A DNA stretch of 64,000 nucleotides from Lentibacter algarum. GTDB taxonomy: Bacteria > Pseudomonadota > Alphaproteobacteria > Rhodobacterales > Rhodobacteraceae. How positions within the stretch are numbered: position 1 is the stretch's first letter; each line of letters begins with the position of its first letter. The DNA lies in NCBI RefSeq assembly GCF_040580765.1, contig NZ_CP158687.1, positions 2,976,001 to 3,040,000 on the forward strand, given 5' to 3'. The position numbers and the translations under genes are program-made. Shown here piece by piece: positions 1 to 64,000 of this stretch. The notes under the pieces were generated by a model that saw only the letters and a program-made list of their open reading frames with translations, was not told the DNA's origin and ran no database searches.

Positions 1-2
1 TC

Positions 3-899
3 CGCGACATTGAGCCAGATGAGATCTATAACTTGGGTGCTCAATCGCACGTGGCAGTGTCTTTCGAGGCCGCTGAATATACAGCTGACGTTGACGCAAT
101 TGGCACATTGCGCATTCTAGAAGCAGTCCGTTTCCTCGGCTTAGAGGAAAAAACCCGCTTTTATCAAGCGTCCACCTCAGAGCTGTTTGGCCTCGTTCAG
201 GAGACCCCGCAGCGGGAAACGACACCCTTCTACCCGCGCTCGCCATACGCCGTCGCCAAAATGTACGCCTACTGGATCGCTGTAAACTACCGTGAAAGCT
301 ATAATATGTATGCTTGCAACGGTATTTTGTTTAATCACGAGTCTCCACGACGTGGCGAAACTTTCGTGACACGTAAAATTACACGCGGGCTCTCTAATAT
401 CGCTCTGGGTCTCGAAGACTGCCTCTACATGGGCAACATCGATAGCCTCCGTGATTGGGGTCACGCTAAGGACTACGTGCGTATGCAGTGGATGATGCTT
501 CAGCAAGATACCCCAGAGGACTTTGTCATCGCGACTGGCGTTCAGTATTCCGTGCGCGAGTTCATTCAGTGGTCTGGCCGTGAGCTGGGTCTGACGATTG
601 AGTTCAAGGGCAGCGGAACAGAAGAGATCGGCACTGTAGCTGCAATCAACGGCGATCTGGCCCCTGCCCTGTCGGTGGGCGATGTGGTTGTCAGGATTGA
701 CCCGCGATACTTCCGCCCGGCAGAAGTCGAAACTTTACTTGGAGACCCCACCAAAGCAAAAACAAAGCTCGGCTGGGTACCTGAAATCACCGCCCAGGAG
801 ATGTGCGCCGAGATGGTTGCGGAAGACCACAAGGCCGCGAGACGTTCAAAACTTCTTAGAGAGCACGGGCTGGAACTCCCCGTCTCGCTTGAGAACTGA
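3..899 (+). CDS. gmd: GDP-mannose 4,6-dehydratase, 5' end outside window
   Basis: Converts GDP-mannose to GDP-4-keto-6-deoxymannose, the first step to GDP-fucose and related deoxysugars. The reading frame is open to the window edge: the residues before the first usable start (a TTG at 33) read [17 protein letters not shown], a conserved internal part of the family, so the gene begins upstream and this is a C-terminal portion. The short-chain dehydrogenase signature is present (ASTSELFG, then [10 protein letters not shown] with the Tyr-x3-Lys pair), as are the [16 protein letters not shown] and [16 protein letters not shown] blocks typical of GMD. The next gene, fcl, starts 10 bases after the stop and catalyses the next step. 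Confidence 0.95.
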
Positions 900-909
900 G
901 GTTTAACCC

Positions 910-1869
910 GTGACTAAATACTACATTGCAGGTCACCGTGGGATGGTGGGCGGCGCTATTGTCCGCCAGCTTGAGGCAGCGGGCGAGACTAATATCGTGA
1001 TGCGCACCCACGCGGAGCTAGATTTAACCGATCAGCTGGCTGTAAGAGATTTCATGCAGTTGGAACGACCTGATGTTGTGATCCTTGCGGCGGCCAAGGT
1101 TGGCGGCATTTATGCTAACAACAACTACCCGGCACAGTTCATTTACGAAAACCTGATGATTGAGTGTAACGTTATACACCAGGCCTTTGAGGCCGGCGTC
1201 ACGAAGCTTCTGCAATTGGGCTCCTCGTGTATTTACCCCAAGGCAGTGCCCCAACCAATGCGTGAAGACGCACTACTGACAGGCATACTGGAGCCGACAA
1301 ACGAACCATATGCAATTGCAAAAATTGCGGGCATAAAACTCTGCGAGAGTTACAACCGACAGCACGGCGTTGACTATCGATCTGTCATGCCGACAAATCT
1401 CTACGGGCCCGGCGATAACTTCCACCCAGACAATAGCCACGTTATGCCCGCCCTCATTCGTCGCTTCCACGAGGCTGTTCGAGATGGGTTGAGCGAAGTC
1501 GTTATTTGGGGAAGCGGCGCCCCGCGGCGGGAATTTTTGCATGTTGACGATATGGCTGCGGCGTCCCTATTCGTGCTTAATTTGTCAAAGGACATCTATG
1601 ACGAGCATTCTAAGCCAATGCTGAGCCACATCAACGTTGGCACTGGCACAGACGTCTCAATCCTCGAGCTTGCGCAACTGGTAGCCAAAATAACTGGGTA
1701 CAGTGGCAAGATTAGTACAGACCCGAGCAAGCCAGATGGGACGATGCGCAAGCTGATGGACGTGGGGCGTTTGGATAAAATGGGGTGGCGAGCCAGTATT
1801 GATTTGGAACAGGGGTTAATTGATACGTATGAGTGGTATTTAGGTAATATGCAGTCTGCGCGGACATAA
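910..1869 (+). CDS. fcl: GDP-L-fucose synthase
   Basis: NADPH-dependent 3,5-epimerase/4-reductase that turns the product of GMD into GDP-L-fucose. The 319 residues are the usual length. The N-terminus carries the nucleotide-binding loop [14 protein letters not shown], followed by LGSSCIYP and PYAIAKIAG, which hold the catalytic Ser and the Tyr-x3-Lys pair. The start is GTG at 910, with a GAGG Shine-Dalgarno overlapping the stop of gmd, so the two genes are probably translated from one message. manC follows after 13 bases. Confidence 0.95.
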
Positions 1870-1882
1870 CGAAAGTTACGAC

Positions 1883-3331
1883 ATGAACGACATGATATAT
1901 CCCGTCTTGCTCTGCGGCGGCTCCGGCACGCGCCTCTGGCCCCTCTCCCGCAAGTCACACCCAAAGCAATTCGTAAAGCTCATGGGCGAGCAAAGCCTCT
2001 TCCAGTCCTCTGCACTGCGCCTGTCTGGCCCTGGCTTCGGCGCTCCCTCAGTCGTGACTGGCTCCGACTTTCGCTTCATGGTCGTCGAGCAACTCGCGGT
2101 CGTTAAGATAGCGCCAAGAGATATTCTGATTGAGCCCTCAGCCCGCAACACGGCCGCTGCTATTTGTGCTGCCGCTGTCGCGCTTGAGGCTAAAGACGGC
2201 GAGAGCCTGATGCTAGTTGCGCCATCAGACCACGTCATTTCCGATGCTGATGGCTTCAGGGCAACAGTTCAGGCCGCAGCGCCTGCCGCACTAGATGGTC
2301 AAATTGTGACCTTCGGCATCCGCCCCGATCGCGCCGAGACTGGCTACGGCTGGCTGGAGCTAACCTCAAAGCCGTCGGATGATTTTGCACCCGTGGCCCA
2401 GCCCCTGTCTTCATTTGTCGAAAAACCAAATGCGAAGGCCGCAGAGGCCCTGCTCGAGGGCGGTATGCACCTATGGAATGCTGGTATCTTCCTCTTCTCG
2501 ACCGCGACCATTCTAAAGGCGTTCGAGCAGCACGCGCCTGAGACACTGTCCGGTGTGCGCGCTGCGTGCGCAAACGCGGAGGCCGACCTCGGCTTTACGC
2601 GCCTGGCAGCCGAGCCGTGGTCGCGCCTCGAAGATATCTCAATTGACTATGCGGTCATGGAGCGTGCTCCAAATCTCTCAGTCGTGCCCTACGGAGGGAC
2701 GTGGTCCGACCTGGGGGATTGGCAAGCTATTTGGCGCGAGGGCGACGCAGATGAGACAGGTGTGGTCACCAGCGGACCTTCAACTGCCTTAGACTGTAAG
2801 AACACGCTCTTGCAGGCGACGAGTGAGACACAGGAGCTTGTTGCGATGGGTCTTGAGGACATCATCGCCGTGGCCATGCCAGACGCGGTGCTGGTCGCGC
2901 ACAAGGACCGCGCCCAGGACGTAAAGATCGCCGTCAATAAGCTTAAAGAAAAAGGTTCTTCACAGGCCGAAACCCTGCCCCGAGATTATCGCCCTTGGGG
3001 CTGGTACGAAAGTATCGCCTTGGGAACGCGGTTCCAAGTTAAGCGCATCGTCGTAAACCCAGGCGCGGCACTCTCGCTCCAGTCCCATAATCACCGCTCA
3101 GAGCACTGGATTGTGGTTGAGGGTACAGCGAAAGTCAAAATCGACGACGAGGTTAAGACCGTTACTGAGAACCAGTCAGTTTACATTCCTCTCGGTGCAG
3201 TTCATCGGATGGAGAACCCAGGCAAGCTGCCCCTGACATTGATCGAAGTGCAAACGGGCAGCTACTTCGGCGAAGACGACATCATCAGGTACGAGGATGT
3301 CTACGCACGGGGACAGGGCGCAAAAGGTTGA
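1883..3331 (+). CDS. manC: mannose-1-phosphate guanylyltransferase / mannose-6-phosphate isomerase
   Basis: Bifunctional type II enzyme that makes GDP-mannose from mannose-1-phosphate and GTP and isomerises fructose-6-phosphate to mannose-6-phosphate. The pyrophosphorylase loop LLCGGSGTRLWPLSRKSHPK is near the N-terminus and FVEKPNAKAAEALL follows. The C-terminal third is the cupin isomerase domain (RPWGWYES, QSHNHRSEHWIVVEGTAKV). The 482 residues fit the family. It feeds gmd and fcl just upstream. ATG at 1883 is taken as start; an in-frame ATG three codons later is the alternative. Confidence 0.95.
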   Translation: MNDMIYPVLLCGGSGTRLWPLSRKSHPKQFVKLMGEQSLFQSSALRLSGPGFGAPSVVTGSDFRFMVVEQLAVVKIAPRDILIEPSARNTAAAICAAAVALEAKDGESLMLVAPSDHVISDADGFRATVQAAAPAALDGQIVTFGIRPDRAETGYGWLELTSKPSDDFAPVAQPLSSFVEKPNAKAAEALLEGGMHLWNAGIFLFSTATILKAFEQHAPETLSGVRAACANAEADLGFTRLAAEPWSRLEDISIDYAVMERAPNLSVVPYGGTWSDLGDWQAIWREGDADETGVVTSGPSTALDCKNTLLQATSETQELVAMGLEDIIAVAMPDAVLVAHKDRAQDVKIAVNKLKEKGSSQAETLPRDYRPWGWYESIALGTRFQVKRIVVNPGAALSLQSHNHRSEHWIVVEGTAKVKIDDEVKTVTENQSVYIPLGAVHRMENPGKLPLTLIEVQTGSYFGEDDIIRYEDVYARGQGAKG

Positions 3332-3421
3332 TGATGGTTCATTGCATCACAAGTTCACTGACAAGCGCGCCCGCCGAGCTCGCCAGGGCACTCAAGTTCA
3401 CGCAAATTGGAGATACTAACT

Positions 3422-4411
3422 GTGGGTGAACAAAAAGTCTTAGTCACGGGTGGCGCGGGGTATATCGGCTCGCACGCCTGCAAGGCGCTTAAGCAGGCAG
3501 GCTTTACGCCTGTGACCTTTGATAATCTCGTCACAGGTTGGCGTGACGCGGTTAAATTTGGCCCGTTTGAGCGTGGGGATTTAATTAACAAATCTGATGT
3601 GGACCGAGTTTTCGAAGAACACGCCCCGGTTGCGGTAATGCACTTCGCAGCGCTGAGCCAGGTTGGCGAGAGCATGCAGGAGCCCGGCCTCTACTGGCGA
3701 AATAACGTCATGGGGTCACTGAACTTGATCCAGGCTGCAGTCGAGTATGGCTGCATTGATTTTGTATTTTCTTCGACTTGCGCCACTTACGGCGACCAAG
3801 ACGGCGTGGTTCTTGACGAAGACAGCTCGCAGCATCCGATTAATGCCTACGGCGCCTCAAAGCGGGCTGTTGAGAATATTTTGGCCGACTTCCGGACGGC
3901 ATATAGGATGAACCACGTGATTTTCCGCTACTTCAATGTCGCGGGGGCTGATCCAGAGGCTGAAGTGGGAGAGTTCCACCAGCCAGAGACGCACCTCATC
4001 CCCCTAATCCTTGATGCGGTTGACGGCAAAAGGGACGCGCTAACCATCTTTGGTACCGACTACGACACGCCAGATGGGACCTGTATTCGTGATTACGTCC
4101 ATGTGTGCGACCTCGTTGACGTACATGTCTTGGGACTGAAGTGGCTCCAAGTTGGAAGAGGCAGCCGCGTTTTCAATCTTGGCACTGGTGATGGGTTTTC
4201 TGTCCGCGAGGTCATTGACCAGGCCGGGCACGTTACGAACAGGCCCGTCCCGATCGTTGAGGGGGCTCGGCGGCCGGGTGACTGCACAAAGCTGGTTTCG
4301 GGTTCATCACGCGCCGTCTCCGAGCTTGGCTGGTCGGCAGGAAGGTCGAATATGAAGCAAATGATCACCGACGCCTGGCGCTGGCATCAAAATGGGGCCT
4401 ACACTAAGTGA
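3422..4411 (+). CDS. galE: UDP-glucose 4-epimerase
   Basis: Interconverts UDP-glucose and UDP-galactose with bound NAD. The Rossmann loop VTGGAGYIGSHACKALKQ is at the N-terminus, and the catalytic motifs SSTCATYG and YGASKRAVE lie in the middle. The frame is open from a TTG at 3407, but the GTG at 3422 has GGAG nine bases upstream and puts the Rossmann loop at the normal distance from the N-terminus, so it is preferred (329 residues). About 90 bases without features separate it from manC; galU follows 80 bases downstream. Confidence 0.93.
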   Translation: MGEQKVLVTGGAGYIGSHACKALKQAGFTPVTFDNLVTGWRDAVKFGPFERGDLINKSDVDRVFEEHAPVAVMHFAALSQVGESMQEPGLYWRNNVMGSLNLIQAAVEYGCIDFVFSSTCATYGDQDGVVLDEDSSQHPINAYGASKRAVENILADFRTAYRMNHVIFRYFNVAGADPEAEVGEFHQPETHLIPLILDAVDGKRDALTIFGTDYDTPDGTCIRDYVHVCDLVDVHVLGLKWLQVGRGSRVFNLGTGDGFSVREVIDQAGHVTNRPVPIVEGARRPGDCTKLVSGSSRAVSELGWSAGRSNMKQMITDAWRWHQNGAYTK

Positions 4412-4491
4412 CCAAGCCGATCGCTGAATTCGTGCAAACTTATCCAGCCTAATAAAATCACATAGTCTATAAAAAAATATGAGCACCCATA

Positions 4492-5316
4492 ATGCATAAA
4501 ATTCGTAAAGCAGTTTTCCCCGTCGCCGGCTTTGGTACGCGGTTCCTCCCAGCCACCAAGGCTATGCCAAAGGAACTCATGCCGATCGTGGACAAGCCGC
4601 TGATCCAGTACGCCGCCGAGGAGGCGATTGCTGCGGGCATTGATACGCTTATATTCGTGACCGGCCGCAATAAGCGCGCCATCGAGGACCACTTTGACAG
4701 CAACCAGGAACTCGAGGCTGCGCTGCTTGCGAAGGGCAAGGCCGAGCAGGCTGACAGGGTGCGTAACATTCTGCCAAAGGGAGTGGAGTGCATATTCGTG
4801 CGCCAGCCAGAGCAGTTGGGCCTTGGCCACGCAGTTTTGTGCGCTGAACGTGTTGTGAGCAATGATCCCTTCGCCGTCCTTCTTGCCGACGACTTTCTCA
4901 CATACGGTGGCGCCGGGATCACCAGTGACTTGGCTGAGGCATTTGGCAGGTCCGGCAAAATCCAGCTGAGCGTCATGGAAGTCGATGGCCCAGATATTTC
5001 AAAGTACGGGGTTGTGGCTCCGTCTGAGGTGCCTGGCGGCGTGGCGGGGCTCATTGAGAAACCTGATGCCGTGGACGCCCCTTCCAACCTCGCCAGCATT
5101 GGCCGCTACGTCCTAACGCCAGATATTTTTGACATTCTGCGCAACCAGCCCGCAGGATCTGGCGGCGAAATTCAACTCGCCGACGCGATTAATACGCAGG
5201 CTCAGCGCGGTGACGTTGAGGCGGTGAGGCTGAACGGCCTGCGCTTTGACTGTGGTAGCGTAGACGGATACCTTGATGCGATCATGCACGTGGCAGAGCA
5301 GCGCCGCCGCGGCTGA
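4492..5316 (+). CDS. galU: UTP-glucose-1-phosphate uridylyltransferase, copy 1
   Basis: Makes UDP-glucose from glucose-1-phosphate and UTP, the substrate of galE upstream. The 274-residue protein has AVFPVAGFGTRFLPATKAMP with the nucleotide-binding loop, MPIVDKPLIQYAAEEA, and the substrate-binding blocks QPEQLGLGHAVLCAE and RFDCGSVDGYLDAI. It is the last gene of the sugar cluster and ends 17 bases before a convergent integrase. A second, clearly different galU lies at 9685: the proteins are very similar but the codon choice differs throughout (this copy is GC-rich, the other AT-rich), suggesting separate histories. Confidence 0.95.
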   Translation: MHKIRKAVFPVAGFGTRFLPATKAMPKELMPIVDKPLIQYAAEEAIAAGIDTLIFVTGRNKRAIEDHFDSNQELEAALLAKGKAEQADRVRNILPKGVECIFVRQPEQLGLGHAVLCAERVVSNDPFAVLLADDFLTYGGAGITSDLAEAFGRSGKIQLSVMEVDGPDISKYGVVAPSEVPGGVAGLIEKPDAVDAPSNLASIGRYVLTPDIFDILRNQPAGSGGEIQLADAINTQAQRGDVEAVRLNGLRFDCGSVDGYLDAIMHVAEQRRRG

Positions 5317-5332
5317 AATCACCCCTAATCAG

Positions 5333-6235
5333 TCAACTCCAGACGTTGTGCTCTGCCTGATTTAGGTAGGCGCTGAGGACGTTGAGGCTGCGCCAGCCCC
5401 CTGCCCTCATAATGGCGGCCGTGTCGTGCCCCTTAATGAGCAGGTCCTGCGCCGCGCCAACGCGCAGCGAGTGACCCGAAATCTCCGCATCCCTCGGCCT
5501 GTGGCCCTTCACGCGGACGACAGACTTCTTGATGATGTTGTTGACGCTGCGCCCGCAGATGGGCCTGTCGATACAAGTATCGTGGCTAATCGCGCAGAAG
5601 ACCCAGTCTATGTCGGCGGGCTTGCGCCTCAGCCAGCGGCGGAGCAGCTTTGCGGAGCGCTCGGAGCCAAATGTGAGTCTTCCGCGGCCAAACTGGTCGG
5701 TCTTGCTGCGGCGGATGACACCCCTCAGGGTGCCCCCCTCCTCAAAATTGATATCTGACACTTGTAGGCTCGTTAGCTCTGAGCGGCGAGCTAGGAAGTC
5801 GTAGCCCACGGACAGGAGTGCCGCATTGCGAATACCCGTAATGGTATTCGGCTGCGCGGCAATGGCCCTGAGCAAGAGCTCCTCGTTGATACCCCTCGCC
5901 TGGCGCTGGCTCATTGTCTTGCCGCGCCGCATCCTGCGGTAGGCAATTGCGAAGTCCTCGCCGTGCGTATGCTTTCCATGTCCAAGCAGACTGTGCATGC
6001 GCTTCACTGAGGAGAGCTTGCGGCGGATGGAGCTGAAGCTGAGCCGCTGCTCCATGTGCGCGAGGTAGGCAACGAGTATGCCATCCGTAAGTGGGAAGGA
6101 CTGCCGCCCGCGCTGCTCACACCAGTCGACAAACTCCCCCACATCGGCGTAGTATGAGCGCAGCGTGTTTGGGGCGTAGGCGCCCTCGAGGCGCTGGAGT
6201 TGGCTTTGCCAGTCTATTTGTAAATTATTTGCCAT
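5333..6235 (-). CDS. tyrosine recombinase / phage-type integrase
   Basis: XerC/D-like site-specific recombinase of 300 residues. A SAM-like core-binding domain (LRSYYADVGEFVDWCEQRG, FSSIRRKLSSVKRMH) precedes the catalytic domain. Catalytic residues visible are the first Arg in DFLARRSELTSL, His-x2-Arg in SGHSLRVGAAQ, Trp in place of His in GGWRS, and the terminal Tyr in LSAYLNQAEHNVW. The frame extends to a TTG at 6271, but ATG at 6235 (MANNLQID) is the likely start. It points away from a small XRE regulator, with both starts sharing a 35-base gap. It probably mobilises, or once mobilised, part of the 5.3-9.6 kb region, but no attachment repeat was found for it. Confidence 0.85.
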   Translation of the reverse strand: MANNLQIDWQSQLQRLEGAYAPNTLRSYYADVGEFVDWCEQRGRQSFPLTDGILVAYLAHMEQRLSFSSIRRKLSSVKRMHSLLGHGKHTHGEDFAIAYRRMRRGKTMSQRQARGINEELLLRAIAAQPNTITGIRNAALLSVGYDFLARRSELTSLQVSDINFEEGGTLRGVIRRSKTDQFGRGRLTFGSERSAKLLRRWLRRKPADIDWVFCAISHDTCIDRPICGRSVNNIIKKSVVRVKGHRPRDAEISGHSLRVGAAQDLLIKGHDTAAIMRAGGWRSLNVLSAYLNQAEHNVWS

Positions 6236-6270
6236 ATGGCAATATTTACGCCATACAGGGTATATTGTCA
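6231..6270. promoter_or_regulatory. palindromes in the integrase/XRE divergent gap
   Basis: A perfect 10-base palindrome GCCATATGGC (6231-6240) spans the integrase start codon. It is followed by an outer inverted repeat CAATAT (6240-6245) / ATATTG (6262-6267) that ends four bases before the XRE gene's ATG. This is the expected layout for an autoregulated switch in which the XRE protein represses both genes. That binding is inferred. Confidence 0.4.
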
Positions 6271-6519
6271 ATGTTGACGGAAGAACAAATTAAAATGGCT
6301 CGGGCAGCTCTTGGTTGGTCAGTGACAGATCTCGCCAAACATAGTTCTGTAGGTGCCCGAACCATACATCGCATTGAGAGTGAGGGCGGCCTCGCAGTGG
6401 CCACACAAGCTAATATTAAGCTGATCGTTACAACGCTTGAGGCGGCTGGCATCGAGTTCATCGGCGCGCCGGACAACGGCCCCGGCGTCAGGCTGTGGTT
6501 GCACTTTGACTCCCAGTGA
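6271..6519 (+). CDS. small XRE-family HTH regulator
   Basis: An 82-residue one-domain DNA-binding protein. The helix-turn-helix runs from about residue 3 to 55 (EEQIKMARAALGWSVTDLAK, then SVGARTIHRIESEGG), and the C-terminal tail IEFIGAPDNGPGVRLW resembles that of many short alphaproteobacterial XRE proteins. ATG at 6271 is chosen because upstream codons in the same frame only read through the intergenic palindromes. Being divergent from the integrase, it is the natural candidate to control excision of this region. Confidence 0.85.
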   Translation: MLTEEQIKMARAALGWSVTDLAKHSSVGARTIHRIESEGGLAVATQANIKLIVTTLEAAGIEFIGAPDNGPGVRLWLHFDSQ

Positions 6520-6588
6520 CAGACTTCCTCCACTTTTGTCGGCGTGCTATAATCTCTGCATCACAAGACAAAAGTTGCGGGGTCACGC

Positions 6589-7107
6589 ATGCAGGGCAAA
6601 ATCCAAAGTACTGACTTCGGGGGGCTGACACCGCCTGAGCAGTTCCTGCTGCACGACGAGAGTGCTGTGAATTACGCCGAACGGCTGGGTGAGCTGATGG
6701 CGGACCTCGCACCAGCCAACTACCTTGAGCGGCGGCAGGTTGAGCTCATCGCGCAGGCGGACGTGGATGTGGACCGGCAGCGGCGCATCATTGCGGAGTG
6801 CCTGCACCCGTCAGCGGCGGTGAGCCACCCACAGCGGGTCGTCGTAAATTGGCGAAGGGCCCGCAATAGTGACTCAGATGAGGCCTTCGCCAGCGAAGAA
6901 AACCGCCGCCCCGCACCGCCCGAAGGCGACCCCTACGCCACGAAAGCCATAGCGCAGGCCTACGCCAATCAGCACTCAGCCCTAGAATTGCACTACAAGG
7001 CATTGGCGGATGCCGAAAAGCGCCGCCGCATATCAATAGAATTCCTCTACTCTATGCAGGACAGGCGGGCGCGGGCAAAAATCCCCGACGCAGAGGTCAT
7101 AGAGTGA
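6589..7107 (+). CDS. hypothetical protein, 172 aa, translationally coupled to next gene
   Basis: Not recognised. It is a soluble, charged protein with PPEQFLLHDESAVNYAERLGEL at the N-terminus and a Glu/Arg/Lys-rich helical C-terminal half (YANQHSALELHYKALADAEK), probably coiled or helical throughout. Its stop overlaps the GTG of the next gene (GTGA at 7104-7107), so the two are co-translated and probably work together. It lies just downstream of the integrase/XRE switch, so it is probably cargo of that element. I see no enzymatic motif. Confidence 0.6.
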   Translation: MQGKIQSTDFGGLTPPEQFLLHDESAVNYAERLGELMADLAPANYLERRQVELIAQADVDVDRQRRIIAECLHPSAAVSHPQRVVVNWRRARNSDSDEAFASEENRRPAPPEGDPYATKAIAQAYANQHSALELHYKALADAEKRRRISIEFLYSMQDRRARAKIPDAEVIE

Positions 7108-7586
7108 GCGCAAGACCCGCCAACTCCCAGAATGCGAGGCGCCACGGGGTGCTGAGTGAACCCGACCCAGAGCGCGTCAACGACCTTCTGACGAACATCC
7201 TAGGGGACGCTCCTACAGACGGAGCATTGAGGGGCGCCAAGGCATTCACAGGTCGCGAGCTGGCCGCCCTAGCCTTAGCGGACTGCGAGGCGCGGCTCGA
7301 TGCGGCGCACGCCCACTACGTCGCCTGCCAGCCCGAGGAGGTTGACCCCGATCTGGCGTACTGCACGGACATGCTCGAGGATTTGCTATACATGGACGAC
7401 ATGCTCGACGAAACCAAGCGAGAGGCCATCCGCCGGATATTTCGAGTGGAGAGGTTTGACACAAGGGCGCGGGTCTCGCGCCAGCGGCTGGCGCTGCGCT
7501 ACCTGAAGGAGGCCCGCGCGCGTCGAGACAGGGCGCTCTCTGCCTTCCTGTCACATTACGATATGGCTGAGGGAGAAGTGCTGTGA
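7104..7586 (+). CDS. hypothetical protein with N-terminal NARRHG motif, 160 aa
   Basis: Begins with GTG overlapping the stop of the preceding gene. The N-terminus NSQNARRHGVLSEP resembles the short NARxHG leader seen in small proteins of unknown role on alphaproteobacterial mobile DNA. The rest is predicted to be mostly helical, acidic in the middle (DPDLAYCTDMLEDLLYMDD) and Arg-rich near the end. There are no transmembrane segments. Its function is unknown; coupling to the 172-aa gene suggests a two-protein unit. Confidence 0.6.
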   Translation: MSARPANSQNARRHGVLSEPDPERVNDLLTNILGDAPTDGALRGAKAFTGRELAALALADCEARLDAAHAHYVACQPEEVDPDLAYCTDMLEDLLYMDDMLDETKREAIRRIFRVERFDTRARVSRQRLALRYLKEARARRDRALSAFLSHYDMAEGEVL

Positions 7587-7734
7587 GGGCAAACACCTTC
7601 CGGAGAGCCACTCAGCGCGCTATGAGCGTGCCAAGGCATCGCAGATGCCCAATAGCCAGCATCATTGCCCGCTCCGCAGAAACCCATTTTACCGAAACAA
7701 ACCAACTCACAACCCTAAGGAGAGTCGAGCGATC

Positions 7735-8082
7735 TCAACGGATGCGTCGAATACCCAACGCCAGCAGCAGGCCAAGTGCGGCGCCAGCCATGTCCGCCAC
7801 CCAGTCGTTGACATCCGCACTGCGGCCAAAGTGGGGCTGGATGAGCTCGATTGCCCCACCGAAGGCGGCGGCTCCAACAAAGAGCCCGACAAAGAGCAGG
7901 CCGAGCGGAACGCGTCGCGACAGGGCTGCGGGCAACACGAGCAGCCCAAAGGCCGCGAGGTGCACGAGCTTGTCTGTGCCACTCGGAACGGATTGCGGCA
8001 CATCCACGGGTGTGAGCATCGCGACGGCGAGGCCTGCAGCCAAGAGGGCAGTAACAATGCGGCGGGGGGAGAGGAAATACAT
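7735..8082 (-). CDS. VanZ-like small membrane protein
   Basis: A 115-residue integral membrane protein with about four hydrophobic segments. It has the family hallmarks SGTDKLVHLAAFGLL in the second segment region, AIELIQPHFGRSADVNDWVA, and MAGAALGLLLALG at the end, which match the VanZ-like domain. VanZ-type proteins are linked to teicoplanin resistance or envelope stress, but most bacterial members are uncharacterised. A plus-strand frame open across this stretch is a shadow. The gene faces the two hypothetical genes upstream. Confidence 0.7.
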   Translation of the reverse strand: MYFLSPRRIVTALLAAGLAVAMLTPVDVPQSVPSGTDKLVHLAAFGLLVLPAALSRRVPLGLLFVGLFVGAAAFGGAIELIQPHFGRSADVNDWVADMAGAALGLLLALGIRRIR

Positions 8083-8377
8083 GGGAGCGGCTTACGAGTT
8101 GGCGCGCAGTTGCGCAAGTCTGGGATGTGGTAGCAGGTGGCGGATTTGTTTGTCAGATTGGTGTCGCACGGTGAATAAGACTATAACACGCCAAGCCTTG
8201 GGTGGGTCGAGGACAACAGGAAAAAATAACATCCCGTTCCGAGGTAACGCCAAGCACACAAGCCTTTTGGCAAGCCCCAAGTTAAGAGACGCTCCCCTTG
8301 GGCCTGCCATTTTGATTTCTCTTAATGAGCTCGTTATGCTGAACGCAGTATGTGGCTCTCATATCCGGAATACTAAA
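8083..8377. other. intergenic stretch before the antitoxin gene
   Basis: About 295 bases between the divergently oriented VanZ-like gene and the AbrB-type antitoxin. Apart from the promoter at 8312-8340 I see no gene, RNA or strong repeat. Confidence 0.5.
8312..8340 (+). promoter_or_regulatory. sigma70-like promoter for the antitoxin gene
   Basis: TTGATT at 8312-8317 and TATGCT at 8335-8340 are separated by 17 bases, close to the sigma70 consensus. The pair is 37 bases upstream of the antitoxin ATG at 8378. Confidence 0.45.
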
Positions 8378-8602
8378 ATGACCACACTCAAGATCACATC
8401 CGTTGGAAACTCCGCCGCCGTCCTCTTGCCAAAAGAGCTCCTAGCCAAATTAGGTGTCGACACGGGCGACCTCCTGCAAGTCATTGAGACGGAGAACGGC
8501 ATTGAGCTGACGGCCTATGACCGCACATTTGATACGCAGATGAAGGTGGCGGAAGATATCATGCACGAAAATCGTGACCTCTTGCGGCGACTGGCTAAAT
8601 AA
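8378..8602 (+). CDS. AbrB/MazE-type antitoxin
   Basis: A 74-residue protein with a SpoVT/AbrB swapped-hairpin DNA-binding domain: MTTLKITSVGNSAAVLLPKE followed by LLAKLGVDTGDLLQVIE. The C-terminal 30 residues (TQMKVAEDIMHENRDLLRRL) form a helix of the kind that neutralises a toxin. ATG at 8378 follows a good promoter; the frame is open far upstream but that part is antisense to the VanZ-like gene. It sits 58 bases before a Doc-like gene whose start region is ruined, so it looks like the surviving half of a toxin-antitoxin pair. Confidence 0.85.
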   Translation: MTTLKITSVGNSAAVLLPKELLAKLGVDTGDLLQVIETENGIELTAYDRTFDTQMKVAEDIMHENRDLLRRLAK

Positions 8603-8614
8603 GGGAGCCGACAT

Positions 8615-8996
8615 GGACTAATTTGCTGGTCGTAAAAGCTTGTAATGACCTAAAAGCTAACTGGTAGGCGGACTACCAGGGCTGCGAGATAAAGGCTTGC
8701 TCCTTTCAGCCTTATCAAGGCCCGAAAATGCGTACCACACCTCAGAACCAAAGCCAGACATTGCTGAACTGACTGCAGCCTACGGCTTCGGCCTGTCAAA
8801 AAATCACCCATTTAATGATGCAAATAAGCGGACTGCACTCATCGCAATGCGCCTATTTCTGAAATTGAACGGGTTTGACCTGGCCGCCTCGGCTGAGGAA
8901 AAATACGCCACGATTATTGGCGTGGCCGCGAGCGAAATGAGCGAGGCTGAACTTGCGCAGTGGATCAGGGGTAACCTCAGAGAGATAGGAAATTAG
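8615..8996 (+). pseudogene. doc: Doc-family toxin, N-terminus decayed
   Basis: From 8661 the frame reads LVGGLPGLRDKGLLLSALSR and continues through GFGLSKNHPFNDANKRTALI to a stop at 8996. This is the Fic/Doc fold with the HPFxDxNKRT loop that AMPylates or phosphorylates targets such as EF-Tu. Doc proteins are about 125 residues and need some 20-25 residues before the GGLPGLRD block. Here the frame is blocked by TAA at 8658-8660, and the remnant upstream (ATG at 8632, then RKSL and PKS fragments between stops) looks like the same helix with several nonsense changes. The best remaining start (TTG at 8697) deletes that block. The catalytic core looks intact but is unlikely to be made normally. 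Confidence 0.7.
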
Positions 8997-9684
8997 GATT
9001 AGCGCCCGCATTTAGTGCAAAGGGATATTCTCTTCAGATCAGCGGCTTACGCCTTCCGCTAAGTGAATTTTATAGGCCTCCACCATAGGCAGAAATTGTT
9101 TGCACACTCTCCCCGGCCTTCTCTATCTCGAGGCGATACCGGCGGTGTAAAATGAACCACACGGCGACCAGGTACGCCAAGAACTTCAAAGACGTCTCCA
9201 CAGAAAAGCTGCATTTGGCCCTTCTCTGTCCCACTCCCGAGCGGAAGTCCCTTTGATAGCTTCGCAAAACAACCCCAACCTCGCTCAAGACCGATTGCTT
9301 TTCCTTTTCACGGCAGTGGCGTCGATGCTCAACGCCTATTATCACTTCGTGTCGCATATGCTGTCCTGTCTCATAAGACGTCAGTAACAACATAGTTTAA
9401 GATCTCACACCAACCTCAAAAAGGTGGTCCCACATGAAGGCGCGCCCAAAAGAACCGCGCTCTGCGCTCCTAACCGAAGCTGAAGAGGCTGGGGTCGACG
9501 TCGCTGTTACACATTAAAGGACCCTACTAACCTCCAGTTAACTGGCGACGATTGATCCCGTGTCTATACTGGGCCATGTGGTCAATATTGATATACTGAT
9601 CAAGCAGCACTCGTCGATTGCAGTCACGAAACAAATTGAATAAGTCCCACAGTGATATTTTCGTCTAAGACCGGGAGACAAAGC
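8997..9684. other. gene-poor debris between doc remnant and second galU
   Basis: Nearly 690 bases with no complete gene. The only interpretable part is the transposase remnant around 9360. From about 9540 there are AT-rich stretches that could hold the promoter of galU copy 2 (for example around 9585-9600), but no convincing -35/-10 pair. Confidence 0.5.
9070..9360 (-). pseudogene. remnant of an IS66/IS3-type orfA transposase
   Basis: The first 27 codons read HEVIIGVEHRRHCREKEKQS then VLSEVGV, resembling the start of OrfA helix-turn-helix proteins of IS66/IS3-type elements (ERRRRWSxEEKxxIVxEVGV). Homology stops there; the remaining 65 codons look like unrelated read-through. No terminal repeats or partner orf are visible, so this is a fragment at most. 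Confidence 0.35.
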
Positions 9685-10518
9685 ATGAAATTACGCAAGG
9701 CAGTTTTTCCTGTGGCCGGGTTTGGAACACGCTTCCTTCCTGCGACCAAGGCGATGCCAAAAGAATTGCTGCCCATAGTCGACAAACCTCTCATCCAATA
9801 TGCGGCGGAAGAGGCAATTGCTGCCGGAATTGATACGCTTATATTTGTAACCGGAAGGAACAAGCGAGCAATAGAAGATCACTTTGACAATAATCAAGAA
9901 CTAGAACTCGCTCTACGCGCCAAGGGCAAAGACGAACAGGCAGACATGGTAAGACGTATTCTCCCAGAGGGAGTAGAATGTATTTTTATGCGCCAACCCG
10001 AACAGTTAGGCCTTGGACATGCGGTGCTTTGCGCAGAGCGTGCAGTGGGCTCTGATCCATTCGCCGTACTCCTGGCAGATGACTTTCTCACAGGCTCAGA
10101 CCACGGCGTCACCGCGGACCTTGCACGCGCGTTCAAAACCACGGGCAAGTCCCAACTGAGTGTCATGGAGGTTAACGGAGCTGATATTTCCAAATACGGT
10201 GTTGTGATCCCCGGCGACACTCAGGGCGCGATTGCAGGGCTCGTCGAAAAACCTGATGCTGCATCAGCGCCCTCCAATTTGGCTAGTATTGGACGTTATG
10301 TGCTAACACCTGACATCTTTGATATTTTGCGCACACAGCCCCCTGGCGCCGGCGGTGAGATACAACTCGCAGATGCTATAAATACCCAAGCGGTATCCGG
10401 GGCTGTCGATGGCGTGAAACTAAACGGCCGCCGCTTTGACTGCGGCAGCGTGCAAGGCTACCTTGATGCCATCATAACCGTCGCCTCTCAGAGGCAACTT
10501 ATCTCCCAAAAAAAGTAG
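9685..10518 (+). CDS. galU: UTP-glucose-1-phosphate uridylyltransferase, copy 2
   Basis: A second galU of 277 residues with the same motifs as copy 1 (AVFPVAGFGTRFLPATKAMP, QPEQLGLGHAVLCAE, RFDCGSVQGYLDAI). ATG at 9685 has GGGAG eight bases upstream and aligns with the start of copy 1; the open frame further upstream is not needed. The proteins are close, but third positions here are AT-rich, as in the envelope genes that follow. So this copy probably belongs to the 9.7-17.9 kb cluster and arrived with it instead of arising by local duplication. Confidence 0.95.
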   Translation: MKLRKAVFPVAGFGTRFLPATKAMPKELLPIVDKPLIQYAAEEAIAAGIDTLIFVTGRNKRAIEDHFDNNQELELALRAKGKDEQADMVRRILPEGVECIFMRQPEQLGLGHAVLCAERAVGSDPFAVLLADDFLTGSDHGVTADLARAFKTTGKSQLSVMEVNGADISKYGVVIPGDTQGAIAGLVEKPDAASAPSNLASIGRYVLTPDIFDILRTQPPGAGGEIQLADAINTQAVSGAVDGVKLNGRRFDCGSVQGYLDAIITVASQRQLISQKK

Positions 10519-11151
10519 CCTCCACCTAACTAGCGTAGAATAAGAAATGGTCGAGGGCATTCGGGCCAACGGACGCGAAGATGAAGGTCTGCATGCCTCT
10601 CGTGACATTGCCACGCAACGCTCTTCCAGCATAGATGGCAAAATGCACAGGCGACCCACTGCACTATATGAGCGCTGTGCAGGCCGCCACAGCCACACCC
10701 AAGGTCCCTACCCAACAATCCCGTTTGAACACATCCTGAGCAAGACATCCCGAAGATGCCAGCACCTGCGGTTGACCAGAACGTCAAACAGCCTGCACAT
10801 TTTAGGAACCTACATCGTGCCAGTGTTGCGCAACCACAATACGCGCAACAAAAGCGCGATGAGCAAACAGCGCCACATGTCCAAGGGTTGTCAAACATAC
10901 AAAAAGTATAATAACGAGACCTAGGTCACAAGTTGTCCCCATGTTACTGTCAATATACGTAAAGCGTCTCGCTTTTCATCTGAAACAAATTTACCGCCAA
11001 CACCCTAAGAGGCGCAACCGAGCAAAACATTGGCGATCCAAGTTTAAGGCACGGTCCTCTAACCATCTAAGTCAAGCTTTCTAAGTGAGCGCTTGACCCC
11101 ATTTTTAGCAAGAGTGTTTTCAATGCTACAAAAGACTGTCGATCTAAACTA
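10519..11151. other. 633-bp stretch with no assignable gene
   Basis: Open frames exist on both strands (10530-10898 minus, 10547-10924 plus), but neither gives a recognisable or protein-like sequence. The minus one is unusually rich in Cys and Trp, as expected of an antisense shadow. The stretch may be the eroded site of a lost gene between galU copy 2 and the uppS-like gene. I see no repeats or terminal inverted repeats. Confidence 0.5.
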
Positions 11152-11880
11152 ATGGCTGAAACAAGCTCCATCACACCTCAAAACAGCACAATAAGCCATG
11201 TTGGCATCATTATGGACGGAAATGGCCGATGGGCCGTGGATCGAGGGCTCAGCAGAAGTGCCGGGCATATTCAGGGTGCAAAAGCCGTCAAAGACATCAT
11301 ATCAGCCGCGTCTCACTTTGGACTTAAAATCCTAACCCTATATGCATTTTCGACAGAAAATTGGAACAGGCCAAAATACGAAGTCGCAGTCCTGATGCGC
11401 TTATTCAAAAGCGAATTACATAAACAAACCGCTGAGCTGATCCACAAGAATGTCAAGGTGCGGTTTATCGGCTCTCGGGCACGGCTTCCCAAAACGCTCG
11501 TTCAAACAATGAACCAATTAGAAGCCAACACCGCTCACAATACGGGACTGACACTACAACTCGCTATAAATTACGGTGGACGACAAGATTTGCTTGAGGC
11601 GTTTAAAAAACTCGCACACGATGTAGAGGCAACAAAGCTCAAACCCGAAGATATAACAGTGTCTGACATTTCGGATGCACTGAGTACCGGTGGCATATCA
11701 GATCCAGATTTAATCATCAGAACCTCTGGTGAGTTAAGGCTTTCGAACTTTTTACTCTGGCAAGCTGCCTATAGTGAATTCGCGTTTGTTGATAAGCACT
11801 GGCCGTCTTTTAACCCAGAAGACTTTGTAGATGTAATAGAAAACGCCACAAATAGGACACGCAGATTTGGTGGGCTATAA
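11152..11880 (+). CDS. uppS: isoprenyl transferase (undecaprenyl diphosphate synthase type)
   Basis: Cis-prenyltransferase condensing isopentenyl diphosphate onto farnesyl diphosphate to make the polyprenyl carrier for cell-wall and surface glycans. The 242 residues are normal. Visible motifs are IIMDGNGRWA near residue 19 (catalytic Asp and Asn), HIQGAKAVKDI, TLYAFSTENWNRP, and DPDLIIRTSGELRLSNFLLW near the C-terminus. Roseobacters carry a housekeeping uppS elsewhere, with cdsA and dxr. This one sits among polysaccharide genes without those neighbours, so it is probably an extra copy dedicated to this cluster (inference). Confidence 0.88.
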   Translation: MAETSSITPQNSTISHVGIIMDGNGRWAVDRGLSRSAGHIQGAKAVKDIISAASHFGLKILTLYAFSTENWNRPKYEVAVLMRLFKSELHKQTAELIHKNVKVRFIGSRARLPKTLVQTMNQLEANTAHNTGLTLQLAINYGGRQDLLEAFKKLAHDVEATKLKPEDITVSDISDALSTGGISDPDLIIRTSGELRLSNFLLWQAAYSEFAFVDKHWPSFNPEDFVDVIENATNRTRRFGGL

Positions 11881-11882
11881 AT

Positions 11883-12203
11883 TTGAAAAATGATGATATG
11901 CAAGCGTGGATATGGAACCTAGACGCGTTGGCGCGCAAAAAGGTGAGGCGGAAAAGGGAAACTCACGCCAGTCCGCTTAGAGCAGAACATGCCTTAGGAC
12001 CGCATGATCCGGACTGGGGCATTGTAAACGACATCCCCAAGACCAACACGTCATCCAGCTGGCACCTTAATCATCACAGAGACTCTGGGACGGCCTCCCA
12101 TATCACCCTAAAGCGTCTCGTGAACTTCAAATTTCAAATTCCAATACGCAATATGATCACGCTTCATGGAGTTTCCATCTCTCTACCAATTAGAGCACTT
12201 TGA
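11883..12203 (+). CDS. small hypothetical ORF between uppS and the Kdo-transferase fusion
   Basis: A 106-codon frame beginning with TTG two bases after uppS (an in-frame ATG lies at 11898) and ending nine bases before the next gene. The protein is basic in its first third (ARKKVRRKRE) and has no membrane segment or known motif. The tight spacing on both sides suggests a gene in the operon, but the poor start and unremarkable composition leave open that it is chance or decayed. Confidence 0.35.
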   Translation: MKNDDMQAWIWNLDALARKKVRRKRETHASPLRAEHALGPHDPDWGIVNDIPKTNTSSSWHLNHHRDSGTASHITLKRLVNFKFQIPIRNMITLHGVSISLPIRAL

Positions 12204-12212
12204 GGCTTCGAA

Positions 12213-14591
12213 ATGAATTTTAAGTATAAAAGCAAAATTTTAAAAATTTATGTTATCGCCAGCGCTTTGACAGACCCTATATACGATCTGGTTCACAGAT
12301 ATCGTCTGCTCAAAGGTAAAGAGGATAGAAACGCAAAGGCCAACCGTTTCGGGACTACTAAAATTGAAAGACCAAAGGGCCCTTTGACCTGGTTTCATGC
12401 GGCCAGTCTGGGTGAGAGCCTCGCAGTCCTGCCTCTAATTGACAAGCTGCTGTCCAACGACAAAGATTTACATGTCATTCTCACAACACAGACTTTGACG
12501 TCCGCACGCATTTTGAAACAGCGCCTGCCCCCACGGGCGATACATCAAGTCGCACCATACGACACAGACAAGGCGTCGACGCGCTTTTTAAATCATTGGA
12601 AACCGGATCTTGCAGTTTGGACTGAAGGTGACTTATGGCCTACCATAATGCTCAAAACCAAACAGCACGGCATACCCATGGCATTGTTAAATGCTCGGGT
12701 CTCTTCAAACACCATTAAAAAATGGCGCCGGTGGCCACGTGCAGCGCTTGACTTACTGGGTCTTTTTGATCGCATCTGCGTCCAAGAAGAAGCCCTTGCC
12801 AGCGTCCTAAAACAACTCAACGTTGATCCCAAAAAGCTAACCGTAACTGGATCTTTAAAGGCAGATGCACCAAAATTAGCATATAAAAAAGATACATTAG
12901 CCGACTTAACTCAGCTGCTTGAAGGTCGTTCAGCATGGTTGGCAAGCGCAACACATCAAAATGAAGATGAGGTTATTGTCAGCGCACATCAGCAGATACT
13001 CCAAAATGGCGATCCCATACGCCCTCTTCTCATTATTGCCCCGCGCCACCCAGAACGAGGGGCCAAGCTGGCACGTAAGCTGAGAGACCAAGGATGGCGA
13101 GTTAAAGTGCGTTCGGACGGTGAAAAAATTCTTGCTGATACAGAGATCTATGTCGCTGACACTCTCGGCGAATTGGGGCTCTGGTATCGATTATGCCCCA
13201 TTGCGTTTATTGGAGGCACACTTGTCCCAAAAGGTGGACATAACCCATACGAACCAGCACAATTGAACTGTGCAATTGTTCATGGCCAACATACCGAAAA
13301 CTTTGCTCAAATATATAAAGCTCTCGATACGTTAGACGGTGCAATCCGCGCGGTTAACGCCCAAGAGATATCAAATGCTGTTTTACGCCTCCAAGATGAA
13401 GGTTTGCGTAAAAAGATAACACTTGCTGCGCAGGATGTTCTGATGAGGACGCAACCTTCGTCGCAAAGTATGACGATGCAAGCTTTGAGAGCTCTACAAG
13501 AACTGCATGACAAGCCACTTATGAACCAAAGACCCAATATTGACGACGTTTCGGTAATAGCACCGAACTTAAAATACCGCCTCTCCGGAGTAACCTCTAC
13601 CGTCGTACGCCTGATCCCGTTGCAAGCAAAGGAGTTCCCTGTTGCTGCAACCGGACCTGGTTTGCCCGAAGAAGTACCACAAGTCTCACTCTGGTCTCTC
13701 ATCTTCATGTCCCGCTCCGGGCCACAAGGCTGGAGGATCTGGCATGCCCGTCGCAATACCGAGATGGTTTTGGGGCTTATTCTTCGTAACCTCCTCAAAA
13801 AGCGCCTAAAACTTATTTTTACCTCCGCGTCCCAAAGAGAGCACACATATGTGACGCGCTGTCTAATTAGCTCAATGGATGCAGTCGTTGCGACATCAGA
13901 GAAATCGCAGTCTTATCTCAAGGTACCAGCGCAAGTGGTCTACCATGGTATAGATACAACCAGTTTTTCACCTGTCACGAATAAGCGCACACTTCGGGCA
14001 AAGCTTGGCTTACCAATAGAGGGAAAACTGATTGGTTGCTTTGGGCGCATTAGACATCAAAAAGGGACCGATTTATTTTTAGAAACAGCTATTTCTCTTT
14101 GTCAGCAACACAAAGACCTATACGCAATTATACTTGGTCGCGCTCTACCGAAAGATAAAGATTTTTTACAGTCGCTTAAATTACGCTTAAAACAAACTGG
14201 GCTCCAGAATAGAATTCTCTTCTATGAAGAGGTCACGGTTAGTGAAATGGCCAACTGGTACCGAGCCATTGATTTATATGTAGCGCCACAGAGATGGGAA
14301 GGGTTTGGATTAACACCCCTCGAAGCAATGGCGTGCGGTGTTCCTGTTGTTGCAGCAGATGTTGGTGCATTCAGAAATCTGATAATCCACGGAAAAACTG
14401 GACTAGTTGTTCCAAAGGACTCACTGGCAGATCTGTGTGAGGCGACAAATACTCTGCTGGAAGACAGCGAAAAACTAAGCTCATATGGAGCATTGGCAAG
14501 ATCACACACATCAACGAAATTCGACATCAAAGGTGAATCAACGTCTCTTTTAAACCTATATAAAAACCTCCTCACCAGTGGCGCAAAGTAA
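12213..14591 (+). CDS. fused Kdo transferase (WaaA/KdtA) and LpsB-type glycosyltransferase
   Basis: One uninterrupted frame of 792 residues. Residues 1-430 are a full-length GT30 Kdo transferase: membrane-anchor helix near the N-terminus, WFHAASLGESLAVLPL with the catalytic Glu (about residue 68), IIAPRHPERG, and FIGGTLVPKGGHNPYEPAQ. From Met437 the protein continues as a GT-B glycosyltransferase of the lipopolysaccharide-core LpsB kind: VIAPNLKYRLSGVTSTVVR, RIWHARRNTEMVLGL, CFGRIRHQKGTDLF, and RWEGFGLTPLEAMACGVPV. The domains are normally separate proteins acting in sequence, Kdo on lipid A then an outer-core hexose. No stop, frameshift or internal Shine-Dalgarno is visible at the join. AT-rich codon use matches its neighbours. 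Confidence 0.88.
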   Translation: MNFKYKSKILKIYVIASALTDPIYDLVHRYRLLKGKEDRNAKANRFGTTKIERPKGPLTWFHAASLGESLAVLPLIDKLLSNDKDLHVILTTQTLTSARILKQRLPPRAIHQVAPYDTDKASTRFLNHWKPDLAVWTEGDLWPTIMLKTKQHGIPMALLNARVSSNTIKKWRRWPRAALDLLGLFDRICVQEEALASVLKQLNVDPKKLTVTGSLKADAPKLAYKKDTLADLTQLLEGRSAWLASATHQNEDEVIVSAHQQILQNGDPIRPLLIIAPRHPERGAKLARKLRDQGWRVKVRSDGEKILADTEIYVADTLGELGLWYRLCPIAFIGGTLVPKGGHNPYEPAQLNCAIVHGQHTENFAQIYKALDTLDGAIRAVNAQEISNAVLRLQDEGLRKKITLAAQDVLMRTQPSSQSMTMQALRALQELHDKPLMNQRPNIDDVSVIAPNLKYRLSGVTSTVVRLIPLQAKEFPVAATGPGLPEEVPQVSLWSLIFMSRSGPQGWRIWHARRNTEMVLGLILRNLLKKRLKLIFTSASQREHTYVTRCLISSMDAVVATSEKSQSYLKVPAQVVYHGIDTTSFSPVTNKRTLRAKLGLPIEGKLIGCFGRIRHQKGTDLFLETAISLCQQHKDLYAIILGRALPKDKDFLQSLKLRLKQTGLQNRILFYEEVTVSEMANWYRAIDLYVAPQRWEGFGLTPLEAMACGVPVVAADVGAFRNLIIHGKTGLVVPKDSLADLCEATNTLLEDSEKLSSYGALARSHTSTKFDIKGESTSLLNLYKNLLTSGAK

Positions 14592-14637
14592 CCGCACCAT
14601 CGGACCTGAAAGACCCCTCATTGGCGACGTCCTCCGT

Positions 14638-15873
14638 CTAGGGAATATCACTATTTTTTATATCTCTCAGGAGAATTCTTAATGGCACGATGTTTGCAAG
14701 GGTGCGATTGAAGGTACTAATCGGTTGTTCTGAAACAAAAACAATATCATTGGGTCGTAACTCAACCTCATTTGCCACCAAAACACGTACCGGGTTCTGG
14801 GCGTCCAAATGATAGGCTTGGACTGGGTTGCGCCCGCGCAACAGGTAAACCGCAGAACGTTGCGCCGAAGCGATCGCAAGTGGCCCACCTTCGGCAAATA
14901 GAGCTTCGGCCAATGTCTGACGACTTTCCGGCAAAATTGGGATTATTTGTGGCTTTACACCACCCAAGAGAAAGACCTTTCCCGGTTGATAACTAAAGCT
15001 TTGAACAAACACGTGATCCTGATTTTTCAAATACAGTTCTTTTGAATTTTTGACCAATAGATCTGAAAGCCCAATAGTGTATGTGGTCTCGTCTCGTTTG
15101 ACCCGCACGATCGTCAAAACACTCTCATCAAAATCAATTCCAGCTGTCGCAATCACTTCACGCAGAGTAACCCCCCGGTCGGTAATAGGAATAACTGCGC
15201 TAATATTCTCAGCATTGGACGCTGAAGACCGCGACAAACGGTCGGTCGTGATGTAAGCTTTTTGTGAATTAAACTCTTCAATCTCCAACTGGAAATTTGG
15301 CGCCTGGCCATTCCGGATCAGGATCGTTCTAATTTCATCACGCAGTTCAGATATTTGGCGACCGTTTGCATCAAGCCGGCCAACACCAATCAACAACAAA
15401 CTGCCATCAGTGCCCACTCGACCACTCGTGGATATCATATTTGAAGATGCCGATGTGGTTGTGTTTTGCCTCTCTGATGAGGTGCCCTGAGAAGGGTCTA
15501 CGCCATTAACTATTGAACCAATAGTTGGTAAAGCATCTATATATTGTACCAACGCGACCTCATCACCTATGCCAAGCATATAAGGCGTGTTTGCCGACTT
15601 AGACGGTAAGAACGGCTTGCTCAAACTGGCTTCAGAAACGGCATCAGCAGAAAACGCAGCACCTGGTTTTGACACAAGCCGATCATAACGAGCTGCATTC
15701 AAAGATTTAGCGGCGTCGAAGCTGAGAGCTTGCAGGTTTATCTCAAACGCCTCTTGATCTGTCGCTTCTTTTTGGAGCTCCGGCAAGACTACGGGCTCAA
15801 CAATCTGTGAACACCCCACGAGAAACAACAACGCAGTCGCTCCAAAAAAATGCCTGCCAATAAACTTACCCAT
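14638..15873 (-). CDS. wza: outer-membrane polysaccharide export lipoprotein (Wza/OPX family)
   Basis: Forms the outer-membrane exit channel for surface polysaccharide. A signal peptide ends in a lipobox, LFLVGC. The mature protein has the export domain (PYMLGIGDEVALVQYIDA, then GRVGTDGSLLLIGVGRLDAN) and later SLBB-like beta-grasp segments (GKVFLLGGVKPQIIPI, LRPNDIVFVSEQPI). ATG at 15873 (MGKFIGRH) is preferred over an in-frame start nine bases upstream. Its first codons overlap the end of the wzc-like gene, so both are expressed leftward as one unit. About 411 residues fit the family. Confidence 0.85.
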   Translation of the reverse strand: MGKFIGRHFFGATALLFLVGCSQIVEPVVLPELQKEATDQEAFEINLQALSFDAAKSLNAARYDRLVSKPGAAFSADAVSEASLSKPFLPSKSANTPYMLGIGDEVALVQYIDALPTIGSIVNGVDPSQGTSSERQNTTTSASSNMISTSGRVGTDGSLLLIGVGRLDANGRQISELRDEIRTILIRNGQAPNFQLEIEEFNSQKAYITTDRLSRSSASNAENISAVIPITDRGVTLREVIATAGIDFDESVLTIVRVKRDETTYTIGLSDLLVKNSKELYLKNQDHVFVQSFSYQPGKVFLLGGVKPQIIPILPESRQTLAEALFAEGGPLAIASAQRSAVYLLRGRNPVQAYHLDAQNPVRVLVANEVELRPNDIVFVSEQPISTFNRTLANIVPLRILLRDIKNSDIP

Positions 15874-17815
15874 ACAGCACAACTCCCACTTTGCTACGTT
15901 TCAATAAATTTTGAAGTGACGTATGCTTGGTTTTGCCCGGCTTTACGCTGGCGATCACATTGAGTTCACCGACACCCGAAGAGGCCTGAACCGTCTCCAT
16001 GTCGTCATCATTAACGGAAAATATCACAATATCATGTTTTTCAAAAAGCCCCGCCACAATGGTCTTAAACTTTTTGGAATATAACATGTCTAAATTTCTA
16101 CCCTGACACACATATGCATATTCCGAACACCCCTCCCCTTCCCCGACACGCACGAGTTCATTCTCACTTTCCAAACCACGCAATTGGTCGCTTTTGATCG
16201 CACTACGTGACAAATCTATCAACGCAGCGTTACGTCCTAGAGCCCCCGCTGTTGCAGCAATAATGCGTCCCAAGACACCGCCACGATTGTTCAAACTTAA
16301 ATCACAAAGAAACACGGGCTTAGCACCCTCTTGAACTTCAAGCTCGAGCACTGTTTGGCGCGCCCAATTAATGGGAAGTTTCGCTAACTCTTTCTGAACA
16401 GAGATAATATCTTTTTCTTTTAGATGCTTCAGCTTTCCAAGACTGTGCGCAGAATCCGCCCCCACAGCCCCTAACAAATTGGACAAGCTAAAATAAACAC
16501 CGCGGCGCAAATTTAAAATCAATGCAAGCGCAGCGCTCCCAAATAACCCCAGCACCAAGCCAAGTGCAATAATGAGAAATTTCTTAGGCTCACTTGGCGA
16601 AATAGGAACGTCCGCTAAGGCTATAATCTTTGAAGAGTCAGGCTGGAATCCAGCGACCAAAGACTGCGTTTTCACTTGCTCAATTAAAACAGTGTATGCT
16701 GCCTCAGCAATTTTTAAGTTTCGCGTTAACTGCGCCAACTCTTCTGCACTTGACGCATACCTCAACGCATCATCTGAAAGCTTCAGTATTTCGCGGTCAA
16801 GCGATGCAAGCCTTTCTCGCACACTGGCCTCGACCTGCAAAACTGTGGCGATACTAGGCCATGTCCAAGCAGTAGTGACTTCACTTAACCCCATAATGCG
16901 CCGAAAGCCTGACTGGTCGATTTCCGGGAAGGATTGTCTTAGCTCCTGGTAATCAGCTAATGTCGTTTTATCAGCAGCCAGAAACTGTTTAAGGGCTTCA
17001 ATCGCAGCTAAATCTTCTGCACTCGTTTCACGCTGGTCACGCATCTCATCGAGCATGACCGACCCAACAGCAAAACTCTCAAACGCCTGAGTGCTATTTT
17101 CCAAGCTATATTGCTTCAAAGCGCTTTGCGCTTTTTCCAAATCTTGTAACGCATCAGCAAGTGTTCGCGACAAATACTCCAGTTTTTTATCAACAGATTC
17201 TTCATCCTCCTGCCCAAGCACCAAAATAATTTTTGAGGCTAAAAAATTAGCTATCTGAGCGGCTCTCTCTGGAGCCGTGTGCTTTACCGATATCTTGATA
17301 GACCCAGAGTCAGTTACATCAATACTCACTAAGTCCTCATATGAAGAGACGATTGACCAAATTTGCATATTCACAGGATCTTGTGACGCCGATTGCAGCC
17401 CCAGAACCGCCTTAAGGGAGGCCTTCCACTTAGGAGCTTGAGAGTTTGGGTTGTAGCTATTGAACAGCTCATCGTCTTTCAGATTGAGATCGGCCGCTAC
17501 TTCAAGAATGAAGTCTCTTGAGCTGACACGTTCAACCAACGCCTTCTCAGAGCCTGATCCAGCTTTCACGCCGGCCAACGCAGCTAAGCCACCCAGCTCA
17601 CCCCCCAAAATACCAGAAGAGCTTGTACTTTCACTAAGGGCGAAAATGGTACTTGCTGTATACACCTTTTCTGCCCGCAAAGCATAAATGCCAGCCGCAA
17701 TTGAAACAAAAATACTCAAGGCTGCAATGAGGAACTTATAAGCCCATAAAGCTAAAAAAAGTTCCTTCAAATCTATTTCATCGCTAGCATTTTGCTCTGG
17801 TTCATAATTCGGCAC
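15866..17815 (-). CDS. Wzc-like polysaccharide co-polymerase lacking a functional P-loop
   Basis: A 649-residue inner-membrane protein with the Wzz chain-length domain. A first membrane helix (about 30-50, FLIAALSIFVSIAAGIYAL), a long periplasmic coiled region, and a second helix (about 415-440, FLIIALGLVLGLFGSAALA) precede a cytoplasmic domain. In Wzc-type BY-kinases that domain has a GxxGxGKS/T Walker A. Here the same position reads DLSLNNRGGVLGRIIAATAG, with no Lys-Ser/Thr, and the C-terminus (LKRSKVGVVLYG) lacks the tyrosine cluster. It therefore keeps the shape of a BY-kinase but probably cannot bind or hydrolyse ATP. It precedes wza, which overlaps its stop. Confidence 0.8.
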   Translation of the reverse strand: MPNYEPEQNASDEIDLKELFLALWAYKFLIAALSIFVSIAAGIYALRAEKVYTASTIFALSESTSSSGILGGELGGLAALAGVKAGSGSEKALVERVSSRDFILEVAADLNLKDDELFNSYNPNSQAPKWKASLKAVLGLQSASQDPVNMQIWSIVSSYEDLVSIDVTDSGSIKISVKHTAPERAAQIANFLASKIILVLGQEDEESVDKKLEYLSRTLADALQDLEKAQSALKQYSLENSTQAFESFAVGSVMLDEMRDQRETSAEDLAAIEALKQFLAADKTTLADYQELRQSFPEIDQSGFRRIMGLSEVTTAWTWPSIATVLQVEASVRERLASLDREILKLSDDALRYASSAEELAQLTRNLKIAEAAYTVLIEQVKTQSLVAGFQPDSSKIIALADVPISPSEPKKFLIIALGLVLGLFGSAALALILNLRRGVYFSLSNLLGAVGADSAHSLGKLKHLKEKDIISVQKELAKLPINWARQTVLELEVQEGAKPVFLCDLSLNNRGGVLGRIIAATAGALGRNAALIDLSRSAIKSDQLRGLESENELVRVGEGEGCSEYAYVCQGRNLDMLYSKKFKTIVAGLFEKHDIVIFSVNDDDMETVQASSGVGELNVIASVKPGKTKHTSLQNLLKRSKVGVVLYG

Positions 17816-17931
17816 TAACGGAGTTCCAATTTGTTAAATCATTTCGAGACTGTATAACCCTAAAAAACTACACAATGCCACTGTATGTTGAAGCTTCGCG
17901 TTAAACTTTTTTCATCATCAGCTCTGCGCTT
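17816..17931 (-). other. upstream region of the wzc-wza unit
   Basis: About 115 bases between the wzc start and the left end of the IS6 element. It is the only place for the native promoter, which would read leftward. I see no convincing -35/-10 pair; outward transcription from the IS end is an alternative. Confidence 0.3.
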
Positions 17932-18741
17932 GGTATTGCCAAGTTGTTGGCCGGGTTTGATCAAGCTATGTCGGTCCCATGAACATTCCGACCCATATGC
18001 TGCGCCTGAAAGGCTTCCGCTACCCCCGCGAGATCATTGCTTACGCGGTTTGGGCGTACCATCGCTTTGCACTGAGCACGGCGGATGTCGAGGACCTGTT
18101 GGCAGCGCGGGGCGTGGTTGTCAGCCGTGAGGCGATCCGGCTATGGGTCAATCGCTTTGGGCAACATTTCGTAAACTGCATCCGCCGGGATCGACCGCAA
18201 CCGAACGACAAATGGCATCTTGACGAAGTCGTTATTACAATCCGTGGCAAGAAACATTGGTTGTGGCGCGCGATCGACGCAAATGGCGACGTGCTCGATA
18301 TTCTCGTGCAAACACGCCGAAACGCAAAGGCCGCAAAGCGGTTCTTCCAAAGATTGATCACCCTGTTCGGCGAACCACGGGTCGTGATCACCGACAAGTT
18401 GCGCAGTTACATCCAGCCCATCAGTAAACTGGCACCGGGCGCGGATCATCGCGCCCACAAGGGTTTGAACAATGCGATCGAAGTGTCGCACAGGCCGACG
18501 CGTAAACGAGAGAAAATATTTGGCCGATTCAAATCCCACCGGCAGGCTCAAAGGTTTCTGTCAGCACATGACCAGATCAACCTGATCTTCCGACCGCGCC
18601 GCTATCAACTGAACGCAACCTCATACCGCCACGCCCGCACTGATGCGTTCAACCTCTGGTCCGATTACACCGCCGAAATGGCGGCATGATCCAACGGTTG
18701 CCAATGTTTCACAATGGGCCAGCAACAACTTGGCAATACCC
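17932..18741 (+). mobile_element. complete IS6-family insertion sequence, 810 bp
   Basis: Bounded by perfect 18-base terminal inverted repeats: GGTATTGCCAAGTTGTTG at 17932-17949 and its exact complement at 18724-18741. It contains one full-length transposase gene. The 8 bases outside the left end (ctgcgctt, 17924-17931) and right end (ctacccaa, 18742-18749) do not match, so the usual IS6 8-bp target duplication is absent. IS6 elements form cointegrates, and recombination between copies removes the duplication. The element also sits exactly between the polysaccharide cluster and unrelated metabolic genes. Confidence 0.9.
17979..18689 (+). CDS. IS6-family DDE transposase
   Basis: A 236-residue transposase covering nearly the whole element. 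It opens with the short zinc-finger/HTH part typical of IS6 (LKGFRYPREIIAYAVWAYHR, VSREAIRLWVNRFG). The DDE catalytic core follows: first Asp in KWHLDEVVITIRG, second Asp in VVITDKLRSYI, and Glu in RKREKIFGRFKS. Length and motifs indicate an intact enzyme. ATG at 17979 places the first conserved residues at the N-terminus, as in relatives. Confidence 0.93.
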   Translation: MNIPTHMLRLKGFRYPREIIAYAVWAYHRFALSTADVEDLLAARGVVVSREAIRLWVNRFGQHFVNCIRRDRPQPNDKWHLDEVVITIRGKKHWLWRAIDANGDVLDILVQTRRNAKAAKRFFQRLITLFGEPRVVITDKLRSYIQPISKLAPGADHRAHKGLNNAIEVSHRPTRKREKIFGRFKSHRQAQRFLSAHDQINLIFRPRRYQLNATSYRHARTDAFNLWSDYTAEMAA

Positions 18742-19081
18742 TACCCAATGCTGCGGTGCGGCCCGTCGAACCAGTCATTCGTGCATCTTGCAGCATGTTG
18801 TCGGCTGAAACGTCGGTCTGCGGACAATGCCGGCCCTCGTTGAAGTCACGCCAATGTCCGGTCTCGGCAATTCGACACCCCAACCTATTGGTCACAGAGC
18901 CGACTAATCTACTCTGGTCGAGTTAGATACCTGAGCACCGCTTACGCGCGGTGAGAGCTGTCGCCAGAGTTTATCACGACAATGACGGTCTTTGCCAAAA
19001 CGGCTTGGAGGCATAAAAATGATGGCGTGCATTCAGAAACTTATCTCGCGGACGGGCGCTTATAAGCTTCCGCAGTCCATT
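18742..19081. other. 340-bp stretch right of the IS element, no gene seen
   Basis: Contains GCATCTTGCAGCATG- and GTCGGCTGAAACGTCGGTC-like text reminiscent of non-coding sequence scattered through roseobacter genomes, but no credible open frame, RNA or repeat. It lies downstream of the leftward LysR gene. Confidence 0.4.
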
Positions 19082-20005
19082 TCATGGTCCATATTCCTGC
19101 AAAAGTGCAGATTCTGCTGCAAAGGCACTTTGCGCGTATGCAGTGAATTGATTGACCAAAGGGTTTGATCGCAATTGCCCTGACCGTGCCAAAGCAATGC
19201 GATGAGGTGCCAGGTTTCCGGTGAGAGGCATCCGTACAACGGGCCGTTGATCATACGCGGTATCATGCGGAATATCGGTCGCCAGAAGCCCAACGCCCAG
19301 ACCGTTCGCGACCATCGAACGCAGCATCTCGACAGATGCGGTTTCGTAGGCAATCGTTGGGCTAATCCCGTGCATTTGAGCCAAGGTGAGAAAATAGCCG
19401 CGACTATGTGGCAAGCTCATCAAAATCAGAGGGTCTTGCAGTAATTCGGCCATGCTGATGGCCTTTCGGCCCGCCAACGGATGCCCTGCGGGTAACAGGC
19501 CATAGGGCCGTATATCTGCAAGCGGCGTAATTTCGAGGGTTGAGGGGAGGCCCAGATCATAGATGAGGGCGACATCAATCCGGCCGGTCTCCAGCCATCC
19601 AGAGAGAGTTTCGAGATTTGCTTCGTGCAGGCGCACTTGGATGCTTGGGGTTTCATCTTGAAAGCCACGCACCAGCCTTGGCGCATAACGCGGGCCAAGG
19701 GTGGAAAAAACGCCAAGATTTAGGATGGCGTTCTCTGCCATGTCGGCATTCAACGTACGCTGGGCGTTTATACGCAAGCGCCTGAACTCACCAAGTTTTT
19801 GTTGACCATAATGCGTAGGAGCGATCCCTTGGCCTGCGGTGCGTGCAAACAGGGGACGACCGAAGTGTTCCTCTACTTTCGCAATCGCCAAGGATACGGA
19901 TGGCTGTGACACGTTCAATATGCGCGCGGCGGCGGCTGTGCTGCCCCCGTCCGCCGTGGCAATCACGTAATCAATTTGCCGTAGGCTTATGGGTATAGGT
20001 TTCAT
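19082..20005 (-). CDS. LysR-family transcriptional regulator
   Basis: A 307-residue LysR regulator. The winged helix-turn-helix is at the N-terminus (LRQIDYVIATADGGSTAAAA then LNVSQPSVSLAIAKVEEHFG), followed by the periplasmic-binding-like effector domain. It is divergent from the CoA-transferase gene with 81 bases between the starts, the classical arrangement for a LysR protein controlling its neighbour. The effector is unknown; by context it should be an acid or acyl-CoA handled by the next two enzymes. Confidence 0.9.
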   Translation of the reverse strand: MKPIPISLRQIDYVIATADGGSTAAAARILNVSQPSVSLAIAKVEEHFGRPLFARTAGQGIAPTHYGQQKLGEFRRLRINAQRTLNADMAENAILNLGVFSTLGPRYAPRLVRGFQDETPSIQVRLHEANLETLSGWLETGRIDVALIYDLGLPSTLEITPLADIRPYGLLPAGHPLAGRKAISMAELLQDPLILMSLPHSRGYFLTLAQMHGISPTIAYETASVEMLRSMVANGLGVGLLATDIPHDTAYDQRPVVRMPLTGNLAPHRIALARSGQLRSNPLVNQFTAYAQSAFAAESALLQEYGP

Positions 20006-20014
20006 CTATCGCTC

Positions 20015-20029
20015 TATGAGAATTCTATA
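20015..20029. promoter_or_regulatory. candidate LysR operator
   Basis: TATGAGAATTCTATA contains the perfect palindrome AGAATTCT and fits a loose T-Nx-A LysR box. It lies 10 bases upstream of the lysR start and about 58 bases before the CoA-transferase start. Function is inferred from position and symmetry only. Confidence 0.35.
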
Positions 20030-20086
20030 TTTCAATATATACCAATTCCCAACGTAAACTCCAGCCATTCAAGCCGGAGGTACTAC

Positions 20087-21262
20087 ATGGAGCAGACATC
20101 AACCACGACAAACACAAAGCCGCTTGACGGGGTGCGCGTGCTGGACTTCACCCGCGTGCTCGCTGGCCCTTATTGCACAGCACTCATGGCCGATCTGGGC
20201 GCCGATGTCATCAAAGTGGAGGCCGCCCACGGGGATGACTATCGCCATATCGGGCCGTTCGAGCGCGGCGAGAGCCTTTTGTTTCAATCGATAAATAGGG
20301 GCAAACGCTCTATTGTTCTGAACCTGAAGTCTGAGGCGGATATTGCCAAAATCAAACAGCTGCTGGCGGATATGGATGTCCTTGTCGAGAATTTTCGCCC
20401 TGGTGTGATGGAGAAGCTGGGCCTTGGGGTTGAGGCCCTGTCCGCCGCATTTCCAAAGCTGGTCTATGTGTCGGTTTCCGGCTTTGGGCAGACGGGCAGC
20501 AACACGGCCAAACCGGCGTATGATATCATCATTCAAGCCATGAGCGGCCTGATGGATGTGACGGGAGAGCCGGACGGCACACCGACGATGATCGGCGAAG
20601 CTTTGGGCGATGTGGCAGGCGGGCTTTTTGCGGCGTGGGGCACGATGGTGGCCTTGTTTGACCGCAGCCGGACAGGCAAAGGGCGGCACGTGGATGTCGC
20701 ACTTTTTGATGCGCTAACATCGATGATGCCGGTGTTGGCCTGCCGCACTTTGATGGGCGGTGAAGCCCCCACGCGAACCGGCAACCGGCACGCGCTGTCT
20801 GCCCCTTTTGGCACCTATCCGGCTGGGGACGGGCATTTTGCTGTGGCGGTGTTGAACGATCGTTTGTTCGGAACGTTCTGTGAGGTCATCGAACAGCCTG
20901 AACTGGCGGGTGATCCGCGGTTCCTCACTGACAAGCTGCGCCGCGAAAACGAACCTGCCCTCGCCGAACAGATCGCGCTCTGGGCCGGCGCACGCAACGT
21001 GGGCGAAGTTGTTGCCAGCCTGTCTGCAAGCGGGATTCCGGCGTCTGAGATCCAATCAGTTGCGCAGGCCTGGGCCTCGTCGCAAGCCGTAGAGCGCGGC
21101 CTCGCGTCAGAGGTAGAGCACCCTGTCTTGGGGCGCCGGAACGTGCCAGAGCAACCGGTGCATTTCAGTGGTGCCGCCCGCGGGGGCCGCTCTGCGGCAC
21201 CGGGGTTGAACGCAAATGCAGCAGAAATTCTGGCCACACTGGCCAAAGGAGACAGCAAATGA
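20087..21262 (+). CDS. class III (CaiB/BaiF) CoA-transferase
   Basis: Moves CoA between carboxylic acids by a family III mechanism. The 391 residues have the family start (LDGVRVLDFTRVLAGPYCTA, LGADVIKVEAAHGDDYR), FQSINRGKRSIVLNLK, and EALGDVAGG, whose Asp near residue 175 is in the position of the catalytic aspartate of formyl-CoA transferase. GRGRHVDVALFDA-type text (TGKGRHVDVALFDA) follows. The stop overlaps the start of the acyl-CoA dehydrogenase (ATGA), so the two are coupled: one activates an acid, the other oxidises the thioester. The substrate cannot be told from sequence. Confidence 0.9.
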   Translation: MEQTSTTTNTKPLDGVRVLDFTRVLAGPYCTALMADLGADVIKVEAAHGDDYRHIGPFERGESLLFQSINRGKRSIVLNLKSEADIAKIKQLLADMDVLVENFRPGVMEKLGLGVEALSAAFPKLVYVSVSGFGQTGSNTAKPAYDIIIQAMSGLMDVTGEPDGTPTMIGEALGDVAGGLFAAWGTMVALFDRSRTGKGRHVDVALFDALTSMMPVLACRTLMGGEAPTRTGNRHALSAPFGTYPAGDGHFAVAVLNDRLFGTFCEVIEQPELAGDPRFLTDKLRRENEPALAEQIALWAGARNVGEVVASLSASGIPASEIQSVAQAWASSQAVERGLASEVEHPVLGRRNVPEQPVHFSGAARGGRSAAPGLNANAAEILATLAKGDSK

Positions 21263-22395
21263 ACTATCCCATGTTTGAGGACGAACGTACCGTAATCAGC
21301 CAGATTGAGCGGTTCTCGCAAGAGGTTTTGGCCCCCAAGGCCGCGCAGCTTGACGAGGAAGCGACCTTTGCGATCCTTCATTTGCCCGCCATGGCCGAGA
21401 TGGGTCTGATGGGGATGAATCTGCCCGAAGACGCGGGGGGCCTGGGCCTGTCCGGCCCGGCGCTTTATGCAGCGGTTGAGGCCGTCGCGGGGGCGTGCGG
21501 CTCGACCGCGTCGATGCTGACAGCGCATTTTCTGGCAACAGATTCGGTCTTGTTGGGCGGGGATGCTGTCCTCAAAGCCCGTCTGTTGCCTGATGCTGCT
21601 GCGGGCAACACCTTGGGTGCATTCGCTTTAACAGAGCCTCAGGCCGGCTCCAACCCCGCGGATATGACAACCTACGCTGTGCGGGAAGGCGAAGGATACC
21701 GGATCAAGGGGAGCAAGTGTTTCATTTCCAACGCCGGTGCGGCTGACTTTATCGTGGTCTATGCAAAGACAGATAAAACAGCCGGCGCGCGCGGTGTCAG
21801 CGCCTTTGTCGTGGAGCCCAAGGCGATCACGGGTGTCGATATCGCCCCGAACGAGCGGACAATGGGGTTGAAAGGCGGGCATGTGTTTGGCATCACCTTC
21901 GACTGCTGGGTGCCAGAGGCGAACCGCCTTGGCGATGAAGGCACAGGGTTTCGCACGGCGATGAAAGTGCTGGACAACGGGCGCATTGAAGTTGCCGCGC
22001 AGGCCACCGGCATAGCCGCTGCGGCGCTTAATGCCGCTATCTCTTACGCCAAGGAGCGTAAAGTCGGCGACCATCCAATTGGTGACTTTCAAGGCCTGCA
22101 ATTCATGCTGGCCGATTGCGCTACCGAACTGGCGGCAGCCCGGGCGCTGTCAATGCAAGCGGCTGTCAAACGCGGCACTGGCGAGCGGTACTCGACCGAG
22201 TCAGCACTCGCCAAACTATACGCAACCGAAGCCGCATGGCGCATTGCGGATAGGGCTCTGCAAATCCACGGCGGCTATGGATATACCCGCGATTTCCCGT
22301 TGGAACGCTACCTGCGCGACCTGCGCATTTTCCGGATTTACGAAGGGTCTTCAGAAATTCAACGCACCATAATCGCGCGTGGGCTGCTGTCTTGA
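21259..22395 (+). CDS. acyl-CoA dehydrogenase
   Basis: FAD-dependent alpha,beta-dehydrogenation of an acyl-CoA, with electrons passing to ETF. Length 378 is standard. Visible are the FAD/substrate motifs (AFALTEPQAGSNPADM, IKGSKCFISNAGAADF), QIHGGYGYTRDFPLERYLRD, and IYEGSSEIQRTIIAR, whose Glu (about residue 362) is where short/medium-chain enzymes have the catalytic base. It is translationally coupled to the CoA-transferase. The pair plus LysR looks like a small peripheral acid-catabolism operon, possibly for a short dicarboxylic or branched acid (inference). Confidence 0.92.
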   Translation: MNYPMFEDERTVISQIERFSQEVLAPKAAQLDEEATFAILHLPAMAEMGLMGMNLPEDAGGLGLSGPALYAAVEAVAGACGSTASMLTAHFLATDSVLLGGDAVLKARLLPDAAAGNTLGAFALTEPQAGSNPADMTTYAVREGEGYRIKGSKCFISNAGAADFIVVYAKTDKTAGARGVSAFVVEPKAITGVDIAPNERTMGLKGGHVFGITFDCWVPEANRLGDEGTGFRTAMKVLDNGRIEVAAQATGIAAAALNAAISYAKERKVGDHPIGDFQGLQFMLADCATELAAARALSMQAAVKRGTGERYSTESALAKLYATEAAWRIADRALQIHGGYGYTRDFPLERYLRDLRIFRIYEGSSEIQRTIIARGLLS

Positions 22396-22739
22396 CGAAA
22401 TTTGGTTGGTAGGTTTCGCGGCCGATCGGCAACAGGCGGATAGCTTTGCCCCAAAATCCATACCATAGCTACACGTAAAATCTCATCGGGAAAATCCGGT
22501 TTTGAATTTGGATGAGCGTCCGCTTGCAGCCTCGCAACGTGGGTGGCTCGCACTTGCAGCGAAATTCCGCTATCCGCCCTTCCTGTAGAAATGTGCATGG
22601 CGCAGCATTTGTCACTTTGGGGTTTTCTTGCGTTCACTCCGATTGACACCAATATTCTCACCAGCTCAATTCTGCTCCCGAAAAAAAATCAGTCGCCATT
22701 TCCCCGCCCGACCACTCGCAATGAGCCGCCGGACGGGGG
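22396..22739. other. intergenic region holding the left limit of element copy A
   Basis: No gene is credible here. From 22580 onward the sequence is the same as at 33449 onward in element copy B; before 22580 the two regions differ, though similar text (gcagcgaa, ttccgc) suggests older shared sequence. The stretch CTGTAGAAATGTGCATGGCG and the following bases also look like non-coding sequence found repeatedly in roseobacter genomes. Confidence 0.5.
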
Positions 22740-22955
22740 TTATTTTTGGTTAGCCTTGGCTAGCCCTCGATTGACGACGTAGGTGGCCAGCCAGCGCCAG
22801 TAGTCTGCGACACTGCCAAAGCCTTGGCCCTGAGCGGCAAGGTCTTCTGCCTCATCAAGTGTCAGCCCCCCATCATACTGTACGATGGCAGCCCGCTCCT
22901 CGAAGGCCTCGATGTCAGGGATTAGGCTCGGGTCTTCTGTATGGAGGCAGCTCAT
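22740..22955 (-). CDS. 71-aa conserved small protein coupled to integrase 1
   Basis: Not recognised by name. It is acidic, with AFEERAAIVQYDGGLTLDEA and DLAAQGQGFGSVADYWRWLA. The ERAAIxxxDGGL pattern is like short ORFs near integrases and primases in alphaproteobacterial mobile DNA. ATG overlaps the stop of integrase 1 (ATGA at 22952-22955), so the two are translated together. The protein and its DNA are identical in copy B, unlike integrase 1. An excision or directionality factor is one possibility, from context only. Confidence 0.7.
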   Translation of the reverse strand: MSCLHTEDPSLIPDIEAFEERAAIVQYDGGLTLDEAEDLAAQGQGFGSVADYWRWLATYVVNRGLAKANQK

Positions 22956-24226
22956 GATGTGCCCTCCCAGTCTGGCAGCCTCACCCCGTCCACAATCTCC
23001 CGCTTTTGGGCGTCGGATATCCCCGCCGAGTAGAGCCCGTAGGTCAGCTTATTGGCGGACCTTGCGGAGTGATGCCCGACGAGGCTTGCGGTGAAGTGCT
23101 CTGGAACGCCTGTGCGCTCACACTGGGTGATGAACCACTTACGGGTGGAGTGGAACACCGTGCCTCTGAGCTCTGGGTGACGCCTGCGCAGATAGGCGTA
23201 GCGCTTTACGACCCTGTCCACGCTGAGGTACGGGAAGAGCCGTCCTGACGTTGGCAGGGTGGTATCCAGCAGCTGCTCCAGCACCCCATGCAAAGGCACC
23301 TCCCGCTCTGCTGCCTTGGACTTCAGCAAGCGCACCCTGTTGGGCTTGATGCTGATGAAGCGCCCAAGGTTGCCCTTTGCTGTGACGTCCTCAGCCATGA
23401 GCCCGCAGATCTCGCCGGAGCGCATACCTGTGAGCAGCCCGAAGAGCAGAGCACTGTGCAGCACCCTGTCCTTGGCACTGAGGAGGATACGCACCTGCGC
23501 ATCACTCAGCATGCCGTGGGGATGGACCTCAGGCCTGTCCTTGACCTTGAGGGCTCCCCATGGGTTTGTCTCCAGCTCCCCTTCCCCAACGCACCAGTCA
23601 AGGAACTGGGACATCTGCTTGAGGATACGCGCCTGGGTCTGGGGTGCCGACGTGGTGCTCTCCTGCTCCTGGGAGAGCGTTGCAAGCTCAGCCAAGGTGG
23701 CCCCCTTCCCCTCCCTGTACTTGCGCACGTTGGGAGAGAGCTGGGTGATGTAGCCGAGTACCTCCCGACCTTGTGCTTGGGTCAGCGCTCCTACCTGCTC
23801 GTTCCCCAAATGCGAGCAGAGCAACTCCAAGGCAAAGCGCACCGACTTGTAACTGCCTGGACGGAGGCGCTCAGAGGCTTCTGTCAGGTAGGCTTGGGCC
23901 AGCTCCGCTACCAGCCCATCGCCCACAAGACGAGCACGCTGATATCGAGGGCGAGTAACCCCCAGTCGAGGAGCTTGGGCAGCAGTGGGGATATCAGGGG
24001 GAGTAACGGTGAGAGGGGTAGCAGCGGCATGGGCCTGAGCCTCCTTGATGAGAGTTGTAAAGGTTTGGTTGAGCTCAGCCACACGCAGCTTGGCTTGGGT
24101 GGCATCGCTGGTCTTCAGGGATTGCTTGAGGGCGCTGCCGAGGATCGGCTGCAGTGCCTTGGGGTAGGTTCTGCGGTAGATCCAGGTGTTGTGCCTTTTG
24201 TAGGCGTATTTGATCTGTGGCGACAT
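22952..24226 (-). CDS. tyrosine integrase 1, copy A
   Basis: A 424-residue tyrosine recombinase. The N-terminus IKYAYKRHNTWIYRRTYPKA resembles the arm-binding/DUF6538-like start of phage integrases. A core-binding domain follows, and the catalytic domain has Arg in TGMRSGEICGL, His-x2-Arg in FHSTRKWFITQ, His in VGHHSARSANK, and Tyr in LTYGLYSAG. ATG at 24226 has AAAGGAGA just upstream and is preferred over the longer frame from 24247. It is about nine-tenths identical to the copy B protein, with most differences between about residues 70-95 and 135-245. Confidence 0.9.
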   Translation of the reverse strand: MSPQIKYAYKRHNTWIYRRTYPKALQPILGSALKQSLKTSDATQAKLRVAELNQTFTTLIKEAQAHAAATPLTVTPPDIPTAAQAPRLGVTRPRYQRARLVGDGLVAELAQAYLTEASERLRPGSYKSVRFALELLCSHLGNEQVGALTQAQGREVLGYITQLSPNVRKYREGKGATLAELATLSQEQESTTSAPQTQARILKQMSQFLDWCVGEGELETNPWGALKVKDRPEVHPHGMLSDAQVRILLSAKDRVLHSALLFGLLTGMRSGEICGLMAEDVTAKGNLGRFISIKPNRVRLLKSKAAEREVPLHGVLEQLLDTTLPTSGRLFPYLSVDRVVKRYAYLRRRHPELRGTVFHSTRKWFITQCERTGVPEHFTASLVGHHSARSANKLTYGLYSAGISDAQKREIVDGVRLPDWEGTS

Positions 24227-24334
24227 GACGTCTCCTTTCTGGGGCAATGGCCCCGCTTGTGGGGTGTGGGTTGGGTTTTGTGATGCAGAACAAGGTGCGT
24301 CAGGGACTAAGCCCTTCCCTGACGCCTGCTTGGG

Positions 24335-24535
24335 CTAGTTTGGTCCAGGAAGGACCCGCAGAACCAAAGCGATGTCTGGTTCTCCGTACTCCCCAGAGAG
24401 AGGTCCTGTGAGGGCTGTCCCAGTGATGAGGTCCTCAAAGACCTCCTCGACCAGGAACGCATGCTCTGGGATGTCGTCAAAGCCAGCAAGCAGCACAGTG
24501 CAGCCTGGCGTAATGGGTGGTGTATGCTTATCCAT
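24335..24535 (-). CDS. 66-aa conserved small protein, copy A
   Basis: Unknown function. Acidic, starting MDKHTPPITPGCTVLLAGFD and containing HAFLVEEVFEDLITGTALTG. Only three residues differ from the copy B protein (Lys3, Thr5 and Leu16 become Gln, Arg and Ile), so it is probably a real gene. It lies one base downstream of the 76-aa membrane ORF and upstream of integrase 1 in the same orientation, suggesting one operon. Confidence 0.6.
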   Translation of the reverse strand: MDKHTPPITPGCTVLLAGFDDIPEHAFLVEEVFEDLITGTALTGPLSGEYGEPDIALVLRVLPGPN

Positions 24536-24536
24536 C

Positions 24537-24767
24537 TCAGCCCCTCCTCAGCAGAAGGTCAGGCAGCAGCAGGCCAAGGATGAGGCTCAGTGGCACTGGG
24601 AAGGGTAAGGGCTTGAGGAACTCAGGCAGTCCCGCCAGAACAACAAGCGCCCCTGCCAGAGCCTGGGGCACTGCCAGTGAGATGTCCCAGCGTCGCTTCA
24701 GCTGCCACTCCAAGACAAGCCGAAGCCCACCCCCTGCAAGAACAAGGGCCGTAAAGGTCGTAAACAT
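24537..24767 (-). CDS. 76-aa conserved membrane protein, copy A
   Basis: Unknown function. Two or three hydrophobic segments (MFTTFTALVLAGGGLRLVL, ISLAVPQALAGALVVLAGL, VPLSLILGLLLPDLLL) mark it as a small inner-membrane protein. The copy B version is nearly the same. It is the first gene after the iteron-like array, reading leftward. Its role could be signalling, transport or a holin-like pore; nothing in the sequence decides. Confidence 0.6.
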   Translation of the reverse strand: MFTTFTALVLAGGGLRLVLEWQLKRRWDISLAVPQALAGALVVLAGLPEFLKPLPFPVPLSLILGLLLPDLLLRRG

Positions 24768-24844
24768 GATCGGTCTCCATGATGATTGTGATCACCATAG
24801 ATGCGAGGAACTCCTCAGTTTTTGCGGGGGACTTGAGACAGCCC

Positions 24845-24958
24845 AACTCGCCAAAGCAGCACCGCAACTCGCCAGCAACTCTCCAAGCGCGCGCGCCTCC
24901 CTGGAGAGTAGATTATGACACAATATCAGCGCTCTAGGAGTGAACTCTCCAACTCTCC
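24845..24958. repeat. iteron-like AACTCKCC array, copy A
   Basis: Five direct octamers: AACTCGCC at 24845-24852 and 24866-24873, AACTCTCC at 24877-24884, 24943-24950 and 24951-24958. There is also an inverted relative (GGAGAGTA) at 24903. The spacing between the third and fourth holds a CATAAT box readable on the minus strand. The array is conserved in copy B. It lies between the cargo and the leftward operon, so it is either an operator cluster for that operon or a replication/partition origin. Confidence 0.55.
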
Positions 24959-24988
24959 AGGCACTTTCAACTCATAAAAGGTGTGCCT

Positions 24989-25402
24989 TTATCGATCCCG
25001 CGTGTCGTTCACGTTGTCCAGCTGCGTCCCATGCGTCAGGTGCAACGGGTTGATGCAGCGGCGATTGTGACACTTGTGGCGCACAACATCTTCGCTGCTC
25101 GGTATCAACGCATTTCCTGCCCAGTATATCAGTTGGTAGGCGTAAACCTGTTTTCCCTTCACAGAGATACGCTTTGATCTTCCTTGAGAGGCTTCCAGAC
25201 AACCTCCAACCGAGAGTTTTGCCTCAGCAAGGAGATCTTTGATCAGAACAGCCGTAACCGTAGCATCATCAATCACCTGCGCCCACCACTCCTTGTCAGG
25301 CGTTTGAGCAATCAAAAACAAATCACCTCGGACGAAGCCACGCAATCGCACTTCCATTGAGGAAAGCCACGCATCCACGCTTTGTTCAAAAGGGGGCATC
25401 AT
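24989..25402 (-). CDS. HNH endonuclease-like protein
   Basis: A 137-residue protein whose C-terminus has the HNH zinc-finger nuclease signature: RHKCHNRRCINPLHLTHGTQ followed by LDNVND. The N-terminal half is unremarkable. It overlaps the end of the helicase gene by 17 bases. Its last two codons and stop (GATCGATAA) lie in the element backbone, so the cargo junction at 24999/25000 falls inside the gene: whatever is placed in the slot can use this backbone stop. It may nick or cut DNA during element replication or transfer (inference). Confidence 0.8.
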   Translation of the reverse strand: MMPPFEQSVDAWLSSMEVRLRGFVRGDLFLIAQTPDKEWWAQVIDDATVTAVLIKDLLAEAKLSVGGCLEASQGRSKRISVKGKQVYAYQLIYWAGNALIPSSEDVVRHKCHNRRCINPLHLTHGTQLDNVNDTRDR

Positions 25403-27047
25403 CGACGGGCTTTTTCATGTCGCGGTCTAGATATTCATATTTGATACCAAAGCCGATTTCTTCCAAAGCTGGAGCAAGCACCTCATTCAGGTGAGCTTCA
25501 ATGCTCTGCTTGTAGTGAACCGTTTGGAGCATACCTCGCTCTGGATGAGCATCGGGGTGGTAAAACGCGTGTGCTGATCCCTGCCCGCCCCAAGCGAACT
25601 TTTTCTTTTTCCAGCCCAAACGGTCAAAGCTGTATTTCGCAGCATTCGGATTGCGATGCGCAAAATACGAAAGCAGCTTGTTTGCATATCTTACGGGGAC
25701 GAACCTTATTTTATGTTCCTCCAGGAACTCCCCAAGCATTTCTTCAACAACGTCAGGTGCCAATGCACTTATTTCTCGCATGACCTCCGTGGCCAGCTCA
25801 TTCACATTCAACGAATATGGATTGAAATTCTCAGCTTGAGGTCGACGCAACAGGGCCCGATACAATTCAGCAATGCCCTTATCAGACGCATAAGCATACT
25901 TTACTTCAGCAACCAGCTTCACAAAATCATCATATGCAGCGCCACCAGCAGCATAACCTTCGTGATCCAAGTGGATGATGTAAAACCGACGATCACCAGC
26001 TTCAAGCCAAATGGGTTTGTGGTTCGTCGTCAATATGAAGCAACATCTATGGTCTATCGGCTCAATATCTTTGTTTTTGCCCTCAGCCATCGTTTGGCGT
26101 TCAGAGATCAAAGTTTTCAGCTTGTTCCCATCATCAGAGTTCTGCGCAACTTTTACCTCCTCCGCATAAATCAGTTTCTTCAACAAGATTGGCTTATTGA
26201 ACCTATCGATAATCGGCTTAATGCCTTGCTGTTCCGAGGAATTCTCTTCGCCAAAAAGCTGCTTCACAATGGAAGCAAGTGTTGATTTCCCTGTTCCATG
26301 ACGTTCAGAGAACAGAAATATTGCCCAGGACGGTTTGTCCGCTTCGTTTTGCAAGCACCACGAAAGCCAATCAAGAAACACTTCTTTTTCAGAGGTGTTT
26401 TTGAAGATGAAGTTGAGGAAGCGGTCAAAGACTTTCATGTTTGGTTCTATGTTGCGTAATTTGCGAAACGCTGGCTCGATCCACGCGTTCACGGCATACA
26501 TCCCACCATCAAACGTCAACCTTGCAGTCTTACCAGGAACAGATTCCACCACACCGTTCCAGACAGGAATTGTCATACCAGGCTCTGCAGTGGGGTTATT
26601 TGTGAGAGCATCCATCAGTGCCTTGAGCTTTTCAGGCCCAATTTCAAAGCTTGGAAAGCTTGCTCGCACCCTAGCGAACACAACCATCGCAAGGTCTGCA
26701 CGCGTTATTGATTTATCTAGCTTGCCCAGCTCAAAGAACACCATTTCCCGGCGCACAAATTGCGATGACAAATACTTCAGAACCTCAATATCCGAGGGGA
26801 TGATTGCGTCACCCTCCTCATCAACAGGAACAAAGACTTCATGATCCGCAAAGGGATAACTTCCCAAGCCTTGCTCATAAATCCGCTCCAGCTCCAGAAA
26901 CTCAGGGCTTTCACTGGCCAAATCTAGGGCCATATTCTCGATTTCTTCGTCAGTGTATTGGCGGCCAAGTGTCTTTTGGATCGCATCGCGAACGATGTTA
27001 TCGTCAAGATCGACAAGGCTGGAGTTTTTTTTGTCATTCTTGGGCAT
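25386..27047 (-). CDS. SF3/D5-type primase-helicase-like ATPase
   Basis: A 553-residue protein. Walker A is FSERHGTGKSTLASIV at about residues 247-262; a Walker B-like LLKKLIYAEEVKV and motif C CCFILTTNHKP follow, then GDRRFYIIHLD. This is the arrangement of virus and plasmid superfamily 3 helicases with DUF5906-like cores. The N-terminal 200 residues lack an obvious primase motif. Start choice is uncertain: ATG at 27047 (MPKNDKKN) or further upstream at 27074. It probably unwinds DNA for replication of the excised element; in copy B a polymerase-like gene occupies this slot instead. Confidence 0.85.
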   Translation of the reverse strand: MPKNDKKNSSLVDLDDNIVRDAIQKTLGRQYTDEEIENMALDLASESPEFLELERIYEQGLGSYPFADHEVFVPVDEEGDAIIPSDIEVLKYLSSQFVRREMVFFELGKLDKSITRADLAMVVFARVRASFPSFEIGPEKLKALMDALTNNPTAEPGMTIPVWNGVVESVPGKTARLTFDGGMYAVNAWIEPAFRKLRNIEPNMKVFDRFLNFIFKNTSEKEVFLDWLSWCLQNEADKPSWAIFLFSERHGTGKSTLASIVKQLFGEENSSEQQGIKPIIDRFNKPILLKKLIYAEEVKVAQNSDDGNKLKTLISERQTMAEGKNKDIEPIDHRCCFILTTNHKPIWLEAGDRRFYIIHLDHEGYAAGGAAYDDFVKLVAEVKYAYASDKGIAELYRALLRRPQAENFNPYSLNVNELATEVMREISALAPDVVEEMLGEFLEEHKIRFVPVRYANKLLSYFAHRNPNAAKYSFDRLGWKKKKFAWGGQGSAHAFYHPDAHPERGMLQTVHYKQSIEAHLNEVLAPALEEIGFGIKYEYLDRDMKKPVDDAPF

Positions 27048-27162
27048 GCAGCATTTATCCTTTGTTGCGACCATACGTTGCACAAAGCAAAATTCCACCA
27101 CAACTCGTTAACTGCCTTATAACGCAAAACCCCCACTGCTGCGTACAGTGAGGGCTATGTTC

Positions 27163-27753
27163 CTAGAACATATCATCGTCATGGTGTGGCACTGCATGGA
27201 AGCCATTGTTTCCCTGACCTTTGCAGGGAGACCGGTAGCCCTTAAGCCAATCAGTCATCTCAAATTCTATATCCTGCCAGTCGTGCTCGTAACTGGGCAT
27301 ATATTCATTGAAGCAAGAAGCTGCGCCTTTTCTGGGGCCTGACGCTGACAGCAAAGCCTGGATCACCTCATCAGGTAGATGCCATTGATGATGCAGACTG
27401 CTGAGGATCACATGGCAGGTAGAAGCGTCAGTGTCCGTGACAATATGGGCGTTGTCAGCCGTAGCATTGTTGTCACCTTTCAGATGCACACGGTGCACAA
27501 GGGAATGCGGAGACGCCGCCAAGACATCTGCCACAATCTCAAAGTGGTCAGTCATGTTCTGATGGCTTCTGCTGTGTTGGTTTTCATAGGCGGTACGGTA
27601 TCGCTTGGGACACTCACCGTAATACTCGACACGCTGTGCATGGGTGATGTGGAAGGACAACTTGAAGCGGCCCGAGGTAAAGACCTGCAGGCTGTAACCC
27701 TGATAGGTTTCCAGCGCGTCCTGTGAGAGCTTTTGGTCAAAATATTTGGTCAT
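27163..27753 (-). CDS. hypothetical protein of cargo A, about 196 aa
   Basis: Not recognised. It is a soluble protein rich in His and Tyr, with TYQGYSLQVFTSGRFKLSFH, GECPKRYRTAYENQHSRSHQ, HDWQDIEFEMTDWLKGY and a His/Asp-rich C-terminus ending HHDDDMF. ATG at 27753 is the internal start; the frame is open to 27774. It precedes the helicase gene by about 115 bases in the same orientation. No catalytic pattern is visible. Confidence 0.6.
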   Translation of the reverse strand: MTKYFDQKLSQDALETYQGYSLQVFTSGRFKLSFHITHAQRVEYYGECPKRYRTAYENQHSRSHQNMTDHFEIVADVLAASPHSLVHRVHLKGDNNATADNAHIVTDTDASTCHVILSSLHHQWHLPDEVIQALLSASGPRKGAASCFNEYMPSYEHDWQDIEFEMTDWLKGYRSPCKGQGNNGFHAVPHHDDDMF

Positions 27754-27968
27754 GTTGGTAATCATCTTTCTCAATACAAAAGCACCCCAGGCGCTAACCT
27801 GAGGTGGGGTAATGGATAAGGTTCAAAAGGTAAGGATTAAGGGATAAGTCGTAATATGTAATATATAAATCATAAGGGTTTGGGAGCTCCAAACACCTGT
27901 TTTTTCTAATCCCAAAAACAAACAATACAGCTATGTATTATTCATAAATGTCGGCTTTCTTTTTGCCT

Positions 27969-28052
27969 TTAACGCCTTAGGCTTACAGTGATGCAAAACA
28001 CTTCAGCCTGCTCTTCCGTTTTGCCGCAAAAAATATCCTGCGGCTCTGTCAT
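27969..28052 (-). pseudogene. nine-codon stub of the slot gene, copy A
   Basis: Starts with ATG overlapping the stop of integrase 2 (ATGA at 28049-28052) and reads MTEPQDIFC, the same nine residues that open the polymerase-like gene in copy B. It then runs into unrelated sequence and stops after 27 codons. The homology break is at 28025/28026. It marks where the copy A cargo replaced, or was replaced by, the polymerase-like gene. Confidence 0.75.
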
Positions 28053-29356
28053 TGCCACACCTTCTCCAGGTTCTCCCGCATGACCTCCAGCGCATAGCCT
28101 GAGCCGTAGTTGGCGGCGACTGTGTTGGTACTGTGCCCAAGGATGGCAAGCGAGATGGCCTCTGGACAGCCTGTGTTTCTGAGCTTGTCCTTCATACGGT
28201 GGCGCAGCGAGTGCATGGTCAGCTTCTTGTCAGTGATGACGGTGCGAAGGCGCTTCATCAGCATCGCCGAGCAGCTGTCAGCCCCTCGCTCCTTGGCGTA
28301 ACGGGCAAACAGCGGTGCCTCTGGGTCTTGCGCGTTGTTCTGGAAGAGCTTGCCGACCGCTGTCACAGCTTCTGCTGAGAGTGGCACAGAGCGCTGCGAG
28401 TTGGTGGTCTTCAGGCCCCTCCAAGGGGTGGGGCTTATGTGCAGGCACTTGGCCACGAGGTCACAGTCTTTGATCCTCAGGCCAGATACCTCTGACACCC
28501 GTGCTCCTGTATCCCTCAACGTGACATACAGAGCCCAGGCTGTATTATCTCCCGAGAAGGCTGGTTCAAGGAGGGTGAGTTGAGTGTCTGTCAGGGGAAG
28601 TCTGTCGTGCTTGCTGGCCCCTGCCCCTTTGATCTTGAGGTTCGTGAACACATTCGGGAGGGTCAGTGCATGTTCCACAATCACATGGTTGATGGCTGTG
28701 CGCACAACTCCCAGCATTCTCACGGCACTGTTGGCGGAGACCCTACTCAGCAAGTGGTCCCGCAACTCGTTGGCATCCTGTCGAGTGATGTCCGTCAGAG
28801 GCGTATGCTTGAGCTTTTGCCTGCCGAAGACAGCCTGCATATCTGTGCGCAACCGCTCCACCCGCTGGCCGATCTCTCTGGCGGCCTTGGGTGTGTCTGA
28901 CTTGTAAGCCACATACTCTTGCAGGGCCTTCTCCAGCGTCATGGTATCTGGCTTCAAGCGACCCGAGTAGACCTGCTGCACCACCTCCGCAGGCATCTTC
29001 TGTTTGTGCAGCGCTTTGCCAAGCTCATTCAGCGCATCCTCAATCGGGGAGTACTCAGGTACAGCCTCTGCAAGCACAAGCTCTGCCACCTCATCCCCAA
29101 GTGCGCCTCGGATAAGCTCCACACTGCGCTCTCGTGCAGACTTGTTCGTCTCGTCATTCAGCAAAGCCTCAACACGGGCGTGCACCAAGGGCAGCGACTG
29201 CATGGCCTCACGGTAGCTGTCTCCCAGCTGGCGATACAGCGTGTCCTTCCCAATCAGGGCTCGCAGGTGCTTTGGCACGTTGCGCTTATATCGGAAGCTG
29301 CCATTGGCACGGCGGAACACATAGCGGGGAAGGTTTATCGGCATCTCGTCATTCAT
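28049..29356 (-). CDS. tyrosine integrase 2, copy A
   Basis: A 435-residue tyrosine recombinase. A DUF6538-like N-terminus (YVFRRANGSFRYKRNVPKHL) and a SAM-like core-binding domain precede the catalytic domain, with Arg in DTGARVSEVSGL, His-x2-Arg in MHSLRHRMKDK, His in LGHSTNTVAANYG, and the nucleophilic Tyr in NYGSGYALEV. ATG at 29356 (MNDEMPINL) fits relatives; the longer frame to 29485 runs into leader sequence. It ends in ATGA with the slot gene. Its leader holds arm-type repeats and the tRNA-Leu core, so this is the enzyme that integrates into tRNA-Leu. Confidence 0.9.
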   Translation of the reverse strand: MNDEMPINLPRYVFRRANGSFRYKRNVPKHLRALIGKDTLYRQLGDSYREAMQSLPLVHARVEALLNDETNKSARERSVELIRGALGDEVAELVLAEAVPEYSPIEDALNELGKALHKQKMPAEVVQQVYSGRLKPDTMTLEKALQEYVAYKSDTPKAAREIGQRVERLRTDMQAVFGRQKLKHTPLTDITRQDANELRDHLLSRVSANSAVRMLGVVRTAINHVIVEHALTLPNVFTNLKIKGAGASKHDRLPLTDTQLTLLEPAFSGDNTAWALYVTLRDTGARVSEVSGLRIKDCDLVAKCLHISPTPWRGLKTTNSQRSVPLSAEAVTAVGKLFQNNAQDPEAPLFARYAKERGADSCSAMLMKRLRTVITDKKLTMHSLRHRMKDKLRNTGCPEAISLAILGHSTNTVAANYGSGYALEVMRENLEKVWQ

Positions 29357-29441
29357 GTTCAGGACTGTGTTCCCCAAACCTGACCAAGTGCAACCCAAAC
29401 AGACCGTCCAGGACTGACAAATCCCGCCCCAAACTCGACAA

Positions 29442-29474
29442 AGTGGTCCCAAAAGCGGTCCCGAAAGTGGTCCT
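29442..29474. promoter_or_regulatory. arm-type integrase sites, copy A right end
   Basis: Three nonamers at exact 12-base steps: AGTGGTCCC 29442-29450, AGCGGTCCC 29454-29462, AGTGGTCCT 29466-29474. They lie about 55 bases inside the tRNA core, as integrase arm sites do. Confidence 0.6.
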
Positions 29475-29529
29475 ATGCAGGCCACAGCATCAACGTTTGC
29501 TAGGTTTTATCGGAAAAACGACTGGTTAT

Positions 29530-29547
29530 TGGTGCCCAGGAGAGGAC
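29530..29547. other. att core between copies A and B
   Basis: TGGTGCCCAGGAGAGGAC is identical to the 3' end of tRNA-Leu including CCA (39211-39228). It is the right end of copy A and the left end of copy B. The first base beyond it (29548) no longer matches the tRNA. Confidence 0.85.
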
Positions 29548-29606
29548 GTCGTACTTCCGCGATTGATGTTGCTTTGCAGGGACTTAGCGTCAGCGCAAAA
29601 CTCAGA

Positions 29607-29627
29607 AGTGGTCCCGAAAGCGGTCCC
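29607..29627. promoter_or_regulatory. arm-type integrase sites, copy B left end
   Basis: AGTGGTCCC at 29607-29615 and AGCGGTCCC at 29619-29627, again exactly 12 bases apart and in the same orientation as the right-end set, 60 bases inside the core. Confidence 0.6.
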
Positions 29628-29793
29628 ATTTATACATTAAGTCAGAGTGACGATTTGTGGCTTGCACCCAAAGCTGGGCGGGTTGGCAGGTCTGCTTCCG
29701 GCCCTTAGCAGCCGTTCGCGCCTGTTGCGGCGAAGGTCTGGAAAGAGCCCTCTTTACCGATTTTCTGCAACGCGGCTAATGTCCGCTTCCAAG

Positions 29794-29825
29794 AAGTGGC
29801 CCCCGCCATCCGGCAGAGGCCACTT
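29794..29825 (-). terminator. stem-loop after the metal module
   Basis: Perfect 8-base inverted repeat AAGTGGCC (29794-29801) / GGCCACTT (29818-29825) just downstream of the leftward anchor-protein gene. There is no T-run on the expected side, so termination is only probable. Confidence 0.4.
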
Positions 29826-29830
29826 GGTTC

Positions 29831-30466
29831 TTATGGCAGCTTCATTTCGCTGTAGTCGCCACGGACAAAGAGCGTGATCGTCACGTCCTGCCCGTCGCGG
29901 TTACGCCAGAACCAACCGTGGTTTCCGGTGAAGGCGGCAGTCAACACACCTTCGTCGCCTACGACCGCACGGCCTTTTTCATAGCTGATGTTTTCGCCGC
30001 CACCATCACCGTGCAGGTCATAATTGACGACGCCGTTTTCAGCGACGAACATATATTCAACCTCCGCGCCTTCCTCCATGACCAGCTTGACCTCGATCCC
30101 TTCGCCGGGTGTCAGGGTCACGCTGAATTGGTCGGTCCATTCCGAGTCTGCCGTCTGGGCATGTGCTGCACCGACAAAGAAGCTGAAGAAACCGCCTCCA
30201 AGGCTGGACTGCTCTTCAATGGCTCCACTGTTCTGAAGTTCCAGCAGGCGGTCGGCCTCGGCTTCTTCCGCAAGCTGGACCTTGATTTCGCCCATTTCGG
30301 CCAGTCCTACGGCCTTGCCGATGCCGGTGGGGTCGATCCCGTATTCCGATGGCAGGACCACTGTGACCAGAATGACCACGGCCGCAACAGCGGCAAGGAT
30401 GGTCGATTTGATGAGTTGTGCCGATGTTGGCAGCTCGTCGAGGTTGGGTTTGTTTCCGTTGTGCAT
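29831..30466 (-). CDS. membrane-anchored periplasmic protein of metal module
   Basis: A 211-residue protein with one N-terminal membrane helix (STILAAVAAVVILVTVVLP) after a short cytoplasmic tail, then an acidic periplasmic part. A second hydrophobic stretch GGGFFSFFVGAAHAQ is followed by a beta-rich domain (SVTLTPGEGIEVKLVMEEGA, FTGNHGWFWRNRDGQDV). Proteins of this shape are annotated as transmembrane anchor proteins next to HupE/UreJ genes in Rhodobacteraceae. It follows the HupE/UreJ gene by 19 bases in the same orientation. The GNHGWFW block, with His and aromatic residues, could bind a metal or sit near the membrane. Confidence 0.7.
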   Translation of the reverse strand: MHNGNKPNLDELPTSAQLIKSTILAAVAAVVILVTVVLPSEYGIDPTGIGKAVGLAEMGEIKVQLAEEAEADRLLELQNSGAIEEQSSLGGGFFSFFVGAAHAQTADSEWTDQFSVTLTPGEGIEVKLVMEEGAEVEYMFVAENGVVNYDLHGDGGGENISYEKGRAVVGDEGVLTAAFTGNHGWFWRNRDGQDVTITLFVRGDYSEMKLP

Positions 30467-30485
30467 TTTATATTCTCCTAAGTGT

Positions 30486-31220
30486 TCAAGCGACGAAATA
30501 GCCGGTCATCTGATATCCGATCAGAATGAACCCGGCCGACATCATCACGACGTTTGCGGTGTAGGCATGTTTCCAGAAGCTGGCCTGCTTGCGCCAATAC
30601 CCCATGACGATCAGGATCATTGCGAGCGCGATCAGTTGGCCGATCTCGACTCCCACATTGAAGGCCAGTAGGTTGGGGATCAGGCCGTCTTGGGCGATCT
30701 CATATTCAAGGATTTTGGTCGCAAGCCCCAGTCCGTGGAAAAAGCCGAAGATCAGCGTCGCGGCCTTGGTATTGGGCTGGAATCCAAACCACCGCTGATA
30801 GGCCCCCAGATTGTCCAGCGCCTTGTAGACAACCGAGAGGCCGATGATGGCGTCGATCAGGTAGGCGCTGACGTTCCAACCGAAATAGACGCCAGCCAGC
30901 ATGGTGGTGGAATGGCCGATGGCAAACAGGCTGACATAGATAGCGACATGCTTCATCTTGTAGAGGAAGAAGACGACGCCAAAGAGGAACAGCAAATGGT
31001 CGTATCCCGTGACCATATGTTTGGCCCCCAGATACATGAAGGGGATCAGCTTCTTGCCGCTGACCTCCTGAATATAGCCCTTGTCGCCTTCTGTGACGGC
31101 ATGGGCAAAGGCGGTTGAGGCAAAGGCCAGCAAGGCCAGTGCGATCATCGCCATAAGGATCAGGGGCTGACGCATGGGATGCGCTGCAACCACCGACCCG
31201 AAGGTTCGGTTGTGTTTCAT
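30486..31220 (-). CDS. HupE/UreJ-family membrane protein
   Basis: A 244-residue protein with a signal-like first helix and about six membrane segments. Family signatures are HMVTGYDHLLFLFGVVFFL, the AIGHSTTMLAG block and FGFFHGLGLATKILE. HupE and UreJ relatives import nickel or other divalent metals for hydrogenase and urease. Here there is no such enzyme nearby, but there is an RcnR-like regulator, a His-rich periplasmic protein and a His-tailed MFS transporter, so nickel/cobalt homeostasis is the best guess. Confidence 0.85.
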   Translation of the reverse strand: MKHNRTFGSVVAAHPMRQPLILMAMIALALLAFASTAFAHAVTEGDKGYIQEVSGKKLIPFMYLGAKHMVTGYDHLLFLFGVVFFLYKMKHVAIYVSLFAIGHSTTMLAGVYFGWNVSAYLIDAIIGLSVVYKALDNLGAYQRWFGFQPNTKAATLIFGFFHGLGLATKILEYEIAQDGLIPNLLAFNVGVEIGQLIALAMILIVMGYWRKQASFWKHAYTANVVMMSAGFILIGYQMTGYFVA

Positions 31221-31274
31221 TTATAGAATTCCGCTTTATTGAGGTTTTGGGTTCGAGTGCCGTTTGGCGCGACC

Positions 31275-31634
31275 TCAGGTACGCGGTGGTCGGTCCAGAT
31301 CGAAGGCCCTGCGATCCGACAATGCGATCTCTGCCATGGACCAATTAGTGCGTGCAGGGGTGATGAACCCTGTGCTTCGTTTGGGCGGCAGCAAGGCTAC
31401 GTTGTGGTCGTGGTCGGCCATTTCATGCGCGTGGCCCTGATAGGCGTGAATCACATCCACAATGTCTTCATGGACATGGCCGTGATCTTCGATCTCGGAC
31501 TGATGCTGGGTCATGATCTCCGCGATTTTGGCAAGATCATTCGACTGACTTTGCGCATTCGACGACAGCACAATTCCCACCGCCAAAGCGATTGTCAATG
31601 CAAAGCGCAGGAATGATATCGTCTGTCGTTCCAT
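31275..31634 (-). CDS. small His-rich periplasmic protein
   Basis: About 119 residues with a signal peptide (FLRFALTIALAVGIVLSSNA) and a His-rich middle: HQSEIEDHGHVHEDIVDVIH, GHAHEMADHDH. This spacing of His and Asp suits binding of Ni, Co, Zn or Cu in the periplasm. ATG at 31634 gives a typical signal peptide; a GTG at 31655 is possible. It is divergent from the RcnR-like gene, across a G-tract operator, and leads the leftward genes for the HupE/UreJ and anchor proteins. Confidence 0.7.
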   Translation of the reverse strand: MERQTISFLRFALTIALAVGIVLSSNAQSQSNDLAKIAEIMTQHQSEIEDHGHVHEDIVDVIHAYQGHAHEMADHDHNVALLPPKRSTGFITPARTNWSMAEIALSDRRAFDLDRPPRT

Positions 31635-31668
31635 CTGCCCGTTTCCGCAGGTCACAGCCCGCTTGCTC

Positions 31669-31687
31669 TATCCTCCTAGGGGGGATA
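31669..31687. promoter_or_regulatory. candidate RcnR/DmeR operator
   Basis: TATCCTCCTAGGGGGGATA is an imperfect palindrome with a six-G tract, like the G-tract operators of RcnR/DmeR metal regulators. It sits in the 63-base gap between the divergent His-rich protein and regulator genes, where it could control both. Confidence 0.6.
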
Positions 31688-31697
31688 ATCGTTGTTT

Positions 31698-31976
31698 ATG
31701 ACAAAACACACCCAACATGCAACCCATCCAGCCATCGTCAAGCGGCTGAAACGTGCCGACGGGCATCTTCTGAGCGTGATAGAGATGATCGAGGCGCAGC
31801 GCCCTTGCGCCGACATCGCCCAGCAGCTCCATGCCGTCGAAAAGGCTATCACCCAAGCCAAGCGCACCCTGATTCAGGACCATATCGACCATTGCCTTGA
31901 TGCGGCTATGGCTGGCGCGGGCGGTGAAGGAACGCCTGCAACGGCGCAGTTCAAGGCCATCACCAAGTATCTCTGA
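31698..31976 (+). CDS. metal-responsive repressor of the CsoR/RcnR/FrmR family
   Basis: A 92-residue all-helical regulator. KRLKRADGHLLSVIEMIEAQ begins the DUF156 fold. Candidate metal ligands are the Cys in QRPCADIAQQLHAVEKA, the His in the same block, and the His-rich N-terminus MTKHTQHATHPAI. The additional His and Cys in IQDHIDHCLDAAMAG suit a Ni/Co or formaldehyde sensor; the His-rich N-terminus and neighbours favour Ni/Co. ATG at 31698 is chosen over an upstream TTG. The MFS gene follows after nine bases. Confidence 0.85.
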   Translation: MTKHTQHATHPAIVKRLKRADGHLLSVIEMIEAQRPCADIAQQLHAVEKAITQAKRTLIQDHIDHCLDAAMAGAGGEGTPATAQFKAITKYL

Positions 31977-31985
31977 GGTTTCTAT

Positions 31986-33326
31986 ATGCTTTCCGTCCTT
32001 GCTAACCGCACCTACCGCCATCTCTTTCTGGCCCAGATAGTTGCCCTTCTGGGAACGGGTCTGGCCACTGTGGCGCTCGGCCTGCTTGCATTTGATCTCG
32101 CTGAGGAACGCGCAGCGCTGGTGCTCGGAACGGTCTTCACGATCAAGATGGTGGCCTATGTCGGCATCGCCCCCATTGCCGGTGCTTTTGCCAACCGCTG
32201 GCCACGCCGCACCATGCTTGTCAGCCTCGATCTGATCCGCGCCGCCGTGGCGCTTTGCCTGCCGTTCGTCAGCGAAGTCTGGCAGGTCTACGTCCTGATC
32301 TTCGTGCTGCAATCCGCATCTGCCGCGTTCACGCCGACATTTCAGGCGACGATTCCGGATATCCTACCTGAAGAAGAGCGCTACACTCGCGCACTGTCCC
32401 TGTCGCGGCTGGCCTATGATCTGGAAAATATAATCAGCCCGATGCTGGCCGCGATCCTGCTGGCCTTTGTCAGCTATCAAGCGTTGTTCTTCGGGACTGT
32501 CATCGGCTTTGTCGGCTCTGCTCTGCTCGTGGTTTCCGTGTTGCTGCCCAGCCCGCAGGAAACGGCGCAGCGCGGGATTTATGACCGCACAACGCGAGGA
32601 CTCCGAATCTATCTTGCTACACCGCGCCTGCGCGGGCTTCTGTCCCTGAACCTCGCCGCAGCGGCGGCAGGCGCAATGGTTCTGGTCAATACTGTCGTGC
32701 TGGTGCGTTCAGATCTGGGCTTAGATAATACGCAGGTCGCCATAGCGCTTGGCGCATTCGGAGGCGGTTCCATGCTTGCCGCCCTCATATTGCCACGCCT
32801 TCTGGACAACCGGCCCGACCGACCCGTGATGATCTTTGGTGCTGCTGTGCTGGTCGTCACTCTTCTTGGTCTGGCCGCACTGACGGTGATCAACGGCGTA
32901 GGGTGGTATCCGCTCTTGGCAGGGTGGTTGGTGATTGGGGTGGGTTATTCGACGGTCCTGACCCCATCCGGACGACTGCTCAAACGCTCCGCACATGCCG
33001 AAGACAGAACCGCCGTCTACGCCGCACAGTTTGCCCTGTCCCATGCCTGCTGGCTGGTCGCCTATCCCTTGGCCGGGTGGTTGATTACTGAATTTGATGC
33101 AGTAACGGCGCTTGCTGTATTGGCCTTTCTGGCCGCAACCGGAATGGCAGGAGGCGTTATCCTCTGGCCGCGTGATGATGCAGGGGTTGTTGAACATACC
33201 CACGATGATCTGCCAGTGGATCATCCCCATCTGCAGGACGGGCGCTCCCACAGCCATCCAATAGTTATCGACGATTATCACCCGCATTGGCCGCGTTTGA
33301 AGGAACCTGAAAACCACCAAGGCTAA
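31986..33326 (+). CDS. MFS transporter with His-rich C-terminal tail
   Basis: A 446-residue major-facilitator protein with about 12 membrane helices (starts LANRTYRHLFLAQIVALLGT; the loop NRWPRRTMLVSLDLIRAA after helix 2 is the MFS signature position). The cytoplasmic tail after the last helix is packed with His (VEHTHDDLPVDHPHL, GRSHSHPIVIDDYHPHWP). Such tails in metal exporters bind the ion. Co-transcribed with the RcnR-like repressor, it is most likely a nickel/cobalt exporter of the NreB type. Confidence 0.85.
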   Translation: MLSVLANRTYRHLFLAQIVALLGTGLATVALGLLAFDLAEERAALVLGTVFTIKMVAYVGIAPIAGAFANRWPRRTMLVSLDLIRAAVALCLPFVSEVWQVYVLIFVLQSASAAFTPTFQATIPDILPEEERYTRALSLSRLAYDLENIISPMLAAILLAFVSYQALFFGTVIGFVGSALLVVSVLLPSPQETAQRGIYDRTTRGLRIYLATPRLRGLLSLNLAAAAAGAMVLVNTVVLVRSDLGLDNTQVAIALGAFGGGSMLAALILPRLLDNRPDRPVMIFGAAVLVVTLLGLAALTVINGVGWYPLLAGWLVIGVGYSTVLTPSGRLLKRSAHAEDRTAVYAAQFALSHACWLVAYPLAGWLITEFDAVTALAVLAFLAATGMAGGVILWPRDDAGVVEHTHDDLPVDHPHLQDGRSHSHPIVIDDYHPHWPRLKEPENHQG

Positions 33327-33608
33327 AACGTGTCAACGGGCGAGTGCCTTGAGCATTAAAGCAGCCTCCTGGGCAAAGGCATCGAAAGCTAGCTTCGTCC
33401 GCAAAGCAGACCTCGGAACAAATCGCAGCGAATGTCTGCATTCCGCCATTCCTGTAGAAATGTGCATGGCGCAGCATTTGTCACTTTGGGGTTTTCTTGC
33501 GTTCACTCCGATTGACACCAATATTCTCACCAGCTCAATTCTGCTCCCGAAAAAAAATCAGTCGCCATTTCCCCGCCCGACCACTCGCAATGAGCCGCCG
33601 GACGGGGG
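33327..33608. other. intergenic region with left limit of the copy B backbone
   Basis: No gene is credible. From 33449 the sequence equals that from 22580. Before this, the text (GCAGCGAATGTCTGCATTCC) resembles common roseobacter non-coding sequence. Confidence 0.5.
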
Positions 33609-33824
33609 TTATTTTTGGTTAGCCTTGGCTAGCCCTCGATTGACGACGTAGGTGGCCAGCCAGCGCCAGTAGTCTGCGACACTGCCAAAGCCTTGGCCCT
33701 GAGCGGCAAGGTCTTCTGCCTCATCAAGTGTCAGCCCCCCATCATACTGTACGATGGCAGCCCGCTCCTCGAAGGCCTCGATGTCAGGGATTAGGCTCGG
33801 GTCTTCTGTATGGAGGCAGCTCAT
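33609..33824 (-). CDS. 71-aa conserved small protein coupled to integrase 1, copy B
   Basis: Identical in protein and apparently in DNA to the gene at 22740. ATGA overlap with integrase 1 at 33821-33824. It falls wholly inside the 414-bp perfectly shared block, which suggests recent gene conversion or recent duplication of this end. Confidence 0.7.
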   Translation of the reverse strand: MSCLHTEDPSLIPDIEAFEERAAIVQYDGGLTLDEAEDLAAQGQGFGSVADYWRWLATYVVNRGLAKANQK

Positions 33825-35095
33825 GATGTGCCCTCCCAGTCTGGCAGCCTCACCCCGTCCACGATCTCCCGCTTCTGGTCATCACTGATCCCCGCGGAGT
33901 ACAGCCCGTAGGTCAGCTTATTGGCGGACCTTGCGGAGTGATGCCCGACGAGACTTGCGGTGAAGTGCTCGGGGACACCAGTACGCTCACACTGGGTGAT
34001 GAACCACTTGCGGGTGGAGTGGAACACCGTGCCGCTGAGCTCAGGGTGACGCCTGCGCAGGTACGCATAGCGTTTGACCACCCTGTCCACGCTGAGCTGC
34101 GGGAAGAGCCTTCCTGACGTTGGCAGCACATTATCCAGCAGCTGCTCCAGCACCCCATGCAGAGGCACCTCCCGCTCTGCTGCCTTGGACTTCAGCAAGC
34201 GGACCCTGTTGGGCTTGATGCTGATGAAGCGGCCGAGGTTGCCCTTGGCTGTGACATCCTCCGCCATGAGCCCGCAGATCTCACCGGAGCGCATACCTGT
34301 GAGCAGCCCGAAGAGCAGAGCACTGTGCAGCACCCTGTCCTTGGCGCTGAGGAGGATACGCACCTGCTCATCACCCAACATACCATGCGGATTTACCTCT
34401 GGCCTGTCTTTGACCTTGATGACCTCCCAGGGGTTTGTCTGCAGCTCCCCTTCCCCAACACACCAGTCAAGGAACTGGGACATCTGCTTCAGGATACGTG
34501 CCTGTGTCTGGGGTGCCAGCGTGGTGCTCTCGTTCTCCTGGGAGAGCGTTGCAAGCTCAGCCAGGCCAGCCTTCTTCCCCTCCCTGTACTTGCGCACGTT
34601 GGGAGAGAGCTGGATGATGTAGCCGAGCACCTCCTTGCCCTGGATGAGCGTGAGGTCTCCGACAGCTTGCTGACCCAAATGCGAGGTCAGCAGTGACAGG
34701 GCAAAGCGCACCGACTTGTAACTGCCTGGACGTAGGCGCTCAGAGGCTTCTGTCAGGTAGGCTTGCGCAAGCTCCGCTACCAACCCATCGCCCACAAGAC
34801 GAGCACGCTGATATCGAGGGCGAGTAACCCCCAGTCGAGGAGCTTGGACAGCAGTGAGGGTATCAGGGGGAGTAACGGTGAGAGAGGTAGCAGCGGCATG
34901 GGCCTGAGCCTCCTTGATGAGGGTTGTGAAGGTTTGATTGAGCTCAGCCACACGCAGCTTGGCTTGGGTGGCATCGCTGGTCTTGAGGGATTGCTTGAGG
35001 GCGCTACCGAGGATCGGCTGCAGCGCCTTGGGGTAGGTTCTGCGGTAGATCCAGGTGTTGTGCCTCTTGTAGGCGTATTTGATCTGTGGCGACAT
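33821..35095 (-). CDS. tyrosine integrase 1, copy B
   Basis: 424 residues with the same catalytic residues as copy A (Arg in TGMRSGEICGL, His-x2-Arg in FHSTRKWFITQ, His in VGHHSARSANK, Tyr in LTYGLYSAG). ATG at 35095 follows an AAAGGAGA ribosome-binding site. Compared with copy A, the first 70 residues and the catalytic half are nearly unchanged, whereas the core-binding part differs often (for example LTSHLGQQAVGDLTLIQGKE against LCSHLGNEQVGALTQAQGRE). That is the region that reads the core site, so the two copies may prefer different cores. Confidence 0.9.
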   Translation of the reverse strand: MSPQIKYAYKRHNTWIYRRTYPKALQPILGSALKQSLKTSDATQAKLRVAELNQTFTTLIKEAQAHAAATSLTVTPPDTLTAVQAPRLGVTRPRYQRARLVGDGLVAELAQAYLTEASERLRPGSYKSVRFALSLLTSHLGQQAVGDLTLIQGKEVLGYIIQLSPNVRKYREGKKAGLAELATLSQENESTTLAPQTQARILKQMSQFLDWCVGEGELQTNPWEVIKVKDRPEVNPHGMLGDEQVRILLSAKDRVLHSALLFGLLTGMRSGEICGLMAEDVTAKGNLGRFISIKPNRVRLLKSKAAEREVPLHGVLEQLLDNVLPTSGRLFPQLSVDRVVKRYAYLRRRHPELSGTVFHSTRKWFITQCERTGVPEHFTASLVGHHSARSANKLTYGLYSAGISDDQKREIVDGVRLPDWEGTS

Positions 35096-35203
35096 GACGT
35101 CTCCTTTCTGGGGCAATTGCCCCGCTTGTGGGTTGTGGGTTGGGTTTTGTGATGCAGAACAACATGCGTCAGGGACTAAGCCCTTCCCTGACGCCTGCTT
35201 GGG

Positions 35204-35404
35204 CTAGTTTGGTCCAGGAAGGACCCGAAGAACCAACGCAATGTCTGGTTCTCCGTACTCCCCAGAGAGAGGTCCTGTGAGGGCTGTCCCAGTGATGAGG
35301 TCCTCAAAGACCTCCTCGACCAGGAACGCATGCTCTGGGATGTCGTCAAAGCCAGCGATCAGCACTGTGCAGCCTGGCGTGATGGGGGGTCTGTGCTGAT
35401 CCAT
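35204..35404 (-). CDS. 66-aa conserved small protein, copy B
   Basis: Same protein as at 24335 apart from three substitutions near the N-terminus (starts MDQHRPPITPGCTVLIAGFD). One base separates it from the 76-aa ORF. Conservation of protein while silent positions change supports a real gene. Confidence 0.6.
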   Translation of the reverse strand: MDQHRPPITPGCTVLIAGFDDIPEHAFLVEEVFEDLITGTALTGPLSGEYGEPDIALVLRVLPGPN

Positions 35405-35405
35405 C

Positions 35406-35636
35406 TCAGCCCCTCCTCAGCAGAAGGTCAGGCAGCAGCAGGCCAAGGATGAGGCTCAGTGGTACTGGAAAGGGAAAGGGCTTGAGGAACTCAGGCAGTC
35501 CCGCCAGAACAACAAGCGCCCCTGCCAGAGCCTGGGGCACTGCCAGTGAGATGTCCCAGCGTCGCTTCAGCTGCCAATGCAGGACAAGCCGAAGCCCACC
35601 CCCTGCAAGAACAAGGGCCGTAAAGGTCGTAAACAT
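35406..35636 (-). CDS. 76-aa conserved membrane protein, copy B
   Basis: Counterpart of the gene at 24537, with hydrophobic segments in the same places and only a few substitutions (RLVLHWQLKRRWDI against RLVLEWQLKRRWDI). First gene of the leftward backbone operon, downstream of the octamer array. Confidence 0.6.
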   Translation of the reverse strand: MFTTFTALVLAGGGLRLVLHWQLKRRWDISLAVPQALAGALVVLAGLPEFLKPFPFPVPLSLILGLLLPDLLLRRG

Positions 35637-35713
35637 GATCGGTCTCCATGATGATTGTGATCACCATAGATGCGAGGAACTCCTCAGTTTTTGCGGGGGG
35701 CTTGAGACAGCCC

Positions 35714-35827
35714 AACTCGCCAAAGTAACACCGCAACTCGCCAGCAACTCTCCAAGCGCACGCGCCTCCCTGGAGAGTAGATTATGGCACAATATCAGCG
35801 CTCTAGAGGTGAACTCTCCAACTCTCC
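35714..35827. repeat. iteron-like AACTCKCC array, copy B
   Basis: Same five octamers and spacing as in copy A, starting with AACTCGCC at 35714-35721 and ending with two adjacent AACTCTCC. The intervening bases have changed at several positions but the octamers have not, which suggests that they are bound by something. Confidence 0.55.
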
Positions 35828-35868
35828 AGGCACTTTCAACTCATAAAAGGTGTGCCTTTATCGATCCC

Positions 35869-37706
35869 CAAGGTGATACAGTGGCAACGGTTGGGCGCTG
35901 TACCAACTATCCAAGCATCCAAGTATCCAGGCACATATTTTGCTTTTGGGTGTACCCCCAGCTCTTACGGGCCCCCTAGGTGGACAGCGCGTAGGGTCCC
36001 CTCCCAGGGTTCCCCTCAGGTGCCTGTTAGGGCCCCCTTAGGGTGGTATTGTTCTTCTGTTATTCATCACAGCCATACTCACCCTCTAGGGCCAGTCCTT
36101 GGATCTCCCTGTGGAGAGCCCTTGTGAGTTACTCTCAGGTGCTTGCTGGGGGTGTGTCGGGATACAGGATGACGTCCTCGGCGGTGTTACAGGTCATTGA
36201 TCCTTGGTGATGCCTTGGGGAGCTCCATACGGGTCCCCTATATGAGGAGGGTTGGAGGACCCCCTTAGGATCCACCCTAGGGTGGTATTGTTCTTCTGTT
36301 CTTCTTTTACCCACACACAACAACACCTAGCCTTACAGGTGGTACTCATACCCTTGAGGGTAGCTCTTGCAGGTCTTCCTCTCGTCTTGCCAGGAGGGAC
36401 ACCAGCGGTGGGCTTGCAGGCCCTACCCCAGGCGGACCTGAGGGGTGATCCCGGTGTAATCCTTGAAGGTCTCCTTCATGATCCTCATCGTTGTGCCTTT
36501 GTCTGCATCAGCAACAAGAACAGCATCATGGATGGGCAGCGCAACAACACCCTGGCACCTGAGGGCTTCCAGAACCCCCACAAGGATATCCGCCTCCGTG
36601 CGGAAGAGCTGCATGCCTAGGCCTGAGGTCATCAAGGGGAAGATTGCGGGATGCTTCTGCTCCACAGCGGTAAGGAGCTCTCTCATGCTGATCCTTGATG
36701 GGATGTGCTTACGAGCCCCCTTGGGCAGCCTTTTGGGGAGCGCTGGACTGTTGATGATCGCCTGCATCACCTTCTTGATACCTGGGCGGCAGGTCACTGG
36801 GATGCCATACTCAGAGAGGTCATAAAGGTCCCCTGAGGGCAGTTGTTGTTGTGCTTGAGCTTCAGCATACAAAAGCAAAAGGCTCATTTGGCCGTAGTCC
36901 AACTCCACCACAGCATCCTGGTTGATGCGGATGTGTTCCTGACGTTCCTCTGAAGACATCGCCTGCCAGAACCCTCCGTAGAGCCTACCCCCTTGGGCAA
37001 AGTCTGAGTTGTTGAAGATGCGGCGCAGACGGCGTTGTGTTGGGTTCACCTGAAGATGGCTGCAAGTGATGTCTGCTGCGTGGAGCCAGACGTTGATGTC
37101 TCTCATTTGATCCCGCAGAGCCTGAGTGGTCGGATCGTCCTCGTAGTCCTCATACTCTGCAATGCTGTTCGCGTGACGCTTGGGAGAGCGCAGGATCACC
37201 ACTTCCTCTTCAGCGGCCTGGCTGAGGTCATCTCTTGTGATCGCGTAGCGTTCAATCCGAGAGAGTAGCTTGGGGCCTGGCATCAGGATGGTTTGTCGTC
37301 CTCCCACAAAGGCCACGTTCAGATCATCATCGACCACCTCAAAGGTGCTGTGTCCCTTCTCGATCAGCACAAAGTCCATCTCGGGCGCTGACATCATGGT
37401 CAAGAGGTCTGGTAGGGTCTTGCCCAAGGCTGTTCCCTTGTACCGGGACTTTGATCTCAGGACTTTGTTGCTCAGCGGCAGGTGGAGACTGTTGTGTTCT
37501 GGTTCCAGAGCAACAGCACAGAGGTCACACAGGATCGCCTCAAGGGTTCGCTCATAGGTGATCTGATCAACTGCCCTGCGAGCACGCTTGCGGCTCTTGT
37601 GGAAGGCCTCATAACCCTCCAGCTGTGTTTGCACTTCTCTGATCAGTGCCTTCAGCTTATCGCTGCTCGCACACAAGAACGGGTTGAATGCTCGGGCTTT
37701 GTCTTT
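35869..37706 (-). other. variable cargo slot, copy B
   Basis: 1,838 bp unrelated to the copy A slot. It holds one long gene, the polymerase-like protein, whose first nine codons lie in the backbone, and a 550-bp repeat-rich intergenic region downstream of it. Confidence 0.8.
36039..36300. repeat. pair of 23-bp direct repeats in cargo B
   Basis: 36039-36061 and 36278-36300 are identical (TAGGGTGG, then TATTGTTCTTCTGTT). They are 239 bases apart, both preceded by CCC-rich palindromic text. CTCAGGTGC also occurs twice, near 36016 and 36135. On the minus strand each 23-mer ends in a run reading ACCACCCTA next to G-tracts. They may be promoters, protein-binding sites or the stems of two related RNAs. 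Confidence 0.6.
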
Positions 37707-37733
37707 GCAAAAAATATCCTGTGGCTCCGTCAT
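36423..37733 (-). CDS. DNA-polymerase-A-like protein of unknown function
   Basis: A 436-residue protein starting with ATG that overlaps the integrase 2 stop (ATGA at 37730-37733). The C-terminal half resembles a minimal polymerase palm: VVELDYGQMSLLLLYAEA (Asp279-Tyr280) is like polA motif A, DYSQIE; CRPGIKKVMQAIINSP (Arg316, Lys320/321) is placed like motif B; LPIHDAVLVADAD (His402-Asp403) is like motif C, VHDEVL. Upstream, RRIFNNSDFAQGGRLYGGFW is a block I recall from unnamed mobile-element proteins with the same motifs. No exonuclease domain or normal thumb and fingers are apparent. It probably serves element replication, where copy A has an SF3 helicase. Function unproven. Confidence 0.6.
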   Translation of the reverse strand: MTEPQDIFCKDKARAFNPFLCASSDKLKALIREVQTQLEGYEAFHKSRKRARRAVDQITYERTLEAILCDLCAVALEPEHNSLHLPLSNKVLRSKSRYKGTALGKTLPDLLTMMSAPEMDFVLIEKGHSTFEVVDDDLNVAFVGGRQTILMPGPKLLSRIERYAITRDDLSQAAEEEVVILRSPKRHANSIAEYEDYEDDPTTQALRDQMRDINVWLHAADITCSHLQVNPTQRRLRRIFNNSDFAQGGRLYGGFWQAMSSEERQEHIRINQDAVVELDYGQMSLLLLYAEAQAQQQLPSGDLYDLSEYGIPVTCRPGIKKVMQAIINSPALPKRLPKGARKHIPSRISMRELLTAVEQKHPAIFPLMTSGLGMQLFRTEADILVGVLEALRCQGVVALPIHDAVLVADADKGTTMRIMKETFKDYTGITPQVRLG

Positions 37734-39037
37734 TGCCACACCTTCTCCAGGTGCTCCCGCATGACCTCCAGCGCGTAGCCTGAGCCGTAGTTGGCGGCGA
37801 CTGTGTTGGTGCTGTGCCCAAGGATGGCGAGCGATATGGCCTCTGGACAGCCTGTGTTGCGTAGCTTGTCCTTCATGCGGTGGCGAAGGCTGTGCATGGT
37901 CAGCTTCTTGTCGGTGATGACGGTGCGTAGGCGCTTCATGAGCATGGCCGAGCAACTGTCAGCCCCACGCTCCTTGGCGTAGCGGGCAAACAGCGGTGCC
38001 TCTGGGTCTGAGGTCTGGTTCTGGATGAGCTTGCCGAGCGCTGCCACAGCCTCTGCTGAGAGTGGCACAGAGCGCTGCGAGTTGGTGGTCTTCAGGCCTC
38101 TCCAAGGGGTGGGGCTTATGTGCAGGCACTTGGCCACGAGGTCACAGTCTTTGATCCTCAGGCCAGATACCTCTGACACTCTGGCTCCTGTATCTCTCAG
38201 CGTGACATACAGAGCCCAGGCTGTGGCATCTCCCGAGAAGGCTGGTTCAAGGAGGGAGAGTTGAGTGTCTTTAAGGGGAAGTCTGTCGTGCTTGCTGGCC
38301 CCTGCCCCTTTGATCTTCAGGTTCGTGAACACATTCGGGAGGGTCAGTGCATGTTCCACAATCACATGGTTGATGGCTGTCCTTACAACCCCCAGCATCC
38401 TCACGGCACTGTTGGCGGAGACCCTGCTCAGCAAGTGGTCCCGCAACTCGTTGGCATCCTGTCGGGTGATGTCTGACAAAGCTACGTGCTTGAGCTTTTG
38501 CTTGCCGAAGACAGCCTGCATATCTGTGCGCAACCGCTCCACCCGCTGGCCAATCTCTCGGGCAGCCTTGGGTGTATCTGACTTGTAGGCCACATACTCC
38601 TGCAGGGCCTTCTCCAGCGTCATGGTGTCTGGCTTCAGGCGGCCCGAGTAGACCTGCTGCACCACCTCCGCAGGCAGCTTCTGCTTATGCAGCGCTTTGC
38701 CCAGGTCATTCAGCGCATCCTCAATCGGGGAGTACTCAGGCACAGCCTCCGCCAGCACAAGGTCTGCCACCTCATCCCCAAGCGCCCCTCGGATGAGCTC
38801 AACACTCCGCTCTCGGGCAGACTTGTTGGTCTCGTCATTCAGCAGAGCCTCAACCCGCGCATGTACCAAGGGCAGAGCCTGCATGGCCTCTCGGTAGCTG
38901 TCCCCCAACTGGCGATACAGCGTATCCTTCCCAAGCAGAGCCCGCAGGTGCTTTGGGACGTTGCGCTTATACCGGAAGCTGCCATTGGCACGGCGGAACA
39001 CATAGCGGGGAAGGTTTATCGGCATCTCATCATTCAT
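37730..39037 (-). CDS. tyrosine integrase 2, copy B
   Basis: 435 residues, closely matching the copy A protein with the same catalytic residues (Arg in DTGARVSEVSGL, His-x2-Arg in MHSLRHRMKDK, His in LGHSTNTVAANYG, Tyr in NYGSGYALEV). Substitutions are few and spread out, unlike those in integrase 1, consistent with a shared tRNA-Leu target. ATG at 39037 is chosen. The stop is coupled by ATGA to the polymerase-like gene. The attachment core is 175 bases upstream of its start. Confidence 0.9.
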   Translation of the reverse strand: MNDEMPINLPRYVFRRANGSFRYKRNVPKHLRALLGKDTLYRQLGDSYREAMQALPLVHARVEALLNDETNKSARERSVELIRGALGDEVADLVLAEAVPEYSPIEDALNDLGKALHKQKLPAEVVQQVYSGRLKPDTMTLEKALQEYVAYKSDTPKAAREIGQRVERLRTDMQAVFGKQKLKHVALSDITRQDANELRDHLLSRVSANSAVRMLGVVRTAINHVIVEHALTLPNVFTNLKIKGAGASKHDRLPLKDTQLSLLEPAFSGDATAWALYVTLRDTGARVSEVSGLRIKDCDLVAKCLHISPTPWRGLKTTNSQRSVPLSAEAVAALGKLIQNQTSDPEAPLFARYAKERGADSCSAMLMKRLRTVITDKKLTMHSLRHRMKDKLRNTGCPEAISLAILGHSTNTVAANYGSGYALEVMREHLEKVWQ

Positions 39038-39122
39038 GCTCAGGACTGTGTTCCCCAAACCTGACCAAGTGCAACCCAAACCGACCGCCCAGGACTGACA
39101 AACCACCCCCCAAACTCGACAA

Positions 39123-39155
39123 AGTGGTCCCAAAAGCGGTCCCGATAGTGGTCCC
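39123..39155. promoter_or_regulatory. arm-type integrase sites, copy B right end
   Basis: AGTGGTCCC 39123-39131, AGCGGTCCC 39135-39143 and AGTGGTCCC 39147-39155, at 12-base steps, 56 bases inside the tRNA core. Same layout as in copy A. Confidence 0.6.
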
Positions 39156-39210
39156 ATGCAGGCCACAACATCAACGTTTGCTAGGTTATATCGGGAAATC
39201 GACTGGTTAT

Positions 39211-39228
39211 TGGTGCCCAGGAGAGGAC
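39211..39228. other. att core at the tRNA-Leu 3' end
   Basis: TGGTGCCCAGGAGAGGAC, identical to 29530-29547. Right boundary of copy B and junction with core chromosome. Confidence 0.85.
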
Positions 39229-39296
39229 TCGAACCTCCACGTCCATACAGACACTAGCACCTGAAGCTAGCGCGTCTACCATTCCGCCACCTGGGC
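39211..39296 (-). tRNA. tRNA-Leu (anticodon CAG)
   Basis: On the minus strand the sequence starts GCCCAGGTGGCGGAATGG and ends TCCTCTCCTGGGCACCA. The 7-bp acceptor stem GCCCAGG/CCTGGGC is perfect. The anticodon arm is CTAGC-TTCAGGT-GCTAG with CAG in the loop, followed by the long variable arm expected of leucine tRNAs and a GGTTCGAGTCC T-arm. The CCA is encoded. Its 3' 18 bases are the attachment core of the element immediately to the left; insertion there leaves the tRNA whole. Confidence 0.95.
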
Positions 39297-39444
39297 AGGT
39301 GTCGATGGCAGCGCTTTAAGCTTGGGGAAAGGCGCTGTCAACGGGATTCAAAAGCTTTTACGTTCAAACACGCCATATCACCTTGCCCAAAGCCGCTTGC
39401 GCGCGTAGGAAAAGGCGAGTTTTAAGCCAAACGGAGGCCACCCT

Positions 39445-40425
39445 ATGTCAAAGCTTGTCACCATTTTTGGCGGTTCGGGATTTGTTGGGCGCTATATAGC
39501 GCAGCAGCTCGCTATGAAAGGCTGGCGTGTTCGAGTGGCCGTGCGCCGTCCGAACGAAGCCTTGCATGTGCGTCCCTATGGTGCCGTTGGGCAAGTTGAG
39601 CCAGTGTTCTGCAACATTCGTAATGATGCGTCTGTCGAAGCGGTCACACGCGGATCTGACGCTGTCGTGAACTGTGTTGGCACGTTTGATCGCACGGGCA
39701 AAAACAACTTTGACGCCGTCCAGGCCGATGGAGCAGAGCGTGTGGCCCGGATCGCTGCGGCGCATGGCGTAAAGAACCTCGTGCATATCTCTGCATTGGG
39801 TGTCGATCGTGACGAGCTAAGCGAATACGCCCGCACTAAGCGCGCGGGCGAAGCTGGTATTCTGGCTCAGTTCCCCAGCGCGATGATCCTGCGGCCCTCT
39901 GTTATCTTTGGTCAGGAAGATGGGTTCTTTAACCGGTTTGCAAGCATGTCTCGCATGGGCCCGATCTTTCCGCTGATGGGAGGCAACACTAAGTTCCAAC
40001 CTGTCTATGTTATGGATGTTGCGAACGCGGCTGTGATGGGCGTCCAAGGAAAAGCCAGTGGCATATATGAGCTTGGTGGACCTGAAACGAAAACTCTGCG
40101 CGGTTGGATTGATGTGATCCTTGCGGAAGTTCACAGAACGAAGCCTGTTTTCAATGCTCCGATGTTTGTTGGGCGTATGATGGCTTGGGGTCTTGATCTT
40201 ATGCAAACCCTGACATTTGGAATCGCAAGAAACGGGCTCATCACACGTGATCAGGTAAAGCAGCTCAAGACAGACAATGTTGTTCAGGAGGGTGCAAAAA
40301 CCTTTGCGGACCTTGGTATTGTCGCAACAGCGCCTGAAGCTGTGATCGAGAGCTATCTTTGGCGCTACCGTCCGTCTGGGCAGTATGACGCAATCCGCGA
40401 TTCAGCCAAAAACCTCAATATTTAA
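39445..40425 (+). CDS. NDUFA9-like NAD-dependent epimerase/dehydratase family protein
   Basis: A 326-residue atypical short-chain dehydrogenase of the complex I NDUFA9 type. The N-terminal loop VTIFGGSGFVGRYIAQQLAM binds NAD(P), and VRVAVRRPNEAL follows; VHISALGVDRDELSEYARTK replaces the catalytic Tyr-x3-Lys region. Such proteins are common next to uppP in Rhodobacterales. Its role is uncertain: quinone biosynthesis or complex I assembly are suggested for relatives. It overlaps the convergent uppP gene by four bases. First core-chromosome gene right of the tRNA. Confidence 0.85.
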   Translation: MSKLVTIFGGSGFVGRYIAQQLAMKGWRVRVAVRRPNEALHVRPYGAVGQVEPVFCNIRNDASVEAVTRGSDAVVNCVGTFDRTGKNNFDAVQADGAERVARIAAAHGVKNLVHISALGVDRDELSEYARTKRAGEAGILAQFPSAMILRPSVIFGQEDGFFNRFASMSRMGPIFPLMGGNTKFQPVYVMDVANAAVMGVQGKASGIYELGGPETKTLRGWIDVILAEVHRTKPVFNAPMFVGRMMAWGLDLMQTLTFGIARNGLITRDQVKQLKTDNVVQEGAKTFADLGIVATAPEAVIESYLWRYRPSGQYDAIRDSAKNLNI

Positions 40426-41228
40426 GCGCTATAGGCAACCACTAGCAAAACAATACCCAGCGCCACACGGTAAATTACGTAGGGTGTGAAGCTAATGCTG
40501 CGCAGAAGCCGCATCATGATGCTCAAAGCGAAGAGCGCCGCAACGAAAGACATGACCGCGGCGACAGCGCCATCGCGTGCGACTTGAGCATCCGCTGTTG
40601 CGATCACTTCTACGCCGAGGAGCACGCCGCTGGCGACAATTGTCGGGATCGACATAAGCATCGCAAGCTTTGCTGAATCTTGGCGCGAGTAGCCAAGCAT
40701 CCGGCCCGCTGTGATACAGATACCTGAGCGTGACGTCCCGGGAATGAGCGCGACCGCTTGCCAAAGGCCCATTTTGATGGCGTCTCTTGTCGTCCAGTCA
40801 GCTTCAGTTTTTTCAATTGTTCCGCGCTGGTCGGCCCACCAGAGCAACAGACCAAACAATAGCATTGTCCAGCCGATTACCGTCATAGAGCGCATGGCAT
40901 CAGAGAGGCCCGTGAGCTTTAAAACTAGACCAAATGCGATTGCTGGTATCGTTGCAATCATCAGGAGGAACGCGAGCTTTGATCCCGCAGTGTCTATGCG
41001 GCCTGTGAGCATACGGGGGATACCGGCAAGACCCATGGCTACATCTCGCCAGAAGAAGATGACGACGGCGAAGAGTGTCCCGATATGAACGGCGACATCT
41101 ATCGCTTGTCCTTGATCGGGGGCAGAGGACAGCTCAGAAATCAGAATGAGGTGCCCCGAGGAAGAAACGGGCAAGAACTCTGTGATGCCTTGTACCAGCG
41201 CGACGAGAATCAATAGATAAAATGGCAT
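40422..41228 (-). CDS. uppP: undecaprenyl-diphosphatase
   Basis: Recycles the lipid carrier by removing a phosphate from undecaprenyl diphosphate; overexpression gives bacitracin resistance. A 268-residue polytopic membrane protein with both BacA signatures: VQGITEFLPVSSSGHLILIS near the N-terminus and PGTSRSGICITAGRMLGYSR in the middle, which hold the catalytic Glu, Ser, His and Arg residues. It overlaps the preceding convergent gene at its 3' end. Confidence 0.95.
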   Translation of the reverse strand: MPFYLLILVALVQGITEFLPVSSSGHLILISELSSAPDQGQAIDVAVHIGTLFAVVIFFWRDVAMGLAGIPRMLTGRIDTAGSKLAFLLMIATIPAIAFGLVLKLTGLSDAMRSMTVIGWTMLLFGLLLWWADQRGTIEKTEADWTTRDAIKMGLWQAVALIPGTSRSGICITAGRMLGYSRQDSAKLAMLMSIPTIVASGVLLGVEVIATADAQVARDGAVAAVMSFVAALFALSIMMRLLRSISFTPYVIYRVALGIVLLVVAYSA

Positions 41229-41444
41229 GGGCGCCCCTGCTCTTCTTGGTCTTGTGGCAGCTATAGCGCGCTGTGAGAAAAAGGAAAGATACTTGATCGG
41301 TCCGTTTCGGACTTATTATCTCAACTTTTTTCGCAGAATTGACAATCTGACGCGGCCTTTTCTGACAATAGGTCAATAAAACTGACTTTCTTTTATTTTG
41401 ATGGTGTATTATTAGGGCTTTAACGAGAAGAGGGAGATTTGGCT
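41229..41444. other. divergent upstream region of uppP and gltD
   Basis: 216 bases. It contains TTGACA at 41339-41344 and AT-rich text up to the gltD ribosome-binding site GAGGGAG (41430-41436), but no clear -10 at the right distance. Confidence 0.35.
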
Positions 41445-42878
41445 GTGGCAAAGCAACCAATGCTGAAATTTGTATCTGTAGAACGTGACATGCCTGAGAA
41501 GCGGGCGGCGGGTGCGCGCAAGCAAGACTTCGGCGAGATTTATCAAGAATATGCTAAGGCCAAGGCCGAAGAGCAGGCCAGCCGCTGTAGCCAGTGTGGT
41601 GTTCCTTATTGTCAGAACCACTGCCCACTGCACAACAATATCCCCGACTGGCTCAACCTGACCGCAACAGGCCGCCTCAAGGAGGCCTATGAGGTTAGCC
41701 AAGCGACAAACACTTTCCCCGAGATTTGCGGCCGTATCTGCCCACAGGATCGCCTTTGCGAAGGCAACTGTGTGATCGAACAGTCCGGCCACGGCACTGT
41801 AACCATCGGCGCCGTCGAGAAATATATCACCGACACCGCTTGGGAAAACGGCTGGGTCACACCTGTTACACCAGCGCAGGAGCGCACCGAAAGCGTGGGC
41901 ATCATTGGCGCGGGGCCGGGTGGTCTTGCTGCTGCTGAGCGGCTTCGGGCGCAGGGCATCCAAGTCACTGTCTATGACCGCTATGACCGCGCCGGCGGTC
42001 TGCTGACCTATGGCATCCCTGGGTTCAAACTTGAAAAAGACGTTGTTATGCGCCGTATTGACCAGCTTGAGCAGGGCGGCGTGACAATGAAGCTGAACTG
42101 CAACATTGGCACCGATATTACCTTTGGCGCACTGCGCGGGCAGCATGACGCTGTGATCATCGCAACGGGCGTCTACAAAACTCGTGACCTTGGTGGAGAA
42201 GGTGCTGCGGCTGACGGGATCGTCAACGCGATTGACTATCTCACAACCTCCAATCGCCTCAGCTTTGGCGACACTGTACCAGAGTACGAAAGCGGTGAAC
42301 TGAACGCAGCGGGCAAAAAAGTTGTCGTCATCGGCGGCGGCGACACGGCAATGGACTGTGTGCGCACAGCAATCCGTCAAGGCGCGGAAAGCGTGAAATG
42401 CCTTTACCGCCGTGACCGCGCCAACATGCCTGGCTCACAGCGTGAAGTGAACAATGCCGAAGAAGAAGGCGTTATTTTTGAATGGCTTGCAGCACCTGCA
42501 GGCTTTGTTGGCAACCCTGTGAACGCCGTGAAGGTCCAGAAGATGCGCCTTGGCGCACCTGATGTGAGCGGACGTCAGAGCCCTGAAGTGATCGAGGGAG
42601 CCGACTATAATGAAGCGGCAGACCTTGTGATCAAGGCCCTTGGCTTTGAGGCGGAAGACCTGCCAACACTCTGGGACTCGCCCGAGCTTCCAGTGACCCG
42701 CTGGGGAACAGTAAAGGCCGAGTACGAAACGGGCGCGACAGAGCTGGAAGGCGTTTACGCCATTGGCGATATTGTGCGCGGTGCCTCGCTTGTTGTCTGG
42801 GCCATCCGCGACGGACGCGACTGTGCCGATGCAATCCTAACAAAATTTGCCGCTGTTAACAAAATCGCGGCGGAGTGA
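41445..42878 (+). CDS. gltD: glutamate synthase small subunit (NADPH)
   Basis: Beta subunit of GOGAT: takes electrons from NADPH through FAD and passes them via Fe-S clusters to GltB. Cys-rich N-terminus: SRCSQCGVPYCQNHCPLHN and GRICPQDRLCEGNCVIE. FAD loop IIGAGPGGLAAAERLR, NADPH loop VIGGGDTAMDCVRTA, and C-terminal YAIGDIVRGASLVVWAI. GTG at 41445 is eight bases after GAGGGAG and preferred over TTG at 41439, only two bases from it. 477 residues is normal. The large subunit follows after one intervening gene. Confidence 0.95.
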   Translation: MAKQPMLKFVSVERDMPEKRAAGARKQDFGEIYQEYAKAKAEEQASRCSQCGVPYCQNHCPLHNNIPDWLNLTATGRLKEAYEVSQATNTFPEICGRICPQDRLCEGNCVIEQSGHGTVTIGAVEKYITDTAWENGWVTPVTPAQERTESVGIIGAGPGGLAAAERLRAQGIQVTVYDRYDRAGGLLTYGIPGFKLEKDVVMRRIDQLEQGGVTMKLNCNIGTDITFGALRGQHDAVIIATGVYKTRDLGGEGAAADGIVNAIDYLTTSNRLSFGDTVPEYESGELNAAGKKVVVIGGGDTAMDCVRTAIRQGAESVKCLYRRDRANMPGSQREVNNAEEEGVIFEWLAAPAGFVGNPVNAVKVQKMRLGAPDVSGRQSPEVIEGADYNEAADLVIKALGFEAEDLPTLWDSPELPVTRWGTVKAEYETGATELEGVYAIGDIVRGASLVVWAIRDGRDCADAILTKFAAVNKIAAE

Positions 42879-42896
42879 TTCTAGGGGGGTGAAAAG

Positions 42897-42925
42897 CGTG
42901 CACACTGCGTGCACAACCCGTGCAC
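42897..42925. repeat. three CGTGCAC heptamers at 11-bp steps
   Basis: CGTGCAC at 42897-42903, 42908-42914 and 42919-42925, exactly 11 bases apart (about one helical turn), between gltD and the GFA gene. It could be a protein-binding array or, since pairs are nearly self-complementary, an RNA hairpin. Confidence 0.45.
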
Positions 42926-43020
42926 CGCTAAAACGGGTTTTCGCCAAAACGCCAATCGTGACCCGTGCGTGCGCCACCCCCATAGGACAACTAGACTGAC
43001 TTAGACGAGAAACGAGACGA

Positions 43021-43446
43021 ATGACTGAAACGAGAGACATCAGCGGACAGTGCCTATGCGGCGCCGTGACAGTGCGAGCCACTGTGACAGCGCCAACTGT
43101 ACGCGCGTGTCACTGTGATATGTGCCGCCGTCACACGAGCAGCATGTTTATGTCTCTGAAGACCGATGAGGGCAGTATCCGCCTGAGCGGACCAGCCAAG
43201 AGCTTTGTCTCTTCTGATTGGGCCGAGCGCGGCTTCTGTCCGACCTGCGGCTCGACGCTTTGGTACGGGCTGCGCGAGACTGGCGAGATCAACCTTGCCG
43301 CAGGTTTGTTTGACAATGCGGGCGGCGCGCCGCTCACCACCGAATTTTTTGCCGATATGTGCCCTGAAGGCTATGCGCTTGCAGGCCAGCATAAGCGGCT
43401 GACAACTGACGAAACGATTGCGCTGTTTGCGCCTGAGGAGGACTAA
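43021..43446 (+). CDS. GFA-family (glutathione-dependent formaldehyde-activating-like) zinc protein
   Basis: A 141-residue Mss4-fold protein with zinc-binding cysteines: GQCLCGAVTV, then RACHCDMCRRHTSSMFM, then GFCPTCGSTLWYGL. Most members have no proven activity; the name comes from Gfa, which was reported to speed formation of S-hydroxymethyl-glutathione. It lies between gltD and gltB, ending five bases before the gltB ATG, whose ribosome-binding site GAGGAGG is in its last codons. So it is in the glutamate synthase operon. Confidence 0.88.
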   Translation: MTETRDISGQCLCGAVTVRATVTAPTVRACHCDMCRRHTSSMFMSLKTDEGSIRLSGPAKSFVSSDWAERGFCPTCGSTLWYGLRETGEINLAAGLFDNAGGAPLTTEFFADMCPEGYALAGQHKRLTTDETIALFAPEED

Positions 43447-43450
43447 AGCC

Positions 43451-46400
43451 ATGACCACATATGATGAAAACTGGGTGCGTGAAGAAGAAGCTAAGCGCAA
43501 GTGGATGGCCGAAAACGGGCTCTATAGCGAAGAGGAAGAGCACTCTTCTTGCGGCGTGGGCCTCGTTGTTTCACTTGATGGCAAACCAAACCGCAAGGTT
43601 GTGGAAAACGGCATCGCGGCGCTTAAGGCGATCTGGCACAGAGGGGCTGTGGACGCGGACGGCAAGACCGGCGACGGCGCGGGCATTCATGTCCAGATCC
43701 CTGCGAATTTCTTTTATGACCAGATCCGCCGCACAGGCCATGAGCCGCGCATGGACGAGCTCATTGCTGTCGGCCAGATATTCTTGCCGCGCACGGACTT
43801 TGGCGCACAAGAGCGCTGCCGTACGATTGTGGAAACCGAAGTTCTGCGCTTGGGGTATTATATCTACGGCTGGCGGCACGTTCCTGTCGAGATCGGCTGC
43901 TTGGGCGAAAAGGCAAATGCAACGCGCCCCGAAATTGAACAAATCCTTATTTCAAACTCCAAAGGCGTTGACGAGGAACAGTTTGAGCGTGAGCTCTATG
44001 TAATCCGCCGCCGTATCGAGAAGGCCGTGACCGCGGCTGGCATTCAGGGGCTTTATGTGTGCTCGCTGTCGTGCCGTTCTGTGATCTACAAGGGGATGAT
44101 GCTGGCTGAGCAAGTCGCCGAGTTCTATCCTGATTTGATGGATGAGCGCTTTGAGAGTGCATTTGCGATCTATCACCAGCGCTATTCCACAAACACATTC
44201 CCGCAATGGTGGCTGGCGCAACCTTTCCGCATGCTGGCGCACAACGGTGAGATCAACACGCTTAAAGGCAACGTCAACTGGATGAAAAGCCACGAGATCC
44301 GCATGGCGTCAAACTTCTTTGGCGAGCTTGCCGAAGACATCAAGCCGATTGTGCAGCCAGGATCATCGGACTCTGCGGCGCTTGATGCTGTGTTTGAAGT
44401 GCTTGTGCGCGCGGGCCGCGATGCGCCAATGGCAAAGACTATGCTTATCCCTGAAAGCTGGAGCAAGCAGGCTGTGGAGCTGCCCGAAGCGTGGCGCGAC
44501 ATGTATAGCTATTGCAACTCTGTCATCGAACCATGGGACGGCCCTGCCGCTCTTGCGATGACGGATGGCCGCTGGGTCTGTGCTGGGCTTGACCGCAACG
44601 GCCTGCGCCCAATGCGTTATGTTGTGACGGGCGATGGCTTGCTTATTGCTGGTTCCGAAGCGGGAATGGTTCCCATTGATGAGGCTGGCGTCATTGAAAA
44701 AGGCGCGCTTGGTCCGGGGCAACTGATTGCTGTGGATATGAAAGAAGGCGGCCTCTTCCACGACAAAGAGATCAAAGACAGAATGGCGGCGGCGCAGCCC
44801 TTTGGCGAGTGGGTCGGCAAGATCAACGAGCTGGACGAAGAGCTGGCGGGTGTCACTGAAGTGCCGATGTTTGAGGGCGAAGATCTACGCAAGCGCCAGA
44901 TTGCAGCGGGCTACACGATGGAAGAGCTAGAGCAAGTGCTTGCTCCGATGTGTGAAGACGCCAAGGAAGCGCTGGCCAGCATGGGCGACGACACGCCAAG
45001 TGCGGTGCTTTCAAAGCAGTACCGCCCCTTGAGCCACTACTTCCGTCAGAACTTCTCTCAGGTGACAAACCCGCCGATCGACTCCTTGCGCGAATTCCGC
45101 GTGATGAGCCTCAAGACGCGCTTTGGGAACCTCAAGAACGTGCTCGACCAGAGCAGCGCGCAGACCGAGATTATTGTGTTGGAAAGCCCGTTTGTCGCAA
45201 ATGCACAGTGGGACGAAGTCACGCGTCACTTCAACGCCGACTTGGTGGAGATCGACTGTACGTTTGAAGAAGCCGCTGGCGAAAATGCGCTGCGCGACGC
45301 TCTCGAAAGCATCCGTCAGCGTGCGGAAGACGCTGTGCGCTCGGGCGCGGGGCATCTTGTGCTCACAGATCAGCACCAAAACGAAAACCGTGTCGCGATC
45401 CCGATGATCTTGGCCACCAGCGCAGTGCACTCGTGGCTGACGCGCAAAGGCTTGCGCACGTTCTGCTCGCTCAACGTACGGGCGGCGGAATGTATTGACC
45501 CACATTATTTTGCCGTTCTTGTCGGCTGTGGTGCAACAACCGTAAACCCATATTTGGCCGAAGACTCTGTGGCCGACCGTATTCGTCGTGGCTTGCTCGA
45601 CGGAACACTCACAGAGAACATGGCGCGCTATCGCGAGGCGATTGACCAAGGCTTGCTCAAGATCATGGCGAAGATGGGGATCAGCGTGATTTCGTCCTAT
45701 CGTGGCGGTATGAATTTTGAAGCCGTGGGCCTCAGCCGTGCGATGTGTGCCGAGTATTTCCCTGGCCTCACAAGCCGTATCAGCGGGATCGGTATTCGGG
45801 GGATTGAAGAAAAAGCAGTCTCTATTCATGCCAAAGGCTTTGCAACGGGCACAGATGTTCTTCCGATTGGCGGCTTTTACAAAGCCCGTAAATCAGGCGA
45901 AACGCACGCTTGGGGCGCCAGCACGATGCATATGATGCAAAGCGCCTGTAACCGCGCTTCATATGAGATGTGGAAGAAGTATTCCAAGGCGATGCAATCT
46001 AACCCGCCGATCCACCTGCGCGATTTGCTGGCGATCAAACCTTTGGGTAAATCTATCCCGCTGGAAGAGGTTGAAAGCATCACAAGCATTCGGAAGCGTT
46101 TTGTTACGCCCGGCATGAGCCTTGGCGCGCTGTCACCAGAGGCTCACAAGACACTCAACGTTGCGATGAACCGTATCGGTGCGAAATCTGACAGTGGTGA
46201 GGGCGGCGAAGACCCCGCACACTTCCACCCAGAGCCAAACGGCGACAATCCATCTGCGAAGATCAAGCAGGTGGCGTCAGGGCGCTTTGGCGTTACCGCG
46301 GAATACCTCAACCAGTGCGAAGAGCTTGAAATCAAAGTTGCACAAGGCGCCAAGCCTGGTGAAGGCGGTCAGCTTCCGGGGATGAAGGTCACTGATCTTA

Positions 46401-47989
46401 TCGCACGGCTGCGGCACTCAACAAAGGGCGTGACACTGATCAGTCCACCGCCACACCACGACATCTACTCTATCGAAGATCTTGCTCAGCTGATCTACGA
46501 CCTCAAGCAAATCAACCCACGCTGCAAAGTGACTGTGAAGCTTGTTGCAAGCTCGGGTGTGGGCACGATTGCTGCGGGTGTGGCTAAGGCCAAGGCCGAT
46601 GTGATCCTGATCTCGGGGCACAACGGCGGCACGGGTGCGAGCCCAGCAACCAGTATCAAGTTTGCGGGTCTGCCATGGGAAATGGGCCTGACCGAAGCAC
46701 ACCAAGTTCTGAGCATGAACAACCTGCGCGAGCGTGTCACACTCCGCACAGATGGCGGGCTCCGCACAGGCCGTGACATTGTCATGGCGGCAATGCTTGG
46801 CGCAGAAGAATACGGGATCGGGACCGCTGCTCTGATTGCGATGGGCTGTATTATGGTGCGTCAGTGCCAGAGCAACACCTGCCCTGTCGGCGTCTGTACA
46901 CAAGACGAAGATCTGCGCGCCAAATTTACCGGCAATGCCGATAAGGTTGTTAATCTCATCACCTTCTACGCAACAGAAGTGCGTGAGATTTTGGCCGAGA
47001 TTGGCGCAAAAAGTCTTGATGATGTCATTGGCCGTGCGGATCTTTTGAGCCAAGTCAGCCGTGGCTCAGAAAACCTTGATGATCTGGACTTGAACCCGCT
47101 GCTCATCACAGTTGATGGTGCAAAAGCGATCACTTATGACCGTGACCGCCCGCGCAACGCTGTGCCTGATACGCTTGACGCCGAGATCGTGCGCGATGCG
47201 CAGCGCTTCTTGGAAGACGGCGAAAAAATGCAGCTGTCTTACGCGGTTCAGAACACGCACCGTACCGTGGGTACGCGCACCTCAAGCCACATTGTCCGCA
47301 AGTTCGGGATGCGTAACAGCCTTCAGGACAACCACCTGACTGTGAAACTTACAGGCAGCGCGGGCCAGTCTCTTGGTGCGTTTGCGGCGCCTGGCCTCAA
47401 GCTTGAAGTCAGTGGCGACGCCAACGACTATGTCGGCAAGGGCCTATCTGGCGGTATGATCGTTGTGCGTCCGCCAATGGCGAGCAAACTGACAGCCAGC
47501 GAGAACACCATCATCGGCAACACTGTGCTCTATGGCGCGACAGACGGGCATCTCTTTGCTGCGGGTCGCGCAGGCGAACGCTTTGCCGTGCGCAACTCGG
47601 GCGCGAAAGTTGTGATCGAGGGATGTGGAAGCAACGGCTGTGAATACATGACAGGCGGTATCGCGGTCATCCTTGGTAGCATTGGCGCTAACTTTGGCGC
47701 AGGGATGACTGGCGGTATGGCTTATGTTTATGACCCCGATGGCAAGGCGCAAGACCTTATGAACCTTGAAACACTGGTGACTTGCTCTGTGAGCGTGAGC
47801 CACTGGGAAGAGCAGCTTAAGGGACTTGTCATGCGCCACGCAGAAGAGACAGGCAGCCGCAAGGCCGCTGAAATCCTGCTGCATTGGGATATGGAGAAGC
47901 AGAACTTCCTCCAGATTTGCCCCAAGGAGATGCTTGGTAAACTGGCGCATCCGCTGACCACGGAAAGCGAAGCTGTACCTGCTGAATAA
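43451..47989 (+). CDS. gltB: glutamate synthase large subunit
   Basis: Alpha subunit of GOGAT, making glutamate from glutamine and 2-oxoglutarate. 1,512 residues. A propeptide of 33 residues ends at HSSCGVGL, whose Cys34 becomes the N-terminal nucleophile of the class II glutaminase domain. The synthase domain has FMN-site text (SSGVGTIAAGVAKAKADVIL, HNGGTGASP) and the 3Fe-4S cysteines in CIMVRQCQSNTCPVGVC. The C-terminal beta-helix GXGXG domain follows (GAFAAPGLKLEVSGDANDYV). ATG at 43451 follows GAGGAGG; the open frame from 43418 overlaps the GFA gene. Confidence 0.97.
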   Translation: MTTYDENWVREEEAKRKWMAENGLYSEEEEHSSCGVGLVVSLDGKPNRKVVENGIAALKAIWHRGAVDADGKTGDGAGIHVQIPANFFYDQIRRTGHEPRMDELIAVGQIFLPRTDFGAQERCRTIVETEVLRLGYYIYGWRHVPVEIGCLGEKANATRPEIEQILISNSKGVDEEQFERELYVIRRRIEKAVTAAGIQGLYVCSLSCRSVIYKGMMLAEQVAEFYPDLMDERFESAFAIYHQRYSTNTFPQWWLAQPFRMLAHNGEINTLKGNVNWMKSHEIRMASNFFGELAEDIKPIVQPGSSDSAALDAVFEVLVRAGRDAPMAKTMLIPESWSKQAVELPEAWRDMYSYCNSVIEPWDGPAALAMTDGRWVCAGLDRNGLRPMRYVVTGDGLLIAGSEAGMVPIDEAGVIEKGALGPGQLIAVDMKEGGLFHDKEIKDRMAAAQPFGEWVGKINELDEELAGVTEVPMFEGEDLRKRQIAAGYTMEELEQVLAPMCEDAKEALASMGDDTPSAVLSKQYRPLSHYFRQNFSQVTNPPIDSLREFRVMSLKTRFGNLKNVLDQSSAQTEIIVLESPFVANAQWDEVTRHFNADLVEIDCTFEEAAGENALRDALESIRQRAEDAVRSGAGHLVLTDQHQNENRVAIPMILATSAVHSWLTRKGLRTFCSLNVRAAECIDPHYFAVLVGCGATTVNPYLAEDSVADRIRRGLLDGTLTENMARYREAIDQGLLKIMAKMGISVISSYRGGMNFEAVGLSRAMCAEYFPGLTSRISGIGIRGIEEKAVSIHAKGFATGTDVLPIGGFYKARKSGETHAWGASTMHMMQSACNRASYEMWKKYSKAMQSNPPIHLRDLLAIKPLGKSIPLEEVESITSIRKRFVTPGMSLGALSPEAHKTLNVAMNRIGAKSDSGEGGEDPAHFHPEPNGDNPSAKIKQVASGRFGVTAEYLNQCEELEIKVAQGAKPGEGGQLPGMKVTDLIARLRHSTKGVTLISPPPHHDIYSIEDLAQLIYDLKQINPRCKVTVKLVASSGVGTIAAGVAKAKADVILISGHNGGTGASPATSIKFAGLPWEMGLTEAHQVLSMNNLRERVTLRTDGGLRTGRDIVMAAMLGAEEYGIGTAALIAMGCIMVRQCQSNTCPVGVCTQDEDLRAKFTGNADKVVNLITFYATEVREILAEIGAKSLDDVIGRADLLSQVSRGSENLDDLDLNPLLITVDGAKAITYDRDRPRNAVPDTLDAEIVRDAQRFLEDGEKMQLSYAVQNTHRTVGTRTSSHIVRKFGMRNSLQDNHLTVKLTGSAGQSLGAFAAPGLKLEVSGDANDYVGKGLSGGMIVVRPPMASKLTASENTIIGNTVLYGATDGHLFAAGRAGERFAVRNSGAKVVIEGCGSNGCEYMTGGIAVILGSIGANFGAGMTGGMAYVYDPDGKAQDLMNLETLVTCSVSVSHWEEQLKGLVMRHAEETGSRKAAEILLHWDMEKQNFLQICPKEMLGKLAHPLTTESEAVPAE

Positions 47990-48009
47990 ACAGAGCATGA
48001 GACATATGA

Positions 48010-48046
48010 AGGGGCGGCGCACACAGTTGGGCCGCCCTTTTCTTTT
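48010..48046 (+). terminator. rho-independent terminator after gltB
   Basis: Stem GGGCGGC ... GCCGCCC (48012-48018 / 48031-48036 region) followed by TTTTCTTTT, 25 bases after the gltB stop. It ends the gltD-GFA-gltB unit. Confidence 0.8.
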
Positions 48047-48091
48047 GGATTGCTGCTTTTCGGACGGGTCCGTGACCACTATAGGTAAATT

Positions 48092-48808
48092 GTGAAGAGA
48101 AAAACGACCAAGACCAAAGCGCCAGAGCGCAATTTTCAGCCGCTAAAATGGCTCAAGCGGTGGGCTGTCAGGCTGTGTCTGTTGGTCGTGGTTTTGGGGC
48201 TTGTAACTGTCACGGCACACCGTTTTTTTGCGCCGCCGCAGGGGATATATATGCGCCAAGAAGCGGCGCGTCTCGGTGGGATCAAGCAGAGCTGGGTAAG
48301 TGCTGACGAAATCGCTCCTGTGATGTTTCGCTCTGTTGTGGCGGCCGAAGATGCAAACTTTTGCGCGCACTGGGGCTTTGATATGAATGCAATCCGTGCG
48401 GCGCTCGCGGACGGGACAGGGCGAGGCGCCTCGACGCTCACACAGCAAGTCGTGAAGAATGCTTATCTTTGGCACGGCCGCAACTGGAGCCGAAAAGCGC
48501 TTGAAGCTGTGCTAACGCCGCTCGTGGAGCTGATCTGGCCGAAGCGTCGTATCCTTGAGGTCTACCTCAACATCGCGGAATTTGATGAAGGTGTTTTTGG
48601 TGTGAAAGCAGCCGCGCAGCATTACTTTGGTGTGACGCCCGCCAAGATGAGTCCACTGCAGGCGGCACGGCTTGCCGCGATCCTGCCAGCTCCAAAGGAC
48701 CGCTCGGCCTCCAAGCCTTCAAACTATATCCGAAAGCGTACCGCTCGGATCCGCGACGGCGCCGAAACAATCCGCCGAGACGGGCGCGCCAAGTGTTTCG
48801 AGAGTTGA
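48092..48808 (+). CDS. mtgA: monofunctional peptidoglycan transglycosylase
   Basis: Polymerises lipid II into glycan strands. A 238-residue protein with one N-terminal membrane anchor (VRLCLLVVVLGLVTVTAHRF) and a GT51 domain: VAAEDANFCAHWGFD with the catalytic Glu, GASTLTQQVVKNAYLW, and ILEVYLNIAEFDEGVFGV with the second Glu. No transpeptidase domain. GTG at 48092 is the only start that leaves room for the basic N-terminal tail before the anchor. Confidence 0.92.
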   Translation: MKRKTTKTKAPERNFQPLKWLKRWAVRLCLLVVVLGLVTVTAHRFFAPPQGIYMRQEAARLGGIKQSWVSADEIAPVMFRSVVAAEDANFCAHWGFDMNAIRAALADGTGRGASTLTQQVVKNAYLWHGRNWSRKALEAVLTPLVELIWPKRRILEVYLNIAEFDEGVFGVKAAAQHYFGVTPAKMSPLQAARLAAILPAPKDRSASKPSNYIRKRTARIRDGAETIRRDGRAKCFES

Positions 48809-48862
48809 AACTTCGCCGCTAAAGTTGCATTGAAGAACAGTCCCAATCTTTGAGCATCTGTT

Positions 48863-49528
48863 ATGGCCACTTTATTTCATGTTCCTCTCTCTCCGTTTTG
48901 TCGCAAGGTGCGGCTGAGTCTCGCTGAAAAGCGGATTGAATGCGAGTTGATCGAGGAGCGCTATTGGGAAAAGGACAGCGATTTTTTGCGCCGCAACCCA
49001 GCGGCTAAAGTACCAGTTCTGAAGATTGACGGACGCACGCTTTCGGAGAGTGCCGCGATTTGCGAGTATCTTGAAGAAGTCTACCCCGAAGTCTCTTTGA
49101 TGCCGAGCGCCCCTGAGGCACGCTATGAAGTCCGCCGTATTGTGGGCTGGTTTGATGACAAGTTTCACAGCGAAGTGACGGCGAACCTTGTCTATGAGCG
49201 GGTCAACAAAAAGGTCATGGGGCAGGGCTACCCTGACAGTAAAAACGTGAAAGCTGGCGCGAAAGCGATCAAGTTTCATCTGGATTACATGACATGGCTT
49301 TTGGAGCAGCGGCGCTGGCTTGCGGGCAATGAAATGACGCTCGCGGACTTTGCTGCAGCGGCGCACCTCTCTTCACTTGACTATATCTCGGATGTAGACT
49401 GGAACCGCTCCGAGACAGTGAAAGACTGGTATGCAAAGATAAAGTCGCGGCCTGCGTTCCGCTCTATTCTCGCAGACCAAGTGTCAGGCTTTCCGCCCCC
49501 TCCACATTATGCTGACCTCGACTTTTGA
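48863..49528 (+). CDS. glutathione S-transferase family protein
   Basis: 221 residues. Thioredoxin-like N-terminal domain ([40 protein letters not shown]) and helical C-terminal domain ([20 protein letters not shown]). The SPFCRK loop with Ser/Cys at the glutathione site resembles dehalogenase or stringent-starvation-like GSTs. Physiological substrate unknown. queG starts a few bases after its stop. Confidence 0.9.
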
Positions 49529-49533
49529 TCCCG

Positions 49534-50592
49534 ATGGACGCGCTGGCAAATAAGCTGCGCGAACAGGCGAGGGCCGAGGGCTTTGACGCCTGCCAGATTT
49601 GTGCGCCTGACGCTGTGCCTGACGTCCCTGCGCGGCTCGATGCGTTCCTTGAAAAGGGATATCATGGACAAATGGGCTGGCTCGCCGAGCGGACCCATTG
49701 GCGCGGAAATCCTGCAGCGCTCTGGCCTGAGGCGCGCTCTGTGATCATGCTGGCCGTCAGCTATACGCCTGAGGAGGACCCACTAGAGGCGCTGACCCGA
49801 AAAGAGGCCGGAACAGTCTCTGTTTATGCCCAAAACAAGGATTATCACGACCTCGTCAAAAAAGGGCTGAAGCGTTTGGCCCGCTGGCTGATCGCGGAGG
49901 CGGGTGGCGAAGTGAAGGTTTTTGTAGATACAGCACCTGTGCCTGAAAAACCGCTGGGGCAAGCCGCAGGGCTTGGATGGCAAGGCAAACACACGAACCT
50001 TGTGAGCCGTGAGCTTGGCAACTGGTTTTTTATCGGGTCTATCTTTAGCACGCTGGATCTGCTGAAGGACGCTCCAGAACAGGATCATTGCGGAAGCTGC
50101 CGCAACTGTTTGGACGTTTGCCCGACTGGGGCCTTTCCTGCGGCATATCAGCTCGACGCTCGGCGCTGTATCTCTTACCTGACAATCGAACACCACGGGC
50201 CGGTCGACGAAGAGCTGCGCCCGCTTCTTGGCAACCGTATTTATGGCTGCGACGACTGCCTTGCTGTCTGCCCTTGGAACAAGTTTGCGCAAAATGCCCG
50301 AGATATACGGCTAAAGCCGCGGGATGATCTGCAAAGTCCACCATTGGCAGAACTGGCAATGCTAAATGACACAGAGTTTCGCGAAAAATTCTCTGGCAGT
50401 CCGATCAAACGGATCGGACGGAACAGGTTTGTGCGCAATGTGCTCTATGCAGTCGGCAACTCGGGAAGCACAAACCTTCTGAAGTGCGCGCAACACCTGC
50501 TGAATGACAACGATGAAACTGTCCGTGACGCGGCGGACTGGGCCTGCAAGCGACTGAAAAGCGCCGCAAACGGGCAGGACGAAGCGGGCTAA
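49534..50592 (+). CDS. queG: epoxyqueuosine reductase
   Basis: Last step of tRNA queuosine synthesis: cobalamin-dependent reduction of epoxyqueuosine in the wobble base of GUN anticodons. The N-terminal domain matches ([30 protein letters not shown]), then two 4Fe-4S motifs, [20 protein letters not shown] and [20 protein letters not shown], and a HEAT-like C-terminus. ATG at 49534 (MDALANKL) is more likely than the TTG at 49525 that overlaps the GST stop. 352 residues is normal. Confidence 0.93.
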
Positions 50593-50631
50593 GCCGCTAA
50601 ACCCGTAGGGCGAACAGGATTTGGAGGCGAC

Positions 50632-52629
50632 ATGGCTATTTTGCTAGGTGTGGACACAGGCGGAACATATACCGACGCAGTTTTGCTGCGCGACGAGGAA
50701 GAAGTCCTCGCCTCCGCCAAGTCTTTGACCACGCGACATGACTTAGCCATCGGAATCGGCAAGGCTGTGCAGGCGGTGCTGGATGCCTCCGGGGTCGACC
50801 CATCAACAATCGGTCTTGCTTCGCTCTCGACCACTCTAGCGACCAACGCACTTGTCGAAGGGCAGGGCGGACGAGTCGGGCTTGTCTATATCGGATTTCC
50901 TGAAAGCGACCTTGCCAAGCATGGGCTGAATGAGGCGCTTAAGGGCGATCCACAGATCGTTTTAACGGGCGGTCACGACCATGCTGGCGGCGAAGCGCAT
51001 ACGCTTGATGAAATTGGGCTTTCGGCGTGGTTAGAGACTGTTTCTGGCGTGTCTGCCTTCGCGGTTGCAAGTAAATTTGCCACCAGAAACCCCGCCCATG
51101 AGCTGCGCGCAATGGAAATGATCCGTGAGGCGACAGGTGCGCCTGTCTCTGCGTCACACCAGCTGTCTGCCAAACTCAACGGGCCAAAGCGTGCACTCAC
51201 GGCACTTCTGAATGCGCGGCTGATCGGTATGATCGACAAACTGATCGTGCGGGCCGAAGACGGGCTGCGCGACCTCGGAATCACTGCGCCATTGATGGTT
51301 GTGCGTGGCGATGGTGCGCTTATTTCCTCGGCACAGGCGCGGGAAAAACCAATCGAGACAATTCTGAGCGGACCTGCGGCCTCAATTGTCGGCGCGCAAT
51401 GGATGACGGGCGCACAGGAAGCGCTGGTCAGTGATATTGGCGGCACAACAACCGACATTGCGCTTTTGCGCGACGGACGGCCCAAGATTGACCCAGAGGG
51501 TGCGCGCGTGGGGCCCTATCGCACCATGGTTGAGGCCGTAGCAATGCGGACGAGTGGACTCGGCGGTGACAGCGAAGTGCACTTTATCACCGAGGGGCTT
51601 AAGGGCGGGCTGACACTTGGACCAAGGCGGGTCTTGCCCGTGAGTCTGATTGCGCTTGATGCGCCAGAGCTTGTCAAAAGCACGATGGAAGCGCAGTTGC
51701 GAGCGCCTGCGCCAAGCGAGTTTGACGGGAAGTTCATTAAGCGGGTGGATGGCGTGAGCCATGCGGGACTTGCACCCCGCGATGAGGCCGTTTTGGAACG
51801 GGTTGAGGGCGTGATGCCACTGAGCAAGGTGGTGCGTACGCGTATTGAGACGCAAAGCATCCGCCGACTTGTGGAGCGGGGGATTGTTCAAGTTTCTGGG
51901 GTGACGCCCTCGGACGCGAGCCATGTGCTTGGGTTGCTCGACAGCTGGGACGCAGAGGCGGCGCATCTTGCGCTTGAGTTGTTCTGCCGTCGCCGTAAGG
52001 GTGACGGGGAGCGACTGGCCAGAGAACCCGAAACGCTGGCAAGGCTGATCCTTGATCAGATGACCGAACAGACGAGTTTGGCCTTGTTAGAGACTGTTTT
52101 TGCCGAGGAGGCCGAAACGTTTGAAGCTGAGCCAGCAAGGCTCGCACGACATGAATTGCTGCGTGCCGCGCTCCTTGGGCACAGCGGGCTTATTGCGTTG
52201 ACTGCGAAAGTAAATGTGCCAGTTGTTGGCCTAGGGGCTTCGGCGAGCACATATTATCCTGATGTGGGCGGCAAGCTCGGCTGTGAGATGATCCTACCAG
52301 AGCATGCGGGCGTGGCGAATGCGCTAGGTGCGGTTGTCGGGCGAGTAACGATGCGGCGGAGCCTGTCTGTGACCAGCCCATCAGAGGGGCTTTACCGCCT
52401 TCATGCGGCGACTGGACCAGAAGACTTCACTGAGCTTGAGCCCGCGCTAAAGGCCGCCGAAGACTGGCTGCGCGCCACTGTTATTCAGGCAGCAAAAGAT
52501 GCGGGAGCAGACGACATAGAAACGTCAGCGACAAGAGAGCTGCGCCGCAGTGAAGCAGAAGCACGCGAGATTTTTGTCGAAGGCTTAGTGACTGTCGAGG
52601 CCGCAGGGCGGCCCCGAATTACTGCTTAG
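50632..52629 (+). CDS. hydantoinase/oxoprolinase family protein (HyuA type)
   Basis: 665 residues with the ASKHA ATPase signature GVDTGGTYTDAVLLRDEEEV at the start, LASLSTTLATNALVEGQGGR, and VSDIGGTTTDIALLRDG in the second lobe. HyuA-type proteins open cyclic amides such as 5-oxoproline or hydantoins using ATP, usually with a HyuB partner. No HyuB is seen next to it, so substrate and activity are uncertain. It overlaps the end of the convergent grpE by four bases. Confidence 0.88.
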   Translation: MAILLGVDTGGTYTDAVLLRDEEEVLASAKSLTTRHDLAIGIGKAVQAVLDASGVDPSTIGLASLSTTLATNALVEGQGGRVGLVYIGFPESDLAKHGLNEALKGDPQIVLTGGHDHAGGEAHTLDEIGLSAWLETVSGVSAFAVASKFATRNPAHELRAMEMIREATGAPVSASHQLSAKLNGPKRALTALLNARLIGMIDKLIVRAEDGLRDLGITAPLMVVRGDGALISSAQAREKPIETILSGPAASIVGAQWMTGAQEALVSDIGGTTTDIALLRDGRPKIDPEGARVGPYRTMVEAVAMRTSGLGGDSEVHFITEGLKGGLTLGPRRVLPVSLIALDAPELVKSTMEAQLRAPAPSEFDGKFIKRVDGVSHAGLAPRDEAVLERVEGVMPLSKVVRTRIETQSIRRLVERGIVQVSGVTPSDASHVLGLLDSWDAEAAHLALELFCRRRKGDGERLAREPETLARLILDQMTEQTSLALLETVFAEEAETFEAEPARLARHELLRAALLGHSGLIALTAKVNVPVVGLGASASTYYPDVGGKLGCEMILPEHAGVANALGAVVGRVTMRRSLSVTSPSEGLYRLHAATGPEDFTELEPALKAAEDWLRATVIQAAKDAGADDIETSATRELRRSEAEAREIFVEGLVTVEAAGRPRITA

Positions 52630-53189
52630 GACTTGGGCATAGACGACACGCCAACTTGCGACGGACGCAAGAGACGATCGTGCAGCATGAAGCCCTCTGT
52701 TGAAACCTGAATGATATCACCCGCGTTTGTGCCAGGGACGGGGGCTTCAAACATCGCTTCGTGGATGTTTGGATCAAACTTGTCACCAACTTGCGGCGCG
52801 ATGATTGTCATGCCGTGCTTTTTGAAAACATTGAGAAGCTCGCGCATTGTCAGCTCGATACCCTCGATGAGGGCGGCGGCACCTGCGCGCTGCTCTTCTG
52901 TGGCGGCTTCAAGGGCGCGCTTCATGTTGTCATAGACTGGAAGCATATCACGCGCGAGCTTTGAACCACCGTATTGCTCGGCATCGCGGCGCATTTTGTC
53001 GCCACGTTTGCGCGCGTTTTCGGCATCGGCCAAAGCGCGCATGAACTTGTCTTTGAGCGCGTCACGCTCAGCGCGAAGCTCATCAAGCTCGTATTCTTCA
53101 GGGAGCGGCTCGGAGAGCTCTTCGGACATTTCGTCCAGCTCGGCCTGCTCGATATCATCCAGGAAATCGTCTTCTCTGCGATCTGCCAT
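52626..53189 (-). CDS. grpE: nucleotide exchange factor GrpE
   Basis: Releases ADP from DnaK. 187 residues: an acidic N-terminus, a long coiled coil (LRAERDALKDKFMRALADAE, NARKRGDKMRRDAEQYG), and the beta-domain at the C-terminus (EGIELTMRELLNVFKKHGMT, GDKFDPNIHEAMFEAPVPGT). ATG at 53189 (MADRRED) is used; the frame is open 13 codons more but that part lies in the gap to hrcA. It follows hrcA by ten bases in the same direction, the usual alphaproteobacterial heat-shock arrangement. Confidence 0.95.
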   Translation of the reverse strand: MADRREDDFLDDIEQAELDEMSEELSEPLPEEYELDELRAERDALKDKFMRALADAENARKRGDKMRRDAEQYGGSKLARDMLPVYDNMKRALEAATEEQRAGAAALIEGIELTMRELLNVFKKHGMTIIAPQVGDKFDPNIHEAMFEAPVPGTNAGDIIQVSTEGFMLHDRLLRPSQVGVSSMPKS

Positions 53190-53199
53190 GTCGTCACCT

Positions 53200-54261
53200 T
53201 TAACTTCGGTTGGATATAAGCTTGCCAACCAACTGCGCTGTATAATCGACTATCGGAACAATGCGGCCATAGTTCAGCCTCGTGGGCCCTATGACGCCAA
53301 CAGCGCCGATAATCTTTCGATCAGCGTTCATATATGGAGAGACAACCAAAGAGGAACCCGAAAGTGAAAAAAGTTTGTTCTCTGAGCCAATAAAAATGCG
53401 TACACCCTCACCTTCTTCCGTGAGTTGGAGGAATTCGACGATATCTCGCTTGCGCTCTAGGTCATCAAACAGGGTTTTGATACGCTCAAACCCCTCTGTT
53501 TCAGACTCAGCAATCAAATTGGAACGGCCACGGACAATCAAGCGTTCGTAGCTTTCACCTTGGCCTTCCCAGACTGCGAGGCCGCTATCGACCAGCTGGC
53601 GCGCCAGAACGTCGATCTCTTGGCGGCGGTTGTCGATTTCGCGGCGGATGGTTGTGCCAAGCTCTGTGAGGGTCTTTCCCTCCGCGAGCGCATTGAGAAA
53701 GTTTGCCGCTTCGCGCATTGAGCTTGGGGTCGCGCCCAAGGGCGGATTGAAGACACGGTTTTCAACATGGCCATCGGAGAAGACCAGAACAACAAGTGCA
53801 CGATCCGCAGCAAGAGGGACAAACTCGATATGTTTGATCGCTGCTTCATGCTTTGGCGCAAGAACGAGCGATGCACCCTGTGTAACACCCGAAAGCGCGG
53901 CGCCGACACGGTCAAGTAGGCCGCCCACATCGCCAGAGTTGCGACCCATTGTTTCATCAATGCGCTGCCGGTCATTTGTCTCAAGCTCATTCACTTCGAG
54001 AAGGCCGTCAACAAACATGCGCAAGCCTTGCTGCGTTGGAATGCGGCCAGCACTTGTATGAGGGCTGCCAAGAAGCCCCATAAACTCAAGATCAGACATA
54101 ACGTTGCGCACGGTTGCTGCGCTCACCTTTTCGCTCATCGTGCGGGTGAGGGTGCGCGAACCGACAGGATCACCTGAATCCAGATAGCCCTGCACGACGC
54201 GTCGAAAGACTTCGCGCGTACGATCGTTCATTTCGGATAGAAGCTGTGAATTGTCACTCAT
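53200..54261 (-). CDS. hrcA: heat-inducible transcription repressor HrcA
   Basis: Represses groESL-type operons at CIRCE elements. 353 residues. Winged helix at the N-terminus (NDRTREVFRRVVQGYLDSGD, VSAATVRNVMSDLEFMGLLG, SPHTSAGRIPT), then the GAF-like domain, ending in VGVIGPTRLNYGRIVPIVDY. ATG at 54261 (MSDNSQLL) is correct; the same frame stays open across the divergent rph gene, which is a shadow. No CIRCE was found in the window. Confidence 0.95.
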   Translation of the reverse strand: MSDNSQLLSEMNDRTREVFRRVVQGYLDSGDPVGSRTLTRTMSEKVSAATVRNVMSDLEFMGLLGSPHTSAGRIPTQQGLRMFVDGLLEVNELETNDRQRIDETMGRNSGDVGGLLDRVGAALSGVTQGASLVLAPKHEAAIKHIEFVPLAADRALVVLVFSDGHVENRVFNPPLGATPSSMREAANFLNALAEGKTLTELGTTIRREIDNRRQEIDVLARQLVDSGLAVWEGQGESYERLIVRGRSNLIAESETEGFERIKTLFDDLERKRDIVEFLQLTEEGEGVRIFIGSENKLFSLSGSSLVVSPYMNADRKIIGAVGVIGPTRLNYGRIVPIVDYTAQLVGKLISNRS

Positions 54262-54373
54262 TTGGGCTTTCCTCGCGCAGCATTTAAGAACCACGCGCTC
54301 CGAAAGGTCAATCGGGCTTGTGTTATAGGGGTTGGGCCTTGTATCCCAACGGGAACAACAAAAGGATTTTGTA

Positions 54374-55090
54374 ATGCGACCTTCAGGCCGAAGCCTAGAC
54401 CAAATGCGCGATGTAACCATCGAGACAAATGTAACGAAACATGCGGAAGGCTCCTGCATGATCAAGGTCGGGGACACACATGTTCTTTGCACCGCGACAC
54501 TGGAAGAACGTGTACCGCCATTTGTAAAAGGCTCAGGCCTCGGATGGGTCACCGCAGAATACGGGATGCTTCCACGCTCAACCACAAGCCGTATGCGCCG
54601 TGAAGCGACAGCCGGAAAGCAAGGCGGACGCACCGTAGAAATCCAACGCTTGATTGGCCGCTCGTTGCGTGCGGGTGTTGACCGTGTTGCACTTGGTGAA
54701 CGCCAGATCACAATTGACTGTGACGTTATCCAAGCTGACGGCGGCACGCGCTGTGCTGCGATCACGGGCGGTTGGGTTGCTCTGAAGCTTGCAGTGAACA
54801 AACTGATGAAAACAGGCGCTGTGATCACCGATCCGCTGATTGACCCTGTGGCAGCTGTGTCTTGCGGGATCTATGCAGGCCAATCTGTCCTCGATCTGGA
54901 TTATCCAGAAGACAGCGAAGCTGGTGTTGACGGAAACTTCATTATGACAGGTTCCAAAAAGCTGATCGAAGTTCAAATGTCTGCGGAAGGCCAAGTCTTT
55001 AGCCGTGCACAAATGAACGAGCTTATGGACCTCGCCGAAAAAGGCGTGAGCGAACTTGTCGCGCTTCAGAAGGCAGCGACCAGTGCGTAA
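54374..55090 (+). CDS. rph: ribonuclease PH
   Basis: Phosphorolytic 3'-5' exoribonuclease that trims tRNA precursors. 238 residues with [59 protein letters not shown], and [23 protein letters not shown] at 54374 matches the family start; GGATTTTGT upstream is a weak ribosome-binding site. Divergent from hrcA and overlapping rdgB by eight bases. Confidence 0.96.
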
Positions 55091-55691
55091 GTTTGACGGA
55101 GACCATCTGGTTATTGCAAGCCACAACAAAGGCAAGCTACGTGAAATCGCCGAGCTTCTTGCGCCTTTTGGCGTCAAGGTCAGCTCGGCGGCGGAGCATG
55201 GACTGGAAGAGCCAGATGAAACCGAAGATACTTTTGTCGGCAATGCGCGGATCAAAGCGCATTTTGCCGCGAAGGCGACGGGCCTACCCGCTTTGTCAGA
55301 CGACAGTGGAATAGTTGTGGATGCACTTGGCGGTGCACCTGGTGTTTACACTGCGGACTGGGCCGAAACGCCAAACGGGCGCGACTTTGGTATGGCGATG
55401 GAAAAGGTCTGGACCTTGCTCGACACCAAGATGGCACCATTTCCACGCACCGCGGCTTTTAAGGCGACACTTTGCCTTGCTTGGCCTGACGGGCACGACG
55501 AAATCTTTGAAGGTGAGGTAAAGGGAGAGGTTGTCTGGCCCCTGCGCGGCGTAGATGGCTTTGGATTTGACCCCATGTTTCAGCCCTTGGGCAAAAGCGA
55601 AACCTTCGGGGAAATGGACCCCGCAGAAAAGAACGCAATGAGCCATCGGCAGGATGCTTTTGATAAGCTTGTGAAGCGCTGCTTTGAGTAG
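55083..55691 (+). CDS. rdgB: dITP/XTP pyrophosphatase
   Basis: Hydrolyses non-canonical purine nucleoside triphosphates to keep them out of DNA. 202 residues with [20 protein letters not shown] at the start, [32 protein letters not shown], and [14 protein letters not shown] at 55083 overlaps the last codons of rph and gives the normal N-terminus; the frame is open to 55056 inside rph. The last codons overlap hemW. Confidence 0.94.
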
Positions 55692-56841
55692 CGATTGGGA
55701 ACATGGCGGCTTCGGCATTTATGTGCATTGGCCGTTTTGTGAGGCCAAATGCCCTTACTGCGACTTCAACAGTCATGTTGTGCGCGAAATCGACCAGTTG
55801 CGCTGGCTTAGAGCCTATCTTTCAGAAATTGAACGCTACGGGAGAGAGCTTCCTGGGCGCGTTGTCTCTAGCGTTTTTTTTGGCGGCGGCACGCCAAGCT
55901 TGATGAACCCCGATGTTGTTGCGGGGGTCATCGACAAAATCAAAGCCACATGGCCTGTGGCCAATGATTTGGAAGTGACGCTTGAGGCAAACCCTGGCTC
56001 AGTCGAGGCAGGGAGATTTCGGGCCTATCAAGAGGGAGGCGTTAGCCGCATTTCTATGGGTGTTCAGGCGCTGAACGATCCTGATTTGCGGCGCTTGGGG
56101 CGAATACACAACGTTAAAGAAGCACAAGCCGCCTTTCAAATTGCACGCAACACTTTTGAGAACGTCAGCTTTGATCTGATTTACGCGCGACAAGGCCAGA
56201 CGCCCGAGGCGTGGCGTGCGGAGTTAAACGAAGCCTTGGCGCTCGCTGTGGACCATCTTTCGCTCTATCAGCTCACCATTGAGCAAGGCACCGCTTTTGG
56301 CGACAGATACAACGCAGGAAAACTGCGAGATCTGCCCGACGATGACGATGCAGCAGAGATGTATGAAATCACTCAAGATGTTTGTGGTCAGGCTGGCCTA
56401 TCTGCCTACGAAGTTTCGAACCATGCCCGCTCGGGTGCCGAATGTAGGCACAATCTGATCTATTGGCGCTATGGGGACTACGTCGGAATTGGGCCAGGAG
56501 CACATGGCCGCATCACCCCGACGGATACGCGCTGCGCCACAGAAGCATATCGCCAGCCTAACGCTTGGCTCGGGGCAGCAGAGAGCGGAACAGGTGACAA
56601 GCTACGCGAAATCTTGACACATGAAGACGAAGCGACAGAGCTTTTGTTGATGGGGATGCGCCTGTCTGAAGGAGTTAGCCTCAGCCGCTATGAGGCCCTT
56701 GCACAACGTAAGCTAAAGCCAAGCGCACTCGCGGAGCTGCTAGAGCTCGGCATGGTGGCGCAAGCCGGGGACAGGCTTATCGCGAGCGAGAAGGGCCGCT
56801 TTGTGCTAAATTCAGTTCTAAACAAGCTGCTGGAAGATTAA
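55684..56841 (+). CDS. hemW: radical SAM heme chaperone HemW
   Basis: Oxygen-independent coproporphyrinogen oxidase homologue that handles heme insertion. 385 residues. IYVHWPFCEAKCPYCDFNSH holds the Cys-x3-Cys-x2-Cys motif with the extra Phe-x-Cys region; VSSVFFGGGTPSLM and SRISMGVQALNDPDLRRLGR follow. It lacks nothing obvious. Start is TTG at 55684, overlapping the end of rdgB by eight bases, as expected in the rph-rdgB-hemW run. Confidence 0.93.
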   Translation: MSSDWEHGGFGIYVHWPFCEAKCPYCDFNSHVVREIDQLRWLRAYLSEIERYGRELPGRVVSSVFFGGGTPSLMNPDVVAGVIDKIKATWPVANDLEVTLEANPGSVEAGRFRAYQEGGVSRISMGVQALNDPDLRRLGRIHNVKEAQAAFQIARNTFENVSFDLIYARQGQTPEAWRAELNEALALAVDHLSLYQLTIEQGTAFGDRYNAGKLRDLPDDDDAAEMYEITQDVCGQAGLSAYEVSNHARSGAECRHNLIYWRYGDYVGIGPGAHGRITPTDTRCATEAYRQPNAWLGAAESGTGDKLREILTHEDEATELLLMGMRLSEGVSLSRYEALAQRKLKPSALAELLELGMVAQAGDRLIASEKGRFVLNSVLNKLLED

Positions 56842-57192
56842 ATGCGTATTGTTTGGCTGATATTTGGGGTGTTGTCGCTTGGTGCTGGCTTTGTGGGTGT
56901 GGTTCTACCGCTCGTACCAACAGTTCCATTTCTCTTGCTGGCCGCCTTCTGTTTTGCTCGCTCTTCAGAGCGGCTTCACAACTGGCTCGTTACGCATCCA
57001 AAGTTTGGCCCATCGATCATGGACTGGCGCGAGCGTGGCGCCATTTCATTGCGCGCAAAACGCATGGCAACCGTCTCCATTGTGGCGGTTTTCATGCTTT
57101 CTGTTCTGATCGGACTAAAGCTTACACTGCTCGCCATACAAGCCCTGGCGCTTGGATGTGTGCTTTTGTTTATCTGGTCTCGCCCAAACTGA
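56842..57192 (+). CDS. YbaN-family (DUF454) membrane protein
   Basis: 116 residues, three membrane segments (IFGVLSLGAGFVGVVLPLVP, FLLLAAFCFARSSERLH, VSIVAVFMLSVLIGLKLTLL). LGAGFVGVVLPLVPTVPFLL with CFARSS is the DUF454 signature. Function unknown. It starts immediately after the hemW stop and ends next to the convergent parB. Confidence 0.88.
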   Translation: MRIVWLIFGVLSLGAGFVGVVLPLVPTVPFLLLAAFCFARSSERLHNWLVTHPKFGPSIMDWRERGAISLRAKRMATVSIVAVFMLSVLIGLKLTLLAIQALALGCVLLFIWSRPN

Positions 57193-58077
57193 TCAACTCA
57201 ACTTTGCGCAAAGACCATCAAGCTCATCGAGCGTTTCATAGCGGATCGTGATTTGTCCAGACTCGCCGCCAGCGGAGTGATTCAAACTCACTTTCATTCC
57301 AAGCGCCGCTGAAAGATCGGCCTCAAGGGCAAGCGTATCAGCATCTTTGTCGAGCTTACGCGCAGTTCGTGGTTTGGGCGCGGGGGCGCTTTCTTTCTTC
57401 ACAAGCTGCTCGGCTCCGCGGACAGAGAGACCCTTCTTCACAATCTCTCGCGCTAACAAAGCTGGATTTTCCGCAGTGATCAAAGCGCGCGCGTGCCCAG
57501 CTGTCAGCTCGCCCTTATTGAGTAGCGCCAAAACTTCGTCCGGCAAAGACAGCAATCGCATCTGGTTTGCGATGTGGCTTCGGCTTTTGCCCAATGCTTG
57601 GGCTAGCTTCTCTTGAGTATGACCAAACTTATCTATCAGCTGACGGTACCCCGTCGCTTCCTCAACGGGGTTAAGATCGGCGCGCTGGATATTTTCAATA
57701 ATAGCGACCTCGAGAACCTCGATATCATCAAAGTCTCTAATGATAACAGGTACTTGATGTAATTGAGCCTTTTGGGAAGCCCGCCAGCGGCGCTCGCCAG
57801 CCACAATCTGATAAACGCCATCCTGCCCAGGATAAGGGCGCACAATAATGGGCTGGATAACCCCTTTTTCGCGGATAGATTCCGCAAGATCAATCAAAGC
57901 CTCATTGTCAAAGTGACGGCGGGGCTGTTCAGGGTTTGGCTTTACTTGCTCAATCGGGATCATCAGATCCGAACGGCGCGGCGTAGTTGCTGGTGACTCA
58001 GCTTCGCTTTGTACTTCCGCCATAAGAGCCGAGAGACCGCGACCAAGCCCGCGAGATTTGCTTTTCTTATCGACCAT
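57193..58077 (-). CDS. parB: chromosome partitioning protein ParB
   Basis: CTPase that loads at parS and spreads to form the segregation complex. 294 residues. N-terminal RGLGRGLSALMAE (ParA-contact region), then IPIEQVKPNPEQPRRHFDNE, IVAGERRWRASQKA and IENIQRADLNPVEEATGYRQ with the GERR and NIQR signatures. The HTH (ALGKSRSHIANQMRLLSLPD) and C-terminal dimer domain follow. Nine bases after parA. Two parS sites lie 1.4 and 3.3 kb upstream. Confidence 0.96.
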   Translation of the reverse strand: MVDKKSKSRGLGRGLSALMAEVQSEAESPATTPRRSDLMIPIEQVKPNPEQPRRHFDNEALIDLAESIREKGVIQPIIVRPYPGQDGVYQIVAGERRWRASQKAQLHQVPVIIRDFDDIEVLEVAIIENIQRADLNPVEEATGYRQLIDKFGHTQEKLAQALGKSRSHIANQMRLLSLPDEVLALLNKGELTAGHARALITAENPALLAREIVKKGLSVRGAEQLVKKESAPAPKPRTARKLDKDADTLALEADLSAALGMKVSLNHSAGGESGQITIRYETLDELDGLCAKLS

Positions 58078-58086
58078 CTTGCTCTC

Positions 58087-58902
58087 CTAGCGCTTCTTTA
58101 CAGCGTTGTTTTTAATCACTTCTTTCCCAAGCGCACGATAGGCCATAGCGCCCTTCGACGTCGGATCGTAACTCAGAACAGGCATCGCAAACGACGGCGC
58201 TTCGCTCACCCGAACGTTGCGCGGAATAACAGTTTTGAAGACAAGATCGCCCAGATTATCGCGCGCATCAGCTTCCACCTGCTGAGACAGGTTGTTGCGA
58301 CTGTCATACATCGTTAAGACAATGCCCTCAATCCGGAGGTTGGGGTTGGCCACTTCACGCATTTCTCGAATTGTTAACATAAGCTGCGAAAGGCCCTCGA
58401 GCGCGAAAAACTCACTTTGGAGTGGGACCAGAACAGAGTCAGCCGCAACCATAGCGTTTACTGTCAGGAGATTGAGCGACGGCGGGCAATCCACGAGAAT
58501 ATAGTCGAATGCAAATCCATCAATATCGGGCTGCTTAAGAGCATCACGAAGTAGGTGATTGCGCTTTTCATTGGTATAAAGCTCAATATCTGCTGAGCTC
58601 AAATCAACCGTAGCCGGAACGATACTTACTCGTTTTGTTTCTGTTGACTGAATGATTTGATTGAGCGGCGTATCTTCCAAAAGAAGATCGTAAGTCGTGA
58701 AGTCTCTGTTCTCACGATCAATTCCGAGGCCAGTGGAGGCGTTGCCCTGCGGGTCCAGATCAACCAAAAGAATGTTTTTCTTAGCTTCTGCAAGAGCAGC
58801 GGCCAAATTAATGGCAGTGGTCGTCTTCCCAACGCCACCTTTTTGATTTGCGATGGCAATTATCTTAGCTGCAGGCGGCCTAGAAAGATCAGACACGTTC
58901 AA
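58087..58902 (-). CDS. parA: chromosome partitioning ATPase ParA
   Basis: Walker-type ATPase that moves ParB-parS complexes. 271 residues with the deviant Walker A ANQKGGVGKTTTAINLAAAL at about residue 18, LLVDLDPQGNASTGLG (motif A'), and ILVDCPPSLNLLTVNAM (Walker B). Overlaps the end of rsmG by 14 bases. Confidence 0.96.
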   Translation of the reverse strand: MNVSDLSRPPAAKIIAIANQKGGVGKTTTAINLAAALAEAKKNILLVDLDPQGNASTGLGIDRENRDFTTYDLLLEDTPLNQIIQSTETKRVSIVPATVDLSSADIELYTNEKRNHLLRDALKQPDIDGFAFDYILVDCPPSLNLLTVNAMVAADSVLVPLQSEFFALEGLSQLMLTIREMREVANPNLRIEGIVLTMYDSRNNLSQQVEADARDNLGDLVFKTVIPRNVRVSEAPSFAMPVLSYDPTSKGAMAYRALGKEVIKNNAVKKR

Positions 58903-59494
58903 TTCCTTTGATAACTAACAGAACCGCTTCAACATTGGTCTCACTTGTGACCTCTTCGTAATCAAACTGCCAGACTTCTTGGGCCTTTTGAAGCTCAGTT
59001 CGCCAGTTTTTACCTTTTAAAAAGAAGGCTGTGCCCTCTTTTTTCAAATGTTGTTCTGCAAATTCCAGTAACAGTGATAAGTCAGCCAACGCGCGTGCTG
59101 TGAGAACATCGGCGCTTTGCGCCGGAGCCTTCTCGATGCGCTCGGTCAAAACTGTCGCCGATACGCCCGTTTCTCGCAGAACGGTCCGAAGAAACGCTGA
59201 TTTTCTTTGATCGCTTTCTATCATCGTGATCAAGGCTTCAGGACGGGCCTCTGAACTGGCTATCGCCAACACAAGCCCTGGAAATCCACCGCCACTGCCT
59301 ATGTCTACAATATGTTGGGGGCCATCCGGAATATGCCGCATTATCTGGAGAGAATCGATAATGTGGCGATCCCAAAGATCGTCAATGGTCGACTTTGCCA
59401 CCAGGTTTATCTTTGGATTCCACTTGATAAGAGTATCAGCATAAACCTGAAGTTTCGCCAATGTTTCACGTGAAACACTCTCTAAGCCTTTCAT
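58889..59494 (-). CDS. rsmG: 16S rRNA (guanine527-N7)-methyltransferase
   Basis: SAM-dependent methyltransferase acting on the 530 loop of 16S rRNA. 201 residues with [20 protein letters not shown] (SAM loop) and [20 protein letters not shown]. Its N-terminus [14 protein letters not shown] is partly encoded by a parS site. ATG overlaps the mnmG stop (ATGA). Confidence 0.95.
59462..59477. promoter_or_regulatory. parS: parS site 1
   Basis: TGTTTCACGTGAAACA, a perfect palindromic ParB-binding site, inside the rsmG coding sequence just after its start. Confidence 0.95.
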
Positions 59495-61362
59495 GCTGAC
59501 TTCTCTTTCTGTGCCTGACGCATCTTTGCGAGGAGGAGCGTTATCGCTGCCGGCGTCATACCGTCTACACGTGCCGCCTGCGCTAGGTTTTGCGGGCGTG
59601 CGGCTTGCAATTTTGCTTTCAGTTCATTGGAAAGCCCATCAAGAGGCTGGTAGTCAAAGTCTTGAGAAATAAGAAGATTTTCGTCTCTCTTCATCGCATC
59701 GACGTCGCGTTGTTGACGCTCTATGTAATTGGCATACAGAGCGTCCTTTGAAAGTTGATCACGTGTGTTCTCATCAATCTCTGAAAGCTGACCGTTCACA
59801 GCCACAAGATCTTCAAAGCTGATCTCGGGGAAAGAAAGCAAATGGTACGCCGTTCTCTTTGTACCATCTTGCTTGAGTTGGATGCCGACTTTTTTAAGAT
59901 CCGTTGCCGAATAAAGCTTAGAGTCCAGCATCTTCTTACCAGATTCCAATGCTTCCATCTTCTGATCGAACGCACGCGACCTACCGTCGGAAACACATCC
60001 AAAAGACTTTGCGAGCGGTGTGAGGCGTTGGTCTGCATTATCAGCCCGCAACGACAGCCTAAACTCAGCGCGAGATGTAAACATCCGATAGGGCTCAGTG
60101 ACGCCCCGCGTTACAAGATCATCAATCATCACGCCAATGTAGCTCTGTGAGCGACTGAATGAAACGGGATCTTTGCCCAATACAGCTCTCGCCGCGTTTA
60201 GACCGGCAACCAAACCTTGCGCCGCGGCCTCTTCGTAACCTGTCGTTCCGTTGATCTGGCCCGCAAGAAACAAGCCTTCGACCGATTTAACTCGCAACTC
60301 AAGCGTCAAAGCGCGTGGGTCGATATAGTCGTACTCAATAGCGTAACCAGGCTGGGTGATCTTTGCTTGCTCAAGACCAAAAATTGAGTGAACATAATCG
60401 TGCTGTACATCCTCGGGCAGGGAGGTTGAAATCCCGTTTGGATAGACCGTGTGATCCGTAAGCCCTTCTGGTTCAAGGAAAATCTGGTGAGATGACTTGT
60501 CAGCAAAACGTACAATTTTATCTTCAATAGAAGGGCAATACCGAGGCCCAACGCCTTCAATGTGACCGCCGTACATTGCAGAACGCTCAAGATTTGCGGC
60601 GATAATTTCATGCGTGCGCTCGTTCGTATGAGTGATTCCGCAGGAAATCTGACGCGCTTGAGGACTCGTCGACATAAAGGAAAACATCGCTGGGTCTTCG
60701 TCGCCGGGCTGCATCCCGAGCGCGTCCCAGTTTATCGTGCGTCCATCAAGACGAGGGGGTGTCCCTGTTTTTAAGCGCCCCTTTGGTAGCTCAAATGCGT
60801 CCATACGTTCCGCTAGCTTTATCGAAGGTTTGTCACCCATGCGGCCGCCGGAATAAGAAACATCTCCAATGTGAATGAGTCCACGGAGAAATGTCCCTGT
60901 CGTTAGGATGACTTCATGTGCCGATATTTCAGAACCATCTGCCAGAACAACACCTGCTACACGTTGACCGTCCATGAGAAAGTCGACGGTTTCACCCTCA
61001 ACAATCGTGAGGTTTTCACGAGATAGCGTCTCTTGCAGCATCGACTTTTGATAAAGCTGGCGATCTTGCTGAGCACGGGGGCCTTGAACGGCAGGGCCCT
61101 TGCGACGATTTAGGAGGCGGAATTGAATCCCGCCCTTGTCAGACATACGCCCCATGACGCCGTCCATGGCATCGATTTCGCGAACCAAATGGCCTTTTCC
61201 AAGTCCGCCCATAGCTGGGTTGCATGACATAACGCCAATATCGCGCTGTCGCAAAGTCACCAACGCGGTTTGGACGCCCATCCGCGCTGCCGCATGGGCA
61301 GCTTCGGTCCCAGCGTGTCCTCCACCAACGACGATCACATCAAAATGTTTCACGTGAAACAC
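59491..61362 (-). CDS. mnmG: tRNA uridine-5-carboxymethylaminomethyl modification enzyme MnmG
   Basis: FAD partner of MnmE in forming cmnm5U34 in tRNAs. 623 residues with the FAD loop [57 protein letters not shown], and [20 protein letters not shown]. Its first codons MFHVKH are encoded by parS site 2. It follows mnmE by three bases and overlaps rsmG by four. Confidence 0.96.
61346..61361. promoter_or_regulatory. parS: parS site 2
   Basis: TGTTTCACGTGAAACA, a perfect copy covering the mnmG start codon. The reading gives the MFHVKH N-terminus known for MnmG in many alphaproteobacteria. Confidence 0.95.
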
Positions 61363-61365
61363 TCC

Positions 61366-62652
61366 CTACTTGCCCAAGCAAAAGCTGGAAAACACCTCAT
61401 CGAGAACATTCTCGATATCAACGCGGCCAATCAACATGTTCAATGCTTCAAGAGAGATGCGTAGCTCTTCGGAAGCAATATCTGTGAATTCAGGCCCCAA
61501 AGCAACACGGTTGGACGCCTCCGCAAGCGAAACCAAGCATCGCTCCATCGCTTCTTTGTGGCGCGCGCGCGTCGCCAGGCCCGCCTTTGCTGTCTTGGAA
61601 GATAACTTAGCGCCAATTTGCTCAACGAGCTGCGCAACTCCAGCCCCTGTTTTACCAGACACCGCCCCAAACTTATCGCCTGAAAGATCGGCCTTCGACG
61701 CAATCACGATATCATCTGGGGCAGGGTCAAATTCTGGCTTACTATTTGATTCTATTAGAAAAACGCGCAAATCAGCGGCCTTCGCTCGCTCAAGAGCGCG
61801 GGCAACGCCAATCTTTTCAATTGTGTCGTCAGTTTCACGCAACCCAGCTGTATCAAGCAAGGTGACAGGAAGACCCGCCAACTCCATTCGAACTTCTATG
61901 ACGTCTCGTGTCGTACCAGCTATCTCGGACGTAATCGCTGCATCGCGTCCAGCAACAGCATTGAGCAATGTGGATTTTCCAACGTTGGGCGGACCAATGA
62001 TAGCAACTTCGTAGCCAGTACGAATACGCTCTGCAGCGCCAAAGCCATCGACCTGAGCCTGCATGGCTGTCTGGACCTCAGCAATAAGTTCCAGCACTTC
62101 AGGGGATACATCGACTGGAACTTCTTCATCAGCGAAATCTATTGTGACGGTGAGCAGCGCACTTGCACGGATTAGACGCTCACGCCAATGGGCAGCGAGA
62201 TCGCCTAAACCACCAGAAAACAAGCGCAGCGCTTGCTGCCGCTGTGCCTCAGTCTCGGAGGCGATAAGATCTGCAAGACCTTCAACTTGGGCAAGATCAA
62301 GCCGCCCATTGGCCAAAGCTCGACGTGTGAATTCACCAGGCTCGGCAAGCCGAAGGCCATCAACCGTCCCAAGCTCAGCGAGCAGTGCGTTTACAACCGC
62401 GACAGACCCATGTGTCTGAAACTCAACTGTCTCCTCGCCCGTGAAGCTGGCTTTTTCCGAGAAGCACAAAACCAAGGCCTCATCGAGCACCTCTCCGGCC
62501 GCAGACCTGAGACGCCGCAATGCCGCTTCACGCGGCGCGGGGAGGGAGCCGCAAAGCTGGGACGCAGCCGAAAAGGCTTTTGGTCCGGAAATTCGAACCA
62601 CTGCAACGCCAGCTTTACCAGCCGCAGAGGCTTGGGCAAAAATAGTGCTCAT
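61366..62652 (-). CDS. mnmE: tRNA modification GTPase MnmE
   Basis: GTPase acting with MnmG. 428 residues: TrmE N-terminal tetrahydrofolate-binding domain (TIFAQASAAGKAGVAVVRIS), a helical domain with an inserted G domain (IIGPPNVGKSTLLNAVAGRD, LLDTAGLRETDDTIEK), and the C-terminal FCLGK whose Cys is catalytic. First gene of the mnmE-mnmG-rsmG-parA-parB run; rho lies upstream in the same direction with a 30-base gap. Confidence 0.96.
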   Translation of the reverse strand: MSTIFAQASAAGKAGVAVVRISGPKAFSAASQLCGSLPAPREAALRRLRSAAGEVLDEALVLCFSEKASFTGEETVEFQTHGSVAVVNALLAELGTVDGLRLAEPGEFTRRALANGRLDLAQVEGLADLIASETEAQRQQALRLFSGGLGDLAAHWRERLIRASALLTVTIDFADEEVPVDVSPEVLELIAEVQTAMQAQVDGFGAAERIRTGYEVAIIGPPNVGKSTLLNAVAGRDAAITSEIAGTTRDVIEVRMELAGLPVTLLDTAGLRETDDTIEKIGVARALERAKAADLRVFLIESNSKPEFDPAPDDIVIASKADLSGDKFGAVSGKTGAGVAQLVEQIGAKLSSKTAKAGLATRARHKEAMERCLVSLAEASNRVALGPEFTDIASEELRISLEALNMLIGRVDIENVLDEVFSSFCLGK

Positions 62653-62682
62653 TTTTCATAACCCGTTGATTTTGAACAGGTT

Positions 62683-63963
62683 TTACGTGTTCATGGAGTC
62701 GAAGAATTCGCCATTTGTCTTGGTTTGCTTGAGCTTGCCCAGCAAGAACTCGATAGCGTCTGTTGTGCCCATCGGATTGAGGATACGGCGCAGAACGAAG
62801 GTCTTCTGAAGGTCTTTTGAGTCGACCAAGAGTTCTTCTTTCCGGGTGCCTGACTTGAGAATATCCATCGCAGGGAACACGCGCTTGTCTGCAACTTTGC
62901 GATCAAGCACAATCTCGGAGTTACCCGTGCCTTTAAACTCCTCAAAGATGACCTCATCCATGCGCGAGCCTGTGTCGATAAGGGCGGTTGCGATGATTGT
63001 CAGCGAGCCACCTTCTTCGATGTTACGCGCTGCGCCAAAAAAGCGCTTGGGGCGTTGGAGGGCGTTGGCATCGACACCGCCTGTCAGAACCTTACCTGAC
63101 GAAGGAACAGTTGTGTTGAAGGCACGGCCAAGGCGCGTGATTGAATCGAGTAGAATGACAACGTCTCGTTTGTGCTCAACGAGGCGCTTAGCCTTTTCGA
63201 TGACCATTTCGGAGACGGCCACGTGACGGGTCGCTGGTTCATCGAATGTCGAGGAGACAACCTCGCCTTTTACGGATCGCTGCATGTCCGTCACTTCTTC
63301 TGGGCGCTCATCTATCAAGAGAACGATGAGATAGCACTCAGGGTGGTTCTTTTCGATGCTGTGGGCGATATTCTGGAGCAGAACAGTTTTACCAGTGCGA
63401 GGCGGAGCAACAATAAGCGATCGCTGGCCTTTCCCGATGGGAGCGACGAGATCAATGATGCGCGCGGACCGATCCTTGATTGTCGGGTCTTCGATTTCCA
63501 TTTTCAGGCGCTCATCAGGATAGAGCGGCGTCAGGTTGTCAAAGGCAATCTTGTGACGGGCCTTCTCAGGCTCTTCAAAGTTAATCTTGGTGACGTGAGT
63601 AAGGGCGAAATAGCGCTCGTTGTCTTCGGGCTGCTTCAAATGACCTTCGATTGTGTCACCCGTACGCAGAGAAAACTTACGCAGAATTTCTGGCGATACA
63701 TAAATATCATCAGGCCCTGGCAGGTAGTTTGCCTCAGGTGCGCGCAAGAAGCCGAAACCGTCTTGGAGCACTTCTAGGACGCCTTCACCGCCGATCATCC
63801 AGCCCTCTTCGGCGCGCTCTTTAAGGATCGAGAACATAATCTCGCCCTTGCGCATCGTTGTGGCGTTTTCGATTTCGAGCTCTTCAGCCATTGTGACCAG
63901 CTCTTTAGGGTGCATTGCCTTAAGTTCGGCAAGGTGGAGCTGCTCTTGGGTCTCGTCTGTCAT
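62683..63963 (-). CDS. rho: transcription termination factor Rho
   Basis: Hexameric RNA helicase that ends transcription. 426 residues. N-terminal helical domain ([20 protein letters not shown]), the cold-shock RNA-binding domain ([20 protein letters not shown]), Walker [18 protein letters not shown], Walker [18 protein letters not shown], and the R-loop region [22 protein letters not shown] at 63963. The remaining 37 bases to the window end are its leader. Confidence 0.97.
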
Positions 63964-64000
63964 AGGAATGGCCTCTACGCCCGCGAATGCGGCGCTTCAT

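Follow-up and report, generated by a model that had tools for sequence, protein, structure and literature searches.

In a 64,000-nucleotide stretch of Lentibacter algarum DNA (the window), a sequence-only reading had noticed two copies of one backbone in tandem at a tRNA-Leu gene, with entirely different genes lodged between the same flanks. This arrangement raised the question of what kind of element the two copies represent and how the genes between their flanks came to differ.

Anatomy and boundaries of the tandem copies

BLASTN comparison bore out the two tandem backbones, hereafter A and B. Positions 22556-24999 of A are 93.9% identical to 33425-35868 of B (2,444 bp), and 28026-29558 of A are 92.5% identical to 37707-39238 of B (1,532/1,533 bp), the flank lengths of 2,420 and 1,522 bp given at first being nearly right but slightly short. 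Between the two flanks the copies have nothing in common by BLASTN; identity collapses from 100% to chance level immediately past 24999 and climbs sharply at about 28026, in agreement with the claim that different genes lie between the same flanks. These breakpoints delimit a replication slot at 25000-28025 in A and at 35869-37706 in B, both on the reverse strand. Direct repeats longer than 2 kb can mislead assemblers, but an assembly artefact, or a recent tandem duplication of a single element, is extremely improbable, given that the window lies within a one-contig 3.28-Mb genome, that the flanks differ at 6-8% of sites, that two more Int1 copies are present elsewhere in this genome and that the pattern recurs in other genomes.

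As first described, each copy has two different tyrosine integrases, three small ORFs of 71, 66 and 76 amino acids (100, 95 and 97% identical between A and B, respectively) and an octamer array. The order on the reverse strand is int2-slot-p76-p66-int1-p71, so that the two integrase genes are set apart by the slot. Int2 (478 amino acids, Phage_integrase, 1e-14 for the copy in A) is encoded at 28049-29485 in A and 37730-39166 in B (95% amino acid identity), and Int1 (431 amino acids, DUF6538 plus Phage_integrase) at 22952-24247 and 33821-35116 (93%). The hydrophobic small protein p76 (24537-24767 in A, 35406-35636 in B) has 27 distinct homologues, 17 of them aligned; p66 (24335-24535 and 35204-35404) has 60 distinct homologues in the loci, of which 31 were aligned, and 2,656 in the database; and p71 (22740-22955, overlapping the Int1 stop, and 33609-33824) is identical in both copies. 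None of the three had a Pfam match. A GC hairpin follows on the same strand (22702-22738 in A, with T8 12 nt further on, and 33571-33607 in B).

The slot of A holds the three genes originally recognized there, all on the reverse strand: a 203-amino acid orphan, orf203 (27163-27774), with relatives in loci L034, L045, L037, L048 and L206; an SF3 primase-helicase of the DUF5906/VapE-like type (25386-27101; PDB primase 6k9e, 2e-11); and a putative HNH endonuclease (24989-25402), whose 3' end coincides with the slot edge. The slot of B holds POL (36423-37733, reverse strand, 436 amino acids), whose start codon overlaps the Int2 stop. Its motifs presumably resemble those of family-A polymerases. 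The description of POL as polymerase-like gained no support from profiles, however, since phrog_4756, a family of unknown function, was its sole match and no PDB or Pfam profile linked it to the A-family polymerases, the homology by which a CcPol-type element would be recognized. The Pfam scan covered 14 A/B proteins (two short ORFs at 35852-36326 were left out), and among these no relaxase or conjugation gene, and no packaging, capsid-remodelling or AlpA-type gene, was found.

The target gene, tRNA-Leu(CAG), was located at 39211-39296 on the reverse strand by ARAGORN and Rfam, and its 3' end forms the core of a 29-bp direct repeat, the att site, present within the tRNA (39200-39228) and between A and B (29519-29547). 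Octamers of the form GYGGTCCY lie on the forward strand, three with a 12-bp period on the Int2 side of A (29443-29474), two on the distal arm of B (29608-29627) and three on the Int2 side of B (39124-39155). Octamer pairs gave 28 matches in 80 sources (1.12 Mb) versus none in the reversed control, and the matches are positioned at element ends. Because the tRNA-Leu 3' end is duplicated, with octamers inside both ends, B can be delimited from att to att as a reverse-strand element of about 9.7 kb at 29548-39228. The att repeat and the two further octamers at 29519-29627 likewise place the genes at 29831-33326 within B as cargo, an assignment that the sequence-only reading had missed; they encode a 211-amino acid orphan, HupE/UreJ, a 126-amino acid orphan, a metal-sensing repressor and an MFS transporter.

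Copy A could be followed only as its part homologous to B (22556-29558, reverse strand). No distal att of A was found in the window at up to three mismatches, nor a third copy of the att core in the genome at up to one mismatch (two copies in all), and since this distal att is missing, A may be a remnant. Next to A lie genes for a CoA-transferase and an acyl-CoA dehydrogenase that it may carry as cargo; a homologous pair occurs in one of six same-genus genomes. Among 30 family and 6 genus loci no empty site was seen beyond the tRNA-Leu gene, where the genes vary.

Probable exchange of the slot and of an integrase

Among 77 loci, fetched from the best 80 of 106 confirmed matches, the backbone order recurs elsewhere with varied slot contents, namely POL alone, POL plus SF3-HNH, or orf203 plus SF3-HNH. 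In Yoonia SKA53, two copies at tRNA-Leu (L032 and L033) have flanks that are 99.8% and 99.5% identical in nucleotide sequence and SF3 proteins that are only 30% identical in amino acids, with sharp slot edges. The pattern of shared flanks around different slots is thus repeated in a pair with far more similar flanks, and homology is also lost around SF3-HNH between L034 and L045. Alternatively, copies that parted long ago might each have lost or gained slot genes independently, with no exchange involved. B is without SF3-HNH, A is without POL and SKA53 carries both, so that some of the difference between A and B could reflect deletions from an ancestor with a fuller gene set. Loss cannot yield the SKA53 pattern, however, because both copies there retain SF3-HNH in versions 30% identical, and the sharp slot edges also argue against this explanation, which we consider improbable.

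The integrase facing the target is exchanged as well. A third copy in the window's own genome, located at a tRNA-Thr gene (L102), is 92.8% identical in nucleotides to B over 33551-37952, whereas its Int2 is only 57-58% identical in amino acids to that of B. Since a 93% identical core is thus joined to a 57% identical Int2, this integrase must swap too, and the constant recombination chassis originally proposed holds for p66-Int1-p71 but not for Int2, being narrower than two integrases. Likeness among Int2 proteins does not simply track the tRNA, the Int2 of B being 53% identical to that of L045 at tRNA-Leu and 58% to that at tRNA-Thr. The flanks of A and B are themselves mosaic, with dS values of 0 in p71, 0.05 in p76 and 0.28 in Int1. 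Both integrases are under purifying selection (dN/dS of 0.09-0.19 in 15 pairs for Int1, and 0.105 for Int2 of A/B).

This anatomy, the att repeats, the tandem arrays and the mosaic identities were observed directly, and they are most probably explained if A and B are tandem non-conjugative integrative elements built from interchangeable modules, which Int2 inserts at tRNA-Leu and whose slots are swapped by homologous recombination. The target module would consist of Int2 and att, and next to it would lie a slot for replication genes (POL and/or SF3-HNH or orf203); the core running from p76 through p66, Int1 and p71 to the hairpin would stay constant, and cargo would occupy a further slot at the distal end. 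Int2 would recombine the element circle with the tRNA-Leu 3' end, the octamers flanking the core would serve as its arm sites, and a newcomer at the same tRNA would shove the earlier element outward to generate a tandem array. Slots would most likely be exchanged when the long conserved flanks of two copies, in tandem or otherwise sharing a cell, undergo homologous recombination. For A and B we infer mobility, excision, replication and transfer between cells, together with a role for Int1 and HNH-driven exchange. HNH cutting may aid the swap, the 3' end of the HNH gene being the slot edge in A, and the presence of a nuclease gene edging an exchanged block recalls homing-endonuclease exchange as described in phages (PMC10448857), although A sits in an integrative element and its HNH nuclease is putative. 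Some exchanges did not need HNH, since B and L102 are without it.

Distribution and comparison with known elements

Of the 65 loci with enough sequence, 61 have p66 no more than 300 bp upstream of Int1, and in the other four it was not found before Int1; p71 directly follows Int1 in 56 of 74 loci and was not found after it in 18. Judged from these sequences, p66-Int1-p71 with the hairpin is the constant part of the family. p66 was found in 18/295 sampled genera (genomes) of Rhodobacteraceae and in a single genome, the window's own, of 385 in an alphaproteobacterial class-level draw; named relative loci belong nearly throughout to Rhodobacteraceae or Alphaproteobacteria. The family is apparently common in Rhodobacteraceae and unnamed. 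The tRNA-Leu gene stands as the site in the window but is not the exclusive target, tRNA-Thr and tRNA-Gln genes being used by relatives. Complete att-to-att units were found at tRNA-Leu (L033, L034 and L042) and tRNA-Thr (L102). Copies stand in tandem not only in the window but also in SKA53 and L034, and att and arm evidence indicates more of them in L025, L042 and L048.

A second, larger cargo slot, overlooked in the sequence-only reading, lies distal to p71. The cargo of the relatives is varied, with nutrient, metal and catabolic genes, the metabolic cargo occupying this second slot. A GcvT-family cargo gene was rejected as a DMSP demethylase (178 versus a cut-off of 410 bits).

The family of A and B, being tRNA-bounded with a tyrosine recombinase and cargo, resembles tycheposons in layout, which the sections consulted describe as carrying nutrient-related cargo in marine bacteria and for which, as for A/B, they describe no conjugation genes (PMC10872708). 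The constant second integrase, the p66-p71-hairpin core, the octamer arms and the swapping replication slot set the A/B family apart. Strand-biased circularizing integrative elements (SEs) also combine two tyrosine recombinases, small core proteins and cargo in a non-conjugative element. Their core is a single intA-tfp-intB operon, srap lies at one of the ends, and reports of them come from Gammaproteobacteria alone; A/B have neither this core nor such a host, their integrases being parted by the slot, their target a tRNA gene and their host a member of the Rhodobacteraceae. GInts share direct repeats and a tripartite layout (genes for recombination, cargo and a short distal end), but their ginABCD operon comprises three integrases and a small protein (PMC5385486), whereas A/B have two integrases and no operon of this type. 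Relaxase or conjugation genes, as expected of an ICE or IME, were not found in A/B.

PICMIs are phage satellites that form small islands in marine bacteria, encode excision and replication functions, lie beside fis in Vibrionaceae and depend on virulent phage (PMC10803314); in A/B no packaging or AlpA-type gene was recognized. It is nevertheless conceivable, if rather unlikely, that A/B are phage satellites packaged by a helper phage, with slot genes that serve satellite replication and are swapped in the manner of phage genes. The small size, the tRNA site and the lack of recognized conjugation genes are consistent with this possibility, as are the match of SF3 to phage and satellite-type primases and the 54 distant POL relatives (19-37% identity) in IMG/VR contigs. 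On the other hand, capsid, terminase and other packaging families are absent from the scanned A/B proteins, pattern searches of IMG/VR, which were not exhaustive, gave no Int1 or p66 relative, and phage records gave no POL relative and only weak Int1 relatives (at most 26% identity). The cargo, moreover, serves nutrient and metal functions and not defence.

Int1 and the tRNA-Gln relatives

Within the explanation by interchangeable modules, Int1, p66 and p71 would form a conserved second recombination unit. No Int1 site was found in two-integrase elements by self-comparison or by inverted-att, shuffle and motif scans. Similarity, inverted or direct, between the regions upstream of p76 and downstream of p71 was clearly above shuffles in L083 and L084 only and slightly above them in L033, L047 and L080; TGCCCC clusters were absent from the nine two-integrase sources scanned, and A and B contain no inverted att, self-comparison showing direct repeats only. 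The hairpin is a frequent end point of homology between copies, and in L032 it is directly followed by what may be an IS-like end; the hairpin is possibly a displaced terminator rather than a recombination site.

Int1 might instead act jointly with Int2 at the tRNA att, with no independent role, as in GInts or SEs, which are reported to need several recombinases for excision. The purifying selection on both integrases in the same elements and the failure to find a separate Int1 site agree with joint action. Across tRNA-Leu and tRNA-Thr elements, however, Int1 is 93% identical and Int2 57%, so that Int1 does not follow the target; at tRNA-Gln no integrase other than an Int1-type enzyme was found; and the two genes are parted by the slot instead of forming a tight recombinase operon. 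Joint action is accordingly an unlikely alternative.

In the tRNA-Gln relatives, which are more distant and in which one integrase, of the Int1 type, was found, 13 of 17 loci (11/14 plus 2/3) have three att sites (direct, inverted, direct) that bound a replication module and an Int1-cargo module. The inverted arms are 85-100% identical, and all four combinations of module orientation are present; one tRNA-Gln element belongs to Ruegeria sediminis CAU 1488. Inverted contig ends in L058, L070, L078, L079 and L084 were left uncounted as possible assembly effects. The yeast 2-micron plasmid has inverted repeats with tyrosine-recombinase sites and two invertible halves, whose flip has been proposed to switch the replication mode. 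A circle formed by a tRNA-Gln element would similarly be divided into two invertible halves by a pair of inverted repeats (about 400-660 bp), each with a tyrosine-recombinase site, and inverted sites inside inverted repeats are found in the same 13 of 17 loci but not in A or B. The tRNA-Gln relatives differ in being bacterial and integrating in tRNA genes.

The internal inverted att would let whole modules flip in these relatives. As a tentative scheme, to which we give somewhat less than even weight, the p66-Int1-p71 class would be a circle with two inverted att sites in near-identical inverted repeats, in which Int1 flips the modules and possibly switches the replication mode; the window elements would then form a derived branch, with integration at tRNA-Leu or tRNA-Thr passed on to Int2 and the former module borders turned into swap points. 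The three-att relatives point to an element that as a whole can invert its two halves by means of a tyrosine recombinase, an architecture of which no description was found in the literature searched on bacterial integrative elements. With the replicated pairs of same flanks and different slots, the exchange of modules between integrative elements can be put to a direct test, and, in an ecologically important family of marine bacteria, these widespread elements with their nutrient, metal and catabolic genes would account for part of the trade in niche genes among roseobacters.

Borders and unit order of the tandem copies

The sequence-only reading of two backbone copies in tandem was borne out by the comparison of A (22556-29558) and B, both on the (-) strand at tRNA-Leu, which share flanks of 2,444 bp (93.9% identical) and about 1,533 bp (92.5%) around unrelated slots of replication genes, and each of which contains two tyrosine integrases (Int1 and Int2), three small ORFs (p76, p66 and p71) and octamers. 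The slot edges are sharp, the copies matching at 50 of 50 bases as far as position 24999 and at chance level beyond. A 29-bp sequence including the 3' end of tRNA-Leu(CAG) (39211-39296) is repeated at 29519-29547, and these were the only two att copies in the genome at up to one mismatch. The att between A and B has octamers to either side, at 29443-29474 (towards A's Int2) and at 29608-29627 (past the att), and B has them on its Int2 side too (39124-39155); the two-octamer pattern gave 28 matches in 80 sources (1,122,815 bases) and none in reversed sequences. In L102, a copy at tRNA-Thr of the same genome bounded by a 16-bp att repeat (6132-6147 and 18527-18542), the far octamers stop about 60 bp short of the distal att copy. 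Because octamers flank the att in A and B and approach the distal att in L102, the unit order is att, octamers, Int2, slot, p76-p66-Int1-p71, hairpin, cargo, octamers and att. B spans 29548-39228 and has as cargo a HupE/UreJ protein, a metal-sensing repressor and an MFS transporter; A is without a distal end. Self-comparison of A and B gave direct repeats only, and no inverted att was found in them. Int2 would be the likely driver of integration and excision, with the octamers as its arms.

Downstream of p71 comes a GC stem (22702-22738 and 33571-33607) and, behind it, a T-run. At 56 of 57 sites after p71 in relatives, a stretch of 45 nt reached -15 kcal/mol or lower, versus 83 of 171 windows drawn at random from these loci. 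The conserved hairpin contains many G-U pairs, and a run of at least five T lies within 30 nt in 41 of the 57 sites, mostly 6-16 nt from the stem, a displacement that is unusual and unlike a normal intrinsic terminator.

Two further repeats were observed in the window. One of 39-40 bp (36027-36065 and 36265-36304, about 240 bp apart) lies between p76 and the putatively polymerase-like gene POL of B. The other is a near-identical pair of ORFs (4492-5316 and 9652-10518), presumably UTP-glucose pyrophosphorylase-like, one on each side of an ORF (5333-6271, (-) strand) that we take to be tyrosine-recombinase-like.

Conservation and distribution of the core

Int1 is conserved in the window elements. 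Over 15 pairs it had dN/dS values of 0.09-0.19, and Int2 gave 0.105 between A and B. In Int1 the predicted catalytic residues R276, K309, H366, R369, H392 and Y403/Y406 were invariant in 22 sequences. The spread of dS between A and B across the core genes (p71, 0; p76, 0.05; p66, 0.18; Int1, 0.28) points to gene conversion between the copies.

As the earlier reading had anticipated for a mobile-element family, the core genes occur together elsewhere: in 77 loci from named genomes, taken from the best 80 of 106 matches, p66 lay upstream of Int1 by no more than 300 bp in 61 of 65 loci and p71 followed Int1 in 56 of 74, several loci lacking p66 or p71 being truncated Int1 copies. Two of the loci (L031 and L047) come from MAGs labelled Bacteroidetes and Flavobacteriales, possibly binning errors. 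A fourth Int1 copy of the own genome (L103:9779-11272), with a p66 fragment, no p71 and no tRNA found near it, is likely a remnant. In L091 and L063, two inverted Int1 cores face each other on one contig.

Among 295 genomes of the family, one per genus in the p66 search, Int1 relatives (E up to 1e-60) were present in 17 and p66 profile matches in 18, and comparison of the two lists gave 15 genomes with both; in the class draw the profile matched 1 of 385 genomes, the window's own. One plasmid record, from Paracoccus versutus, carries Int1 (47%). Protein searches returned 2,656 p66 relatives among 6,626 candidates and at least 730 POL relatives among 8,000 scored, and the names were 'hypothetical' or uninformative among the 120 matches listed of each, one p66 entry being 'DUF4926'. 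A description of the family was not found in the literature, a weak negative as most subscription journals were outside the search.

Probable exchange of slots and cargo

The proposal of one backbone with varied slots found its counterpart in Yoonia SKA53, where L032 and L033 have flanks 99.8% (2,898 bp) and 99.5% (2,108 bp) identical, with no nucleotide similarity between the flanks and SF3 primase-helicases 30% identical in amino acids. The two loci share a contig: L032 begins at tRNA-Leu, and L033 begins at an att copy some 32 kb farther along. The comparison covered the loci but not the 10.8 kb that separate them. Elsewhere, L034 and L045 are about 86-91% identical in Int2, orf203 (the orphan ORF of A's slot) and the core, with the SF3-HNH region unaligned, and L102 is 92.8% identical to B from POL to the hairpin but just 57% in Int2 (amino acids).

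The cargo of L102 comprises a LysR regulator, a GcvT-family protein, an AMP-ligase, an aldehyde dehydrogenase and an enoyl-CoA hydratase. It is shared, as a 6.3-kb catabolic cassette (L102:11867-18162), with Thalassobium R2A62 (L027:11663-17958; 87% nucleotide identity), where it points the other way with respect to the core. Cargo measured 1.1-7.8 kb in nine other loci. Among 20 of the listed ORFs scanned, cargoes included ABC and TRAP transporters, KDPG aldolase with DGOK kinase, cyanate lyase, GcvT and acyl-CoA enzymes, often accompanied by their own regulator.

Slots would likely be exchanged via homologous recombination between co-resident copies. The HNH endonuclease could plausibly drive this exchange, a precedent being nuclease genes at the borders of exchanged blocks in phages (PMC10448857). 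The leading rival explanation is that phage helps transfer.

Relatives at tRNA-Gln and possible descent of the slot

Relatives at tRNA-Gln have a single Int1-type integrase (43-57% identical for most of the distant loci), and a scan of ten more ORFs, taken from four such loci, found no further recombinase. Most are bounded by direct repeats of 17-104 bp. When the 17-bp end of the tRNA was searched for in either orientation to locate att sites, the order direct, inverted, direct was found in 11 of 14 loci and in two of three additional ones, one of the additional loci being on a 3.73-Mb contig (L061, L064, L067, L072, L073, L075, L076, L081, L087, L088, L095, L205 and L207). The exceptions were L062 (two sites), L085 (one), L071 (direct, direct, inverted) and L210 (one site, a p66 fragment and no Int1). 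The tRNA-side module contained POL or SF3 in 12 of the 13 three-att loci (all except L067), and Int1 lay in the other module.

The two arms of each module mirror one another as inverted copies, with 85-100% identity in BLAST alignments. By an ungapped measure, circle repeats reached 406-664 bp in 8 of 11 loci, including L075 (546, with one short arm), and the short values in L067 and L073 reflect arms interrupted by indels. Both modules were found in both orientations, the replication gene and Int1 being, in the tRNA frame, (+,-) in L061, L073, L081 and L087, (-,+) in L064 and L076, (-,-) in L075, L095, L205 and L207, and (+,+) in L072 and L088. In nine of these elements TGCCCC words had a density of 7.4 per kb close to att sites (up to about 200 bp away) versus 0.5 per kb elsewhere, as expected of candidate arm sites.

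In the yeast 2-micron plasmid, each recombination site lies within one of two inverted repeats. The circle of a tRNA-Gln element would resemble it in holding attP and the internal att, one per inverted repeat, and integration by either site would place the replication module beside the tRNA, matching the observed order.

In both groups the replication module adjoins the tRNA and is followed by core and cargo. The slot edge in A lies at the HNH 3' end, which is covered also by the inverted arm of SF3-type tRNA-Gln elements. From this common order and the HNH 3' end at both borders, we infer that the window slot may descend from an att-bounded replication module.
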